From Arenicola marina (lineage: Eukaryota > Annelida > Polychaeta > Arenicolidae), in the NCBI GenBank assembly GCA_964019135.1, contig OZ025248.1, positions 43,021,670-43,085,669 on the forward strand: a stretch of DNA of 64,000 bases, given 5' to 3'. The translations under genes were made by a program, and so were the position numbers. The notes beneath the pieces were generated by a model. It had not been told where the DNA came from. It worked only from the letters and a program-made list of their open reading frames with translations, and made no database searches. Shown piece by piece: positions 1 through 64,000 of the stretch. Numbering within the stretch: position 1 is the stretch's first letter; every line of letters begins with the position of its first letter.

Positions 1-16
1 AACGGCCCCATCTACG
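1..16 (+). CDS. Possible 3' end of an exon cut by the window edge
   Basis: The first 16 bases are followed by GTAAGC at 17-22, a good splice-donor consensus. Read so that the junction is phase 1, they give N-G-P-I-Y plus one base. Phase 1 is the junction type used by the clear exons further right. The stretch is far too short to name a product. It could be the end of an upstream gene, a 5' exon of the gene starting near 10.8 kb, or chance. A poly-C run follows at about 24-35. Confidence 0.25.
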
Positions 17-1070
17 GTAAGCCCCCCCCCCCTCTCCCGCCCGGGCTACCTCTTTGAACAGCAGTCCCATCTGTGCCACTAGAATACACGTTCTTGGTAG
101 CAATGGTGGTCGCGTCTCGGTTATTTCATGTACATAATTCAGCGCGTGTTGTTTGGTCTATGGACTTTAATGTGATGTGTGTTCTTCCCAGTCTGTATTA
201 ACACAACGTTTTTTGTCTCGACTCGTGTTTGATCATAGGTCCCTGTACGTGTTGCACCGTTTTAACTAGTCAACAGTTTGTGGACTGTAACCTTGTCCAA
301 ACCTGGCGTTGAGATGTTTGCATCTGCATTTGCATTTTCCTCTTTTGTTCTATTAGGCAGATTCGGTCCACTCACTGTTATCTTGTTGTATTCACTGGGC
401 CAGCCTTCTAAGGTCAGCAGAGCCCAATGTTACATACACATATTTAATGGATATCAGTAGCGTTTGAACCGTTATTAATATCACTGTTTCTTCAACAGGC
501 AGCTTGCAATTTATTTCTCGTAGTCTGATTGGGCCAACATAAAAAAAATGTGCCCATCAAGCTACTGCTTCTTCCATGTCAGTAGGTGGAAAATATATCG
601 TGAATGTAAAAAAAATATATATTAAATTTAGAAGACGTTAACGTGATGACAGAAAACCTGGTTAGCTTATCGTGGCATGTTTATATTACCGCTTAACATG
701 GTTAGCTGATTGTGGCATGTATATATTAGCGCTTAACAGAGAACGCACCGAAGGGAAGTCCTGCAGGGCGGGGGCGGGACACCCGGGAGCCCGCCCCCTC
801 CCTCAGTAGTGACAGTGGTAAGGCAGGAGTCGGTGTCTGTCTGCGGACCGGCGTCCATACAATAGCAACCGTCGTGTGGGCGGAGTCGCCGTGGTGTCCC
901 TATCTGTTTACGGTAGTCCTTGTGGTCAGCGTCTCTGCTATAGTTGTGTCTGGCCATTGTCCCCTTCCATGCCGTACATGCTCTCTCTAGCCCATGGTTA
1001 CTGCCCAAGCGCAGGGTCGGTGCATACTGGGGACTGCATGCCAACGTCTACAGAGCTTTAGTTCAGACTT
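17..1070. other. No gene seen; unassigned flank or intron
   Basis: No frame looks coding; the short open frames lack codon structure and splice context. It holds a C-rich run just after the putative donor and a two-copy 40-bp tandem duplication at about 659-738 (shared core GTGGCATGT and CGCTTAACA). Confidence 0.5.
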
Positions 1071-1466
1071 GTGGTAGTCACTATGGTAATGATCAGATGT
1101 TAACCCCAATGGTAGTGATCGCATAGTAGACACAGTGGTAATCATATTATAGTAGTCACTATGGTAATCATATTATGGTAGTCACAGTGGTAATCATCTT
1201 ATGGTAGTCACTATGGTAATCATATTATGGTAGTCACAGTGGTAATCATCTTATGGTAGTCACTATGGTAATCATATTATGGTAGTCACAGTGGTAATCA
1301 TCTTATGGTAGTCACTATGGTAATCATATTATGGTAGTCACAGTGGTAATCATCTTATGGTAGTCACTATGGTAATCATATTATGGTAGTCACAGTGGTA
1401 ATCATCTTATGGAAGTCACTATGGTAATCATCTTTTAGTAGTCACTATCGTAATCATCTTATAGCA
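1071..1466. repeat. 26-bp minisatellite with 52-bp higher-order dimer
   Basis: The core TGGTAGTCAC..TGGTAATCAT recurs every 26 bp, about 15 times. Two alternating variants (CTATGG..CATAT and CAGTGG..CATCT) make a very regular 52-bp dimer in the middle of the array, so recent growth was by dimers. The edges are more diverged. Weak relics of the same words appear near 2395-2440. Confidence 0.9.
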
Positions 1467-3910
1467 GACACCCGTATGTATATTTACATACCAGTGTCTA
1501 CTGCACATATATGTAATTATAGTACAGTATTCTTATAATAAAATAGATAGTACAAACACAAGCCTGTGATTGATCTCTAGTTTCCTATTTTTTTTGTTGT
1601 TTTTCCTACTTTTCTACTAGTTTTTTTAGTGATCCCTATTTTGTATCAGAATTCTTGTGACGACATCGATAGTACGGACAGCAAGCCTATGATTGACCCC
1701 TACTTGCCTTTTTATCCCATAGTTCTTCTTCTTCATATTTATCTACTTTTTCACTAGTTTTTTGGGTGATCCCAACTTTATCACTAGTTTTCTCAAGTTT
1801 TCCAAATGTGACAAAGGTGAAATATATAAAGAACTTTAGCGAATCCGAAAGATCAGATAACATCACTTGCAAGCAGTTTTATCTATATCCTCGTTCATGG
1901 GATTTTAGCGTTTAAAGGTCGTATCTCAGATCTCGACGCACTTTCCATACTCAAACCCTGGTACTTTGTTTAGTAAATCTGGAATAATTGTATGTGCCAA
2001 AAATCAGTTCGGTTCCATAGAAAGACGCGGAAAGCTGTCAGTTGCTTTGACTGTCCCCTTTTCGCGATTGCATATCGCGACATCCATAAGGCAAAAAAGG
2101 CAAAGCTTAACACTCGGAATAACTTCCATATTTAAATTTTATTGATTTATGTGTGGTTTAGACATGATAAAACAACAGGCGGTGGACTATGGTTGATGGA
2201 CACGTAGAGTTTACGTGCACCTAGATTGTCAAAGACAACATCTTGAGAATGCGCATGATTTTGTTTGCATATACATCTCTATTTGTGCCCCCTACTTGTG
2301 TTCCACTACCCCCCCCCCCTACTTTAGGCAAAAGTAGCGCCTACTAGTATTTTTGTGTGGAAGTTCAGTCGCAGGCCTGTACTGTTATAGTGCAAATTAT
2401 GGTAGTTATCTTATAGCAGCCATAATGGTCGTTTAGTAGCAGTGATATATATATATATAACAGTAACGTAGTGAGAGTATTGCATAATATTAGTTACAGG
2501 TAGTAGTAATAACAAATGTAATAATATCCGGAGATAATAGTATGTGTTATGTCTGGCTTCTGTTGGATCTAGCCAATATAGCTATTAATTTCAACCAATG
2601 TTTCGTCGTTTAACTGCCTCTCACGTGTAAGTCTATCATTCGTCTATATCACTTTGATCGTTGACAGTTTTAACAAAAACTTTTTAAGATATTAATATGT
2701 TTAAATTCTATGGCTCTCTAGCTGGACGGTATTTAAATGTTAATAGCACTCTTGTCAGTTCTCTGTTATTAACAACTGCTTTTTAATATATTGGTATGTT
2801 TAAATTCTATAGCACTCTGGTCGGTTTATTAATAAGAACTCTTTTTAACTTTTTAAGTGTTAATTTAGTCTTTGTTCTGTGTTCCATGTGTAGCATTCGA
2901 TGATTTATGTTACTGATAATTATACGCTCTAGAACAGTATTTGGGGACGTATGTCCTCCGCTTTAATGTGCTGAGGCGTTTTGTGTGTGTGACGCCATCT
3001 TTTATTTCTTCCGCTGTAGATCGTTTTGTAATAAATATTGAACGTGAACATCATTTGATGATAACGAGACACTCCAGTATTGTTGTGGTTTGGGCCTTAT
3101 TATTGTTCATTTACATTGTTGTTATAGTCACCATATAGCTAGAGCGTTCAATTATTGCTGCATGCGTCTTATGTTCTGGGAATAACTTGTGTAGATATGT
3201 TTTTTAATGTGTTGGATTGTAGTATTGACATTTATTTTATTTACTCGCAGAAAACGCCACGACTGCAACGGTAGAAGAAGCGATATGATGCGGACTGTGC
3301 GACATCTTCACGTGTTCGTCACGTGTTCGTCACGTGTTCGTCACGTGTTCATCACCTGGCGGCTCGGTGGTGGAGAGGCCGGCACCAGCCACGAGGGACT
3401 CCAGCCCATCGTTTGCGTCATTACGGCGCGGAAAACCCTACAATTTGAAACTAAATCAAATGTATTTAATCGTTTGAGTTTCTGCACGGCGTAGGGTGTT
3501 GTTATAAATATATATATACCAAGCGATATTTACATGTATTAAATGTATTGCCTATTTAGGAATATGCTTTCGAACAGCGACCGGTGATGATAAAACAGGT
3601 TTCCCACGACGTTGTTTATATGAATTATCTGAGAACCACGGCTGTGTCCCATTTTGTTAGTACATGTATATATGTCATATAGAAATGACCTGCCATTGAG
3701 CACTTGAATCGCACACAGCAATGATCGCTTCGTGTCTGTCCAGCTTGTTATGCCACGTGGTACATAATGACGACGCACACAACGTCTCTTTGTTTATAGC
3801 GCTTTTATACACTGCCTTCAACGTTAACCAGCGCTTGCACTGACGTCATATTCCCGTGATTAATATGTTTACTTGTCGTTGTTCTTTAAATGGTTGTCGT
3901 ATTGGTGGCA
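1467..3910. other. AT-rich unassigned sequence
   Basis: Low-complexity AT-rich DNA, with diverged duplicated stretches at about 2680-2850 (shared ATGTTTAAATTCTAT). An acceptor-like tract with CAG occurs at about 3235-3250, followed by a frame open to 3494. The translation has no recognisable domain, so I do not call it a gene. Confidence 0.45.
3309..3347. promoter_or_regulatory. Four CACGTG E-boxes at exact 11-bp spacing
   Basis: CACGTG palindromes begin at 3309, 3320, 3331 and 3342, created by an 11-bp tandem unit (TCACGTGTTCG). CACGTG is the canonical site for bHLH-ZIP factors such as Myc/Max and USF. The spacing of about one helical turn would place all four on one face of the DNA. That it is regulatory is inference; it may be only a short microsatellite. 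Confidence 0.35.
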
Positions 3911-4916
3911 TGATGTACCTGTTATGATGGGCCGCGCACTGAGCGAGGCAAGGGGTGTGAGCGCTCTGGTGGACATGTACCCGTTATGATGGGCCGCGCA
4001 CTGAGCGAGGCAAGGGGTGTGAGCGCTCTGATGCACATGTACCCGTTATGATGGGCCGCGCACTGAGCGAGGCAGGGGGTGTGAGCGCACTGATGGACAT
4101 GTACGCGTTATGATGGGCCGCGCTCTGAGCGAGGCAGGGGGTGTGAGCGCTCTGGTGGACATGTACGCGTTATGATGGGCCGCGCACTGAGCGAGGCAGG
4201 AGGTGTGAGCGCTCTGGTGGACATGTACGCGTTATGTTGGGCCGCGCACTGAGCGAGGCAAGGGGTGTGAGCGATCTGGTGGACATGGTTTACGCGTTAT
4301 GATGGGCCGCGCATTGAGCGAGGCAGCGGGTGTGAGCGCTCTGATGGACATGTACGCGTTATGTTGGGCCGCGCACTGAGCGAGGCAGGGGTGTGAGCGC
4401 TCTGGTGGACATGGTGTACGCGTTATGATGGGCCCGCGCACTGAGCGAGGCAGGGGGTGTGAGCGCTCTGGTGGACATGGTGTACGCGTTATGATGGGCC
4501 CGCGCACTGAGCGAGGCAGGGGTGTGAGCGCTCTGGTGGACATGGTGTACGCGTTATGATGGGCCCGCGCACTGAGCGAGGCAGGGGGTGTGAGCGCTCT
4601 GATGGACATGTACGGGTAATGATGAGCCGCGCACTGAGCGAGGCAGGGGACATGAGCGCTCTGATGGACATGTACGCGTTATGATGAGCCGCGCACTGAG
4701 CGAGGCAGGGGGTGTGAGCGCTCTGATGGACATGTACGTGTTATGATGGGCCGCGCACTGAGCGACGCAGGGGGTGTGAGCGCTCTGATGGACATGTACG
4801 CGCTATGATGGGCCGCGCACTGAGCGAGGCAGGGGGTGTGAGCGCTCTGGTGGACATGTACGCGTTATGATGGGCCGCGCACTGAGCGAGGCAGGGGGTG
4901 TGAGCGCTCTGGTGGA
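3911..4916. repeat. 62-bp GC-rich minisatellite, about 16 copies
   Basis: The unit contains GGGCCGCGCACTGAGCGAGG, a GGGTGTGAGCGCTCTG block and a GGACATGTACGCGTTATGAT block. Copies are highly similar, with small insertions in some (ACATGGTGTACG for ACATGTACG). It is CpG-rich against AT-rich flanks. Open frames on the minus strand arise from repeat periodicity and are not called as genes. Confidence 0.92.
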
Positions 4917-7243
4917 CCTTTCAAATCGTCGCTGTAGCTGTTGTTGAACTGTTCACGTAACCCAGAGGTTCAACTCTTCTAACGTTTGGGGTGTGAGGCT
5001 TTCCATTGTCATTGGCAGCGAATAAATCAAAGTGGCACATTGCAGTACCTTAGTCGGGAGCATATCCCTATAATTAATAACGCGGCAGGCTAGGCCTCTG
5101 CAAGAGAGACCAGCTTGTCAATAAATTGATTCGGCTCGAGTTTCACCATTCGGTTAGCCCTGGGAGGACTCTCGTTGGGGATTTAGAGAGAGTCCATCAA
5201 TTCGTGGTAACGCTGGAAGTCTAATTAAAAACATATTATTATTATTATATTAAAAATATCAAATGTATTTAATAAATGTATCTGTTGTGATATTAGTTAG
5301 AATTGTAATGTGATCGCTCAGACTAAACATGGAATTGGCCTTTGCTGTCGTTGTGAAGCGGGTTGAAGTCCCTCTAGGCGAGGATTCGTGCCCTGTGTCC
5401 ACCTGGCGGGCCGTCGAGCTGTAGCCTTGTAGGTTACATACATGGCTACACTACTAGTCTATGTTAAATGGTCACCGCTAGCCGTGCGACAGTCGTTCAG
5501 TCGAAACTTTGAGATGGACTTCACAAGACATAGACGCTTTGAAAAGGTGTACTTGTTGTTATGTTGTGTATATCGTGTGTATTGCCTATTATTGACAATT
5601 TTTTACTGGTGTGTAATCCTTTGTTACTTGTAGATTGTAGCTAGAAGATTCATAATGTGCCAATTTGATCCAATGTACTGCAAATAAGGATGTGCGTTCT
5701 AAGAACGCTCCACTTGCAAGATCACTGGCCCAATCAGTTAAATCGATCAATGGAGACTACAGGTGTAAATATTGTTGCATGGGCGAAATTTTAATCCTGG
5801 GGCCAACCAAATGCCTTACAGATATGTCCCTGCTTTAAAGTTGTGCCTTCTTTGGAGTATCTCCTATTTTAATGACAGCAGCGATGAAAGGCGGGGTCGC
5901 TATTGGTACCTGCTTGGCCTTGCATGGGACCACTTAACACTTCCTCCGTGATGCAAAGAAAGGAAATGTCCTTCTATTTTGCGGGCTTTGTCCAGTATAT
6001 TTACTGAATCAATTGACTGCAATACATGTATGGAAGTTTGGATCGCATGCGAGTATAGTTTTCAAATGTGGTTCACAGCAAAATCTAATCAATTGAACCA
6101 AAGGACGTCAATATGACTTGTAATGCAAGTACGTGATAGTGATTATGTTTGGTGGTCTGGGTAGGGTATACCGGGGTCTAGGTTTCAAACATATTTACCA
6201 ATATAAATAAAACCAATTTAGCTTGTATTTATGCCGATGCGTCTCACAACATATAATCATCATTTTTTTTTACAATTAACGGTCTATACAAAGGTCTTAG
6301 CTAGCGAACTAAACGCTTACTGATGGGAGAGTGTAGCCTTTGGTCCCTATATTGGCTTGATTCTAGTTGGAAACACCGGGACTCATTAACCGTCGAAGAA
6401 ACAAAATGCTTAATACTGGTGTATATTTTCTTGCAGAGAGCAAGTTTGATGCATGTGTCTTATGATTATATAGTGTATCCAAGAGCCTCGCGTTATGTCT
6501 TTATAAACAATTCAGCAATGGTTCATCAAAACAGTAATAATGGCACGTATTATCGCGAGTCCAATCAAACCTGCAAAACTGTATGCAAATATATTAAGAA
6601 GTTGTGACGAATTGAATTGTTTTTATCATACTAACTTATGAAAGCATATAATTAAGACTGGTTCCTAGTGACCAACCACTTTTGTATTGATATAAAATGT
6701 AAAGGGATTAAGTAACTGTTCTTGTACTGCTTAGAGGATCTATGTATACCTATGAAAGGTCATATATCGTATAATGTCGGCTATCTTTTCAAATCAAATC
6801 ATTACGCCAAGAAAAAATTGTAGCAGTAAGACAGATTTGTTAATTTTGAGCAAACGTTCATTCCTTTCTTCCGGGCAAAATAAATTGAAATCATCCTCAT
6901 GTGAATTGTAATAAATTCGATCAATCGATATTTGGCGTCGAAGTTAATTTATTATCAAGAGTCCAAATGCATTTTGACTGCTCTCAGCTTAGTGGGACAT
7001 TAGTTCGCAAAACGACGTGTTCAGTTTCGAAGTATATAATATGACAATGTGAAACAGAGTACACTAACCCGCAGGTCTAGAGTATGAGGAAATTAATACA
7101 TTAACACACAAACACATCATTCTTTTCATTTATTAAGACTCCTTCCAATCGTTAAGCATTAAGGGTTCAATACCCCATTATGCAGTACAGGTTCGGTTAC
7201 GAGAAAAAGCATCTTCATTTTCGTATTTTTCACATGAAATACG
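4917..7243. other. Unassigned sequence, no supported gene
   Basis: AT-rich single-copy-looking DNA. Short open frames at 5442-5633 and 6323-6607 have no domain, no compositional signal and no convincing splice sites. An AATAAA motif lies at about 6204-6210 but no coding exon can be tied to it. Confidence 0.45.
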
Positions 7244-10224
7244 TACTGCGATACTTTGTTCCTGGTCCGGGCAGTCGTACTACAGTACCCTGGCCATTAC
7301 ACTACTGCGGTTCCTTGTTTCTGGACCGGGCAGTCGTCCTATAGTACCCTGGCCATTACACCACTGCGATACTTTGTTTCTGGTCTGGGCAGTCGTCCTA
7401 CAGTACTCTGGCCATTACACCACTGCGATACTTTGTTCCTGGTCCGGGCAGTCGTCCTACAGTACCCTAGCCATTACACCACTGCGATACTTTGTTCCTG
7501 GTCCGGGTAGTCGTCCTACAGTACCCTGGCCATTACACCTCTGCGACACTTTGTTCCTGGTCCGGGCAGTCGTCCTACAGTACTCTGGCCATTACACCAC
7601 TGCGATACTTTGTTCCTGGTCCGGGCAGTCGTCCTACAGTACCCTAGCCATTACACCACTGCGATACTTTGTTCCTGGTCCGGGTAGTCGTCCTACAGTA
7701 CCCTGGCCATTACACCACTGCGATACTTTGTTTCTGGTCTGGGCAGTCGTCCTACAGTACTCTGGCCATTACACCACTGCGATACTTTGTTCCTGGTCCG
7801 GGCAGTCGTCCTACAGTACCCTAGCCATTACACCACTGCGATACTTTGTTCTTGGTCCGGGTAGTCGTCCTACAGTACCCTGGCCATTACACCTCTGCGA
7901 CACTTTGTTCCTGGTCCGGGCAGTCGTCCTACAATACCCTGGTCATTACACCACTGCGATACTTTGTTCCTGGTCCGGGCAGTCGTCCTACGGTACCCTG
8001 GCCATTACACCACTGCGATACTTTGTTTCTGGTCTGGGCAGTCGTCCTACAGTACCCTGACCATTACACCACTGCGATACTTTGTTCCTGGTCCGGGCAG
8101 TCGTCCTACAATACCCTGGCCATTACACCACTGCGATACTTTGTTCCTGGTCCGGGCAGTCGTCCTACAGTACCCTGGCCATTACACCACTGCGACACTT
8201 TGTTCCTGGTCCCCGCAGTCGTCCTACAATACCCTGTTCATTACACCACTGCGATACTTTGTTCCTGGTCTGGGCAGTCGTACTACAGTACCCTGGCCAT
8301 TACACCACTGCGATACTTTGTTCCTGGTCTGGGCAGTCGTCCTATAGTACCCGGGCCATTACACCACTGCGATACTTTGTTTCTGGTCTGAGCAGTCGTC
8401 CTACAGTACCCTGGACATTACACCACTGCGATACTTTGTTTCTGGTCTGGGGTGGCCGTCCTACAGTACCCTAGCCATTACACCACTGCGATACTTTGTT
8501 CCTGGTCCGGGCAGTCGTCCTACAGTACCTTGGCCATTACACCTCTGCGACACTTTGTTCCTGGTCCGGGCAGTCGTCCTACAATACCCTGGTCATTACA
8601 CCACTGCGATACTTTGTTCCTGGTCCGGGCAGTCGTCCTACAGTACCCTGGCCATTACACCACTGCGATACTTTGTTTCGGGCCTGGGCAGTCGTCCTAC
8701 AGTACCCGGGCCATTACACCACTGCGATACTTTGTTCCTGGTCCGGGCAGTCGTCCTACAATACCCTGGCCATTACACCACTGCGGTACTTTGTTTCTGG
8801 TCCAGGCAGTCTTCCTACAATACCCTGGCCATTACACCACTGCGATACTTTGTTCCTGGTATGGGCAGTCGTCCTACAGTACCGCAGCCATTACATTACT
8901 GTGGTACTTTGACCCCGGTCCGGGCCGTCGTCCTACAGTACCCTGGCCATTACAGCACTGCAAATACTTTGTTCCTGGTCCGGGCAGTCTTCCTACAGTA
9001 CCCTGACCATTACCATTACATTACTGCGATACTTTGTTCCTGGTCCGGGCAGTCGTACTACAGTACCCTGGCCAATACCATTACATTACTGCGATACTTT
9101 GTTCCTGGTCCGGGCAGTCGTACTACAGTACCCTGGCCATTACCATTACATTACTGCGATACTTTGTTCCTGGTCTGGGCAGTCGTCCTATAGTACCCTG
9201 GCCATTACATTACTGTGGTACTTTGACCCTGGTCCGGGCCGTCGTCCTACAGTACCTTGGCCATTACACCACTGCAATACTTTGTTCCTGGTCCGGGCAG
9301 TCGTCCTACAGTACCCTGGCCATTACACCACTGCGATACTTTGTTCCTGGTCCGGGCAGTCGTCCTACAGTACCTTGGCCATTACACCACTGCGATACTT
9401 TGTTCCTGGTATGTTCAGTCGTCCTACAGTACCCCAGCCATTACATTACTGTGGTACTTTGACCCTGGTCCGGGCCGTCGTCCCACAGTACCCTGGCCAT
9501 TACAGCACTGCAAATACTTTGTTCCTGGTCCGGGCAGTCTTCCTACAGTACCCTGACTATTACCATTACATTACTGCGATACTTTGTTCCTGGTCCGGGC
9601 AGTCGTACTACAGTACCCTGGCCAATACCATTACATTACTGCGATACTTTGTTTCTAGTCCGGGCCGTCGTCCTACAGTACCTTGGCCATTACACCACTG
9701 CGATACTTTGTTCCTGGTCCGGGCCGTCCTCCTACAGTATCCTGGCCATTACACCACTGCGATACTTTGTTCCTGGTCCGGGCCGTCGTTCTACAGTACC
9801 CTGGCCATTACATTACTGTGGTACTTTGACCCTGGTCCGGGCCGTCGTCCTGCAGTACCTTGGCCATTACACCACTGTGATACTTTGTTCCTGGTCCGGG
9901 CCGTTGTCCTACAGTACCCTGGCCATTACACCACTGCGATACTTTGTTCCTGGTATGTTCAGTCGTCCTACAGTACCCAGCCATTACATTACTGTGGTAC
10001 TTTGACCCTGGTCCGGGCCGTCGTCCTACAGTACCCTGGCCATTACAGCACTGCGATACTTTGTTCCTGGTCCGGGCAGTCTTCCTACAGTACCCTGACC
10101 ATTACCATTACATTACTGCGATACTTTGTTCCTGGTCCGGGCAGTCGTACTACAGTACCCTGGCCATTACCATTACATTACTGCGATACTTTGTTCCTGG
10201 TCTGGGCAGTCGTCCTATAGTACT
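7244..10224. repeat. 59-bp minisatellite, about 50 copies
   Basis: The unit runs through CTGCGATACTTTGTTCCTGG, TCCGGGCAGTCGTCCTACAG and TACCCTGGCCATTACACCA. The left two thirds are homogeneous. From about 8880 the array carries variants with an added CCATTA block (CCATTACCATTACATTACTG) and a TGTGGTACTTTGACC variant, which recur as larger blocks. Because 59 is not a multiple of three, the frame rotates each unit and all three forward frames stay open over long stretches. The resulting open frames of up to 373 codons are by-products. Confidence 0.95.
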
Positions 10225-10758
10225 ATGGGGTAAGCGTAACGCCCTCTGCCGGGAGATCGGGGGGGGGAGGGCGCATGCTTCTATCGCAATTGCCCAGCAT
10301 GGTTTATCAGAATGAGTGCGTTAGTATGATCCCAAAGGTTAACATTCACTATCAAGACGGTCCTTGTTGCTCAGTTACAGCCAAGCGGCTTACCCCAGGC
10401 GGCTCTACACCAGAAAGTAACATTGCGGCTAAACCCCACTTCTGTCCGCTGCGATCAAAACTGGTTATTGACATTGAGTGTGCATTTGCGCAACAACGTC
10501 GGTAGGTTTTCCTGCCATCCTCAAGCATGTAGCTAGGCTGAGACGTGTGTTGATAGGTGGCCATAATGAAAACTAGGCCACAGATTCTACTATTGTTAAT
10601 GTTATCTGATCCTGCATTCAGTTGCAGTTACCACGTACGTAGACCACGCCGTCTGACTATTTTGTTGGCTGATATATACCGTAGATAGACGGAACCTTTC
10701 ACTGAAATGTTCATCCACTTTTGAAAAGATCTTATTGCGCATTTTCTGTTTCTTGCAG
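10225..10758. other. Putative 5' intron or promoter-proximal sequence
   Basis: No coding frame is supported. It starts with a G-run near 10258-10267 and ends in a strong acceptor, TTTTCTGTTTCTTGCAG at 10742-10758. That implies at least one transcribed exon further upstream that I could not locate. Confidence 0.5.
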
Positions 10759-10896
10759 AACTCGCAAGAAATCCGGGCAGTCCTAGGACGACCCCTCCAC
10801 ACCGGCCCTCCTCACCGGGCCACTCTCCACGCGCTGAGGGTGATGGCGCACCACCGCCGACACGAGACGGCGCCCTGGCCTGTGGCCGCCACTCTG
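10759..10896 (+). CDS. First coding exon: 5'UTR plus signal-peptide N-terminus (ATG at 10843)
   Basis: The exon lies between a strong acceptor ending at 10758 and donor GTACGT at 10897. Translation from ATG 10843 gives MAHHRRHETAPWPVAATL and ends exactly on a codon (phase 0). The basic His/Arg n-region followed by the start of a hydrophobic stretch is what a signal peptide needs, and the next exon supplies the rest of the core. The context GTGATGG is a fair initiation site. The frame stays open upstream within the exon, so 10759-10842 is called 5'UTR because this ATG gives a normal signal-peptide length. An alternative reading in another frame gives a Pro-rich peptide with symmetric phase 1 ends, but it fits the next exon less well. 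Confidence 0.6.
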
Positions 10897-11132
10897 GTAC
10901 GTACCACCCACGTCCGTCCATCTCCGACAGTATCCCTGTACGAAACACTCAATGTAAACGTTCCATTCCGGACATGAGGGGAATCCCTATTGCAAAAACA
11001 GCACGAAAGAAATTATCAGACATTTATCAAGCCCGACTTAAACAACGATAATATAAATCCATGTTATCGAGAACACCAGTTGTGTTACAGTTATATGTAT
11101 AAGGCTATATGTATGTGAATATTAACTTTCAG

Positions 11133-11175
11133 ATCCTTGTACTAACAGCGACTTGTGTGATCCCAAAAGCGGAGG
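11133..11175 (+). CDS. 43-bp exon completing the signal peptide
   Basis: The acceptor ATATTAACTTTCAG precedes 11133 and the donor GTAAGT follows at 11176. Read in phase 0, as the preceding exon requires, it encodes ILVLTATCVIPKAE plus one base of a split codon. Joined to the upstream 18 residues this makes a hydrophobic core of about 15 residues (from about W12 to P29) ending near Lys-Ala-Glu. The split codon becomes Ala (G + CG) when joined to the exon at 25290, giving Ala-Glu-Ala before Ala-Thr-Pro, an AxA signal-peptidase motif. A signal-peptide exon ending in phase 1 is typical of modular extracellular proteins. The intron before it is 236 bp. Confidence 0.6.
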
Positions 11176-11503
11176 GTAAGTAGCTCTGAAGCGTTCCTAT
11201 GATATATATGGCTTGTCGCACGACGCTACCTTTTCCCTTTGGGTGACGTGAGTCCTGCTTACAGCGTTACTACTGGCCCCCGACCCGCAATGGCTACATA
11301 TAGGATGGTCACTAACTGACATTATGACCCTGTATGTTGAGGCTGTTGTCTCAGTCACCAGTTTCCTTCGGCTATAATGTTATAAAGGGTCTGTTTAAAT
11401 AATATCTATCGTTTGGACAGTGACGTTAGGGGCAAACGTGTATGGGCCGTCATGCGGTAGTATTTCCCCTGTTGCCGTGGGCCGAAGCCTATTATCTCTC
11501 ATA
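11176..11503 (+). other. Start of a 14.1-kb intron
   Basis: GTAAGT at 11176 begins an intron that I end at 25289. This first part is unremarkable unique-looking sequence. The rest holds a TIR element, SINE, LTR-like block and four minisatellite families. I cannot exclude short unrecognised exons inside it. Confidence 0.45.
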
Positions 11504-11507
11504 TGAA

Positions 11508-11892
11508 ATTTTACCATGGTAAATGTACTATGATATACCATGGTAAATATACTATGATATACCATGGTACATTTACTATGGTATTTTCGACAGTTGTACC
11601 ATGGTACATTACCAAATGAAATTGTACCATAGTAAATGTGCTATGGTATACCATGGTACATTTACTATGGTATTTTCGACAGTTGTACCATGGTATTCTA
11701 TGGTACATGTACTGTGTTAGCTTAGTAATGGTAGATTTAACGGATTGAGGTACTAGCCTTGTGTCACATTGTTGGTTCCACTTAGCTTAGTGCTAAATCA
11801 CTCAGTCTGTCCCCTTGGACTGAGTGATTCAGCAGACAGCATTACAACACCACTATTATTTACCATGGCACTTTACTACATGGATACCATGG
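11508..11892. repeat. Left subterminal TACCATGGTA palindrome cluster
   Basis: Self-complementary decamers (TACCATGGTA and variants ACCATAGTA, TACCATGGTACA) recur on both strands, interspersed with ACTATGG/ATACCATGG words. A mirror cluster sits at the right end of the element. Such subterminal motifs often bind transposase; that role is inferred. Confidence 0.75.
11796..11829. repeat. Perfect 12-bp hairpin
   Basis: AATCACTCAGTC (11796-11807) and GACTGAGTGATT (11818-11829) are exact reverse complements around a 10-nt loop. It lies just inside the left palindrome cluster of the TIR element. Confidence 0.8.
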
Positions 11893-12677
11893 TATATTAT
11901 GGTACCAATCACCATTACATATAGCAATATATATATATATTTATATATATATATATAATGCCAGAGTCTGAAAAATACAAGAGTGAAGAATACAAAGATT
12001 TACAATCCACTTTCATATATATGTATTGCAATGAAATGATGCAGTGTGTGAACATGTGACATACACGCATTATACACACATAATTAACTAAAGGTTACCT
12101 GTCACATAAATGACACAAATGCCAAAGATTTATACATTATACATATTCTAGCTGTATAGATATATTAGAAAAACAAGCTACCATTATGTGAAAAAAATTC
12201 ATTGCTTATATGCATATTGACAAAATTAAATCAACAAATAATATTAATATACACCATATAGCAGCATCATAGTCACATACCTTCAAATTTAAATTTCACA
12301 TCTAAAAAGTGCCAGGATCTTTCCAAATTAAAACAATGATTGTTTGAATGATTCATATATTGATATTAAATAAAAAATTGTTCACTTCACAGCTTATACA
12401 TTTGAACGAATTGAAAACAAAACGCCATCATGGAATTTTGTCTAGTCATTATATGCACAATAAACTCACATGTATATAGACGACATAAAAACCAGCTTAT
12501 TATTCGATTATTTCAAATAATGTATACTCTAACTCATATACAGGAAATGACTTATAATTGAATTGATAAAGTATTCTCTTTTTTTGTAACATAACATATA
12601 AGCTTATAAATAATCCTTTATACAAATATATTCATTTTAATTTGTAAAACAAGTAGATCCTTCAGTTTTTCTTCTTA

Positions 12678-12769
12678 TTATCCAGCCCTTACAACGTTGC
12701 TGATCTTCTCTCGCATTAACATGCAAATTTCTTTTACGTCATTGCAAGGAAATCCTCTCCTGACTTGAT
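12678..12769 (-). CDS. Possible terminal exon on the minus strand, inside the TIR element
   Basis: On the minus strand, CATTTTTGCAG is followed at 12769 by a phase 1 frame of 29 residues starting QVRRGFPCNDVKEICMLMRE and ending in a stop (TAA, 12678-12680). Downstream is AT-rich DNA. The composition looks protein-like and the acceptor is decent. The peptide is too short to assign, and no donor or upstream exon could be paired with it. It may be the tail of the element's own gene or chance. Confidence 0.22.
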
Positions 12770-13539
12770 CTGCAAAAATGGATACACTTATCGTCAGTAA
12801 ATTATCATTCACCAATGCTGTTTAACATTGTAAGTCATGGGTGCTAAAATGTTAGAAAGCTATCTTACAAAACTTTGTACTATATTTATTATTACCCCAG
12901 TACATTATTCAGGAAGCAAAACAAATACCAAAGAGAATGTTGTAAACAGTATAGCCTGAAAACAAGAGTATACCGTAGTACAGAGTTCCCACATGAACCT
13001 TAAACCTGAGTTCCTGAGCAGCTGAGGTCCAATGGCAATGGCTCAGGATGAGCCATTGGAAGTTACCCTGTGTAACAAAAAGTATGTGGCCTTCAACCTC
13101 CCCACACAGACACCACTAAATAATTGGGGGGAGGCATGCAACAGGGTCGGTTGAGGCACCCAAGACCCATATACCAAGGAACAAACAAAGTATCTTTTAG
13201 TTTTAACAAGATGTTAACGAGAGGAATGGCGAATGCACAAGTGAGTGGACTATCAACAAGTAATTTATAAAGGCTTCTGTTCGCCTTATGTTATGGTGTC
13301 ACGCTCGAACCTGGGTGTCTTCAGGTTCTATACAGTATAGTATTGATAAATACATACCTTTTATTCATATACATAAGCAAATATTTGTGAACATAAGCAA
13401 ATCGTATACACATGCCGTAGGACTTCGCCTTTCCACAAAAATTTTCAAACTTCGCGCATGCGCCTTGCTATCTCCGCTAGGCGGCAGCTGGTGGCGCGTT
13501 ATACTCACTTCGCGGGCTGTGGCACGCTGCAAATCTCAC

Positions 13540-13810
13540 TGGTGTTTTAGGGCGGAGAGGTGGAGGGGGTGGGGGGGGGGACTTAGTACATTGTTGGGAT
13601 TGCGGGGTGGGGCGGGGGGGGGGGGGGGTCCGCGGTAAAGCCACCCCTACTTCATCGCCAAAATACGCTCGTAGGGGGCATTTCACCTTGAAACGCACAT
13701 TTTCAGAGTCCCGCGACCGAATTTGGTGGTGCAAAAGGGATTGGGGGGGGGGGCTTGACTGCGAACCCCCCCTCAAAACCCGGCAATAAGCACCCCACCC
13801 CCTCCCCGGG
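13540..13810. repeat. G-rich low-complexity block
   Basis: Long G-runs occur at about 13565-13580, 13601-13628 and 13744-13753, with a C-rich stretch at 13795-13810. Several groups of four G-runs could form three-tier G-quadruplexes on the + strand. Apparent open frames on both strands are Gly/Pro/Arg low complexity and are not genes. Confidence 0.7.
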
Positions 13811-14184
13811 GATATTGCATAGCCGATACGCCAATGTAGCTACTTATTCTCGTAGTCGTATTCCCGTATTGATTGATTCCCCTAATTTAGAATAATAGAA
13901 TGACAGTTCATGATAATTTTAATAATTCTGCGTGCGCTCAACGGTTGACTGTTGAATATAGCAGGACCAAAAAAAAATTAAAGTTTTTAAGTTCCAGTAT
14001 TGCTCAACTGTATAGTTAGTTTTCAATTAGTCCATTAATTGTACATCTGATTCAACAGTTGAGAACTTTCACTCCATAGTTAGTTTTTAGTTGAATCTCG
14101 ATCAGTTAGGTCTCGACTGAGAAATAAATTGTTTTCTGTACGGGATATAATGTGTAGTTACATCATGCACATCATTGTATAAGT

Positions 14185-14838
14185 AATACTCTGCTGATAC
14201 CATGGTATAATTCTGGTGGTACAATGACAATGATGCACCACCAATGATATATCATGATGTACCATAGTGTAACCTGGTATAACATAATATACTATAGTAT
14301 ATCGCGCCCTTCCAAGATCATACCATGGTATATCTTAACTTCATCATGATATTACCATGGTAATTAAACCATAGTAATTAAACTTAAAAGGTAAAAAAAA
14401 AAGATATATTAATATGATATATCTTGGTATTCCGTGATATATCATAATATACCATGGTATATACCTTGGTATATCACAAGATGCTATGGCATATCACACC
14501 CTTCTACACCCAATCACATGGCATTGCAAGCACTTCTTTGCAGTGATATATGCTCATTATGCACTGTGGTACTTGCACATACAATAGTACCATGGTACAT
14601 CCAGATCGCACCGAGGTACTTGTACATACAACAGTACCATGGTACATCCAGATCGCATCGTGGTATACCATGGTACTTAACGCATATTATGAAATACCAT
14701 GGTACTCAACCTACGGACGTCGGTGTACCATGGTACATATAACTGCAGTACCATGGTATAGAACGATGTTCCATGGAGTACCATGGTATACCACAGTAAA
14801 CTATGGTACGTGCCATGGTATACCATGGTAAAATTTCA
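14185..14838. repeat. Right subterminal TACCATGGTA palindrome cluster
   Basis: This mirrors the left end of the TIR element. Palindromic ACCATGGT words recur densely, especially from 14580 to 14830, ending in the right inverted repeat. A small direct duplication (GTACCATGGTACATCCAGAT) occurs at about 14587 and 14635. The cluster could fold into many alternative hairpins. Confidence 0.75.
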
Positions 14839-15105
14839 TATGGGCTAGCCGCCCATCCACTCACAAACACTGTCGTCTCCAGGCGGCACAGGGCTATAGG
14901 CCGGCAGGAGATATCGCCAAATGTCGTAACACGACCGTACTTAAGCAGTTTCTCAGCATGGTTAAGATGTATATATCTATAATCCTGTTTTGATCTGTCT
15001 TGATGATTTTTTGGTCGTGTACGCGAACCGGCATCTCTGCCGCCGACTTCTCTGCTTGACACTGATAGCAATGAGATGGTTGTGTTTTTAAGCCTGTTTT
15101 GTGCG

Positions 15106-15262
15106 CGCGAGAGGTAAATTGGGGCAAGGAACCCGCCGGGGACGATGAATAACTTTAAGGGTGAAGTATGCCCCAGGTTAGGTCGCCCAGACCGGGATTC
15201 GAACCAGAGACCTATTGATGTGCGGTCGAGTGTTCTGCCGCCACTCGGCCGGGGATGCTCCG
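15106..15262 (-). mobile_element. tRNA-derived SINE (head and part of body)
   Basis: On the minus strand the B-box GGTTCGAATCC lies at 15195-15205 and an A-box-like GGCCGAGTGGC at about 15240-15250. These are in the order and spacing (about 35 bp) of an RNA polymerase III promoter, inside a degenerate tRNA-like region (15181-15258). The body continues leftwards (CCTAACCTGGGG and beyond); its end is not clear and may extend further. The head resembles a Ser/Leu-type tRNA at the A-box, but the source tRNA cannot be assigned. It lies about 270 bp right of the TIR element. Confidence 0.55.
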
Positions 15263-15468
15263 GCGAGAGTGACGGACTTGGCAGGTTCGAGTGCCCCCTT
15301 GGGCAGTGCATAATGTCGTAGCAGGATCTATATTCGCGGGACGGTCCTTACCGTTTCGTTTATCTCTGATCGCTCTTTGATATTGTGAAGACCCTCCTCA
15401 TTTGTCCGTGTGATCAGAGGTGGAATCTTGACACAGATGTAAGCAGATATCGGGGTCCGGCCAGGGCG

Positions 15469-16034
15469 TGTAATAGACACCTGGGCTTATTCGTACGAAC
15501 GAACAGAGTCAACAACAGCAAACATATAGATTGAATACTAATATTTATTAGACCTATTTACAGAGTTCATCAGTCCTTCAATCATAATTGTTCGGCGTAC
15601 TTCTCGTTGTTCTGTTACACATAGATTACAATATCATCTAGATAAAACACTATGGTACCAGTAGACTCAGGAGGTGGCAGCGGAACGAACCAGATCTTGA
15701 CGCTTGACTTGGGTGTGTTCTTGGTGTCAAGCCGCTGAGTCTTGGTTCTTCACTGCTTGGGTTCTGGTCTGAGACCTTGGTTCGTTCCTGGTTCTGATCC
15801 GAGTCCGGATTTCAGATCTCTGGTACCGCTGAACCTCTGGTATTTATACACCATTGGTCCTCACATTCTACTGGTTAAGTCTTACTCCTATTGGTTGACA
15901 TTCTCACACGACTCTATATGTAAGCTCCTGATTGTTTCACTTCCAAGGCTTTCAATTATCACGTGATTACCACCTAAGCTATTTGCGATTGTATACATGG
16001 AGTTATTTACAATAGACCTTGACATGCTGTCACA
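15469..16034 (-). mobile_element. Possible solo LTR or LTR-like promoter block
   Basis: Read on the minus strand, two CCAAT boxes (15890-15894 and 15853-15857) lead into a TATAAATA box (15841-15848) and, about 300 bp further, an AATAAA signal (15544-15549). That compact order matches the U3-R-U5 layout of a long terminal repeat. Ends at TG/CA near 15469 and 16034 are possible, but no target duplication is evident and no internal region, primer site or partner LTR was found. If real it is an isolated fossil LTR of unknown family. Otherwise it is an ordinary RNA polymerase II promoter. Confidence 0.3.
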
Positions 16035-16190
16035 CAAATCACTTCAACACTTTGAAATTGACCCAACTTCTGTTATTTACTGTAAGGTCCGGGTCTGAAG
16101 CTTTGGGGCACCGCGTTTGGCTACACATAGAGGGATCAACGTCGGGTAAGCTGATACTAAGTGTTGGGCTTTCTCAGCCCACACTTTCTA

Positions 16191-16457
16191 TCTTTACCAA
16201 GCCATTGGGGTAGGCATGACCCACATCATTAGTGTATCCCGATAACAATGATTCATACAGGGCGTCGCATACAGGGCGTCGCCTGACCTTGGAACGTGGG
16301 ATTCGTGCTCCCGCATTTTGTCGACCTAAGCGTTCTCTCTTTATCAAGTTATTGGGGCAGGCACGACCCACATCATGAGTGTGTCTCGATAACAATGATC
16401 CATACAGGGCGTCGCCCGACCTGGACTCGCGGGGTTTGTTCACCCGAATCCGTTGTG
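16191..16457. repeat. 147-bp tandem duplication, two diverged copies
   Basis: The segment beginning TCTTTACCAAGCCATTGGGG at 16191 recurs at 16338 with roughly 10-20% difference by eye. Shared blocks are GACCCACATCAT, CGATAACAATGAT and CATACAGGGCGTCG. The first copy carries an extra local repeat of CATACAGGGCGTCG. No coding content is recognised. Confidence 0.8.
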
Positions 16458-16823
16458 GTCTGTTTATCAATCTGTTGTGGTTTGTTTATCAGCCACAATG
16501 ATCTATGGTGACGTGGCACACCTCAGATAACCAATTACTGTACTTCGTACGGCTTCGTACCATGTGGCATGTTTCAAAGGAGACCAATTACTGGCTATAC
16601 ATCTGCGACCACCCAACCCGATTCCTGAAAAAGTACTTACAGCCATTCAACTGGTGACCTTGGGATCTGTTTACTCTCCCCGCAGTGGTGACGCACATTT
16701 CCTTTAAATATCATAAAATAAAATAGGCAAATACTGCTAATGTTAATTCCGTTAATATAAGGTGAGCTGGGCGGCACGCCACAGCGTAAACTTTACAATA
16801 TCACACAGAGTGAAAACAGATGG

Positions 16824-17931
16824 GCGTGGGGCACGTAGACCTGGGACCTGGAAGCTCAGGGTGCGGTCCGTGTCATAGGGGTATATAAGGCGGTCCGTGT
16901 CATGGGGGTATATAGAGCGGTCCGTTGCATGGGGGTATATAGGGCGGTCCGTGTCATGGGGGTATATAGAGCGGTCCGTGTCATTGAGGTATATAGAGCG
17001 GTCCGTGTCATGGAGGTATATAGAGCGGTCCGTGTCATGGAGGTATATAGAGCGGTCCGTGTCATGGAGGTATATAGAGCGGTCCGTTTCATGTGGGTAT
17101 ATAGGACGGTCCGTGTCATGGGGGTACATAGAGCGGTCCGTGTCATGGGGGTACATAGAGCGGTCCGTGTCATGGGTGTATATAGAGCGGTCCGCGTCAT
17201 GGGGGTACATAGGGCGGTCCGTGTCATGGGTGTATATAGAGCGGTCCGTGTCATGGAGGTATATAGAAAGGTCCGTGTCAGAGGTATATAGAGCGGTCCG
17301 TGTCATGGAGTATATAGAGCGGTCCGTGTCATGGAAGTATATAGAGCGGTTCGTGTCATTGAGGTATATAGAGCGGTCCGTGTCATGGAGGTATATAGAG
17401 CGGTCCGTGTCATGGAGGTATATAGAGCGGTCCGTTTCATGGGGGTATATAGGGCGGTCCGTGTCATGGGGGTACATAGAGCGGTCCGTGTCATGGGGGT
17501 ACATAGAGCGGTCCGTGTCATGGGTGTATATAGAGCGGTCCGTGTCATGGGGGTACATAGAGCGGTCCGTGTCATGGGTGTATATAGAGCGGTCCGTGTC
17601 ATGGAGGTATATAGAGCGGTCCGTGTCATGGGTGTATATAGAGCGGTCCGTGTCATGGAGTATATAGAGCGGTCCGTGTCATGGAAGTATATAGGGCGGT
17701 CCGTGTCATAGAGGTATATAGAGCGGTCCGTGTCATAAAGGGGTATAGAGCGGTCCGTGTCACGGGGGCATATAGAGCGGTCCGTTTTTAATGAAGGTAT
17801 ATAAAGCGGTCCGTGTCATGGAGGTATATAGAGCGGTCCGTGTCATAGAGGTATATAGAGCGGTCCATGTCATAGATTGTATAGTAGGCTGGGCGTGGGG
17901 CACGTAGACCTGAGACCAGGAAGCTGGGGAA
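16824..17931. repeat. Direct repeats flanking the 27-bp array
   Basis: GGGCGTGGGGCACGTAGACC followed by TG, a variable base and a GAAGCT block occurs once just left of the array (about 16824-16861) and again just right of it (about 17891-17931), same orientation. The array therefore sits between two copies of one 38-40-bp sequence. Confidence 0.8.
16862..17880. repeat. 27-bp minisatellite, about 37 copies
   Basis: The unit is built from GGTCCGTGTCATGGAGG and TATATAGAGC. A longer block starting at TCATTGAGG (16981) recurs 375 bp later (17356), a higher-order repeat of about 14 units. Because 27 is divisible by three, frames on both strands stay open for up to 268 codons with 9-residue repeats such as VSWRYIERS or HDTDRSIYL. 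Both strands cannot be under protein selection, so these are treated as artefacts. Confidence 0.95.
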
Positions 17932-18339
17932 AAAGTGGTTTGGCAGCGTCGCTGATAGTAACTGGACAGACTACAGTGGAGAAGGTTATTTATGTAGTCG
18001 CCCTCCCACCCTCCCACATCCCCAATTTTGCCCCTTAAATGTGCCTACGTGGAAGAGAACATTTCTGTTCACTGATAGATGTATGACTCATGATTGTTAC
18101 TGGCGAAAGTTTCCACAAAAGGCGGAAGTAGATTTAAGCTTTTGCTTGTGTGACATGGCGTGTGAGTTGATCCAGCCTGCTCCTGATTATGTTGCTGGAC
18201 GACGATCAGCCGTTAACGATAGTAACAACGATGCATAATATATACAATCAAACGTATGTGCTATATTCTAATAAGGGGTGTACACTCCACTCTATCATAA
18301 ACAGATGAACGTATTTTTTTGTAGACTTTACATAGTTCG

Positions 18340-19999
18340 GTTTATGGTCTGTATTCTATTGATGGTCGTATAGTTTATGATTTGCTTTATTCCATTCTCG
18401 ATCTTTTTAAAGTCTGTTTTCTACTGATGGTCACATAGTTTAAGGCCTCCATTCTATTGATGATCCTCCAGGTTAGGGCTTCCATTCTATTGGTGATCGT
18501 TCAGTTTATGGCCTCCATTCTATTGATGATAGTTCAAGTTAATGCCTGTGTTCTACTGATGGTCACATAGTTTAAGGCCTCCATTCTATTGATGATCCTC
18601 CAGGTTAAGTCCTATATTATACTGATGGTCATATAGTTTATGGCCTCCATTCTGTTGGTGATCGTTCAGGTTATGGCTTCCATTCTACTGGTGATCGTTC
18701 AGTTTATGGCCTCCTTTCTATTGATGATCGCTCAGTTTATAATCTCCATTCTATTGGTGATAGTTCAGGTTAAGATCTGTGTTCTACTGATGGTCATAAT
18801 TTAAGGCCTCTGTTATTGGTGATCGTATTCTACTGATGGTCATATAGGTTATAGCCTCCATTCTATTGGTGATCGTTCAGTTAATAATCTCCATTCTATT
18901 GGTGATCGTTCAGGTTAAGGTCTGTGTTCTACTGATGGTCATATAGTTTATGGCCTCCATTCTATTGGTGATCGTTCAGGTTAATGTCTGTTCTACTGAT
19001 GGTCATATAGTTTAGGGCCTCCATTCTATTGGTGATCGTTCAGGTTAATGTCTGTGTTCTACTGATGGTCATATAGTTTATGGCCTCCATTCTATTGGTG
19101 ATCGTTCAGGTTAAGGTCTGTGTTCTACTGATGGTCATATAGTTTAGGGCCTCCATTCTATAGGTGATCGTTCAGGTTAAGGTCTGTGTTCTACTGATGG
19201 TCATATAGTTTAGGGCCTCCATTCTATTGGTGATCGTTCTGTTTATGGTCTCCATTCTATTGGTGATCGTTCGGTTTATTGGCTCCATACTATTGATGAT
19301 CGCCCAGGGTAAGTCTATGCTCTAATGATGGTCATATAGTTTATGGCCGGCATTCTATTGGTGAGGCCATATTACCAATATACAATAAGCAGACCTTAAC
19401 CTTAACAATTGGTGATCGTTCAGGTTAAGGTCTGTGTTCTACTGATGGTCATATAGTTTAAGTCCTCCATTCGATTGATGATCCTCCAGGTTAAGGCCTA
19501 TATTCTACTGATGGTCATATAGTTTATGGCCTCCATTCTGTTGGTGATCGTTCAGTTTATGGCCTCCATTCTATTGGTGATCGTTCAGGTTATGGCCTCC
19601 ATTCTATTGATGATCGCTCAGTTTATAATCTCCATTCTATTGGTGATAGTTCAGGTTAAGATCTGTGTTCTACTGATGGTCATAATTTATGGCATCTATT
19701 ATTGGTGGTCGTATTCTACTGATGGTCATATAGGTTTGAGCCTCCATTCTATTGGTGATCGTTCAGTTTATAATCTTCATTCTATTGGTGATCGCTCAGG
19801 TTAAGGTCTGTGTTGTACTGATGGTCATATAGTTTATGGGCTCCATTCTGTTGATGATCGCTCAGGTTAAGGTCAGTGTTCTAGTGATGGTCATATACTT
19901 TATGGGCTCCATTCTATTGGTGATCGTTCAGTTTATGGTTTGCTTTTTTTTATTCACGGTCTTCCATTTTTATTTATATCTATTCTAGTCTTGTAATTC
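18340..19999. repeat. Diverged 33/66-bp minisatellite, old part
   Basis: Alternating 33-bp subunits, one carrying TTCTACTGATGGTCATATAG and one carrying CCATTCTATTGGTGATCGTT, form a 66-bp dimer repeated with substantial divergence. The subunits align with the 33-bp unit of the homogeneous array immediately to the right (CCATTCTATTGGTGATCGTT against GTATTCTCTTGATGATCTGT). This is therefore the older, decayed side of one array. Confidence 0.85.
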
Positions 20000-21950
20000 C
20001 TTTTATAGACTCCATTCTCTTCATAATCGTTCAGTTTATGGTATTTATTCTCTTCATAATCGTTCAGTTTATGGTATTTATTCTCTTCATACTCGTTCAG
20101 TTTATGGTCTGTATCCTCTTGATGACCTGTCAGCTTATGGTATTTTTTCTCTTGATGACCTGTCAGCTTATGGTCTGTATTCTCTTGATGATCTGTCAGC
20201 TTATGGTATGTATTCTCTTGATGATCTGTCAGCTTATGGTATGTATTCTCTTGATGATCTGTCAGCTTATGGTATTTATTCTCTTGATGATCTGTCAGCT
20301 TATGGTATGTATTCTCTTGATGATCTGTCAGCTTATGGTCTGTATTCTCTTGATGATCTGTCAGCTTATGGTATTTATTCTCTTGATGATCTGTCAGCCT
20401 ATGGTATGTATTCTCTTGACGATCTGTCAGCTTATGGTCTGTATTCTCTTGATGATCTGTCAGCTTATGGTCTGTATTCTCTTGATGATCTGTCAGCTTA
20501 TGGTCTGTATTCTGTTGATGATCTGTCAGCTTATGGTATGTATTCTCTTGATGATCTGTCAGCTTATGGTATTTATTCTCTTGATGATCTGTCAGCTTAT
20601 GGTATGTATTCTCTTGACGATCTGTCAGCTTATGGTCTGTATTCTCTTGATGATCTGTCAGCTTATGGTCTGTATTCTCTTGATGATCTGTCAGCTTATG
20701 GTATGTATTCTGTTGATGATCTGTCAGCTTATGGTCTGTATTCTCTTGATGATCTATCAGCTTATGGTCTGTATTCTGTTGATGATCTGTCAGCTTATGG
20801 TATGTATTCTCTTGATGATCTGTCAGCTTATGGTATTTATTCTCTTGATGATCTGTCAGCTTATGGTATGTATTCTCTTGACGATCTGTCAGCTTATGGT
20901 CTGTATTCTCTTGATGATCTGTCAGCTTATGGTCTGTATTCTCTTGATGATCTGTCAGCTTATGGTATGTATTCTCTTGATGATCTGTCAGCTTATGGTA
21001 TTTATTCTCTTGATGATCTGTCAGCTTATGGTCTGTATTCTCTTGATGATCTGTCAGCTTATGGTCTGTATTCTTTTGATGATCTCTCAGCTTATGGTAT
21101 GTATTCTCTTGATGATCTGTCAGCTTATGGTATGTATTCTGTTGATGATCTGTCAGCTTATGGAATGTATTCTCTTGATGACCTGTCAGCTTATGGTGTG
21201 TATTCTCTTGATGATCTGTCAGCTTATGGTGTGTATTCTTTTGATGATCTCTCAGCTTATGGAATGTATTCTCTTGATGATCTGTCAGCTTATGGTATGT
21301 ATTCTCTTGATGATCTGTCAGCTTATGGAATGTATTCTCTTGATGATCTGTCAGCTTATGGTATGTATTCTCTTGATGATCTGTCAGCTTATGGTATGTA
21401 TTCTCTTGATGATCTGTCAGCTTATGGAATGTATTCTCTTGATGATCTGTCAGCTTATGGTATGTATTCTCTTGATGATCTCTCAGCTTATGGTATGTAT
21501 TCTCTTGATGATCTGTCAGCTTATGGTATGTATTCTGTTGATGATCTGTCAGCTTATGGTATGTATTCTGTTGATGATCTGTCAGCTTATGGTGTGTATT
21601 CTTTTGATGATCTCTCAGCTTATGGTATGTATTCTCTTGATGATCTGTCAGCTTATGGAATGTATTCTCTTGATGATCTGTCAGCTTATGGTATGTATTC
21701 TCTTGATGATCTGTCAGCTTATGGTATGTATTCTCTTGACGAACTGTCAGCTTATGGTCTGTATTCTCTTGATGATCTGTCAGCTTATGGTCTGTATTCT
21801 TTTGATGATCTCTCAGCTTATGGTATGTATTCTGTTGATGATCTGTCAGCTTATGGTATTTTTTCTCTTGATGATCTGTCAGCTTATGGTCTGTATTCTC
21901 TTGATGATCTGTCAGCTTATGGTCTGTATTCTGTTGATGGACGTACAGTT
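20000..21950. repeat. Homogeneous 33-bp minisatellite, about 57 copies
   Basis: The unit is TATGGTATGTATTCTCTTGA followed by TGATCTGTCAGCT. Two forward frames are open throughout: an 11-residue YGMYSLDDLSA repeat of at least 593 codons, and MVCILLMICQL over 664 codons. The third frame has a TGA in every unit. An acceptor-like tract (TTTATATCTATTCTAG) ends at 19988, directly before a frame that leads into the YGMYSLDDLSA repeat. Coding potential is unproven; periodicity alone can explain the open frames. Confidence 0.93.
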
Positions 21951-22297
21951 GGTGATCTGTATTCTGTGTGTGGACAGTTGTTTCGTTAAACGCAGCATGG
22001 CAATCATGGTGTCTGGGCAGCGGTACACGTGACCATCAGGCCTGTGATACAGTGATGCGCTGCATTATTAACTAGAGCTACTGATGGTTCCTGTGGTAAC
22101 TATTAGCCAGGTAGAGAAGGGTTATCACGCGTACAACATGCAGCCAATTACGTCTTGCAGTAAGGGCGATACTTTGGACTTACCTGTCCCTGTTGTCTCC
22201 CCTCGATTACGTGTTTAGCCAGGTCGATGGATTCTTGTCAACTACAGTGTATACTCTTTGGACCCACTCGAACATAAAATATATATGTTAATATACC

Positions 22298-23593
22298 GAC
22301 TGCGGTGTGATGGCGAGCGGGTTATGGCCACGTTGATTGCTGCCTATAACACTGTGGTGTAATGGCGAGCGGGTTATGGCCACGTTGATTGCTGTCTGTT
22401 ACACTGTGGTGTGATGGCGAGCCGGTTATGGCCGCGTTGATTGCTGCCTGTTACACTGTGGTGGGATGGCGAGCGGGTTATGGCCGCGTTGATTGCTGTC
22501 TGTTATACTGTGGTGTGAGGGCGAGCGGGTTCTGGCCGCGTTGATTGCTGTCTGTTACACTGTGGTGTCAGGGCGAGCGGGTTCTGGCCGCGTTGATTGC
22601 TGTCTGTTATACTGTGGTGTCAGGGCGAGCGGGTTCTGGCCGCGTTGATTGCTGTCTGTTACACTGTGGTATGAGGGCGAGCGGGTTATGGCCGCGTTGA
22701 TTGCTGTCTGTTACACTGTGGTGTGATGGCGAGCCGGTTATGGCCGCGTTGATTGCTGCCTGTTACACTGTGGTGGGATGGCGAGCGGGTTATGACCGCG
22801 TTGATTGCTGCCTGTTGCACTGTGGTGGGATGTCGAGCGGATTGTGGCCGCGTTGATTGCTGTCTGTTACACTGGTGTGAGGGCGAGCGGGTTATGGCCG
22901 CGTTGATTGCTGTCTGTTACACTGTGGTGTGAGGGCGAGGGGGTTATGGCCGCGTTGATTGCTGCCTGTTACACTGTGGTGGGATGTCGAGCGGGTTGTG
23001 GCCGCATTGATTGCTGTCTGTTACACTGTGGTGTGAGGGCGAGCGGGTTATGGCCGCGTTGATTGCTGTCTGTTACACCGTGGTGTGAGGGCGAGCGGGT
23101 TATGGCCGCGTTGATTGCTGTCTGTTACACTGTTGTGTGATGGCGAGCGGGTTATGGCCGCGTTGATTGCTGTCTGTTACACTGTTGTGTGATGGCGAGC
23201 GGGTTATGGCCGCGTTGATTGTTGCCTGTTGCACTGTGGTGTGAGGGCGAGCGGGTTATGGCCGCGTTGATTGCTGTCTGTTACACCGTGGTGTGAGGGC
23301 GAGCGGGTTATGGCCGCGTTGATTGCTGTCTGTTACACTGTTGTGAGATGGCGAGCGGGTTATGGCAGCGTTGATTGCTGCCTGTTACACTGTGGTGTGA
23401 GGGCGAGCGGGTTATGGCCGCGTTGATTGCTGCCTGTTACACTGTGGTGGGATGGCGAGCGGGTTATGGCCGCATTGATTGCTGCCTGTTACACTGTGGT
23501 GGGATGGCGAGCGGGTTATGGCCGTGTTGATTGCTGCCTGTTACACTGTGGTGTGTGGGCGAGCGGGTTATGGCCGCTTTGATTGCTGTCTTG
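22298..23593. repeat. 52-bp minisatellite, about 25 copies
   Basis: The unit includes GTTACACTGTGGTGTGAGGG, CGAGCGGGTTATGGCCGCGT and TGATTGCTGTCT. Variants (GTGATGG, GTGGGATGG, GTGTCAGGG) are shuffled between copies. It ends at a pyrimidine-rich stretch near 23590. No coding frame is supported. Confidence 0.95.
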
Positions 23594-23867
23594 TTTTCAT
23601 TGCTTATTGACTCTGGCGTATTAGGCCTGGCTCTGTGCTGCCTGCCCCTATCTGTCCACCGTGCTGTGGGCTGTCAACCACGCCCCTGTGTCCTCCCAGC
23701 GTGAGGCTGATATCTAACGTGCTAACGTGGAGAGGGAAGGGAGTATTGTGTGGCCCGGTTTTGTTTGGTTAACCATATTTAATAACCTCCAGTTGTGTTG
23801 GTTGATGAACGTCGCGGAAACACAGCTGCAGTTGATCAGGGTTGAAAGGGTGGGTTGACTTCTTGCT

Positions 23868-24262
23868 GGTCGTTTCTGGTTATTCATGGTCGGTGTTGGC
23901 TGGTCGTTGCTGGTTATTCATGGTCGGTGTTGGCTGGTCGTTGCTGGTTATTCATGGTCGGTGTTGGCTGGTCGTTGTTGTTTATTTAAGGTCGGGGTTG
24001 GCTGGTCGTTGCTGGTTATTTATGGTCGGTGTTGGCTGGTCATTTCTGGGTATTTGTGGTCAATGTTGGCTGGTCGTTGCTGGTTATTCATGGTCGGTGT
24101 TGGCTGGTCGTTTCTGGTTATTCATGGTCGATTGTGGCTGGTCGTTGTTGGTTATTTATGGTCAGGGTTGGCTGGTCGATGCTGGTTATTCATGGTCGGT
24201 GTTGGCTGGTCGTTTCTGGTTATTCATGGTCCGTGTTGGCTGGTCGTTGCTGGTCGTTACTG
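23868..24262. repeat. 34-bp minisatellite, about 11.5 copies
   Basis: The unit comprises CTGGTTATTCATGGTCGGTG and TTGGCTGGTCGTTG. The short gap between this and the 52-bp array (23594-23867) shows nothing recognisable. The frame rotates with each unit, giving overlapping Trp/Val/Gly-rich open frames that are not genes. Confidence 0.95.
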
Positions 24263-25289
24263 ATGTTCTTCGCACGGTTCCCTTTGGGAGCCCATCGAGG
24301 GCTGGTCACGTGGTTAAGGGCGTGGCCCCCGCTATATCACGAGAGACATGTGGGAGACGACAGGGCTAGTGTATCGGTACTGATCGGTATAGGATCAGGG
24401 GCTGTGGCAGTGACCGTGGGGCCGGGTAGGACATGCAGCCACAGCGGCCATACGATCGATCGATAATGATGGCAGGAAGATGTCGGGGTCGGGGACAGTA
24501 ATGACGAAACGCGTTATAGTCAGGCCAGCGATCGTTATGTTTAAAGGTAAATGTGGGAAACACGTCGGATAAGCCTATCACAGGTTCATCTCTTTGCATA
24601 TATACTACTACTAGTTTATACCTCCAAGGACAGTTTCGGTCTCACCAAAATGCGCCACATGCGACATCTAGACCTTGTCATGGGTCAATTCTCAGAGGCC
24701 TTTCGCATAAGCCACCCACAAAATAAACGAGGTCGTAATACAATAAGTAATGATTCGGTTCGGGGTAGTCGTGCAACCTGAACATTGCACTTGTCATGAA
24801 TAACTCTAGATCTAGCGTAGCAGATGATGAGGCCATTGTAGAGCATTCCCCAATCTTTATGTCTCCGATGGTCTTATATATTAATCATAACACGGTATCC
24901 TATGGATTCGCTGCGTGTGCGATTCAATTACGGGCCCCGATGCGCCTGGCGGCCTTGCTAGAGTGGTTAATCGAGGCAATACGGTATATGTTTGTGGCTG
25001 AGATAACATTGGCGTACAACACATAACCTAATACAAAAATGGATTGATGATTTATGATTTATTTCGTTGTAATTTAAGCAGCGAAACCAGTTACCGGCTT
25101 TAGTATGAGACGTGATGTAACTTCTGCGAAAGCGGTGTCTTGTTTCCTATATGTTTCTCTCAGCAAGAATTTAGTTAATATATCATGCTCTGTAACTGTT
25201 CGCCCTGGTACTTCCACTACCCAACAGGGAATAAATTAAGGTCCTGTTTTTTTTCTCGTCTGCATGCTCGATTTCGACATTCCTTCCAG
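24263..25289 (+). other. 3' end of the large intron
   Basis: Unique-looking sequence with no supported gene. It ends in a T-rich tract (T-run at 25248-25255) and the acceptor CATTCCTTCCAG at 25278-25289. Confidence 0.5.
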
Positions 25290-25514
25290 CGGCTACTCCC
25301 ACTCCTACTACTACTACGACTCCTGCTACGACGACCACTGCTACACCTACTACTACTACGACTCCTAGTACGACGACCACTGCTACACCTACTACTACTA
25401 CGACTCCTAGTACGACGACCACTGCTACACCTACTACTACTACGACTCCTAGTACGACGACCACTGCTACACCTACTACTACTACGACTCCTGCTACGAC
25501 TACAACTCCGCCAA
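25290..25514 (+). CDS. Thr/Pro mucin-like exon (42-bp, 14-residue repeats)
   Basis: A clean 225-bp exon with acceptor CATTCCTTCCAG and donor GTAAGG at 25515, phase 1 at both ends. The frame encodes about 74 residues made almost only of Thr, Pro, Ala and Ser: five tandem units like TTTTTPSTTTTATP, 14 residues each from a 42-bp DNA unit. This is the composition of a mucin O-glycosylation domain, which would form an extended stalk just after signal-peptide cleavage. Two other frames of the same DNA, one on each strand, are also open and give Leu/Arg or Val-rich peptides; splice phase and composition favour the Thr/Pro frame. The repeat is probably length-polymorphic. Confidence 0.72.
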
Positions 25515-26544
25515 GTAAGGTCATAGGTCTTGGCACTAGATGTCGTCTAGCGCCTTACATCTGCTTCCATATATTCCAATAGGGTTTACCCCGGTTGCTG
25601 ACCTGTAGGTGGGATTAAGGGTTGACGCATGTTGGGTGCATGTCCGTTGTCCGGTCACCGGGCGGGTGTCGCCCGCCGAGCGCGGTCACCCACGTGCCTC
25701 TCTCTGTATCTGGTGGTAGAGGTGGTATATCCCCTGTTATATAGTGAAGAGGCGGCAGCTGCCGCTGTGGAAAGTGATGCTGGTCCAGAGATTGCATGTA
25801 CTTGTATATATTTCACAGAAAAAACCAAAACACTTAGGCTACGCCACTAGAGTTAGCGCTAAGTGGAAGATTTGTCGAGCGATTATCAGGTTCAAAATAC
25901 ATAAATAGTCACCCAAGAAGTGGATTAAGAAAGTGCTAAAATTATAATGAAGAGGATTTCTTAAACATGAGCACCGCAACAATGAGCTGGGGAGGCTAAG
26001 AGGAAAACGCACTTTTCGTGCGTAACTGACGAGGGGATTATGAATACGGCCCCGGGTCTAGACTCGTATTGCTTATATTAGCTCTTCTCGTGACGGACGT
26101 GTACACTGTGCACGTTTGTTTGTGATCTCTCATTATTACCTATTCTGGGGTCTGCGTCATTTCGTGTCTTGATCGAATCACGCAGCCCGTCCGTAGACTG
26201 GAATTAGGCCAACTGATTATAGGTGAACACGTGGCTATAATTTGCATATAGGTTTGTAAATACGCTTGGTAAATAATCGCGCATGTCTTTACATTCAACG
26301 GAGTGAATGGGAGCTAATAGCAAAATCAACTGTGGGGCATATTATCATCCTACATTGGCATTCAACTTGTTGAACGTAAGAAATGCGCCGTCCTTTCATT
26401 TGATTATCCTTTTTCATGAAATTATGTTTCAATTTCTGCCACGTCTGTTGAAAAATTTGTATCGTTTTCCCATGGCATGCCGTGCCATTTCCCCCACCCA
26501 CTCCAACCCACCCACGCCTACTAACGAATCCCAGTGCTTTCTAG
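25515..26544 (+). other. Intron
   Basis: A 1,030-bp intron between the two mucin-like exons, with donor GTAAGG. The 3' end has a C/T-rich stretch, a perfect TACTAAC branch motif (26519-26525) and TTTCTAG ending at 26544. Nothing else is recognised. Confidence 0.5.
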
Positions 26545-28279
26545 CGCACGTGATGACCTCCGCTCAGAGGGTCTCGCAAGCGGTCCCATCCCAGCTTACC
26601 TTCAACCCACTGTCGATCACTACAGCCGCTTACCACCTAAACCTGCAGTCAGAGAAGGAGAAGCAAACTGCGTCCACCAGTGGCGTGATAGATACGACAG
26701 ACCGCAAGCTAACTGTCACCATTCTGTGGGAGAACCAGCATATCACAACCGCCATTCATGAGCCAGACGAAGAGAACCAGCGTACCGCGACCGCCATTCA
26801 TGGGCCAGACGTAGAGAACCAGCGTACCACGACCGCCATTCATGAGCCAGACGTAGGGAACCAGCGTACCACGGCCGCCGCCATTCACGAGCCAGACGTC
26901 GCGAACCAGCGTACCACGACCGCCATTCATGGGCCAGACGAAGAGAACCAGCGCACCACGACCGCCATTCACGAGCCAGACGTCGAGAACCAGCGTACCA
27001 CGACCGCCATTCATGGGCCAGACGTCGAGAACTAGCGTACAACGACCGCCATTCATGGGCCAGACGTAGAGAACCAGCATACCACGGCCACCATTAATGA
27101 GCCAGACGTCGAGAACCAGCGTACCACGGCCGCCATTCATGGGCCAGACGTAGAGAACCAGCCTACCACGACCGCCATTCATGGGCCAGACGTAGAGAAC
27201 CAGCGTACCACGACCGCCATTCATGGGCCAGACGTAGAGAACCAGCGTACCACGGCCCGGCCCATTGAGCCCAACCTGGATGTAAGTACAACGGAAGCCA
27301 CGCTCATTGACCACACCGTGGATCTACAGCCAACAGAGGCCACGCCCATTGACCACACCGTGGATCTACAGCCAACAGAGTCCACGCTCATTGACCACAC
27401 CGTGGATGTGCAAGCAACAGAGGCCACGTCCATTGACCACACCGTAGATCTACAGCCAACAGTGGCCACGCCCATTGACTAAACCGTGGATGTGCAAGCA
27501 ACAGAGGCCACGTCCATTGGCCCCACCGTGGTTGTACAAGCAACAGAGGCCACGCCCATTGACCACACCGTGGATGTACAAGCAACAGAAGCCACGCCCA
27601 TTGACCACACGTGGATGTGCAAGCAACAGAGGCCACGCTCATTGGCCCCACCGTGGTTGTACAAGCAACAGAGGCCACGCCCATTGACTACACCGTGGAT
27701 GTAAAGACAACGGAAACCACGCCCATTGACCCCACCGTGGATGTACAGCCAACAGAAGCCACGCCCATTGACCCCACCGTGGATGTACAGCCAACAGACG
27801 CCACGCCCATTGACCCCACCGTGGATGTACAGCCAACAGAAGCCACGCCCATTGACCACACGTGGATGTGCAAGCAACAGAGGCCACGCTCATTGGCCCC
27901 ACCGTGGTTGTACAAGCAACAGAGGCCACGCCCATTGACTACACCGTGGATGTAAAGACAACGGAAACCACGCCCATTGACCCCACCGTGGATGTACAGC
28001 CAACAGAAGCCACGCCCATTGACCCCACCGTGGATGTACAGCCAACAGACGCCACGCCCATTGACCCCACCGTGGATGTACAGCCAACAGAAGCCACGCC
28101 CATTGACCCCACCGTGGATGTACAGCCAACAGACGCCACGCCCATTGACCCCACCGTGGATGTACAGACAACAAAAGCCACGCCCATTGACCCCACCCTG
28201 GATGTAAAGACAACAGAAGCCACGCCCATTTACCCCACCGTAGACCCGCTGAGGAACTCCACAAAAGCTCCGAAGACAG
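26545..28279 (+). CDS. Large mucin-like repeat exon with disrupted frame
   Basis: I start the exon after TGCTTTCTAG, 20 nt past a TACTAAC branch motif, and end it at the donor after 28279 (AAG ACA G, then GTAACA). Both junctions are phase 1. About 60 non-repeat residues lead into two families of 14-residue repeats: TTTAIHGPDVENQR (about 26735-27270) and TPIDPTVDVQPTEA (about 27271-28245), then PLRNSTKAPKT. It would be a Thr-rich O-glycosylated stalk. As given it is not continuous: there are a TAG at 27033 (CAG in other copies), a TAA at 27478-27480 and two one-base losses near 27609 and 27860, the second being a copy of the first through a 251-bp duplication. Only the last third (about 27862-28279) is cleanly open to the donor. 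Either this allele is damaged, the assembly errs, or the exon starts further right. Confidence 0.5.
26735..27270 (+). repeat. 42-bp coding repeat, family A
   Basis: About 13 units built on GCCATTCATGGGCCAGACGT and AGAGAACCAGCGTACCACGA. Variants swap GGG/GAG (Gly/Glu) and GTA/GTC (synonymous Val). One unit has an extra GCC codon, an in-frame length change. Confidence 0.9.
27271..28245 (+). repeat. 42-bp coding repeat, family B
   Basis: About 23 units built on CACGCCCATTGACCCCACCG and TGGATGTACAGCCAACAGAA. A 251-bp block is duplicated in tandem (for example 27611 and 27862). The unit length equals that of family A and of the Thr/Pro exon, so three exonic repeat sets share a 14-residue period. 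Confidence 0.92.
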
Positions 28280-29118
28280 GTAACAGCGGTGGATGTAGGT
28301 TTGACCGTTGTGTTATTATTTCGCACTTTCCACCATACATTGTTCGTGTTAGTTCTGGTACTCGCACCCTATCTCGCTAGTCCGTGTCTTGTTCTACTGT
28401 CTAATGATTCACCTTCTGTTCGTGTCGTGGTGACGGGACCTATTAACTGTGTATTTGTCTCACCCTGTGTTAGTGTTCAGAGTGTGAAAGGGTATCGAGC
28501 GTAGATTCCCTGGAAGCCGCCAATGGGCGATTGTTGTTTCAGTGTCGTCGCCAACTTGTACCCAACACCATCATCATTCCACAAATCTTCCGCGAAGTAA
28601 TTAATAACAGTTTATACAATATTTTATAAAATAATACTATCAGTATTTCTGTATATATGGTACATATTTACGCGATAAACTGATTGGATTTTGCATTTCT
28701 GTTAAGTTATATTATATTCCATAACATTACAGTAACCATGAGCCAGTACTAGCTGCGCTGAGTTGTTATAGTAGTCACTTATTGTATGGGATACAAGTAC
28801 ACGTGGAGGTGTGGGTCTCATTGGGAACATAGCTAACATATAGACTACACGCACATCGGTTTGTTAGCTGACATATACCGTGTGGCGTTACACAGAGCAG
28901 TGATGCGCATTGAACTAGTCGGTCCCCTGTACTGGGCTGTTTGGTATGTAGACTCCCACCAACTAGTGAGACTGTGTCAGCAAGCTGCGGGATGCCACAG
29001 ATAGTCCGTATATATGTACGATAGTTATCCATATCGTGGATTAAAGCCCACGAAATGAATTAGGCGTGATTAATACGTGAGCTATGTTAAAACAATGGTC
29101 CACCCTGTTTATCTGCAG
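28280..29118 (+). other. Intron
   Basis: An 839-bp AT-rich intron between the repeat exon and the FN3 exon. It starts GTAACA and ends CACCCTGTTTATCTGCAG. No other feature is recognised. Confidence 0.55.
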
Positions 29119-29397
29119 CTCTGGAGGCACCGACTAATGTCACAATTGGGAATATCACAACGACAACCATCACAGGGACATGGAAGGATCCAGACGGGAA
29201 CTTTGATAAAATCAGGGTTGATTGTAACTCAACAAATGGTGGCGTACCTAACACAACGTCTGTGATTCCGGGGATCATGAGCGCGACTTGCGAAGGCCTC
29301 ACCCCGGGGTCCCACTACAACGTGACCGTCAGCAGTGTGTTCAATGACCAAGACGCGGCACCCCCAGCATCGGCTGATCCAGTACCCGCTGTCACGG
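29119..29397 (+). CDS. Fibronectin type III domain exon
   Basis: A complete 279-bp exon (93 codons, phase 1 at both ends) between TTTATCTGCAG and GTAAGT. The peptide starts (A)LEAPTNVTIGNITTTTITG and shows FN3 landmarks: the APTNVT opening strand, Trp22 in TWKDPDG, the NFDKIRV strand, Leu61 in LTPG and Tyr67 in HYNVTVSSVF. A Cys pair (C36 and C58) and five N-glycosylation sequons (N7, N12, N37, N45, N68) point to an extracellular domain. One exon per FN3 domain with phase 1 borders is the usual arrangement of modular receptors and adhesion proteins. Similar Cys-bearing FN3 domains occur in receptor tyrosine phosphatases; that assignment is inference. Its 3' boundary is the founder of the 35-bp array that follows. 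Confidence 0.88.
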
Positions 29398-32300
29398 GTA
29401 AGTAACAGGGCTGTTGGTGGACGCTGTCACGTGTAAGTAACAGGGCTGTTGGTGGACGCTGTCACGTGTAAGTAACAGGGCTGTTCGTGGACGCTGTCAC
29501 GTGTAAGTAGCAGGGCTGGTGGTGGACGCTGTCAGGGGTAAGTAACAGGGCTGGTGGTGGACGCTGTCACTGGTAAGTAACAGGGCTGTTGGTGGACGCT
29601 GTCACGGGTAAGTAACAGGGATGGTGCTGGACGCTGTCACGGGTAAGTAACATGGCTGGTGGTAGACGCTGTCCCTGGTAAGCAACAGGGATGGTGGTGG
29701 ACGCTGTAACGGGTAAGTAACAGGGCTGGTGGTGGACGATGTCCCGGGTAAGTAACAGGGATGGTGGTGGACGCTGTCACGGGTAAGTAACATGGCTGGT
29801 GGTGGACGATGTCACGGGTAAGTAACAGAACTGGTGATGGACGCTGTCACGGGTAAGTAATAAGGCTGGTGGTGGACGCTGTCACGTGTAAGGAACAGAG
29901 CTGTTGATAGACGCTGTCACGGGTTAGTAACAAGGCTGATGGTGGACGCTGTCACGGGTAAGTAACAAGGCTGATGGTGGAGGCTGTCACGTGTAAGTTA
30001 CAGGGCTGATGGTGGACGCTGTCACGGGTAAGTAACATGGCTGGTGGTGGACGATGTCACGGGTAAGTAACAGGGAAGGTGGTGGACGCTGTCACGTGTA
30101 AGTAACTGGGATGGTGATGGACGCTGTGACGGGTAAGTAACACGGCTGGTGGTAGACGCTGTCACTGGTGAGGAACAGGGCTGGTGGTGGACGCTGTCAC
30201 TGGTAAGTAACAGGGCTGGTGGTGGACGCTGTCACGTGTAAGGAACAGAGCTGTTGATAGATGCTGTCACGGGTTAGTAACAAGGCTGATGGTGGACGCT
30301 GTCACGGGTAAGTAACAAGGCTGATGGTGGAGGCTGTCACGTGTAAGTTACAGGGCTGATGGTGGATGCTGTCACGGGTAAGTAACAGGGCTGGTGATGG
30401 ACGCTGTGACGTGTAAGTAACAGAGCTGGTGATGGACGCTGTCACGGGTAAGTAACAAGGCTGATTGTGGACGCTGTCACGTGTAAGTAACAGAGCTGGT
30501 GATGGACGCAGTCACGGGTAAATAGCAAGGCTGATGGTGGACGCTGTCACTGGTAAGTAACAAGGCTGGTGGTGGACGCTGTCACGTGTAAGTAACAGAG
30601 CTGGCGATTGACGCTGTCACGGGTAAGTAACAAGGCTGATGGTGGACGCTGCCACGTGTAAGGAACAGAGCTGTTGATGGACGCTGTCACGGGTTAGTAA
30701 CAAGGTTGATGGTGGACGCTGTCACGGGTAAGTAACAGGGCTGGTGGTGGACGCTGTCACGGATAAGTAACAGGGATGGTGGTGGACGCTGTCACGCGTA
30801 AGTAACATGGCTGGTGGTGGACGATGTCACGGGTAAGTAACAGGGAAGGCGGTGGACGCTGTCACGTGTAAGTAACAGGGATGGTGGTGGACGCTGTCAC
30901 GGGTAAGTAACACGGCTGGTGGTAGACGCTGTCACTGGTGAGGAACAGGGCTGGTGGTGGACGCTGTCACGGGTAAGTAACAGGTCTGGTGGTGGACGCT
31001 GTCACTGGTAAGCAACAGGGCTGTTGGTGGACGCTGTCACGGGTAAGTAACAGGGATGGTGGCGGACGCTGTCACTGGTAAGTAACAGGGTTGGTGGTGC
31101 ACGCTGTCACTGGTAAGTAACAGGGATGGTGGTGGACGCTGTCACTGGTAAGTAACAGGGCTGGTGGTGGACGCTGTCACGGGTAAGTAACAGGGCTGGT
31201 GGTGGACGCTGTCACTGGTAAGTAACAGGGCTTTTGGTGGACGCTGTCACGGGTAAGTAACAGGGAAGGTGGTGGACGCGGTCACGGGTAAGTAACATGG
31301 CTGGTGGTGGACGATGTCACGGGTAATTAACAGGGATGGTGGTGGACGCTGTCACGTGTAAGTAACGGGGATGGTGGTGGACGCTGTCACTGGTAAGTAA
31401 CAGGGATGGTGGTGGACGCTGTCACTGGTAAGTAACAGGGCTGGTGGTGGACGCTGTCGCGGGTAAGTAACAGGGCTGGTGGTGGACGCTGTCACTGGTA
31501 AGCAACAGGGCTGGTGGTGGACGCTGCAACGGGTAAGTAACAGGGATGGTGGTGGACGCTGTCACGGGTAAGTAACAGGGCTGGTGGTGGACGATGTCAC
31601 GGGTAATTAACAGGGATGGTGGTGGACGCGGTCACAGGTAAGTAACAGGGCTGATGGTGGACGCTGTCACGGGTAAGTAACATGGCTGGTGGTGGACGAT
31701 GTCACGGGTAAGTAACAGGGATGGTGTTGGACGCTGTCACGTGTAAGTAACAGGGATGGTGGTGGACGCTGTCACTGGTAAGTAACAGGGATGGTGGTGG
31801 AAGCTGTCACTGGTAAGTAACAGGGCTGGTGGTGGACGCTGTCACGGGTAAGTAACAGGGCTGGTGGTGGGCGCTGTCACGGGTAAGTAACAGGGATGGT
31901 GGTAGACGCTGTCACGGGTAAGTAACATGGCTGGTGGTGGACGATGTCACGGGTAAGTAACAGGGATGGTGGTGGACGCTGTCACGGGTAAGTAACAGGG
32001 CTGGTGATAGACGCTGTCAGTGGTAAGTAATATGGCTGGTGGTGGACGATGTCACGGGTAAGTAACAGGGCTGATGGTGGACGCTGTCACGGGTAGGTAA
32101 CAAAGTTGATGGTGGACGCTGTCACTGGTAAGCAACAAGGCTGGTGGTGGACGCTGTCACGTGTAAGTAACAGAACTGGTGATGGACGCTGTCACGGGTA
32201 AGTAATAAGGCTGGTGGTGGACGCTGTCACGTGTAAGGAACAGAGCTGTTGATAGACGCTGTCACGGGTAGGTAACAAGGCTGATGGTGGACGCTGTCAC

Positions 32301-35300
32301 GGGTAAGTAACAAGGCTGATGGTGGAGGCTGTCACGTGTAAGTTACAGGGCTGATGGTGGACGCTGTCACGGGTAAGTAACAGGGCTGGTGGTGGACGCT
32401 GTCACGGGTAAGTAACAGGGCTGGTGGTGGACGCTGTCACGGATAAGTAACAGGGATGGTGGTGGACGCTGTCACGCGTAAGTAACATGGCTGGTGGTGG
32501 ACGATGTCACGGGTAAGTAACAGGGAAGGTGGTGGACGCTGTCACGTGTAAGTAACAGGGATGGTGGTGGACGCTGTCACGGGTAAGTAACACGGCTGGT
32601 GGTAGACGCTGTCACTGGTGAGGAACAGGGCTGGTGGTGGACGCTGTCACGGGTAAGTAACAGGTCTGGTGGTGGACGCTGTCACTGGTAAGCAACAGGG
32701 CTGTTGGTGGACGCTGTCACGGGTAAGTAACAGGGATGGTGGCGGACGCTGTCACTGGTAAGTAACAGGGTTGGTGGTGCACGCTGTCACTGGTAAGTAA
32801 CAGGGATGGTGGTGGACGCTGTCACTGGTAAGTAACAGGGCTGGTGGTGGACGCTGTCACGGGTAAGTAACAGGGCTGGTGGTGGACGCTGTCACTGGTA
32901 AGTAACAGGGCTGTTGGTGGACGCTGTCACGGGTAAGTAACAGGGAAGGTGGTGGACGCGGTCACGGGTAAGTAACATGGCTGGTGGTGGACGATGTCAC
33001 GGGTAATTAACAGGGATGGTGGTGGACGCTGTCACGTGTAAGTAACGGGGATGGTGGTGGACGCTGTCACTGGTAAGTAACAGGGATGGTGGTGGACGCT
33101 GTCACTGGTAAGTAACAGGGCTGGTGGTGGACGCTGTCGCGGGTAAGTAACAGGGCTGGTGGTGGACGCTGTCACTGGTAAGCAACAGGGCTGGTGGTGG
33201 ACGCTGCAACGGGTAAGTAACAGGGATGGTGGTGGACGCTGTCACGGGTAAGTAACAGGGCTGGTGGTGGACGATGTCACGGGTAATTAACAGGGATGGT
33301 GGTGGACGCGGTCACAGGTAAGTAACAGGGCTGATGGTGGACGCTGTCACGGGTAAGTAACATGGCTGGTGGTGGACGATGTCACGGGTAAGTAACAGGG
33401 ATGGTGTTGGACGCTGTCACGTGTAAGTAACAGGGATGGTGGTGGACGCTGTCACTGGTAAGTAACAGGGATGGTGGTGGAAGCTGTCACTGGTAAGTAA
33501 CAGGGCTGGTGGTGGACGCTGTCACGGGTAAGTAACAGGGCTGGTGGTGGGCGCTGTCACGGGTAAGTAACAGGGATGGTGGTAGACGCTGTCACGGGTA
33601 AGTAACATGGCTGGTGGTGGACGATGTCACGGGTAAGTAACAGGGATGGTGGTGGACGCTGTCACGGGTAAGTAACAGGGCTGGTGATAGACGCTGTCAG
33701 TGGTAAGTAATATGGCTGGTGGTGGACGATGTCACGGGTAAGTGACAGGGCTGATGGTGGACGCTGTCACGGGTAGGTAACAAAGTTGATGGTGGACGCT
33801 GTCACTGGTAAGCAACAAGGCTGGTGGTGGACGCTGTCACGTGTAAGTAACAGAACTGGTGATGGACGCTGTCACGGGTAAGTAATAAGGCTGGTGGTGG
33901 ACGCTGTCACGTGTAAGGAACAGAGCTGTTGATAGACGCTGTCACGGGTAGGTAACAAGGCTGATGGTGGACGCTGTCACGGGTAAGTAACAAGGCTGAT
34001 GGTGGAGGCTGTCACGTGTAAGTTACAGGGCTGATGGTGGACGCTGTCACGGGTAAGTAACAGGGCTGGTGGTGGACGCTGTGACGTGTAAGTAACAGAG
34101 CTGGTGATGGACGCTGTCACGGGAAAGTAACAAGGCTGATGGTGGACGCTGTCACGTATAAGTAACAGAGCTGGTGCTGGACGCAGTCACGGGTAAGTAG
34201 CAAGGCTGATGGTGGACGCTGTCACTGGTAAGTAACAAGGCTGGTGGTGGACGCTGTCACGTGTAAGTAACAGAGCTGGTGATTGACGCTGTCACGGGTA
34301 AGTAACAAGGCTGATGGTGGACGCTGTCACGTGTAAGGAACAGAGCTGTTGATGGACGCCGTCACGGGTTAGTAACAAGGCTGATGATGGACGCTGTCAC
34401 TGGTAAGTAACAGGGCTGGTGGTGGACGCTGTCACGGATTAGTAACAGGGATGGTGGTGGACGCTGTCACGCGTAAGTAACATGGCTGGTGGTGGACGAT
34501 GTCACGGGTAAGTAACAGGGAAGGTGGTGGACGCTGTCACGTGTAAGTAACAGGGATGGTGGTGGACGCTGTCACGGGTAAGTAACACGGCTGGTGGTAG
34601 ACGCTGTCACTGGTGAGTAACAGGGCTGGTGGTGGACGCTGTCACGGGTAAGTAACAGGGCTGGTGGTGGACGCTGTCACTGGTAAGTAACAGGGCTGTT
34701 GGTGGACGCTGTCACGGGTATGTAACAGGGATGATGGCGGACGCTGTCACTGGTAAGTAACAGGGTTGGTGGTGGACGCTGTCACTGGCAAGTAACAGGG
34801 ATGGTGGTGGACGCTGTCACTGGTAAGTAACAGGGCTGGTGGTGGACGCTGTCACGGGTAAGTAACAGGGCTGGTGGTTGACGCTGTCACTGGTAAGTAA
34901 CAGGGCTGTTGGTGGACGCTGTCACGGGTAAGTAACAGGGATGGTGGTGGACGATGTCACGGGTAATTAACAGGGATGGTGGTGGACGCGGTCACAGGTA
35001 AGTAACAGGGCTGATGGTGGACGCTGTCACGGGTAAGTAACATGGCTGGTGGTGAACGATGTCACGGGTAAGTAACAGGGATGGTGGTAGACGCTGTCAC
35101 GTGTAAGTAACAGGGATGGTGGTGGACGCTGTCACTGGTAAGTAACAGGGATGGTGGTGGACGCTGTCGCTGGTAAGTAACAGGGCTGGTGGTGGACGCT
35201 GTCACGGGTAAGTAACAGGGTTGGTGGTGGACGCTGTAACGGGTAAGTAACAGGGATGGTGGTGGACGCTGTCACGGGTAAGTAACATGGCTGGTGGTGG

Positions 35301-38300
35301 ACGATGCCACGGGTAAGTAACAGGGATGGTGGTGGACGCTGTCACAGGTAAGTAACAGGGCTGATGATGGACGCTGTCACGGGTAAGTAACAAGGCTGAT
35401 GGTGGACGCTGTCACGTGTAAGTCACAGGGCTGATGGTGGACGATGTCACGGGTAAGTAACAAGGCTGGTGGTGGACGCTGTCACGTGTAAGTAACAGAG
35501 CTGGTGATGGACGCTGTCACGGGTAAGTAACAAGGTTGATGATGGATGTTGTCACATGTAAGTAACAGAGCTGGTGATGGACGCTGTCACGGGTAAGTAA
35601 ACGGGCTGGTGGTGGACGCTGTCACGGGTAAGTAACAGGGCTGGTGGTGGACGCTGTCACTGGTAAGTAACAGGGCTGTTGGTGGACGCTGTCACGGGTA
35701 AGCAACAGGGATGGTGGTAGACGCTGTCACGGGTAAGTAACATGGCTGGTGGTGGACGATGTCACGGGTAAGTAACAGGGATGGTGGTGGACGCTGTCAC
35801 GGGTAAGTAACAGAGCTGGCGATAGACGCTGTCAGTGGTAAGTAATATGGCTGGAGGTGGACGATGTCACGGGTAAGTAACAGGGATGGTGGTGGACGCT
35901 GTCACTGGTAAGTAACAGGGCTGGTGGTGGACGCTGTCACGGGTAAGTAACAGGGCTGGTGGTGGACGCTGTCACGGGTAAGTAACAGGGCTGTTGGTGG
36001 ACGCTGTCACGGGTAAGTAACAGGGAAGGTGGTGGACGCGGTCACGGGTAAGTAACATGGCTGGTGGTGGACGATGTCACGGGTAATTAACCGGGATGGT
36101 GGTGGACGCTGTCACGTGTAAGTAACGGGGATGGTGGTGGACGCTGTCACTGGTAAGTAACAGGGATGGTGGTGGACGCTGTCACTGGTAAGTAACAGGG
36201 CTGGTGGTGGACGCTGTCGCGGGTAAGTAACAGGGCTGGTGGTGGACGCTGTCACTGGTAAGCAACAGGGCTGGTGGTGGACGCTGTCACTGGTAAGTAA
36301 CAGGGCTGTTGGTGGACGCTGTCACGGGTATGTAACAGGGATGGTGGCGGACGCTGTCACTGGTAAGTAACAGGGTTGGTGGTGGACGCTGTCACTGGCA
36401 AGTAACAGGGATGGTGGTGGACGCTGTCACTGGTAAGTAACAGGGCTGGTGGTGGACGCTGTCACGGGTAAGTAACAGGGCTGGTGGTTGACGCTGTCAC
36501 TGGTAAGTAACAGGGCTGTTGGTGGACGCTGTCACGGGTAAGTAACAGGGATGGTGGTGGACGATGTCACGGGTAATTAACAGGGATGGTGGTGGACGCG
36601 GTCACAGGTAAGTAACAGGGCTGATGGTGGACGCTGTCACGGGTAAGTAACATGGCTGGTGGTGAACGATGTCACGGGTAAGTAACAGGGATGGTGGTAG
36701 ACGCTGTCACGTGTAGGTAAGAGGGATGGTGGTGGACGCTGTCACTGGTAAGTAACAGGGATGGTGGTGGACGCTGTCGCTGGTAAGTAACAGGGCTGGT
36801 GGTGGACGCTGTCACGGGTAAGTAAAGGAGTTGGTGGTGGACGCTGTAACGGGTAAGTAACAGGGATGGTGGTGGACGCTGTCACGGGTAAGTAACATGG
36901 CTGGTGGTGGACGATGTCACGGGTAAGTAACAGGGATGGTGGTGGACGCTGTCACGGGTAGGTAACAGGGCTGGTGGTGGACGATGTCACGGGTAATTAA
37001 CAGGGATGGTGGTGGACGCGGTCACAGGTAAGTAACAGGGCTGATGGTGGACGCTGTCACGGGTAAGTAACATGGCTGGTGGTGGACGATGTCACGGGTA
37101 AGTAACAGGGATGGTGTTGGACGCTGTCACGTGTAAGTAACCACGATGGTGGTGGACGCTGTCACTGGTAAGTAACAGGGATGGTGGTGGAAGCTGTCAC
37201 TGGTAAGTAACAGGGCTGGTGGTGGACGCTGTAACGGGTAAGTAACAGGGCTGGTGGTGGACGCTGTCACGGGTAAGTAACAGGGATGGTGGTAGACGCT
37301 GTCACGGGTAAGTAACATGGCTGGTGGTGGACGATGTCACGGGTAAGTAACAGGGATGGTGGTGGACGCTGTCACGGGTAAGTAACCGGGCTGGTGATAG
37401 ACGCTGTCAGTGGTAAGTAATATGGCTGGTGGTGGACGATGTCACGGGTAAGTAACAGGGATGGTGGTGGACGCTGTCACAGGTAAGTAACAGGGCTGAT
37501 GGTGGACGCTGTCACGGGTAGGTAACAAAGCTGATGGTGGACGCTGTCACTGGTAAGTAACAAGGCTGGTGGTGGACGCTGTCACGTGTAAGTAACAGAA
37601 CTGGTGCTGGACGCTGTCACGGGTGAGTAATAAGGCTGGTGGTGGACGCTGTCACGTGTAAGGAACAGAGCTGTTGATAGACGCTGTCACGGGTAGGTAA
37701 CAAGTCTGATGGTGGACGCTGTCACGGGTAAGTAACAAGGCTGATGGTGGAGGCTGTCACGTGTAAGTTACAGGGCTGATGGTGGACGCTGTCACGGGTA
37801 AGTAACAGGGCTGGTGGTGGACGCTGTGACGTGTAAGTAACAGAGCTGGTGATGGACGCTGTCACGGGAAAGTAACAAGGCTGATGGTGGACGCTGTCAC
37901 GTGTAAGTAACAGAGCTGGTGCTGGACGCAGTCACGGGTAAGTAGCAAGGCTGATGGTGGACGCTGTCACTGGTAAGTAACAAGGCTGGTGGTGGACGCT
38001 GTCACGTGTAAGTAACAGAGCTGGTGATTGACGCTGTCACGGGTAAGTAACAAGGCTGATGGTGGACGCTGTCATGTGTAAGGAACAGAGCTGTTGATGG
38101 ACGCCGTCACGGGTTAGTAACAAGGCTGATGATGGACGCTGTCACTGGTAAGTGACAGGGCTGGTGGTGGACGCTGTCACGGATTAGTATCAGGGATGGT
38201 GGTGGACGCTGTCACGCGTAAGTAACATGGCTGGTGGTGGACGATGTCACGGGTAAGTAACAGGGAAGGTGGTGGGCGCTGTCACGGATTAGTATCAGGG

Positions 38301-41300
38301 ATGGTGGTGGACGCTGTCACTGGTAAGTAACAGGGCTGGTGGTGGACGCTGTCACGGGTAAGTAACAGGGCTGGTGGTGGACGCTGTCACTGGTAAGTAA
38401 CAGGGCTGTTGGTGGACGCTGTCACGGGTATGTAATAGGGATGGTGGCGGACGCTGTCACTGGTAAGTAACAGGGTTGGTGGTGGACGCTGTCACTGGCA
38501 AGTAACAGGGATGGTGGTGGACGCTGTCACTGGTAAGTAACAGGGCTGGTGGTGGACGCTGTCACGGGTAAGTAACAGGGCTGGTGGTTGACGCTGTCAC
38601 TGGTAAGTAACAGGGCTGTTGGTGGACGCTGTCACGGGTAAGTAACAGGGATGGTGGTGGACGATGTCACGGGTAATTAACAGGGATGGTGGTGGACGCG
38701 GTCACAGGTAAGTAACAGGGCTGATGGTGGACGCTGTCACGGGTAAGTAACATGGCTGGTGGTGAACGATGTCACGGGTAAGTAACAGGGATGGTGGTAG
38801 ACGCTGTCACGTGTAAGTAACAGGGATGGTGGTGGACGCTGTCACTGGTAAGTAACAGGGATGGTGGTGGACGCTGTCGCTGGTAAGTAACAGGGCTGGA
38901 GGTGGACGATGTCACGGGTAAGTAACAGGGATGGTGGTGGACGCTATCACAGGTAAGTAACAGGGCTGATGGTGGACGCTGTCACGGGTAAGTAACACGG
39001 CTGGTGGTGGACGATGTCACGGGTAAGTAACAGGGATGGTGGTGGACGCTGTCACAGGTAAGTAACAGGGCTGATGATGGACGCTGTCACGGGTAAGTAA
39101 CAAGGCTGATGGTGGACGCTGTCACGTGTAAGTCACAGGGCTGATGGTGGACGATGTCACGGGTAAGTAACAAGGCTGGTGGTGGACGCTCTCACGTGTA
39201 AGTAACAGAGCTGGTGATGGACGCTGTCACGGGTAAGTAACAAGGTTGATGATGGATGTTGTCACGTGTAAGTAACAGAGCTGGTGATGGACGCTGTCAC
39301 GGGTAAGTAAACGGGCTGGTGGTGGACGCTGTCACGGGTAAGTAACAGGGCTGGTGGTGGACGCTGTCACTGGTAAGTAACAGGGCTGTTGGTGGACGCT
39401 GTCACGGGTAAGCAACAGGGATGGTGGTAGACGCTGTCACGGGTAAGTAACATGGCTGGTGGTGGACGATGTCACGGGTAAGTAACAGGGATGGTGGTGG
39501 ACGCTGTCACGGGTAAGTAACAGAGCTGGCGATAGACGCTGTCAGTGGTAAGTAATATGGCTGGAGGTGGACGATGTCACGGGTAAGTAACAGGGATGGT
39601 GGTGGACGCTGTCACAGGTAAGTAACAGGGCTGATGGTGGACGCTGTCACGGGTAAGTAACAAAGCTGATGGTGGACGCTGTCACTGGTAAGTAACAAGG
39701 CTGGTGGTGGACGCTGTCACGTGTAAGTAACAAAACTGGTGATGGACGCTGTCACGGGTAAGTAATAAGGCTGGTGGTGGACGCTGTCACGTGTAAGGAA
39801 CAGAGCTGTTGATAGACGCTGTCACGGGTTAGTAACAAGGCTGATGGTGGACGCTGTCACGGGTAGGTAACAAGGCTGATGGTGGAGGCTGTCACGTGTA
39901 AGTTACAGGGCTGATGGTGGACGCTGTCACGGGTAAGTAACAGGGCTGGTGGTGGACGCTGTGACGTGTAAGTAACAGAGCTGGTGATGGACGCTGTCAC
40001 GGGTAAGTAACAAGGCTGATGGTGGACGCTGTCACGTGTAAGTAACAGAGCTGGTGATGGACGCAGTCACGGGTAAGTAGGAAGGCTGATGGTGGACGCT
40101 GTCACTGGTAAGTAACAAGGCTGGTGGTGGACCCTGTCACGTGTAAGTAACAGAGCTGGTGATTGACGCTGTCACGGGTAAGTAACAAGGCTGATGGTGG
40201 ACGCTGTCACGTGTAAGGAACAGAGCTGTTGATGGACGCTGTCACGGGTTAGTAACAAGGCTGATGATGGACGCTGTCACTGGTAAGTAACAGGGCTGGT
40301 GGTGGACGCTGTCACGGATAAGTAACAGGGATGGTGGTGGACGCTGTCACGCGTAAGTAACATGGCTGGTGGTGGACGATGTCACGGGTAAGTAACAGGG
40401 AAGGTGGTGGACGCTGTCACGTGTAAGTAACAGGGATGGTGGTGGACGCTGTCACGGGTAAGTAACACGGCTGTTGGTAGACGCTGTCACTGGTGAGTAA
40501 CAGGGCTGGCGGTGGACGCTGTCACTGGTAAGTAACACAGCTGGTGGTGGACGCTGTCACGGGTAAGTAACAGGGCTGGTGGTGGACGCTGTCACTGGTA
40601 AGTAACAGGGCTGTTGGTGGACGCTGTCACGGGTAAGTAACAGGGATGGTGGCGGACGCTGTCACTGGTAAGTAACAGATTTGGTGGTGGACGCTGTCAC
40701 TGGTAAGTAACAGGGATGGTGGTGGACGCTGTCACTGGTAAGTAACAGGGCTCGTGGTGGACGCTGTCACGGGTAAGTAACAGGGCTGGTGGTGGACGCT
40801 GTCACTGGTAAGTAACAGGGATGGTGGTGGACGCTGTCGCTGGTAAGTAACAGGGCTGGTGGTGGACGCTGTCACGGGTAAGTAAAGGGGTTGGTGGTGG
40901 ACGCTGTCACAGGTAAGTAACAGGGCTGATGATGGACGCTGTCACGGGTAAGTAACAAGGCTGATGGTGGACGCTGTCACGTGTAAATCACAGGGCTGAT
41001 GGTGGACGATGTCACGGGTAAGTAACAAGGCTGGTGGTGGACGCTGTCACGTGTAAGTAACAGAGCTGGTGATGGACGCTGTCACGGGTAAGTAATAAGG
41101 TTGATGATGGATGTTGTCACGTGTAAGTAACAGAGCTGGTGATGGACGCTGTCACGGGTAAGTAAACGGGCTGGTGGTGGACGCTGTCACGGGTAAGTAA
41201 CAGGGCTGGTGGTGGACGCTGTCACTGGTAAGTAACAGGGCTGTTGGTGGACGCTGTCACGGGTAAGCAACAGGGATGGTGGTAGACGCTGTCACGGGTA

Positions 41301-44300
41301 AGTAACATGGCTGGTGGTGGACGATGTCACGGGTAAGTAACAGGGATGGTGGTGGACGCTGTCACGGGTAAGTAACACGGCTGGTGGTGGACGATGTCAC
41401 GGGTAAGTAACAGGGATGGTGGTGGACGCTGTCACAGGTAAGTAACAGGGCTGATGATGGACGCTGTCACGGGTAAGTAACAAGGCTGATGGTGGACGCT
41501 GTCACGTGTAAGTCACAGGGCTGATGGTGGACGATGTCACGGGTAAGTAACAAGGCTGGTGGTGGACGCTCTCACGTGTAAGTAACAGAGCTGGTGATGG
41601 ACGCTGTCACGGGTAAGTAACAAGGTTGATGATGGATGTTGTCACGTGTAAGTAACAGAGCTGGTGATGGACGCTGTCACGGGTAAGTAAACGGGCTGGT
41701 GGTGGACGCTGTCACGGGTAAGTAACAGGGCTGGTGGTGGACGCTGTCACTGGTAAGTAACAGGGCTGTTGGTGGACGCTGTCACGGGTAAGCAACAGGG
41801 ATGGTGGTAGACGCTGTCACGGGTAAGTAACATGGCTGGTGGTGGACGATGTCACGGGTAAGTAACAGGGATGGTGGTGGACGCTGTCACGGGTAAGTAA
41901 CAGAGCTGGCGATAGACGCTGTCAGTGGTAAGTAATATGGCTGGAGGTGGACGATGTCACGGGTAAGTAACAGGGATGGTGGTGGACGCTGTCACAGGTA
42001 AGTAACAGGGCTGATGGTGGACGCTGTCACGGGTAAGTAACAAAGCTGATAGTGGACGCTGTCACTGGTAAGTAACAAGGCTGGTGGTGGACGCTGTCAC
42101 GTGTAAGTAACAAAACTGGTGATGGACGCTGTCACGGGTAAGTAATAAGGCTGGTGGTGGACGCTGTCACGTGTAAGGAACAGAGCTGTTGATAGACGCT
42201 GTCACGGGTTAGTAACAAGGCTGATGGTGGACGCTGTCACGGGTAGGTAACAAGGCTGATGGTGGAGGCTGTCGCGTGTAAGTTACAGGGCTGATGGTGG
42301 ACGCTGTCACGGGTAAGTAACAGGGCTGGTGGTGGACGCTGTGACGTGTAAGTAACAGAGCTGGTGATGGACGCTGTCACGGGTAAGTAACAAGGCTGAT
42401 GGTGGACGCTGTCACGTGTAAGTAACAGAGCTGGTGATGGACGCAGTCACGGGTAAGTAGGAAGGCTGATGGTGGACGCTGTCACTGGTAAGTAACAAGG
42501 CTGGTGGTGGACCCTGTCACGTGTAAGTAACAGAGCTGGTGATTGACGCTGTCACGGGTAAGTAACAAGGCTGATGGTGGACGCTGTCACGTGTAAGGAA
42601 CAGAGCTGTTGATGGACGCTGTCACGGGTTAGTAACAAGGCTGATGATGGACGCTGTCACTGGTAAGTAACAGGGCTGGTGGTGGACGCTGTCACGGATA
42701 AGTAACAGGGATGGTGGTGGACGCTGTCACGCGTAAGTAACATGGCTGGTGGTGGACGATGTCACGGGTAAGTAACAGGGAAGGTGGTGGACGCTGTCAC
42801 GTGTAAGTAACAGGGATGGTGGTGGACGCTGTCACGGGTAAGTAACACGGCTGTTGGTAGACGCTGTCACTGGTGAGTAACAGGGCTGGCGGTGGACGCT
42901 GTCACTGGTAAGTAACACAGCTGGTGGTGGACGCTGTCACGGGTAAGTAACAGGGCTGGTGGTGGACGCTGTCACTGGTAAGTAACAGGGCTGTTGGTGG
43001 ACGCTGTCACGGGTAAGTAACAGGGATGGTGGCGGACGCTGTCACTGGTAAGTAACAGATTTGGTGGTGGACGCTGTCACTGGTAAGTAACAGGGATGGT
43101 GGTGGACGCTGTCACTGGTAAGTAACAGGGCTCGTGGTGGACGCTGTCACGGGTAAGTAACAGGGCTGGTGGTGGACGCTGTCACTGGTAAGTAACAGGG
43201 ATGGTGGTGGACGCTGTCGCTGGTAAGTAACAGGGCTGGTGGTGGACGCTGTCACGGGTAAGTAAAGGGGTTGGTGGTGGACGCTGTAACGGGTAAGTAA
43301 CAGGGATGGTGGTGGACGCTGTCACGGGTAAGTAACATGGCTGGTGGTGGACGATGTCACGGGTAAGTAACAGGGATGGTGGTGGACGCTGTCACAGGTA
43401 AGTAACAGGGTTGATGATGGACGCTGTCACGGGTAAGTAACAAGGCTGATGGTGGACGCTGTCACGTGTAAGTCACAGGGCTGATGGTGGACGATGTCAC
43501 GGGTAAGTAACAAGGCTGGTGGTGGACGCTGTCACGTGTAAGTAACAGAGCTGGTGATGGACGCTGTCACGGGTAAGTAACAAGGTTGATGATGGATGTT
43601 GTCACGTGTAAGTAACAGAGCTGGTGATGGACGCTGTCACGGGTAAGTAAACGGGCTGGTGGTGGACGCTGTCACGGGTAAGTAACAGGGCTGGTGGTGG
43701 ACGCTGTCACTGGTAAGTAACAGGGCTGTTGGTGGACGCTGTCACGGGTAAGCAACAGGGATGGTGGTAGACGCTGTCACGGGTAAGTAACATGGCTGGT
43801 GGTGGACGATGTCACGGGTAAGTAACAGGGATGGTGGTGGACGCTGTCACGGGTAAGTAACAGAGCTGGCGATAGACGCTGTCAGTGGTAAGTAATATGG
43901 CTGGAGGTGGACGATGTCACGGGTAAGTAACAGGGATGGTGGTGGACGCTGTCACAGGTAAGTAACAGGGCTGATGGTGGACGCTGTCACGGGTAAGTAA
44001 CACGGCTGGTGGTAGACGCTGTCACTGGTGAGTAACAGGGCTGGTGGTGGACGCTGTCACTGGTAAGTAACAGGGCTGGTGGTGGACGCTGTCACGGGTA
44101 AGTAACAGGGCTGGTGGTGGACGCTGTCACTGGTAAGTAACAGGGCTGTTGGTGGACGCTGTCACGGGTATGTAACAGGGATGGTGGCGGACGCTGTCAC
44201 TGGTAAGTAACAGGGTTGGTGGTGGACGCTGTCACTGGCAAGTAACAGGGATGGTGGTGGACGCTGTCACTGGTAAGTAACAGGGCTGGTGGTGGACGCT

Positions 44301-47300
44301 GTCACGGGTAAGTAACAGGGCTGGTGGTTGACGCTGTCACTGGTAAGTAACAGGGCTGTTGGTGGACGCTGTCACGGGTAAGTAACAGGGATGGTGGTGG
44401 ACGATGTCACGGGTAATTAACAGGGATGGTGGTGGACGCGGTCACAGGTAAGTAACAGGGCTGATGGTGGACGCTGTCACGGGTAAGTAACATGGCTGGT
44501 GGTGAACGATGTCACGGGTAAGTAACAGGGATGGTGGTAGACGCTGTCACGTGTAAGTAACAGGGATGGTGGTGGACGCTGTCACTGGTAAGTAACAGGG
44601 ATGGTGGTGGACGCTGTCGCTGGTAAGTAACAGGGCTGGTGGTGGACGCTGTCACGGGTAAGTAAAGGGGTTGGTGGTGGACGCTGTAACGGGTAAGTAA
44701 CAGGGATGGTGGTGGACGCTGTCACGGGTAAGTAACATGGCTGGTGGTGGACGATATTACGGGTAAGTAACAGGGATGGTGGTGGACGCTGTCACAGGTA
44801 AGTAACAGGGCTGATGATGGACGCTGTCACGGGTAAGTAACAAGGCTGATGGTGGACGCTGTCACGTGTAAGTCACAGGGCTGATGGTGGACGATATCAC
44901 GGGTAAGTAACAAGGCTGGTGGTGGACGCTCTCACGTGTAAGTAACAGAGCTGGTGATGGACGCTGTCACGGGTAAGTAACAAGGTTGATGATGGATGTT
45001 GTCACGTGTAAGTAACAGAGCTGGTGATGGACGCTGTCACGGGTAAGTAAACGGGCTGGTGGTGGACGCTGTCACGGGTAAGTAACAGGGCTGGTGGTGG
45101 ACGCTGTCACTGGTAAGTAACAGGGCTGTTGGTGGACGCTGTCACGGGTAAGCAACAGGGATGGTGGTAGACGCTGTCACGGGTAAGTAACATGGCTGGT
45201 GGTGGACGATGTCACGGGTAAGTAACAGGGATGGTGGTGGACGCTGTCACGGGTAAGTAACAGAGCTGGCGATAGACGCTGTCAGTGGTAAGTAATATGG
45301 CTGGAGGTGGACGATGTCACGGGTAAGTAACAGGGATGGTGGTGGACGCTGTCACAGGTAAGTAACAGGGCTGATGGTGGACGCTGTCACGGGTAAGTAA
45401 CAAAGCTGATGGTGGACGCTGTCACTGGTAAGTAACAAGGCTGGTGGTGGACGCTGTCACGTGTAAGTAACAAAACTGGTGATGGACGCTGTCACGGGTA
45501 AGTAATAAGGCTGGTGGTGGACGCTGTCACGGGTAGGTAACAAGGCTGATGGTGGAGGCTGTCACGTGTAAGTTACAGGGCTGATGGTGGACGCTGTCAC
45601 GGGTAAGTAACAGGGCTGGTGGTGGACGCTGTGACGTGTAAGTAACAGAGCTGGTGATGGACGCTGTCACGGGTAAGTAACAAGGCTGATGGTGGACGCT
45701 GTCACGTGTAAGTAACAGAGCTGGTGATGGACGCAGTCACGGGTAAGTAGGAAGGCTGATGGTGGACGCTGTCACTGGTAAGTAACAAGGCTGGTGGTGG
45801 ACCCTGTCACGTGTAAGTAACAGAGCTGGTGATTGACGCTGTCACGGGTAAGTAACAAGGCTGATGGTGGACGCTGTCACGTGTAAGGAACAGAGCTGTT
45901 GATGGACGCTGTCACGGGTTAGTAACAAGGCTGATGATGGACGCTGTCACTGGTAAGTAACAGGGCTGGTGGTGGACGCTGTCACGGATAAGTAACAGGG
46001 ATGGTGGTGGACGCTGTCACGCGTAAGTAACATGGCTGGTGGTGGACGATGTCACGGGTAAGTAACAGGGAAGGTGGTGGACGCTGTCACGTGTAAGTAA
46101 CAGGGATGGTGGTGGACGCTGTCACGGGTAAGTAACACGGCTGTTGGTAGACGCTGTCACTGGTGAGTAACAGGGCTGGCGGTGGACGCTGTCACTGGTA
46201 AGTAACACAGCTGGTGGTGGACGCTGTCACGGGTAAGTAACAGGGCTGGTGGTGGACGCTGTCACTGGTAAGTAACAGGGCTGTTGGTGGACGCTGTCAC
46301 GGGTAAGTAACAGGGATGGTGGCGGACGCTGTCACTGGTAAGTAACAGATTTGGTGGTGGACGCTGTCACTGGTAAGTAACAGGGATGGTGGTGGACGCT
46401 GTCACTGATAAGTAACAGGGCTCGTGGTGGACGCTGTCACGGGTAAGTAACAGGGCTGGTGGTGGACGCTGTCACTGGTAAGTAACAGGGATGGTGGTGG
46501 ACGCTGTCGCTGGTAAGTAACAGGGCTGGTGGTGGACGCTGTCACGGGTAAGTAAAGGGGTTGGTGGTGGACGCTGTAACGGGTAAGTAACAGGGATGGT
46601 GGTGGACGCTGTCACGGGTAAGTAACATGGCTGGTGGTGGACGATGTCACGGGTAAGTAACAGGGATGGTGGTGGACGCTGTCACAGGTAAGTAACAGGG
46701 CTGATGATGGACGCTGTCACGGGTAAGTAACAAGGCTGATGGTGGACGCTGTCACGTGTAAGTCACAGGGCTGATGGTGGACGATGTCACGGGTAAGTAA
46801 CAAGGCTGGTGGTGGACGCTGTCACGTGTAAGTAACAGAGCTGGTGATGGACGCCGTCACGGGTAAGTAACAAGGTTGATGATGGATGTTGTCACGTGTA
46901 ACAGAGCTGGTGATGGACGCTGTCACGGGTAAGTAAACGGGCTGGTGGTGGACGCTGTCACGGGTAAGTAACAGGGCTGGTGGTGGACGCTGTCACTGGT
47001 AAGTAACAGGGCTGTTGGTGGACGCTGTCACGGGTAAGCAACAGGGATGGTGGTAGACGCTGTCACGGGTAAGTAACATGGCTGGTGGTGGACGATATCA
47101 CGGGTAAGTAACAGGGATGGTGGTGGACGCTGTCACAGGTAAGTAACAGGGCTGATGATGGACGCTGTCACGGGTAAGTAACAAGGCTGATGGTGGACGC
47201 TGTCACGTGTAAGTCACAGGGCTGATGGTGGACGATATCACGGGTAAGTAACAAGGCTGGTGGTGGACGCTCTCACGTGTAAGTAACAGAGCTGGTGATG

Positions 47301-50300
47301 GACGCTGTCACGGGTAAGTAACAAGGTTGATGATGGATGTTGTCACGTGTAAGTAACAGAGCTGGTGATGGACGCTGTCACGGGTAAGTAAACGGGCTGG
47401 TGGTGGACGCTGTCACGGGTAAGTAACAGGGCTGGTGGTGGACGCTGTCACTGGTAAGTAACAGGGCTGTTGGTGGACGCTGTCACGGGTAAGCAACAGG
47501 GATGGTGGTAGACGCTGTCACGGGTAAGTAACATGGCTGGTGGTGGACGATGTCACGGGTAAGTAACAGGGATGGTGGTGGACGCTGTCACGGGTAAGTA
47601 ACAGAGCTGGCGATAGACGCTGTCAGTGGTAAGTAATATGGCTGGAGGTGGACGATGTCACGGGTAAGTAACAGGGATGGTGGTGGACGCTGTCACAGGT
47701 AAGTAACAGGGCTGATGGTGGACGCTGTCACGGGTAAGTAACAAACCTGATGGTGGACGCTGTCACTGGTAAGTAACAAGGCTGGTGGTGGACGCTGTCA
47801 CGTGTAAGTAACAAAACTGGTGATGGACGCTGTCACGGGTAAGTAATAAGGCTGGTGGTGGACGCTGTCACGGGTAGGTAACAAGGCTGATGGTGGAGGC
47901 TGTCACGTGTAAGTTACAGGGCTGATGGTGGACGCTGTCACGGGTAAGTAACAGGGCTGGTGGTGGACGCTGTGACGTGTAAGTAACAGAGCTGGTGATG
48001 GACGCTGTCACGGGTAAGTAACAAGGCTGATGGTGGACGCTGTCACGTGTAAGTAACAGAGCTGGTGATGGACGCAGTCACGGGTAAGTAGGAAGGCTGA
48101 TGGTGGACGCTGTCACTGGTAAGTAACAAGGCTGGTGGTGGACCCTGTCACGTGTAAGTAACAGAGCTGGTGATTGACGCTGTCACGGGTAAGTAACAAG
48201 GCTGATGGTGGACGCTGTCACGTGTAAGGAACAGAGCTGTTGATGGACGCTGTCACGGGTTAGTAACAAGGCTGATGATGGACGCTGTCACTGGTAAGTA
48301 ACAGGGCTGGTGGTGGACGCTGTCACGGATAAGTAACAGGGATGGTGGTGGACGCTGTCACGCGTAAGTAACATGGCTGGTGGTGGACGATGTCACGGGT
48401 AAGTAACAGGGAAGGTGGTGGACGCTGTCACGTGTAAGTAACAGGGATGGTGGTGGACGCTGTCACGGGTAAGTAACACGGCTGTTGGTAGACGCTGTCA
48501 CTGGTGAGTAACAGGGCTGGCGGTGGACGCTGTCACTGGTAAGTAACACAGCTGGTGGTGGACGCTGTCACGGGTAAGTAACAGGGCTGGTGGTGGACGC
48601 TGTCACTGGTAAGTAACAGGGCTGTTGGTGGACGCTGTCACGGGTAAGTAACAGGGATGGTGGCGGACGCTGTCACTGGTAAGTAACAGATTTGGTGGTG
48701 GACGCTGTCACTGGTAAGTAACAGGGATGGTGGTGGACGCTGTCACTGATAAGTAACAGGGCTCGTGGTGGACGCTGTCACGGGTAAGTAACAGGGCTGG
48801 TGGTGGACGCTGTCACTGGTAAGTAACAGGGATGGTGGTGGACGCTGTCGCTGGTAAGTAACAGGGCTGGTGGTGGACGCTGTCACGGGTAAGTAAAGGG
48901 GTTGGTGGTGGACGCTGTAACGGGTAAGTAACAGGGATGGTGGTGGACGCTGTCACGGGTAAGTAACATGGCTGGTGGTGGACGATGTCACGGGTAAGTA
49001 ACAGGGATGGTGGTGGACGCTGTCACAGGTAAGTAACAGGGCTGATGATGGACGCTGTCACGGGTAAGTAACAAGGCTGATGGTGGACGCTGTCACGTGT
49101 AAGTCACAGGGCTGATGGTGGACGATGTCACGGGTAAGTAACAAGGCTGGTGGTGGACGCTGTCACGTGTAAGTAACAGAGCTGGTGATGGACGCCGTCA
49201 CGGGTAAGTAACAAGGTTGATGATGGATGTTGTCACGTGTAACAGAGCTGGTGATGGACGCTGTCACGGGTAAGTAAACGGGCTGGTGGTGGACGCTGTC
49301 ACGGGTAAGTAACAGGGCTGGTGGTGGACGCTGTCACTGGTAAGTAACAGGGCTGTTGGTGGACGCTGTCACGGGTAAGCAACAGGGATGGTGGTAGACG
49401 CTGTCACGGGTAAGTAACATGGCTGGTGGTGGACGATGTCACGGGTAAGTAACAGGGATGGTGGTGGACGCTGTCACGGGTAAGTAACAGAGCTGGCGAT
49501 AGACGCTGTCAGTGGTAAGTAATATGGCTGGAGGTGGACGATGTCACGGGTAAGTAACAGGGATGGTGGTGGACGCTGTCACAGGTAAGTAACAGGGCTG
49601 ATGGTGGACGCTGTCACGGGTAAGTAACAAAGCTGATGGTGGACGCTGTCACTGGTAAGTAACAAGGCTGGTGGTGGACGCTGTCACGTGTAAGTAACAA
49701 AACTGGTGATGGACGCTGTCACGGGTAAGTAATAAGGCTGGTGGTGGACGCTGTCACGTGTAAGGAACAGAGCTGTTGATAGACGCTGTCACGGGTTAGT
49801 AACAAGGCTGATGGTGGACGCTGTCACGGGTAGGTAACAAGGCTGATGGTGGAGGCTGTCACGTGTAAGTTACAGGGCTGATGGTGGACGCTGTCACGGG
49901 TAAGTAACAGGGCTGGTGGTGGACGCTGTGACGTGTAAGTAACAGAGCTGGTGATGGACGCTGTCACGGGTATGTAACAAGGCTGATGGTGGACGCTGTC
50001 ACGTGTAAGTAACAGAGCTGGTGATGGACGCAGTCACGGGTAAGTAGGAAGGCTGATGGTGGACGCTGTCACTGGTAAGTAACAAGGCTGGTGGTGGACC
50101 CTGTCACGTGTAAGTAACAGAGCTGGTGATTGACGCTGTCACGGGAAAGTAACAAGGCTGATGGTGGACGCTGTCACGTGTAAGGAACAGAGCTGTTGAT
50201 GGACGCTGTCACGGGTTAGTAACAAGGCTGATGATGGACGCTGTCACTGGTAAGTAACAGGGCTGGTGGTGGACGCTGTCACGGATAAGTAACAGGGATG

Positions 50301-53300
50301 GTGGTGGACGCTGTCACGCGTAAGTAACATGGCTGGTGGTGGACGATGTCACGGGTAAGTAACAGGGAAGGTGGTGGACGCTGTCACGTGTAAGTAACAG
50401 GGATGGTGGTGGACGCTGTCACGGGTAAGTAACACGGCTGTTGGTAGACGCTGTCACTGGTGAGTAACAGGGCTGGCGGTGGACGCTGTCACTGGTAAGT
50501 AACACAGCTGGTGGTGGACGCTGTCACGGGTAAGTAACAGGGCTGGTGGTGGACGCTGTCACTGGTAAGTAACAGGGCTGTTGGTGGACGCTGTCACGGG
50601 TAAGTAACAGGGATGGTGGCGGACGCTGTCACTGGTAAGTAACAGATTTGGTGGTGGACGCTGTCACTGGTAAGTAACAGGGATGGTGGTGGACGCTGTC
50701 ACTGGTAAGTAACAGGGCTCGTGGTGGACGCTGTCACGGGTAAGTAACAGGGCTGGTGGTGGACGCTGTCACTGGTAAGTAACAGGGCTGTTGGTGGACG
50801 CTGTCACGGGTAAGTAACAGGGATGGTGGTGGACGCGGTCACGGGTAAGTAACATGGTTGGTGGTGGACGATGTCACGGGTAATTAACAGGGATGGTGGT
50901 GAACGCTGTCACGGGTAAGTAACAGGGCTGGTGGTGGACGCTGTGACGTGTAAGTAACAGAGCTGGTGATGGACGCTGTCACGGGAAAGTAACAAGGCTG
51001 ATGGTGGACGCTGTCACGTGTAAGTAACAGAGCTGGTGCTGGACGCAGTCACGGGTAAGTAGCAAGGCTGATGGTGGACGCTGTCACTGGTAAGTAACAA
51101 GGCTGGTGGTGGACGCTGTCACGTGTAAGTAACAGAGCTGGTGATTGACGCTGTCACGGGTAAGTAACAAGGCTGATGGTGACGCTGTCACGTGTAAGGA
51201 ACAGAGCTGTTGATGGACGCCGTCACGGGTTAGTAACAAGGCTGATGATGGACGCTGTCACTGGTAAGTAACAGGGCTGGTGGTGGACGCTGTCACGGAT
51301 TAGTATCAGGGATGGTGGTGGACGCTGTCACGCGTAAGTAACATGGCTGGTGGTGGATGATGTCACGGGTAAGTAACAGGGAAGGTGGTGGACGCTGTCA
51401 CGTGTAAGTAACAGGGATGGTGGTGGACGCTGTCACGGGTAAGTAACACGGCTGGTGGTAGACGCTGTCACTGGTGAGTTACAGGGCTGGTGGTGGACGC
51501 TGTCACTGGTAAGTAACAGGGCTGGTGGTGGACGCTGTCACGGGTAAGTAACAGGGCTGGTGGTGGACGCTGTCACTGGTAAGTAACAGGGCTGTTGGTG
51601 GACGCTGTCACGGGCATGTAACAGGGATGGTGGCGGACGCTGTCACTGGTAAGTAACAGGGCTGGTGGTGGACGCTGTCACGGGTAAGTAACAGGGCTGG
51701 TGGTGGACGCTGTCACTGGTAAGTAACAGGGCTGTTGGTGGACGCTGTCACGGGTAAGTAACAGGGATGGTGGTGGACGATGTCACGGGTAATTAACAGG
51801 GATGGTGGTGGACGCGGTCACAGGTAAGTAACAGGGCTGATGGTGGACGCTGTCACGGGTAAGTAACATGGCTGGTGGTGGACGATGTCACGGGTAAGTA
51901 ACAGGAATGGTGGTGGACGCTGTCACGTGTAATTAACAGGGATGGTGTTGGACGCTGTCACTGGTAAGTAACAGGGATGGTGGTGGACGCTGTCGCTGGT
52001 AAGTAACAGGGCTGGTGGTGGACGCTGTCACGGGTAAGTAACAGGGTTGGTGGTGGACGCTGTAACGGGTAAGTAACAGGGATGGTGGTGGACGCTGTCA
52101 CGGGTAAGTAACATGGCTGGTGGTGGACGATGTCACGGGTAAGTAACAGGGATGGTGGTGGACGCTGTCACAGGTAAGTAACAGGGCTGATGATGGACGC
52201 TGTCACGATTAAGTAACAAGGCTGATGGTGGACGCTGTCACGTGTAAGTCACAGGGCTGATGGTGGACGATGTCACGGGTAAGTAACAAGGCTGGTGGTG
52301 GACGCTGTCACGTGTAAGTAACAGAGCTGGTGATGGACGCTGTCACGGGTAAGTAACAAGGTTGATGATGGATGTTGTCACGTGTAAGTAACAGAGCTGG
52401 TGATGGACGCTGTCACGGGTAAGTAAACGGGCTGGTGGTGGACGCTGTCACGGGTAAGTAACAGGGCTGGTGGTGGACGCTGTCACTGGTAAGTAACAGG
52501 GCTGTTGGTGGACGCTGTCACGGGTAAGTAACAGGGATGGTGGTGGACGCGGTCACGGGTAAGTAACATGGTTGGTGGTGGACGATGTCACGGGTAATTA
52601 ACAGGGATGGTGGTGAACGCTGTCACGGGTAAGTAACAGGGCTGGTGGTGGACGCTGTGACGTGTAAGTAACAGAGCTGGTGATGGACGCTGTCACGGGA
52701 AAGTAACAAGGCTGATGGTGGACGCTGTCACGTGTAAGTAACAGAGCTGGTGCTGGACGCAGTCACGGGTAAGTAGCAAGGCTGATGGTGGACGCTGTCA
52801 CTGGTAAGTAACAAGGCTGGTGGTGGACGCTGTCACGTGTAAGTAACAGAGCTGGTGATTGACGCTGTCACGGGTAAGTAACAGGGCTGGTGGTGGACGC
52901 TGTCACTGGTAAGTAACAGGGCTGTTGGTGGACGCTGTCACGGGTAAGTAACAGGGATGGTGGTGGACGATGTCACGGGTAATTAACAGGGATGGTGGTG
53001 GACGCGGTCACAGGTAAGTAACAGGGCTGATGGTGGACGCTGTCACGGGTAAGTAACATGGCTGGTGGTGGACGATGTCACGGGTAAGTAACAGGAATGG
53101 TGGTGGACGCTGTCACGTGTAATTAACAGGGATGGTGTTGGACGCTGTCACTGGTAAGTAACAGGGATGGTGGTGGACGCTGTCGCTGGTAAGTAACAGG
53201 GCTGGTGGTGGACGCTGTCACGGGTAAGTAACAGGGTTGGTGGTGGACGCTGTAACGGGTAAGTAACAGGGATGGTGGTGGACGCTGTCACGGGTAAGTA

Positions 53301-56300
53301 ACATGGCTGGTGGTGGACGATGTCACGGGTAAGTAACAGGGATGGTGGTGGACGCTGTCACAGGTAAGTAACAGGGCTGATGATGGACGCTGTCACGATT
53401 AAGTAACAAGGCTGATGGTGGACGCTGTCACGTGTAAGTCACAGGGCTGATGGTGGACGATGTCACGGGTAAGTAACAAGGCTGGTGGTGGACGCTGTCA
53501 CGTGTAAGTAACAGAGCTGGTGATGGACGCTGTCACGGGTAAGTAACAAGGTTGATGATGGATGTTGTCACGTGTAAGTAACAGAGCTGGTGATGGACGC
53601 TGTCACGGGTAAGTAAACGGGCTGGTGGTGGACGCTGTCACGGGTAAGTAACAGGGCTGGTGGTGGACGCTGTCACTGGTAGGTAACAGGGCTGTTGGTG
53701 GACGCTGTCACGGGTAAGCAACAGGGATGGTGGTAGACGCTGTCACGGGTAAGTAACATGGCTGGTGGTGGACGATGTCACGGGTAAGTAACAGGGATGG
53801 TTGTGGACGCTGTCACGGGTAAGTAACAGGGCTGGTGATAGATGCTGTCAGTGGTAAGTAATATGGCTGGTGGTGGACGATGTCACGGGTAAGTAACATG
53901 GATGGTGGTGGACGCTGTCACAGGTAAGTAACAGGGCTGATGGTGGACGCTGTCACGGGTAAGTAACAAAGCTGATAGTGGACGCTGTCACTGGTAAGTA
54001 ACAAGGCTGGTGGTGGACGCTGTCACGTGTAAGTAACAAAACTGGTGATGGACGCTGTCACGGGTAAGTAATAAGGCTGGTGGTGGACGCTGTCACGTGT
54101 AAGGAACAGAACTGTTGATAGACGCTGTCACGGGTTAGTAACAAGGCTGATGGTGGACGCTGTCACGGGTAGGTAACAAGGCTGATGGTGGAGGCTGTCA
54201 CGTGTAAGTTACAGGGCTGATGGTGGACGCTGTCACGGGTAAGTAACAGGGCTGGTGGTGGACGCTGTGACGTGTAAGTAACAGAGCTGGTGATGGACGC
54301 TGTCACGGGTATGTAACAAGGCTGATGGCGGACGCTGTCACGTGTAAGTAACAGAGCTGGTGATGGACGCAGTTACGGGTAAGTAGCAAGGCTGGTGGTG
54401 GACCCTGTCACGTGTAAGTAACAGAGCTGGTGATTGACGCTGTCACGGGTAAGTAACAAGGCTGATGGTGGACGCTGTCACGTGTAAGGAACAGAGCTGT
54501 TGATGGACGCTGTCACGGGTTAGTAACAAGGCTGATGATGGACGCTGTCACTGGTAAGTAACAGGGCTGGTGGTGGACGCTGTCACGGATAAGTAACAGG
54601 GATGGTGGTGGACGCTGTCACGCGTAAGTAACATGGCTGGTGGTGGACGATGTCACGGGTAAGTAACAGGGAAGGTGGTGGACGCTGTCACGTGTAAGTA
54701 ACAGGGATGGTGGTGGACGCTGTCACGGGTAAGTAACACGGCTGTTGGTAGACGCTGTCACTGGTTAGTAACAGGGCTGGTGGTGGACGCTGTCACGGAT
54801 AAGTAACAGGGATGGTGGTGGACAATGTCACTGGCAAGTAACAGGGATGGTGGTGGACGCTGTCACTGGTAAGTAACAGGGCTGGTGGTGGACACTGTCA
54901 CGGGTAAGTAACAGGGCTGGTGGTGGACGCTGTCACTGGTAAGTAACAAGGCTGGTGGTGGACGCTGTCACGTGTAAGGAACAGAGCTGTTGATAGACGC
55001 TGTCACGGGTTAGTAACAAGGCTGGTGGTTGACGCTGTCACGGGTAAGTAACAAGGCTGATTGTGGAGGCTGTCACGTGTAAGTTACAGGGCTGATGGTG
55101 GACGCTGTCACGGGTAAGTAACAGGGCTGGCGGTGGACGCTGTGACGTGTAAGTAACAGAGCTGGTGATGAACGCTGTCACGGGTAAGTAACAAGGCTGA
55201 TGGTGGACGCTGTCACGTGTAAGTAGCAGAGCTGGTGATGGACGCAGTCACGGGTAAGTAGCAAGGCTGATGGTGGACGCTGTCACTGGTAAGTAACAAG
55301 GCTGGTGGTGTACGCTGTCACGTGTAAGTAACATAGCTCTTGATTGACGCTGTCACGGGTAAGTAACAAGGCTGATGGTGGAGGCTGTCACGTGTAAGGA
55401 ACAGAGCTGTTGATGGACGCTGTCACGGGTTAGTAACAAGGCTGATGGTGGACGCTGTCACTGGTAAGTAACAGGGCTGGTGGTGGACGCTGTCACGGAT
55501 AAGTAACAGGGATGGTGGTGGACAATGTCACTGGTAAGTAACAGGGACGGTGGTGGACGCTGTCACTGGTAAGTAACAGGGCTGGTGGTGGACGCTGTCA
55601 CGGGTAAGTAACAGGGCTGGTGGTGGACGCTGTCACTGGTAAGCAACAGGGCTGGTGGTGGACGCTGTAACGGGTAAGTAACAGGGATAGTGGTGGACGC
55701 TGTCACGGGTAAGTAACATGGCTGGTGGTGGACGATGTCACGGGTAATTAACAGGGATGGTGGTGGACGCGGTCACAGGTAAGTAACAGGGCTGATGGTG
55801 GACGCTGTCACGGGTAAGTAACAAGGCTGATGGTGGACGCTGTCACGTGTAAGTCACAGGGCTGATGGTGGACGCTGTCACGGGTAAGTAACAAGGCTGG
55901 TGGTGGACGCTGTCACGTGTAAGTAACAGAGCTGGTGATGGACGCTGTCACGGGTAAGTAACAAGGTTGATGGTGGATGTTGTCACGTGTAAGTAACAGA
56001 GCTGGTGATGGACGCTGTCACGGGTAAGTAACAAGACTGATGGTGGACGCTGTCACTGGTAAATAAACGGGCTGGTGGTGGACGCTGTCACTGGTAAGTA
56101 ACAGGGCTGGTGGTGGACGATGTCACGGGTAAGTAACAGGGATGGTGGTGGACGCTGTCACTGGTAAGTAACAGGGCTGGTGGTGGACGCTGTCACGGAT
56201 AAGTAACAGGGCTGGTGGTGGACGCTGTCACGGGTAAGCAACAGGGCTGGTGGTGGACGCTGTAACGGGTAAGTAACAGGGATAGTGGTGAACGCTGTCA

Positions 56301-57655
56301 CGGGTAAGTAACATGGCTGGTGGTGGACGATGTCACGGGTAATTAACAGGGATGGTGGTGGACGCGGTCACAGGTAAGTAACAGGGCTGATGGTGGACGC
56401 TGTCACGTGTAAGTAACAGAGCTGGTGATTGACGCTGTCACGGGTAAGTAACAAGGCTGATGGTGGACGCTGTCACCTGTAAGGAACAGAGCTGTTGATG
56501 GACGCTGTCATGGGTTAGTAACAAGGCTGATGGTGGACGCTGTCACTGGTAAGTAACAGGGCTGGTGGTGGACGCTGTCACGGATAAGTAACAGGGATGG
56601 TGGTGGACGCTGTCACGCGTAAGTAACATGGCTGGTGGTAGACACTGTCACGGGTAAGTAACAGGGATGGTGGTGGACGCTGTCACTGGTAAGCAACAGG
56701 GCTGGTGGTGGACGCTGTAACGAGTGAGTAACAGGGATGGTGGTGGACGCTGTCACGGGTAAGTAACATGGCTGGTGGTGGACGATGTCACGGGTAAGTA
56801 ACAGGGATGGTGGTGGACGCTGTCACGGGTAAGTAACAGGGCTGGTGATAGACGCTGTCAGTGGTAAGCAATATGGCTGGTGGTGGACGATGTCACGGGT
56901 AAGTAACAACGCTGATGGTGGACGCTGTCACTGGTAAGTAACAAGGCTGGTGGTGGACGCTGTCACGTGTAGGTAACAGAACTGGTGAAGGACGCTGTCA
57001 CGGGTAAGTAATAAGGCTGGTGGTGGACGCTGTCACGTGTAAGGAACAGAGCTGTTGATAGACGCTGTCACGGGTTAGTAACAAGGCTGGTGGTGGACGC
57101 TGTCACGGGTAAGTAACAGGGATGGTGGTGGACGCTGTCACGGATAAGTAACAGGGATGGTGGTGGACGCGGTCACGCGTAAGTAACATGACTGGTGGTG
57201 GACGATGTCACGGGTAAGTAACAGGGAATGTGGTGGACGCTGTCACGTGTAAGTAACAGGGATGGTGGTGGACGCTGTCACGGGTAAGTAACACGGCTGG
57301 TGGTAGACGCTGTTACTGGTAAGTAACAGGGCTGGTGGTGGACGCTGTCGCGGATAAGTAACAGGGATGGTGGTGGACGCTGTCACGGGTAAGTAACATG
57401 GGTGGTGGTGGACGATGTCACGGGTAAGTAACAGGGAAGGTGGTGGACGCTGTCTCGTGTAAGTAACAGGGATGGTGGTAGACGCTGTCACGGATAAGTA
57501 ACATGGCTGGTGGTGGACGATGTCACGGGTAAGTAACAGGGCTGATGGTGGACGCTGTCACGGGTAAGTAACAGAGCTGGTGGTGGACGCTGTCTCGGGT
57601 AAGTGGCAAGGCTGATTGTGGACGCTGTCACGGGTAAGTAACAGGGCAGGGGTTA
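29386..57655 (+). repeat. 35-bp megasatellite made of splice-donor units, main block
   Basis: The unit is ACGCTGTCACGG then GTAAGTAACAGGGCTGGTGG plus TGG, period 35 bp, about 805 copies. The first unit is the FN3 exon boundary itself, CCGCTGTCACGG followed by GTAAGTAACAGGG, so the authentic donor is copy 1. Most copies keep GTAAGT. Changes cluster just before it (CGG, TGG, CGT or CAG) and in the spacer (GGGCTGG, GGGATGG, AGAGCTGG, AAGGCTGA). Near-identical higher-order blocks recur at offsets of 1190, 1400, 1680, 1960, 2100, 2341 and 2380 bp. It lies inside an intron, so it should be transcribed. Minus-strand open frames of 60-100 codons are periodicity effects. Confidence 0.95.
29398..29403 (+). 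promoter_or_regulatory. Authentic FN3-exon splice donor (array copy 1)
   Basis: CACGG followed by GTAAGT, a near-perfect complement to the 5' end of U1 snRNA. The frame continues Gly-Lys-stop past the boundary (GGT AAG TAA), so failing to splice here, or splicing at any later array copy, adds an in-frame stop within three codons. Confidence 0.7.
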
Positions 57656-57659
57656 GGCA

Positions 57660-57906
57660 CTGTGTTACTGACCCGATCCGGTGTGTTACCTTGTTGTATA
57701 GCGGTGCTGAATACCCGATGGATTACCTTGTTGTATACTGTTGCTGACGACCCGATGGGTTACCTTGTTGTATAGTGTTACTGACGATCCTGTGGGTTAC
57801 CTTGTTGTATAGTGTTACTGACGATCCTGTGGGTTAACTTGTTGTATAATGTTACTGACGACCCGGTGGGTTACCTTGTTGTATAATGTTACTGACGACC
57901 CTGTAG
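57660..57906. repeat. 37-bp satellite island inside the 35-bp array
   Basis: About six to seven units built on GACCCGATGGGTTACCTTGT and TGTATAGTGTTACT, with period 37 bp. It interrupts the 35-bp array abruptly on both sides. The same unit reappears at 63541. Confidence 0.9.
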
Positions 57907-60900
57907 GTGGTGGACGCTGTCACGGGTAAGTAACAAGGCTGATGGTGGAGGCTGTCACGTGTAAGTTACAGGGCTGATGGTGGACGCTGTCACGGGTAAG
58001 TAACAGGGCTGGTGGTGGACGCTGTCACGTGTAAGTAACAGAGCTGGTGATGGAAGCTGTCACGGGTTAGTAACAAGGCTGATGGTGGACGCTGTCACCT
58101 GTAAGGAACAGAGCTGTTGATGGACGCTGTCATGGGTTAGTAACAAGGCTGATGGTGGACGCTGTCACTGGTAAGTACCAAAGCCGGTGGTGGACGCTGT
58201 CACGTGTAAGTAACAGAGCTGGTGATTGACGCTGTCACGGGTAAGTAACAAGGCTGATGGTGGACGCTGTCACCTGTAAGGAACAGAGCTGTTGATCGAC
58301 GCTGTCATGGGTTAGTAACAAGGCTGATGGTGGACGCTGTCACTGGTAAGTAACAGGGCTGGTGGTGGACGCTGTCACGGATAAGTAACAGGGATGGTGG
58401 TGGACGCTGTCACGCGTAAGTAACATGGCTGGTGGTAGACACTGTCACGGGTAAGTAACAGGGATGGTGGTGGACGCTGTCACTGGTAAGCAACAGGGCT
58501 GGTGGTGGACGCTGTAACGGGTAAGTAACAGGGATGGTGGTGGACGCTGTCACGGGTAAGTAACATGGCTGGTGGTGGACGATGTCACGGGTAATTAACA
58601 GGTATGGTGGTGGACGCGGTCACAGGTAAGTAACAGGGCTGATGGTGGACGCTGTCACGGGTAAGTAACAAGGCTGATGGTGAACGCTGTCACGTGTAAG
58701 TCACAGGGCTGATGGTGGACGCTGTCACGGGTAAGTAACAAGGCTGGTGGTGGACGCTGTCACGTGTAAGTAACAGAGCTGGTGATGGACGCTGTCACGG
58801 GTAAGTAACAAGGTTGATGGTGGATGTTGTCACGTGTAAGTAACAGAGCTGGTGATGGACGCTGTCACGGGTAAGTAACAAGGCTGATGGTGGATGCTGT
58901 CACTGGTAAATAAACGGGCTGGTGATGGACGCTGTCACGGTTAAGTAACAGGGCTGGTGGTGGACGCTGTCACTGGTAAGTAACAGGGCTGGTGGTGGAC
59001 GATGTCACGGGTACGTCACAGGGATGGTGTGGACGCTGTCACGGGTAGATAACATGGCTGATGGTGGACGATGTCACGGGTAAGTAACAGGGATGGTGGT
59101 GGACGCTGTCACGGGTAAGTAACAGGGCTGGTGATAGACGCTGTCAGTGGTAAGTAATATGGCTGGTGGTGGACGATGTCACGGGTAAGTAACAGGGATG
59201 GTGGTGGACGCTGTCACAGGTAAGTAACAGGGCTGATGGTGGACGCTGTCACGGGTAAGTAACAAAGCTGATGGTGGACGCTGTCACTGGTAAGTAACAA
59301 GGCTGGTGGTGGACGCTGTCACGTGTAAGTAACAAGACTGGTGATGGACGCTGTCAAGGGTTAGTAACAAGGCTGGTGGTGGACGCTGTCACGGGTAAGT
59401 AACAAGGCTGATTGTGGAGGCTGTCACGTGTAAGTTACAGGGCTGATGGTGGACGCTGTCACGGGTAAGTAACAGGGCTGGCGGTGGACGCTGTGACGTG
59501 TAAGTAACAGAGCTGGTGATGAACGCTGTCACGGGTAAGTAACAAGGCTGATGGTGGACGCTGTCACGTGTAAGTAACAGAGCTGGTGATGGACGCAGTC
59601 ACGGGTAAGTAGCAAGGCTGATGGTGGACGCTGTCACTGGTAAGTAACAAGGCTGGTGGTGTACGCTGTCACGTGTAGGTTACAGAGCTCTTGATTGACG
59701 CTGTCACGGGTAAGTAACAAGGCTGATGGTGGAGGCTTTCACGTGTAAGGAACAGAGCTGTTGATGGACGCTGTCACGGGTTAGTAACAAGGCTGATGTT
59801 GGACGCTGTCACTGGTAAGTAACAGGGCTGGTGGTGGACGCTGTCACGGATAAGTAACAGGGATGGTGGTGGACAATGTCACTGGTAAAAAACAGGGATG
59901 GTGGTGGACGCTGTCACTGGTAAGTAACAGGGCTGATGGTGGACGCTGTCACGGGTAAGTAACAAGGCTGATGGTGGACGCTGTCACGTGTAAGTCACAG
60001 GGCTGATGGTGGACGCTGTCACGGGTAAGTAACAAGGCTGGTGGTGGACGCTGTCACGTGTAAGTAACAGAGCTGGTGATGGACGCTGTCACTGGTAAGT
60101 AACAAGGTTGATGGTGGATGTTGTCACGTGTAAGTAACAGAGCTGGTGATGGACGCTGTCACGGGTAGGTAGCAAGGCTGATGGTGGACGCTGTCACTGG
60201 TAAATAAACGGGCTGGTGGTGGACGTTGTCACGGTTAAGTAACAGGGCTGGTGGTGGACGCTGTCACTGGTAAGTAACAGGGCTGGTGGTGGACGATGTC
60301 ACGGGTAAGTAACAGGGATGGTGGTGGACGCTGTCACGGGTAAGTAACAGGGCTGGTGATAGACGCTGTCCGTGGTAAGTAATATGGCTGGTGGTGGACG
60401 ATGTCACGGGTAAGTAACAGGGATGGTGGTGGACGCTGTCACAGGTAAGTAACAGGGCTGATGGTGGACGCTGTCACGGGTAAGTAACAAAGCTGATGGT
60501 GGACGCTGTCACTGGTAAGTAACAAGGCTGGTGGTGGACGCTGTCACGTGTAAGTAACAGAACTGGTGATGGACGCTGTCACGGGTAAGCAATAAGGCTG
60601 GTGGTGGACGCTGTCACTGGTAAGCAACAGGGCTGGTGGTGGACGCTGTAACGGGTAAGTACCAGGGATGGTGGTGGACGCTGTCACGGGTAAGTAACAT
60701 GGCTGGTGGTGGACGATGTCACGGGTAAGTAACATGGCTGGTGGTGGACGATGTCACGGGTAAGTAACAGGGCTGTTGGTGGACGCTGTCACGGGTAAGT
60801 AACAGGGATGGTGGTGGACGCTGTCACGGGTAAGTAACATGGCTGGTGGTGGACGATGTCACGGGTAATTAACAGGGATGGTGGTGGACGCTGTCACGTG

Positions 60901-63535
60901 TAAGTAACAGGGATGGTGGTGGACGCTGTCACTGGTAAGTAACAGGGATGGTGGTGGACGCTGTCACTGGTAAGTAACAGGGCTGGTGGTGGACGCTGTC
61001 ACGGGTAAGTAACAGGGCTTGTGGTGGACGCTGTCACTGGTAAGCAACAGGGCTGGTGGTGGACGCTGTAACGGGTAAGTAACAGGGATGGTGGTGGACG
61101 CTGTCACGGGTAAGTAACATGGCTGGTGGTGGACGCTGTCACGGGTAATTAACAGGTATGGTGGTGGACGCGGTCACAGGTAAGTAACAGGGCTGATGGT
61201 GGACGCTGTCACGGGTAAGTAACAAGGCTGATGGTGGACGCTGTCACGTGTAAGTCACAGGGCTTATGGTGGACGCTGTCACGGGTAAGTAACAAGACTG
61301 GTGGTGGACGCTTTCACGTGTAAGTAACAGAGCTGGTGATGGACGCTGTCACGGGTAAGTAACAAGGTTGATGGTGGATGTTGTCACGTGTAAGTAACAG
61401 AGCTGGTGATGGACGCAGTCACGGGTAAGTAACAAGGCTGATGGTGGACGCTGTCACTGGTAAATAAACGGGCTGGTGATGGACGCTGTCACAGGTAATG
61501 AACTGGGCTGATGGTGGATGCGGTCCCGGGTAAGTAACAGGGCTGATGGTGGACGCTGTCACGGGTAAGTAACAGGCCTGATGGGGGATGCTGTCACGGG
61601 CAAAAGTAACAGGGCTGGTGGTGGATGCTGTCACGGGTAATTAACTAGGCTGGTGGAGGACTCTGTCACGGGTAAGTAACAGAACTTGTGGTGGAAGCTG
61701 TCACCTGTAACTAGCAGAGCTGGTGGTGGACGCTTCCACGATTAAGTAACATGGCTGGTGGTGGATGTTGTCACGAGTAAGTAACAGGTCTGGTGGTGGA
61801 CGCTGTCACGTTTAAGTAAGTGGGCTGGTGGTGGACACTGTAACGGGTAAGTAACAGGGCTGATGATGGTTTCTGTCACGGGTAAGTAACAGGGTTGGTG
61901 CTATATGCTGCCCCGGGTAAGTAACAGGGCTGGTGTTGGACACTGTCACAGGTAATTAACACTGCTCATGGTGGACGCGGTCACGGGTTATAACAGGGCT
62001 GTTGGTGGACGTTGTCACATGTAAGTTACAGAGCTGGTGGTGGACGCCGTCGCGAGTAAGTAACAGGGCTGATGGTGGATGCTGTCAAGGGTAAGTAACA
62101 GGGCTGGTGGTTGACGCAGTCACGGATAAATAACAGGGCTTATGGTAGATGCTGTCACGGGTAAGTACCAGGGCTGGTGGTTTATGCTGTCTCGGTTAAT
62201 TAACAGGGCTGGTGGCGGACGCTGTCACGGATAAGCAACAGGACTGTTTGGTGGACACTGTCACGGGTAAGTAACAGAGCGGGTGGTGGAAGCCGTCACG
62301 GGTAAGTAAAATGGATGATTGTTGGACGCTCTCATGCGAAACTATCAGAGCTGGTTTTGGTCGCTGTCAAGGGTAAGTAACATGGATGTTTCGGGGACGC
62401 TGTCACGTGTAACTAACAGAGCTGATGGTGGTCGCTGTCAAGGGTAAGTAAGATGGATGGTTAGTGCACGCTGTCATGTGTAAGTAACAGAGCTGGTGGT
62501 GGTCGCTGTCAAGAGTAGGTAACATGGATGTTTGGTAGACGTTGTCATGTGTAAGTAACAGAGCTGGTGGTGGTCGCTGTCACGGGTAATCAACATGGAT
62601 GTTTGGTGGACGCTGTCACTTGTAAGTAACAGGGCTGGTGGGGGACGCGGTCACGTGTAACTAACAGAGCTGGTGGTGGAGGCTATCACGATTAAGTAAC
62701 AGGGCTGATGGTGGATGCTGTCACCGGTATTTAACAGGGCTGGTGGGGGACGCTGTCACGGGTGAATAACAGTGTTGATGGTGGATGCTGTCACGTGTAA
62801 GTAACAGGGTTGGTGGTACACACTGTCACGGGTAAATAACAGGCCTGTGGTGGACGCTGTCACGGGTAAGTAATAGGGCTGATGGTTGATGCTGTCACAG
62901 GTAAGTATCAGGGCTGGCGGCGCATGCTGTCCCGGTTAAGTAACAGGGCTGGTGGTGGACGCTGTCACGGGTAAGTAACAGGGCTGGTGGTGGACACTGT
63001 TACGTGTAAGTAACAGGGCTGGTAGTGGACGCCGTCACGGGTAAGTAGCAGGGCTGGTGGTACACACTGTTACGTGTAAGTAACAGGGCTGGTAGTGGAC
63101 GCCGTCACGTGTAAGTAACAGGGCTGGTGGTACACACTGTTACGTGTAAGTAACAGGGCTGGTAGTGGACGCGGTCACGGGTAAGTAACAGGGCTGGTGG
63201 TACACACTGTCGCGGGTAAATAACAGGGTTGGTAGTGGACGCCGTCACGGGTAAGTAACAGGGCTGGTGGTACACACTGTCACGAGTAAATAACAGGCCT
63301 GTGGTGGACGCTGGTGGACGGATGGTGGTAGACACTGTCACGGGTAAGTAACAGGGCTGGTGATGGAATCTGTCACGGGTAAGTAAAAGGGCTGTGGTGG
63401 ACGCTGTCACGTGTAAGTAACATAAATTCTAACAGGGCCGGTGGTAGACACAGCCACGGGTAAATAACAGGGCTGGTGGTGGCTGCTGTCACGGGTAAGT
63501 AACCGGGCTGGCGGTGGACGCGGTCACGGATAAGT
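57907..63535 (+). repeat. 35-bp splice-donor array, second block with decayed right part
   Basis: The 35-bp unit continues for about 160 copies. To about 61480 it is like the main block. From there to 63535 copies diverge strongly, with length changes, lost GTAAGT and variants such as TACACACTGTTACGTGTAAG. This is the aged edge of the array. Confidence 0.93.
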
Positions 63536-63540
63536 ATGTC

Positions 63541-63700
63541 AAGGTAACGATGGGTTACGCTGTTGTATAGCGTTACTGACGACCCGATGGGTTAACTTGT
63601 TGCATAGGGTTTCTAGCGCCCCGATGGGTTATCTTGTATAGTGTTATTGACGACCCGATGGGTTACCTTATTACCTTATTACCTTATTACCTTATTACAG
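63541..63700. repeat. Second 37-bp island ending in a 9-bp microsatellite
   Basis: Four diverged 37-bp units (GACCCGATGGGTTAACTTGT and similar) end in a short TTACCTTAT tandem run (about 63662-63697). The unit matches the island at 57660. Confidence 0.85.
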
Positions 63701-64000
63701 TGGACACTGTTACGTGTAAGTAACAGGGCTGGTAGTGGACGCCGTCACGGGTAAGTAGCAGGGCTGGTGGTACACACTGTTACGTGTAAGTAACAGGGCT
63801 GGTAGTGGACGCCGTCACGTGTAAGTAACAGGGCTGGTGGTACACACTGCTACGTGTAAGTAACAGGGCTGGTAGTGGACGCGGTCACGGGTAAGTAACA
63901 GGGCTGGTGGTACACACTGTCGCGGGTAAATAACAGGGTTGGTAGTGGACGCCGTCACGGGTAAGTAACGGGGCTGGTGGTACACACTGTCACGGGTAAA
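63701..64000 (+). repeat. 35-bp array resumes, copy of 62991-63290
   Basis: About 300 bp of the 35-bp array, nearly identical to the sequence 710 bp to the left (TACGTGTAAG blocks at 63001 and 63711), with about three differences. The array runs off the window. Confidence 0.9.

What the first reader, a model, noticed from the sequence alone, without database searches (positions are those of the whole stretch)
29386..64000. A megasatellite whose repeat unit is a 5' splice site, about 950-980 copies
The 35-bp unit starts from the exon/intron boundary of the FN3 exon: GCTGTCACGG then GTAAGTAACAGGG is present both at the real junction (29388 on) and in every unit. An intronic array of this size in which each unit is a strong U1-type donor, in register with the authentic donor, is not something I know as a described system. 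The pre-mRNA would carry a dense U1 snRNP binding platform. Possible effects, all inference: titrating U1, protecting a giant intron from premature polyadenylation (U1 telescripting), or confusing donor choice for this gene.
Basis: partly seen in the sequence, partly recalled or inferred. Interest (0 to 1): 0.93.

Follow-up and report, generated by a model that had tools for sequence, protein, structure and literature searches.

The report
Giant repeat grown from a splice-site
A 35-base stretch that spans the end of a protein-coding exon and the start of the next intron has been copied about 970 times in a row, which looks like an extreme case of a splice-site-spanning repeat already described in lancelets rather than a new splicing device.

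Summary
A 35-bp tandem array (969 copies at 29387-63313; resuming to the window end) starts inside the last 11 bp of a fibronectin type III exon (29119-29397, 279 bp, phase 1-1) and carries that exon's donor CGG|GTAAGT in register. GTAAGT is intact in 763 of 983 scorable units and 592 score at least as high as the real donor, so 'every unit' is overstated. The novelty claim fails: tandem repeats of intron/exon boundaries are described in amphioxus as 'mirages' and reportedly do not disturb splicing. This array has that anatomy at far higher copy number. A neutral reading fits best: the founder unit contained the donor and turnover copied it. Recent changes hit donor bases as often as the rest of the unit (25 of 117 and 15 of 77; expected 20.1 and 13.2). 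Only 4 polyadenylation hexamers lie in the array (5.9 expected), which weakens telescripting. Use of any later donor would retain an in-frame TAA at 29403. Species, transcription and splicing could not be tested. Most likely the first donor is used by exon definition and the others are passive decoys.

The parts
29099..29118 (+). 3' splice site (pyrimidine-rich stretch and CAG) of the FN3 exon
   Evidence: TCCACCCTGTTTATCTGCAG|CTCTGGAG; read from sequence, no RNA evidence
29119..29397 (+). Fibronectin type III exon, 279 bp, phase 1-1; its last 11 bp (CGCTGTCACGG) are also the first 11 bp of the repeat unit
   Evidence: Pfam fn3 3.4e-12; fibronectin chain 1fnf_A 4e-16 over four domains, best single domain i-Evalue 0.00087; length divisible by 3
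29398..29403 (+). Presumed authentic 5' splice site GTAAGT
   Evidence: score 10.29 of 12.61 on a recalled weight matrix, U1 duplex -13.0 kcal/mol
29403..29405 (+). In-frame TAA that is retained if any later donor is used
   Evidence: computed for the four donors 29433-29538; follows for every later donor, since this codon lies upstream of all of them; the ORF ends here
29387..63313 (+). 35-bp tandem array, 969 copies, units carrying the donor in register
57662..57908 (+). Interruption by a different, 37-bp satellite (6.6 copies)
63314..63536 (+). Rearranged and partial 35-bp units at the distal part
63548..63698 (+). Second island of the 37-bp satellite (63548-63669) plus an 8-bp TTACCTTA run (63663-63698)
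63699..64000 (+). 35-bp array resumes as a 70-bp two-unit repeat and runs off the window

Best explanation
This is a 'mirage'-type minisatellite of extreme size. A 35-bp segment made of 11 bp of FN3 exon and 24 bp of intron, donor included, was tandemly duplicated. It then grew by unequal exchange, slippage and segmental duplication to about 970 copies. The donors are repeated because the founder segment contained the donor, not because an array of donors was selected. In the pre-mRNA the first donor (29398) is most likely used, because exon definition pairs it with the acceptor at 29118 over 279 nt. Downstream copies act as passive decoys, and occasional use of copies 2-7 would give a premature stop and decay of the mRNA. 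Shown: anatomy, register, relative donor strength, stop codon, no detectable constraint on the donor. Inferred: expansion history, splice choice, decay, lack of function.
For: The unit shares 11 exonic bases and the adjoining intron with the junction. The exonic part encodes the end of the FN3 domain: in one of four fibronectin domains of 1fnf_A the alignment runs to query residue 91, '..vpav' against '..IPAV', so exon to repeat is the likelier direction. Differences between recently duplicated blocks fall on the six donor bases in 25 of 117 cases (20.1 expected, p 0.22), and private single-step changes in 15 of 77 (13.2 expected, p 0.55); rate ratios 1.31 (95% CI 0.81-2.06) and 1.17 (0.62-2.08). 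Turnover is visible: 281 distinct units, exact repeats up to 1691 bp, a 70-bp higher-order repeat at the distal end. The window holds many other minisatellites. The described mirages have the same anatomy and reportedly leave splicing intact.
Against: No RNA, orthologue or species identity is available, so the link to amphioxus mirages is by anatomy only. The copy number is far above the examples in the passages read (3 and 6 units in BflGb6; 2 to 7 in PGBD5). The other three 1fnf_A domains align only to query residues 81, 80 and 88, short of the exonic part of the unit, so the direction of descent rests on one alignment. The confidence intervals still allow 19% or 38% fewer changes at donor bases, and the binomial tests treat changes as independent. 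The donor region is the most open part of the unit in predicted RNA folds of the first 4 kb (mean unpaired probability 0.157 for 89 GTAAGT sites against 0.067 for all 6-mers), which would favour U1 binding. From recall, when identical donors compete and all are bound by U1 the intron-proximal one tends to win, so use of the first donor is not automatic.
Confidence: 0.8

Rival explanations
1. The array is a selected U1 snRNP platform that protects a giant intron from premature polyadenylation (telescripting) or sequesters U1.
For: 592 of 983 unit donors, the authentic one included, score at least as high as the authentic one; 879 of 983 have a predicted U1 duplex energy of -7 kcal/mol or lower; donor region relatively unpaired.
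Against: No constraint on donor bases in recent changes. The array has 4 polyadenylation hexamers against 5.9 expected from its composition, and the repeat itself makes up the intron length seen. U1 is thought to number about a million per nucleus (recalled), so one transcript's sites would be a tiny share.
Confidence: 0.05
2. The repeated donors produce regulated or noisy alternative 5' splice sites: copies 2-7 are used part of the time, retaining an in-frame stop that lowers expression, so changes near the start of the array tune the gene.
For: Six further GTAAGT donors within 500 nt of the exon start; the four computed place TAA at 29403 in frame. The globin paper itself notes that repeat units with AG/GT could serve as cryptic splice sites.
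Against: [quoted passage not shown] No RNA data here.
Confidence: 0.1
3. The array came first and the exon end was later moved into it, so the exon borrowed its donor from the repeat.
For: Anatomy alone cannot fix the direction: the first unit is a typical unit, with the next four 91-97% identical to it over 34 bases; three of four fibronectin domain alignments stop before the exonic part of the unit.
Against: The exon has phase 1-1 symmetry and ends where an FN3 module would end; one fibronectin domain aligns into the exonic part of the unit.
Confidence: 0.05

Closest known systems
Amphioxus 'mirages' (Adh3, Canestro et al. 2002, doi 10.1093/nar/gkf386, not held, known only as cited; globins BflGb6 and BflGb9, PMC3087553, passages; TnC as cited and PGBD5, PMC3902484, passages)
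   Same: Minisatellite-like tandem repeats spanning an intron/exon boundary, many but not all units carrying splice signals, next to the true splice site
   Different: About 970 copies over more than 34 kb here, against 2 to 7 in the passages read for globins and PGBD5 (Adh3 copy numbers not seen); species of this window unknown; splicing and polymorphism untested
Intron gain by tandem duplication of AG/GT proto-splice sites (potato RdRp case PMC4974935, listing and abstract start only; model for globins in PMC3087553, passages)
   Same: Tandem duplication of sequence containing splice signals
   Different: No new intron is evident; only the donor side is duplicated in the window, and the intron sits at what looks like an FN3 module boundary
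GC-rich hypervariable minisatellites (recalled, no call)
   Same: G-rich, strand-asymmetric unit with internal variants and higher-order repeats (GC skew 0.34 to 0.44 over 30001-64000)
   Different: The unit contains an exon end and donor; the array is far longer than the usual sizes recalled
U1 telescripting (PMC10404622, abstract and passages)
   Same: Intronic U1 binding could in principle suppress polyadenylation
   Different: No evidence here of function, constraint or excess polyadenylation sites

Membership tests
Amphioxus-type mirage | Tandem repeat unit spans an intron/exon boundary | tested here: met
   11 exonic + 24 intronic bp in the 35-bp unit; the boundary itself is predicted from sequence, not from RNA
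Amphioxus-type mirage | Array directly adjoins the authentic splice site | tested here: met
   array starts at 29387, predicted donor at 29398
Amphioxus-type mirage | Unit length in the reported range (10-72 bp Adh3, 150-160 bp BflGb6, 157 bp BflGb9) | tested here: met
   35 bp; range from PMC3087553
Amphioxus-type mirage | Many but not all units keep splice signals | tested here: met
   GTAAGT in 763 of 983, GT in 931 of 983
Amphioxus-type mirage | Found in a cephalochordate | not testable with these tools
   no genome held for the window; species not identified
Amphioxus-type mirage | Normal mRNA splicing despite repeats; length polymorphism | not testable with these tools
   no RNA or population data
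Selected U1 platform | Donor bases conserved above the rest of the unit | tested here: not met
   25 of 117 and 15 of 77 changes in donor columns; 20.1 and 13.2 expected; mild constraint stays within the confidence intervals
Selected U1 platform | Cryptic polyadenylation sites to suppress | tested here: inconclusive
   4 hexamers in 34.6 kb of array, 5.9 expected from 200 Markov runs; 14 AATAAA and 11 ATTAAA in the 29.4 kb upstream
Intron gain by tandem duplication | A new intron bounded by duplicated splice signals | tested here: inconclusive
   only the donor side is seen repeated within the window; the next exon lies outside

The most novel reading that the evidence does not exclude
The array works as a very dense U1-binding segment of a giant intron. 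Its copy number changes transcript output, either by holding U1 and polymerase on the nascent RNA or by splitting donor choice between the true site and stop-bearing decoys, making it a length-tunable splicing element.
Probability: 0.07. Interest if true: 0.85.

Novelty: new member of a known kind. Interest (0 to 1): 0.42.

Why it matters
It is a natural experiment on donor choice: 591 units with donors scoring at least as high as the true one follow it in a single intron. If the gene is spliced correctly, that shows how strongly exon definition outweighs donor strength and number. It also suggests that boundary-spanning minisatellites can grow to tens of kilobases without evident selection on the donor.

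Tried and rejected
Tried: U1 telescripting (few polyadenylation hexamers), selection on the donor (none seen), chance (Markov controls), coding readthrough of the array (TAA in the first unit), structured RNA families (0 matches in the window at Rfam gathering thresholds). Other tandem arrays were checked for donors: of 12 other consensus units scored, none reaches 10.29 on either strand (best 7.71), so strong donors are not general to repeats here (the 12 were picked from the 64 overlapping rows). Assembly error cannot be excluded; 281 distinct unit forms argue against simple artefactual copying, while exact repeats of up to 1691 bp exist. Relatives: unit pattern in viral contigs 0 matches, shorter unit pattern in genome contigs 0 matches, FN3 protein in viral contigs 7 pattern stretches, none confirmed. 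Those collections hold viral, bacterial and archaeal sequences, so these negatives say little. Literature searches: seen as listings with abstract starts (20 of 193 listed, 20 of 124, 12 of 16; the others in full). I noticed no comparable large donor array in those listings; only open-licence papers are held. The 5' splice-site weight matrix and the 5' end of U1 were written from memory, so scores are relative.

Full report
What is there. One exon was identified beside the array: 29119-29397, 279 bp, preceded by a good-looking acceptor and followed by CGG|GTAAGT. It encodes a fibronectin type III domain (Pfam fn3, E 3.4e-12; fibronectin chain 1fnf_A, E 4e-16 summed over four domains) and is phase 1 at both ends, as recalled for FN3 module exons. 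Ten of the 97 listed ORFs were scanned with Pfam and only this one passed a cut-off, so other exons in the window are not excluded. From 29387 a 35-bp tandem array runs to 63313 (969.1 copies, 85% matches), followed by rearranged units, and resumes from 63699 to the window end. Aligning 29387-64000 to the unit gives 989 rows, of which 974 pass at least 25/35 identity and at most 3 inserted bases, with 281 distinct forms.

Relation to the splice site. The first 11 bases of the unit are the last 11 bases of the exon and the next 24 are intron, so the authentic donor lies inside the first unit and later units carry its counterpart in register. Of 983 rows with a gapless donor window (6 of 989 dropped; some of the 983 lie in the 37-bp satellite), 931 keep GT, 763 keep GTAAGT, and 592, the authentic one included, score at least as high as the true donor (10.29 of 12.61) on a weight matrix written from memory; 399 equal it. 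Predicted U1 duplex energy is -13.0 kcal/mol for the authentic donor and -7 or lower for 879 of 983 units. On the minus strand of the array 5 sites reach 7 and none reaches 8; upstream of the array 1 site on the + strand and 2 on the - strand reach 10.29. In 100 first-order Markov versions of the array GTAAGT averages 30.4 (at most 42), but sites scoring 7 or more average 219 (at most 248) against 672 observed: composition alone makes weaker donor-like sites common, not the exact donor.

Direction of descent. In one of the four fibronectin domains of 1fnf_A the alignment runs into the residues encoded by the exonic part of the unit ('vpav' against 'IPAV', through query residue 91); in the other three it stops at residues 81, 80 and 88. 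The exon end thus looks like an old module boundary and the repeat a copy of it. This is inference from a weak local alignment; no orthologue could be examined.

Is the donor under selection in the array? Between recently duplicated blocks (53 non-overlapping 10-unit windows at 97% identity or more, 530 unit pairs) 25 of 117 differences fall in the six donor columns, against 20.1 expected (p 0.22). Of 77 private single-step changes 15 do, against 13.2 expected (p 0.55) (966 of 989 rows used, the rest dropped for gaps, insertions or low identity). Confidence intervals of the rate ratio are 0.81-2.06 and 0.62-2.08. Constraint on the donor is not seen, though mild constraint cannot be excluded, and the tests treat changes as independent. 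GTAAGT is kept in 65-88% of units per block of 100 along the array, lowest at the distal end.

What it would do to the RNA. The TAA at 29403-29405 is in frame and lies upstream of every later donor, so use of any of them would truncate the protein; this was computed for the four donors 29433-29538. Decay of that mRNA is inferred. Six GTAAGT donors besides the true one lie within 500 nt of the exon start. From recall, exon definition favours exons of a few hundred bases, so only the first few donors should compete; recall also says that among equal, fully bound donors the intron-proximal one can win. In predicted folds of the first 4 kb the donor region is the most open part of the unit, mean unpaired probability 0.157 (89 sites) against 0.067 for all 6-mers; the authentic donor in its exon context is less open, 0.042. 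Polyadenylation hexamers in the array number 4, against 5.9 expected from 200 Markov runs, so telescripting has little to act on within it.

Comparison with what is known. [quoted passage not shown] Many but not all units carry AG/GT signals, they are said not to interfere with regular splicing though cryptic use is considered possible, they show length instability, and they are offered as a route to intron gain (PMC3087553, passages). PGBD5 is a further case and TnC is cited as one (PMC3902484, passages). Canestro et al. 2002 is not held. This array meets each structural feature tested; species, splicing and polymorphism could not be tested. It differs in scale. I therefore file it as a probable new, extreme member of a known kind, working as a passive, donor-bearing minisatellite.

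Limits. No animal genome, RNA or orthologue was available. The array may extend well past the window. Assembly error was not tested beyond the variety of units and the longest exact repeat of 1691 bp.

Noticed in passing
window 1126-28241: About eleven other minisatellites with units of 26-62 bp and up to 58 copies (for example 7245-10223, 59 bp x 50; 20014-21939, 33 bp x 58; 22299-23591, 52 bp x 25): a very minisatellite-rich region.
   Followed up: partly
window 57662-57908 and 63548-63669: A 37-bp satellite (GTGTTACTGACGACCCGGTGGGTTACCTTGTTGTATA-like) appears twice as islands inside the 35-bp array; likeness of the two islands judged by eye.
   Followed up: no
window 29387-64000: The array holds GCTGGTGG, recalled as the E. 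coli Chi octamer, 303 times on the + strand; probably coincidence, but reminiscent of recalled chi-like cores of hypervariable minisatellites.
   Followed up: no
window 26730-28241: Two adjacent 42-bp arrays have long open frames with 14-residue repeats (such as TEATPIDPTVDVQP), broken by stops and a frame change; no Pfam match above cut-off in the two ORFs scanned. Possibly a decayed coding repeat or only a minisatellite.
   Followed up: partly
window 11512-14830: Clusters of short palindromic repeats around TACCATGGTA.
   Followed up: no
window 62980-64000: Distal units form a 70-bp two-unit higher-order repeat, and by eye the stretch after the second 37-bp island resembles the stretch from 62980, suggesting a recent segmental duplication.
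   Followed up: partly
window 30001-64000: Strong strand asymmetry (GC skew 0.34 to 0.44 in 2-kb windows) along the array, so the transcribed RNA is G-rich and R-loops are conceivable.
   Followed up: no
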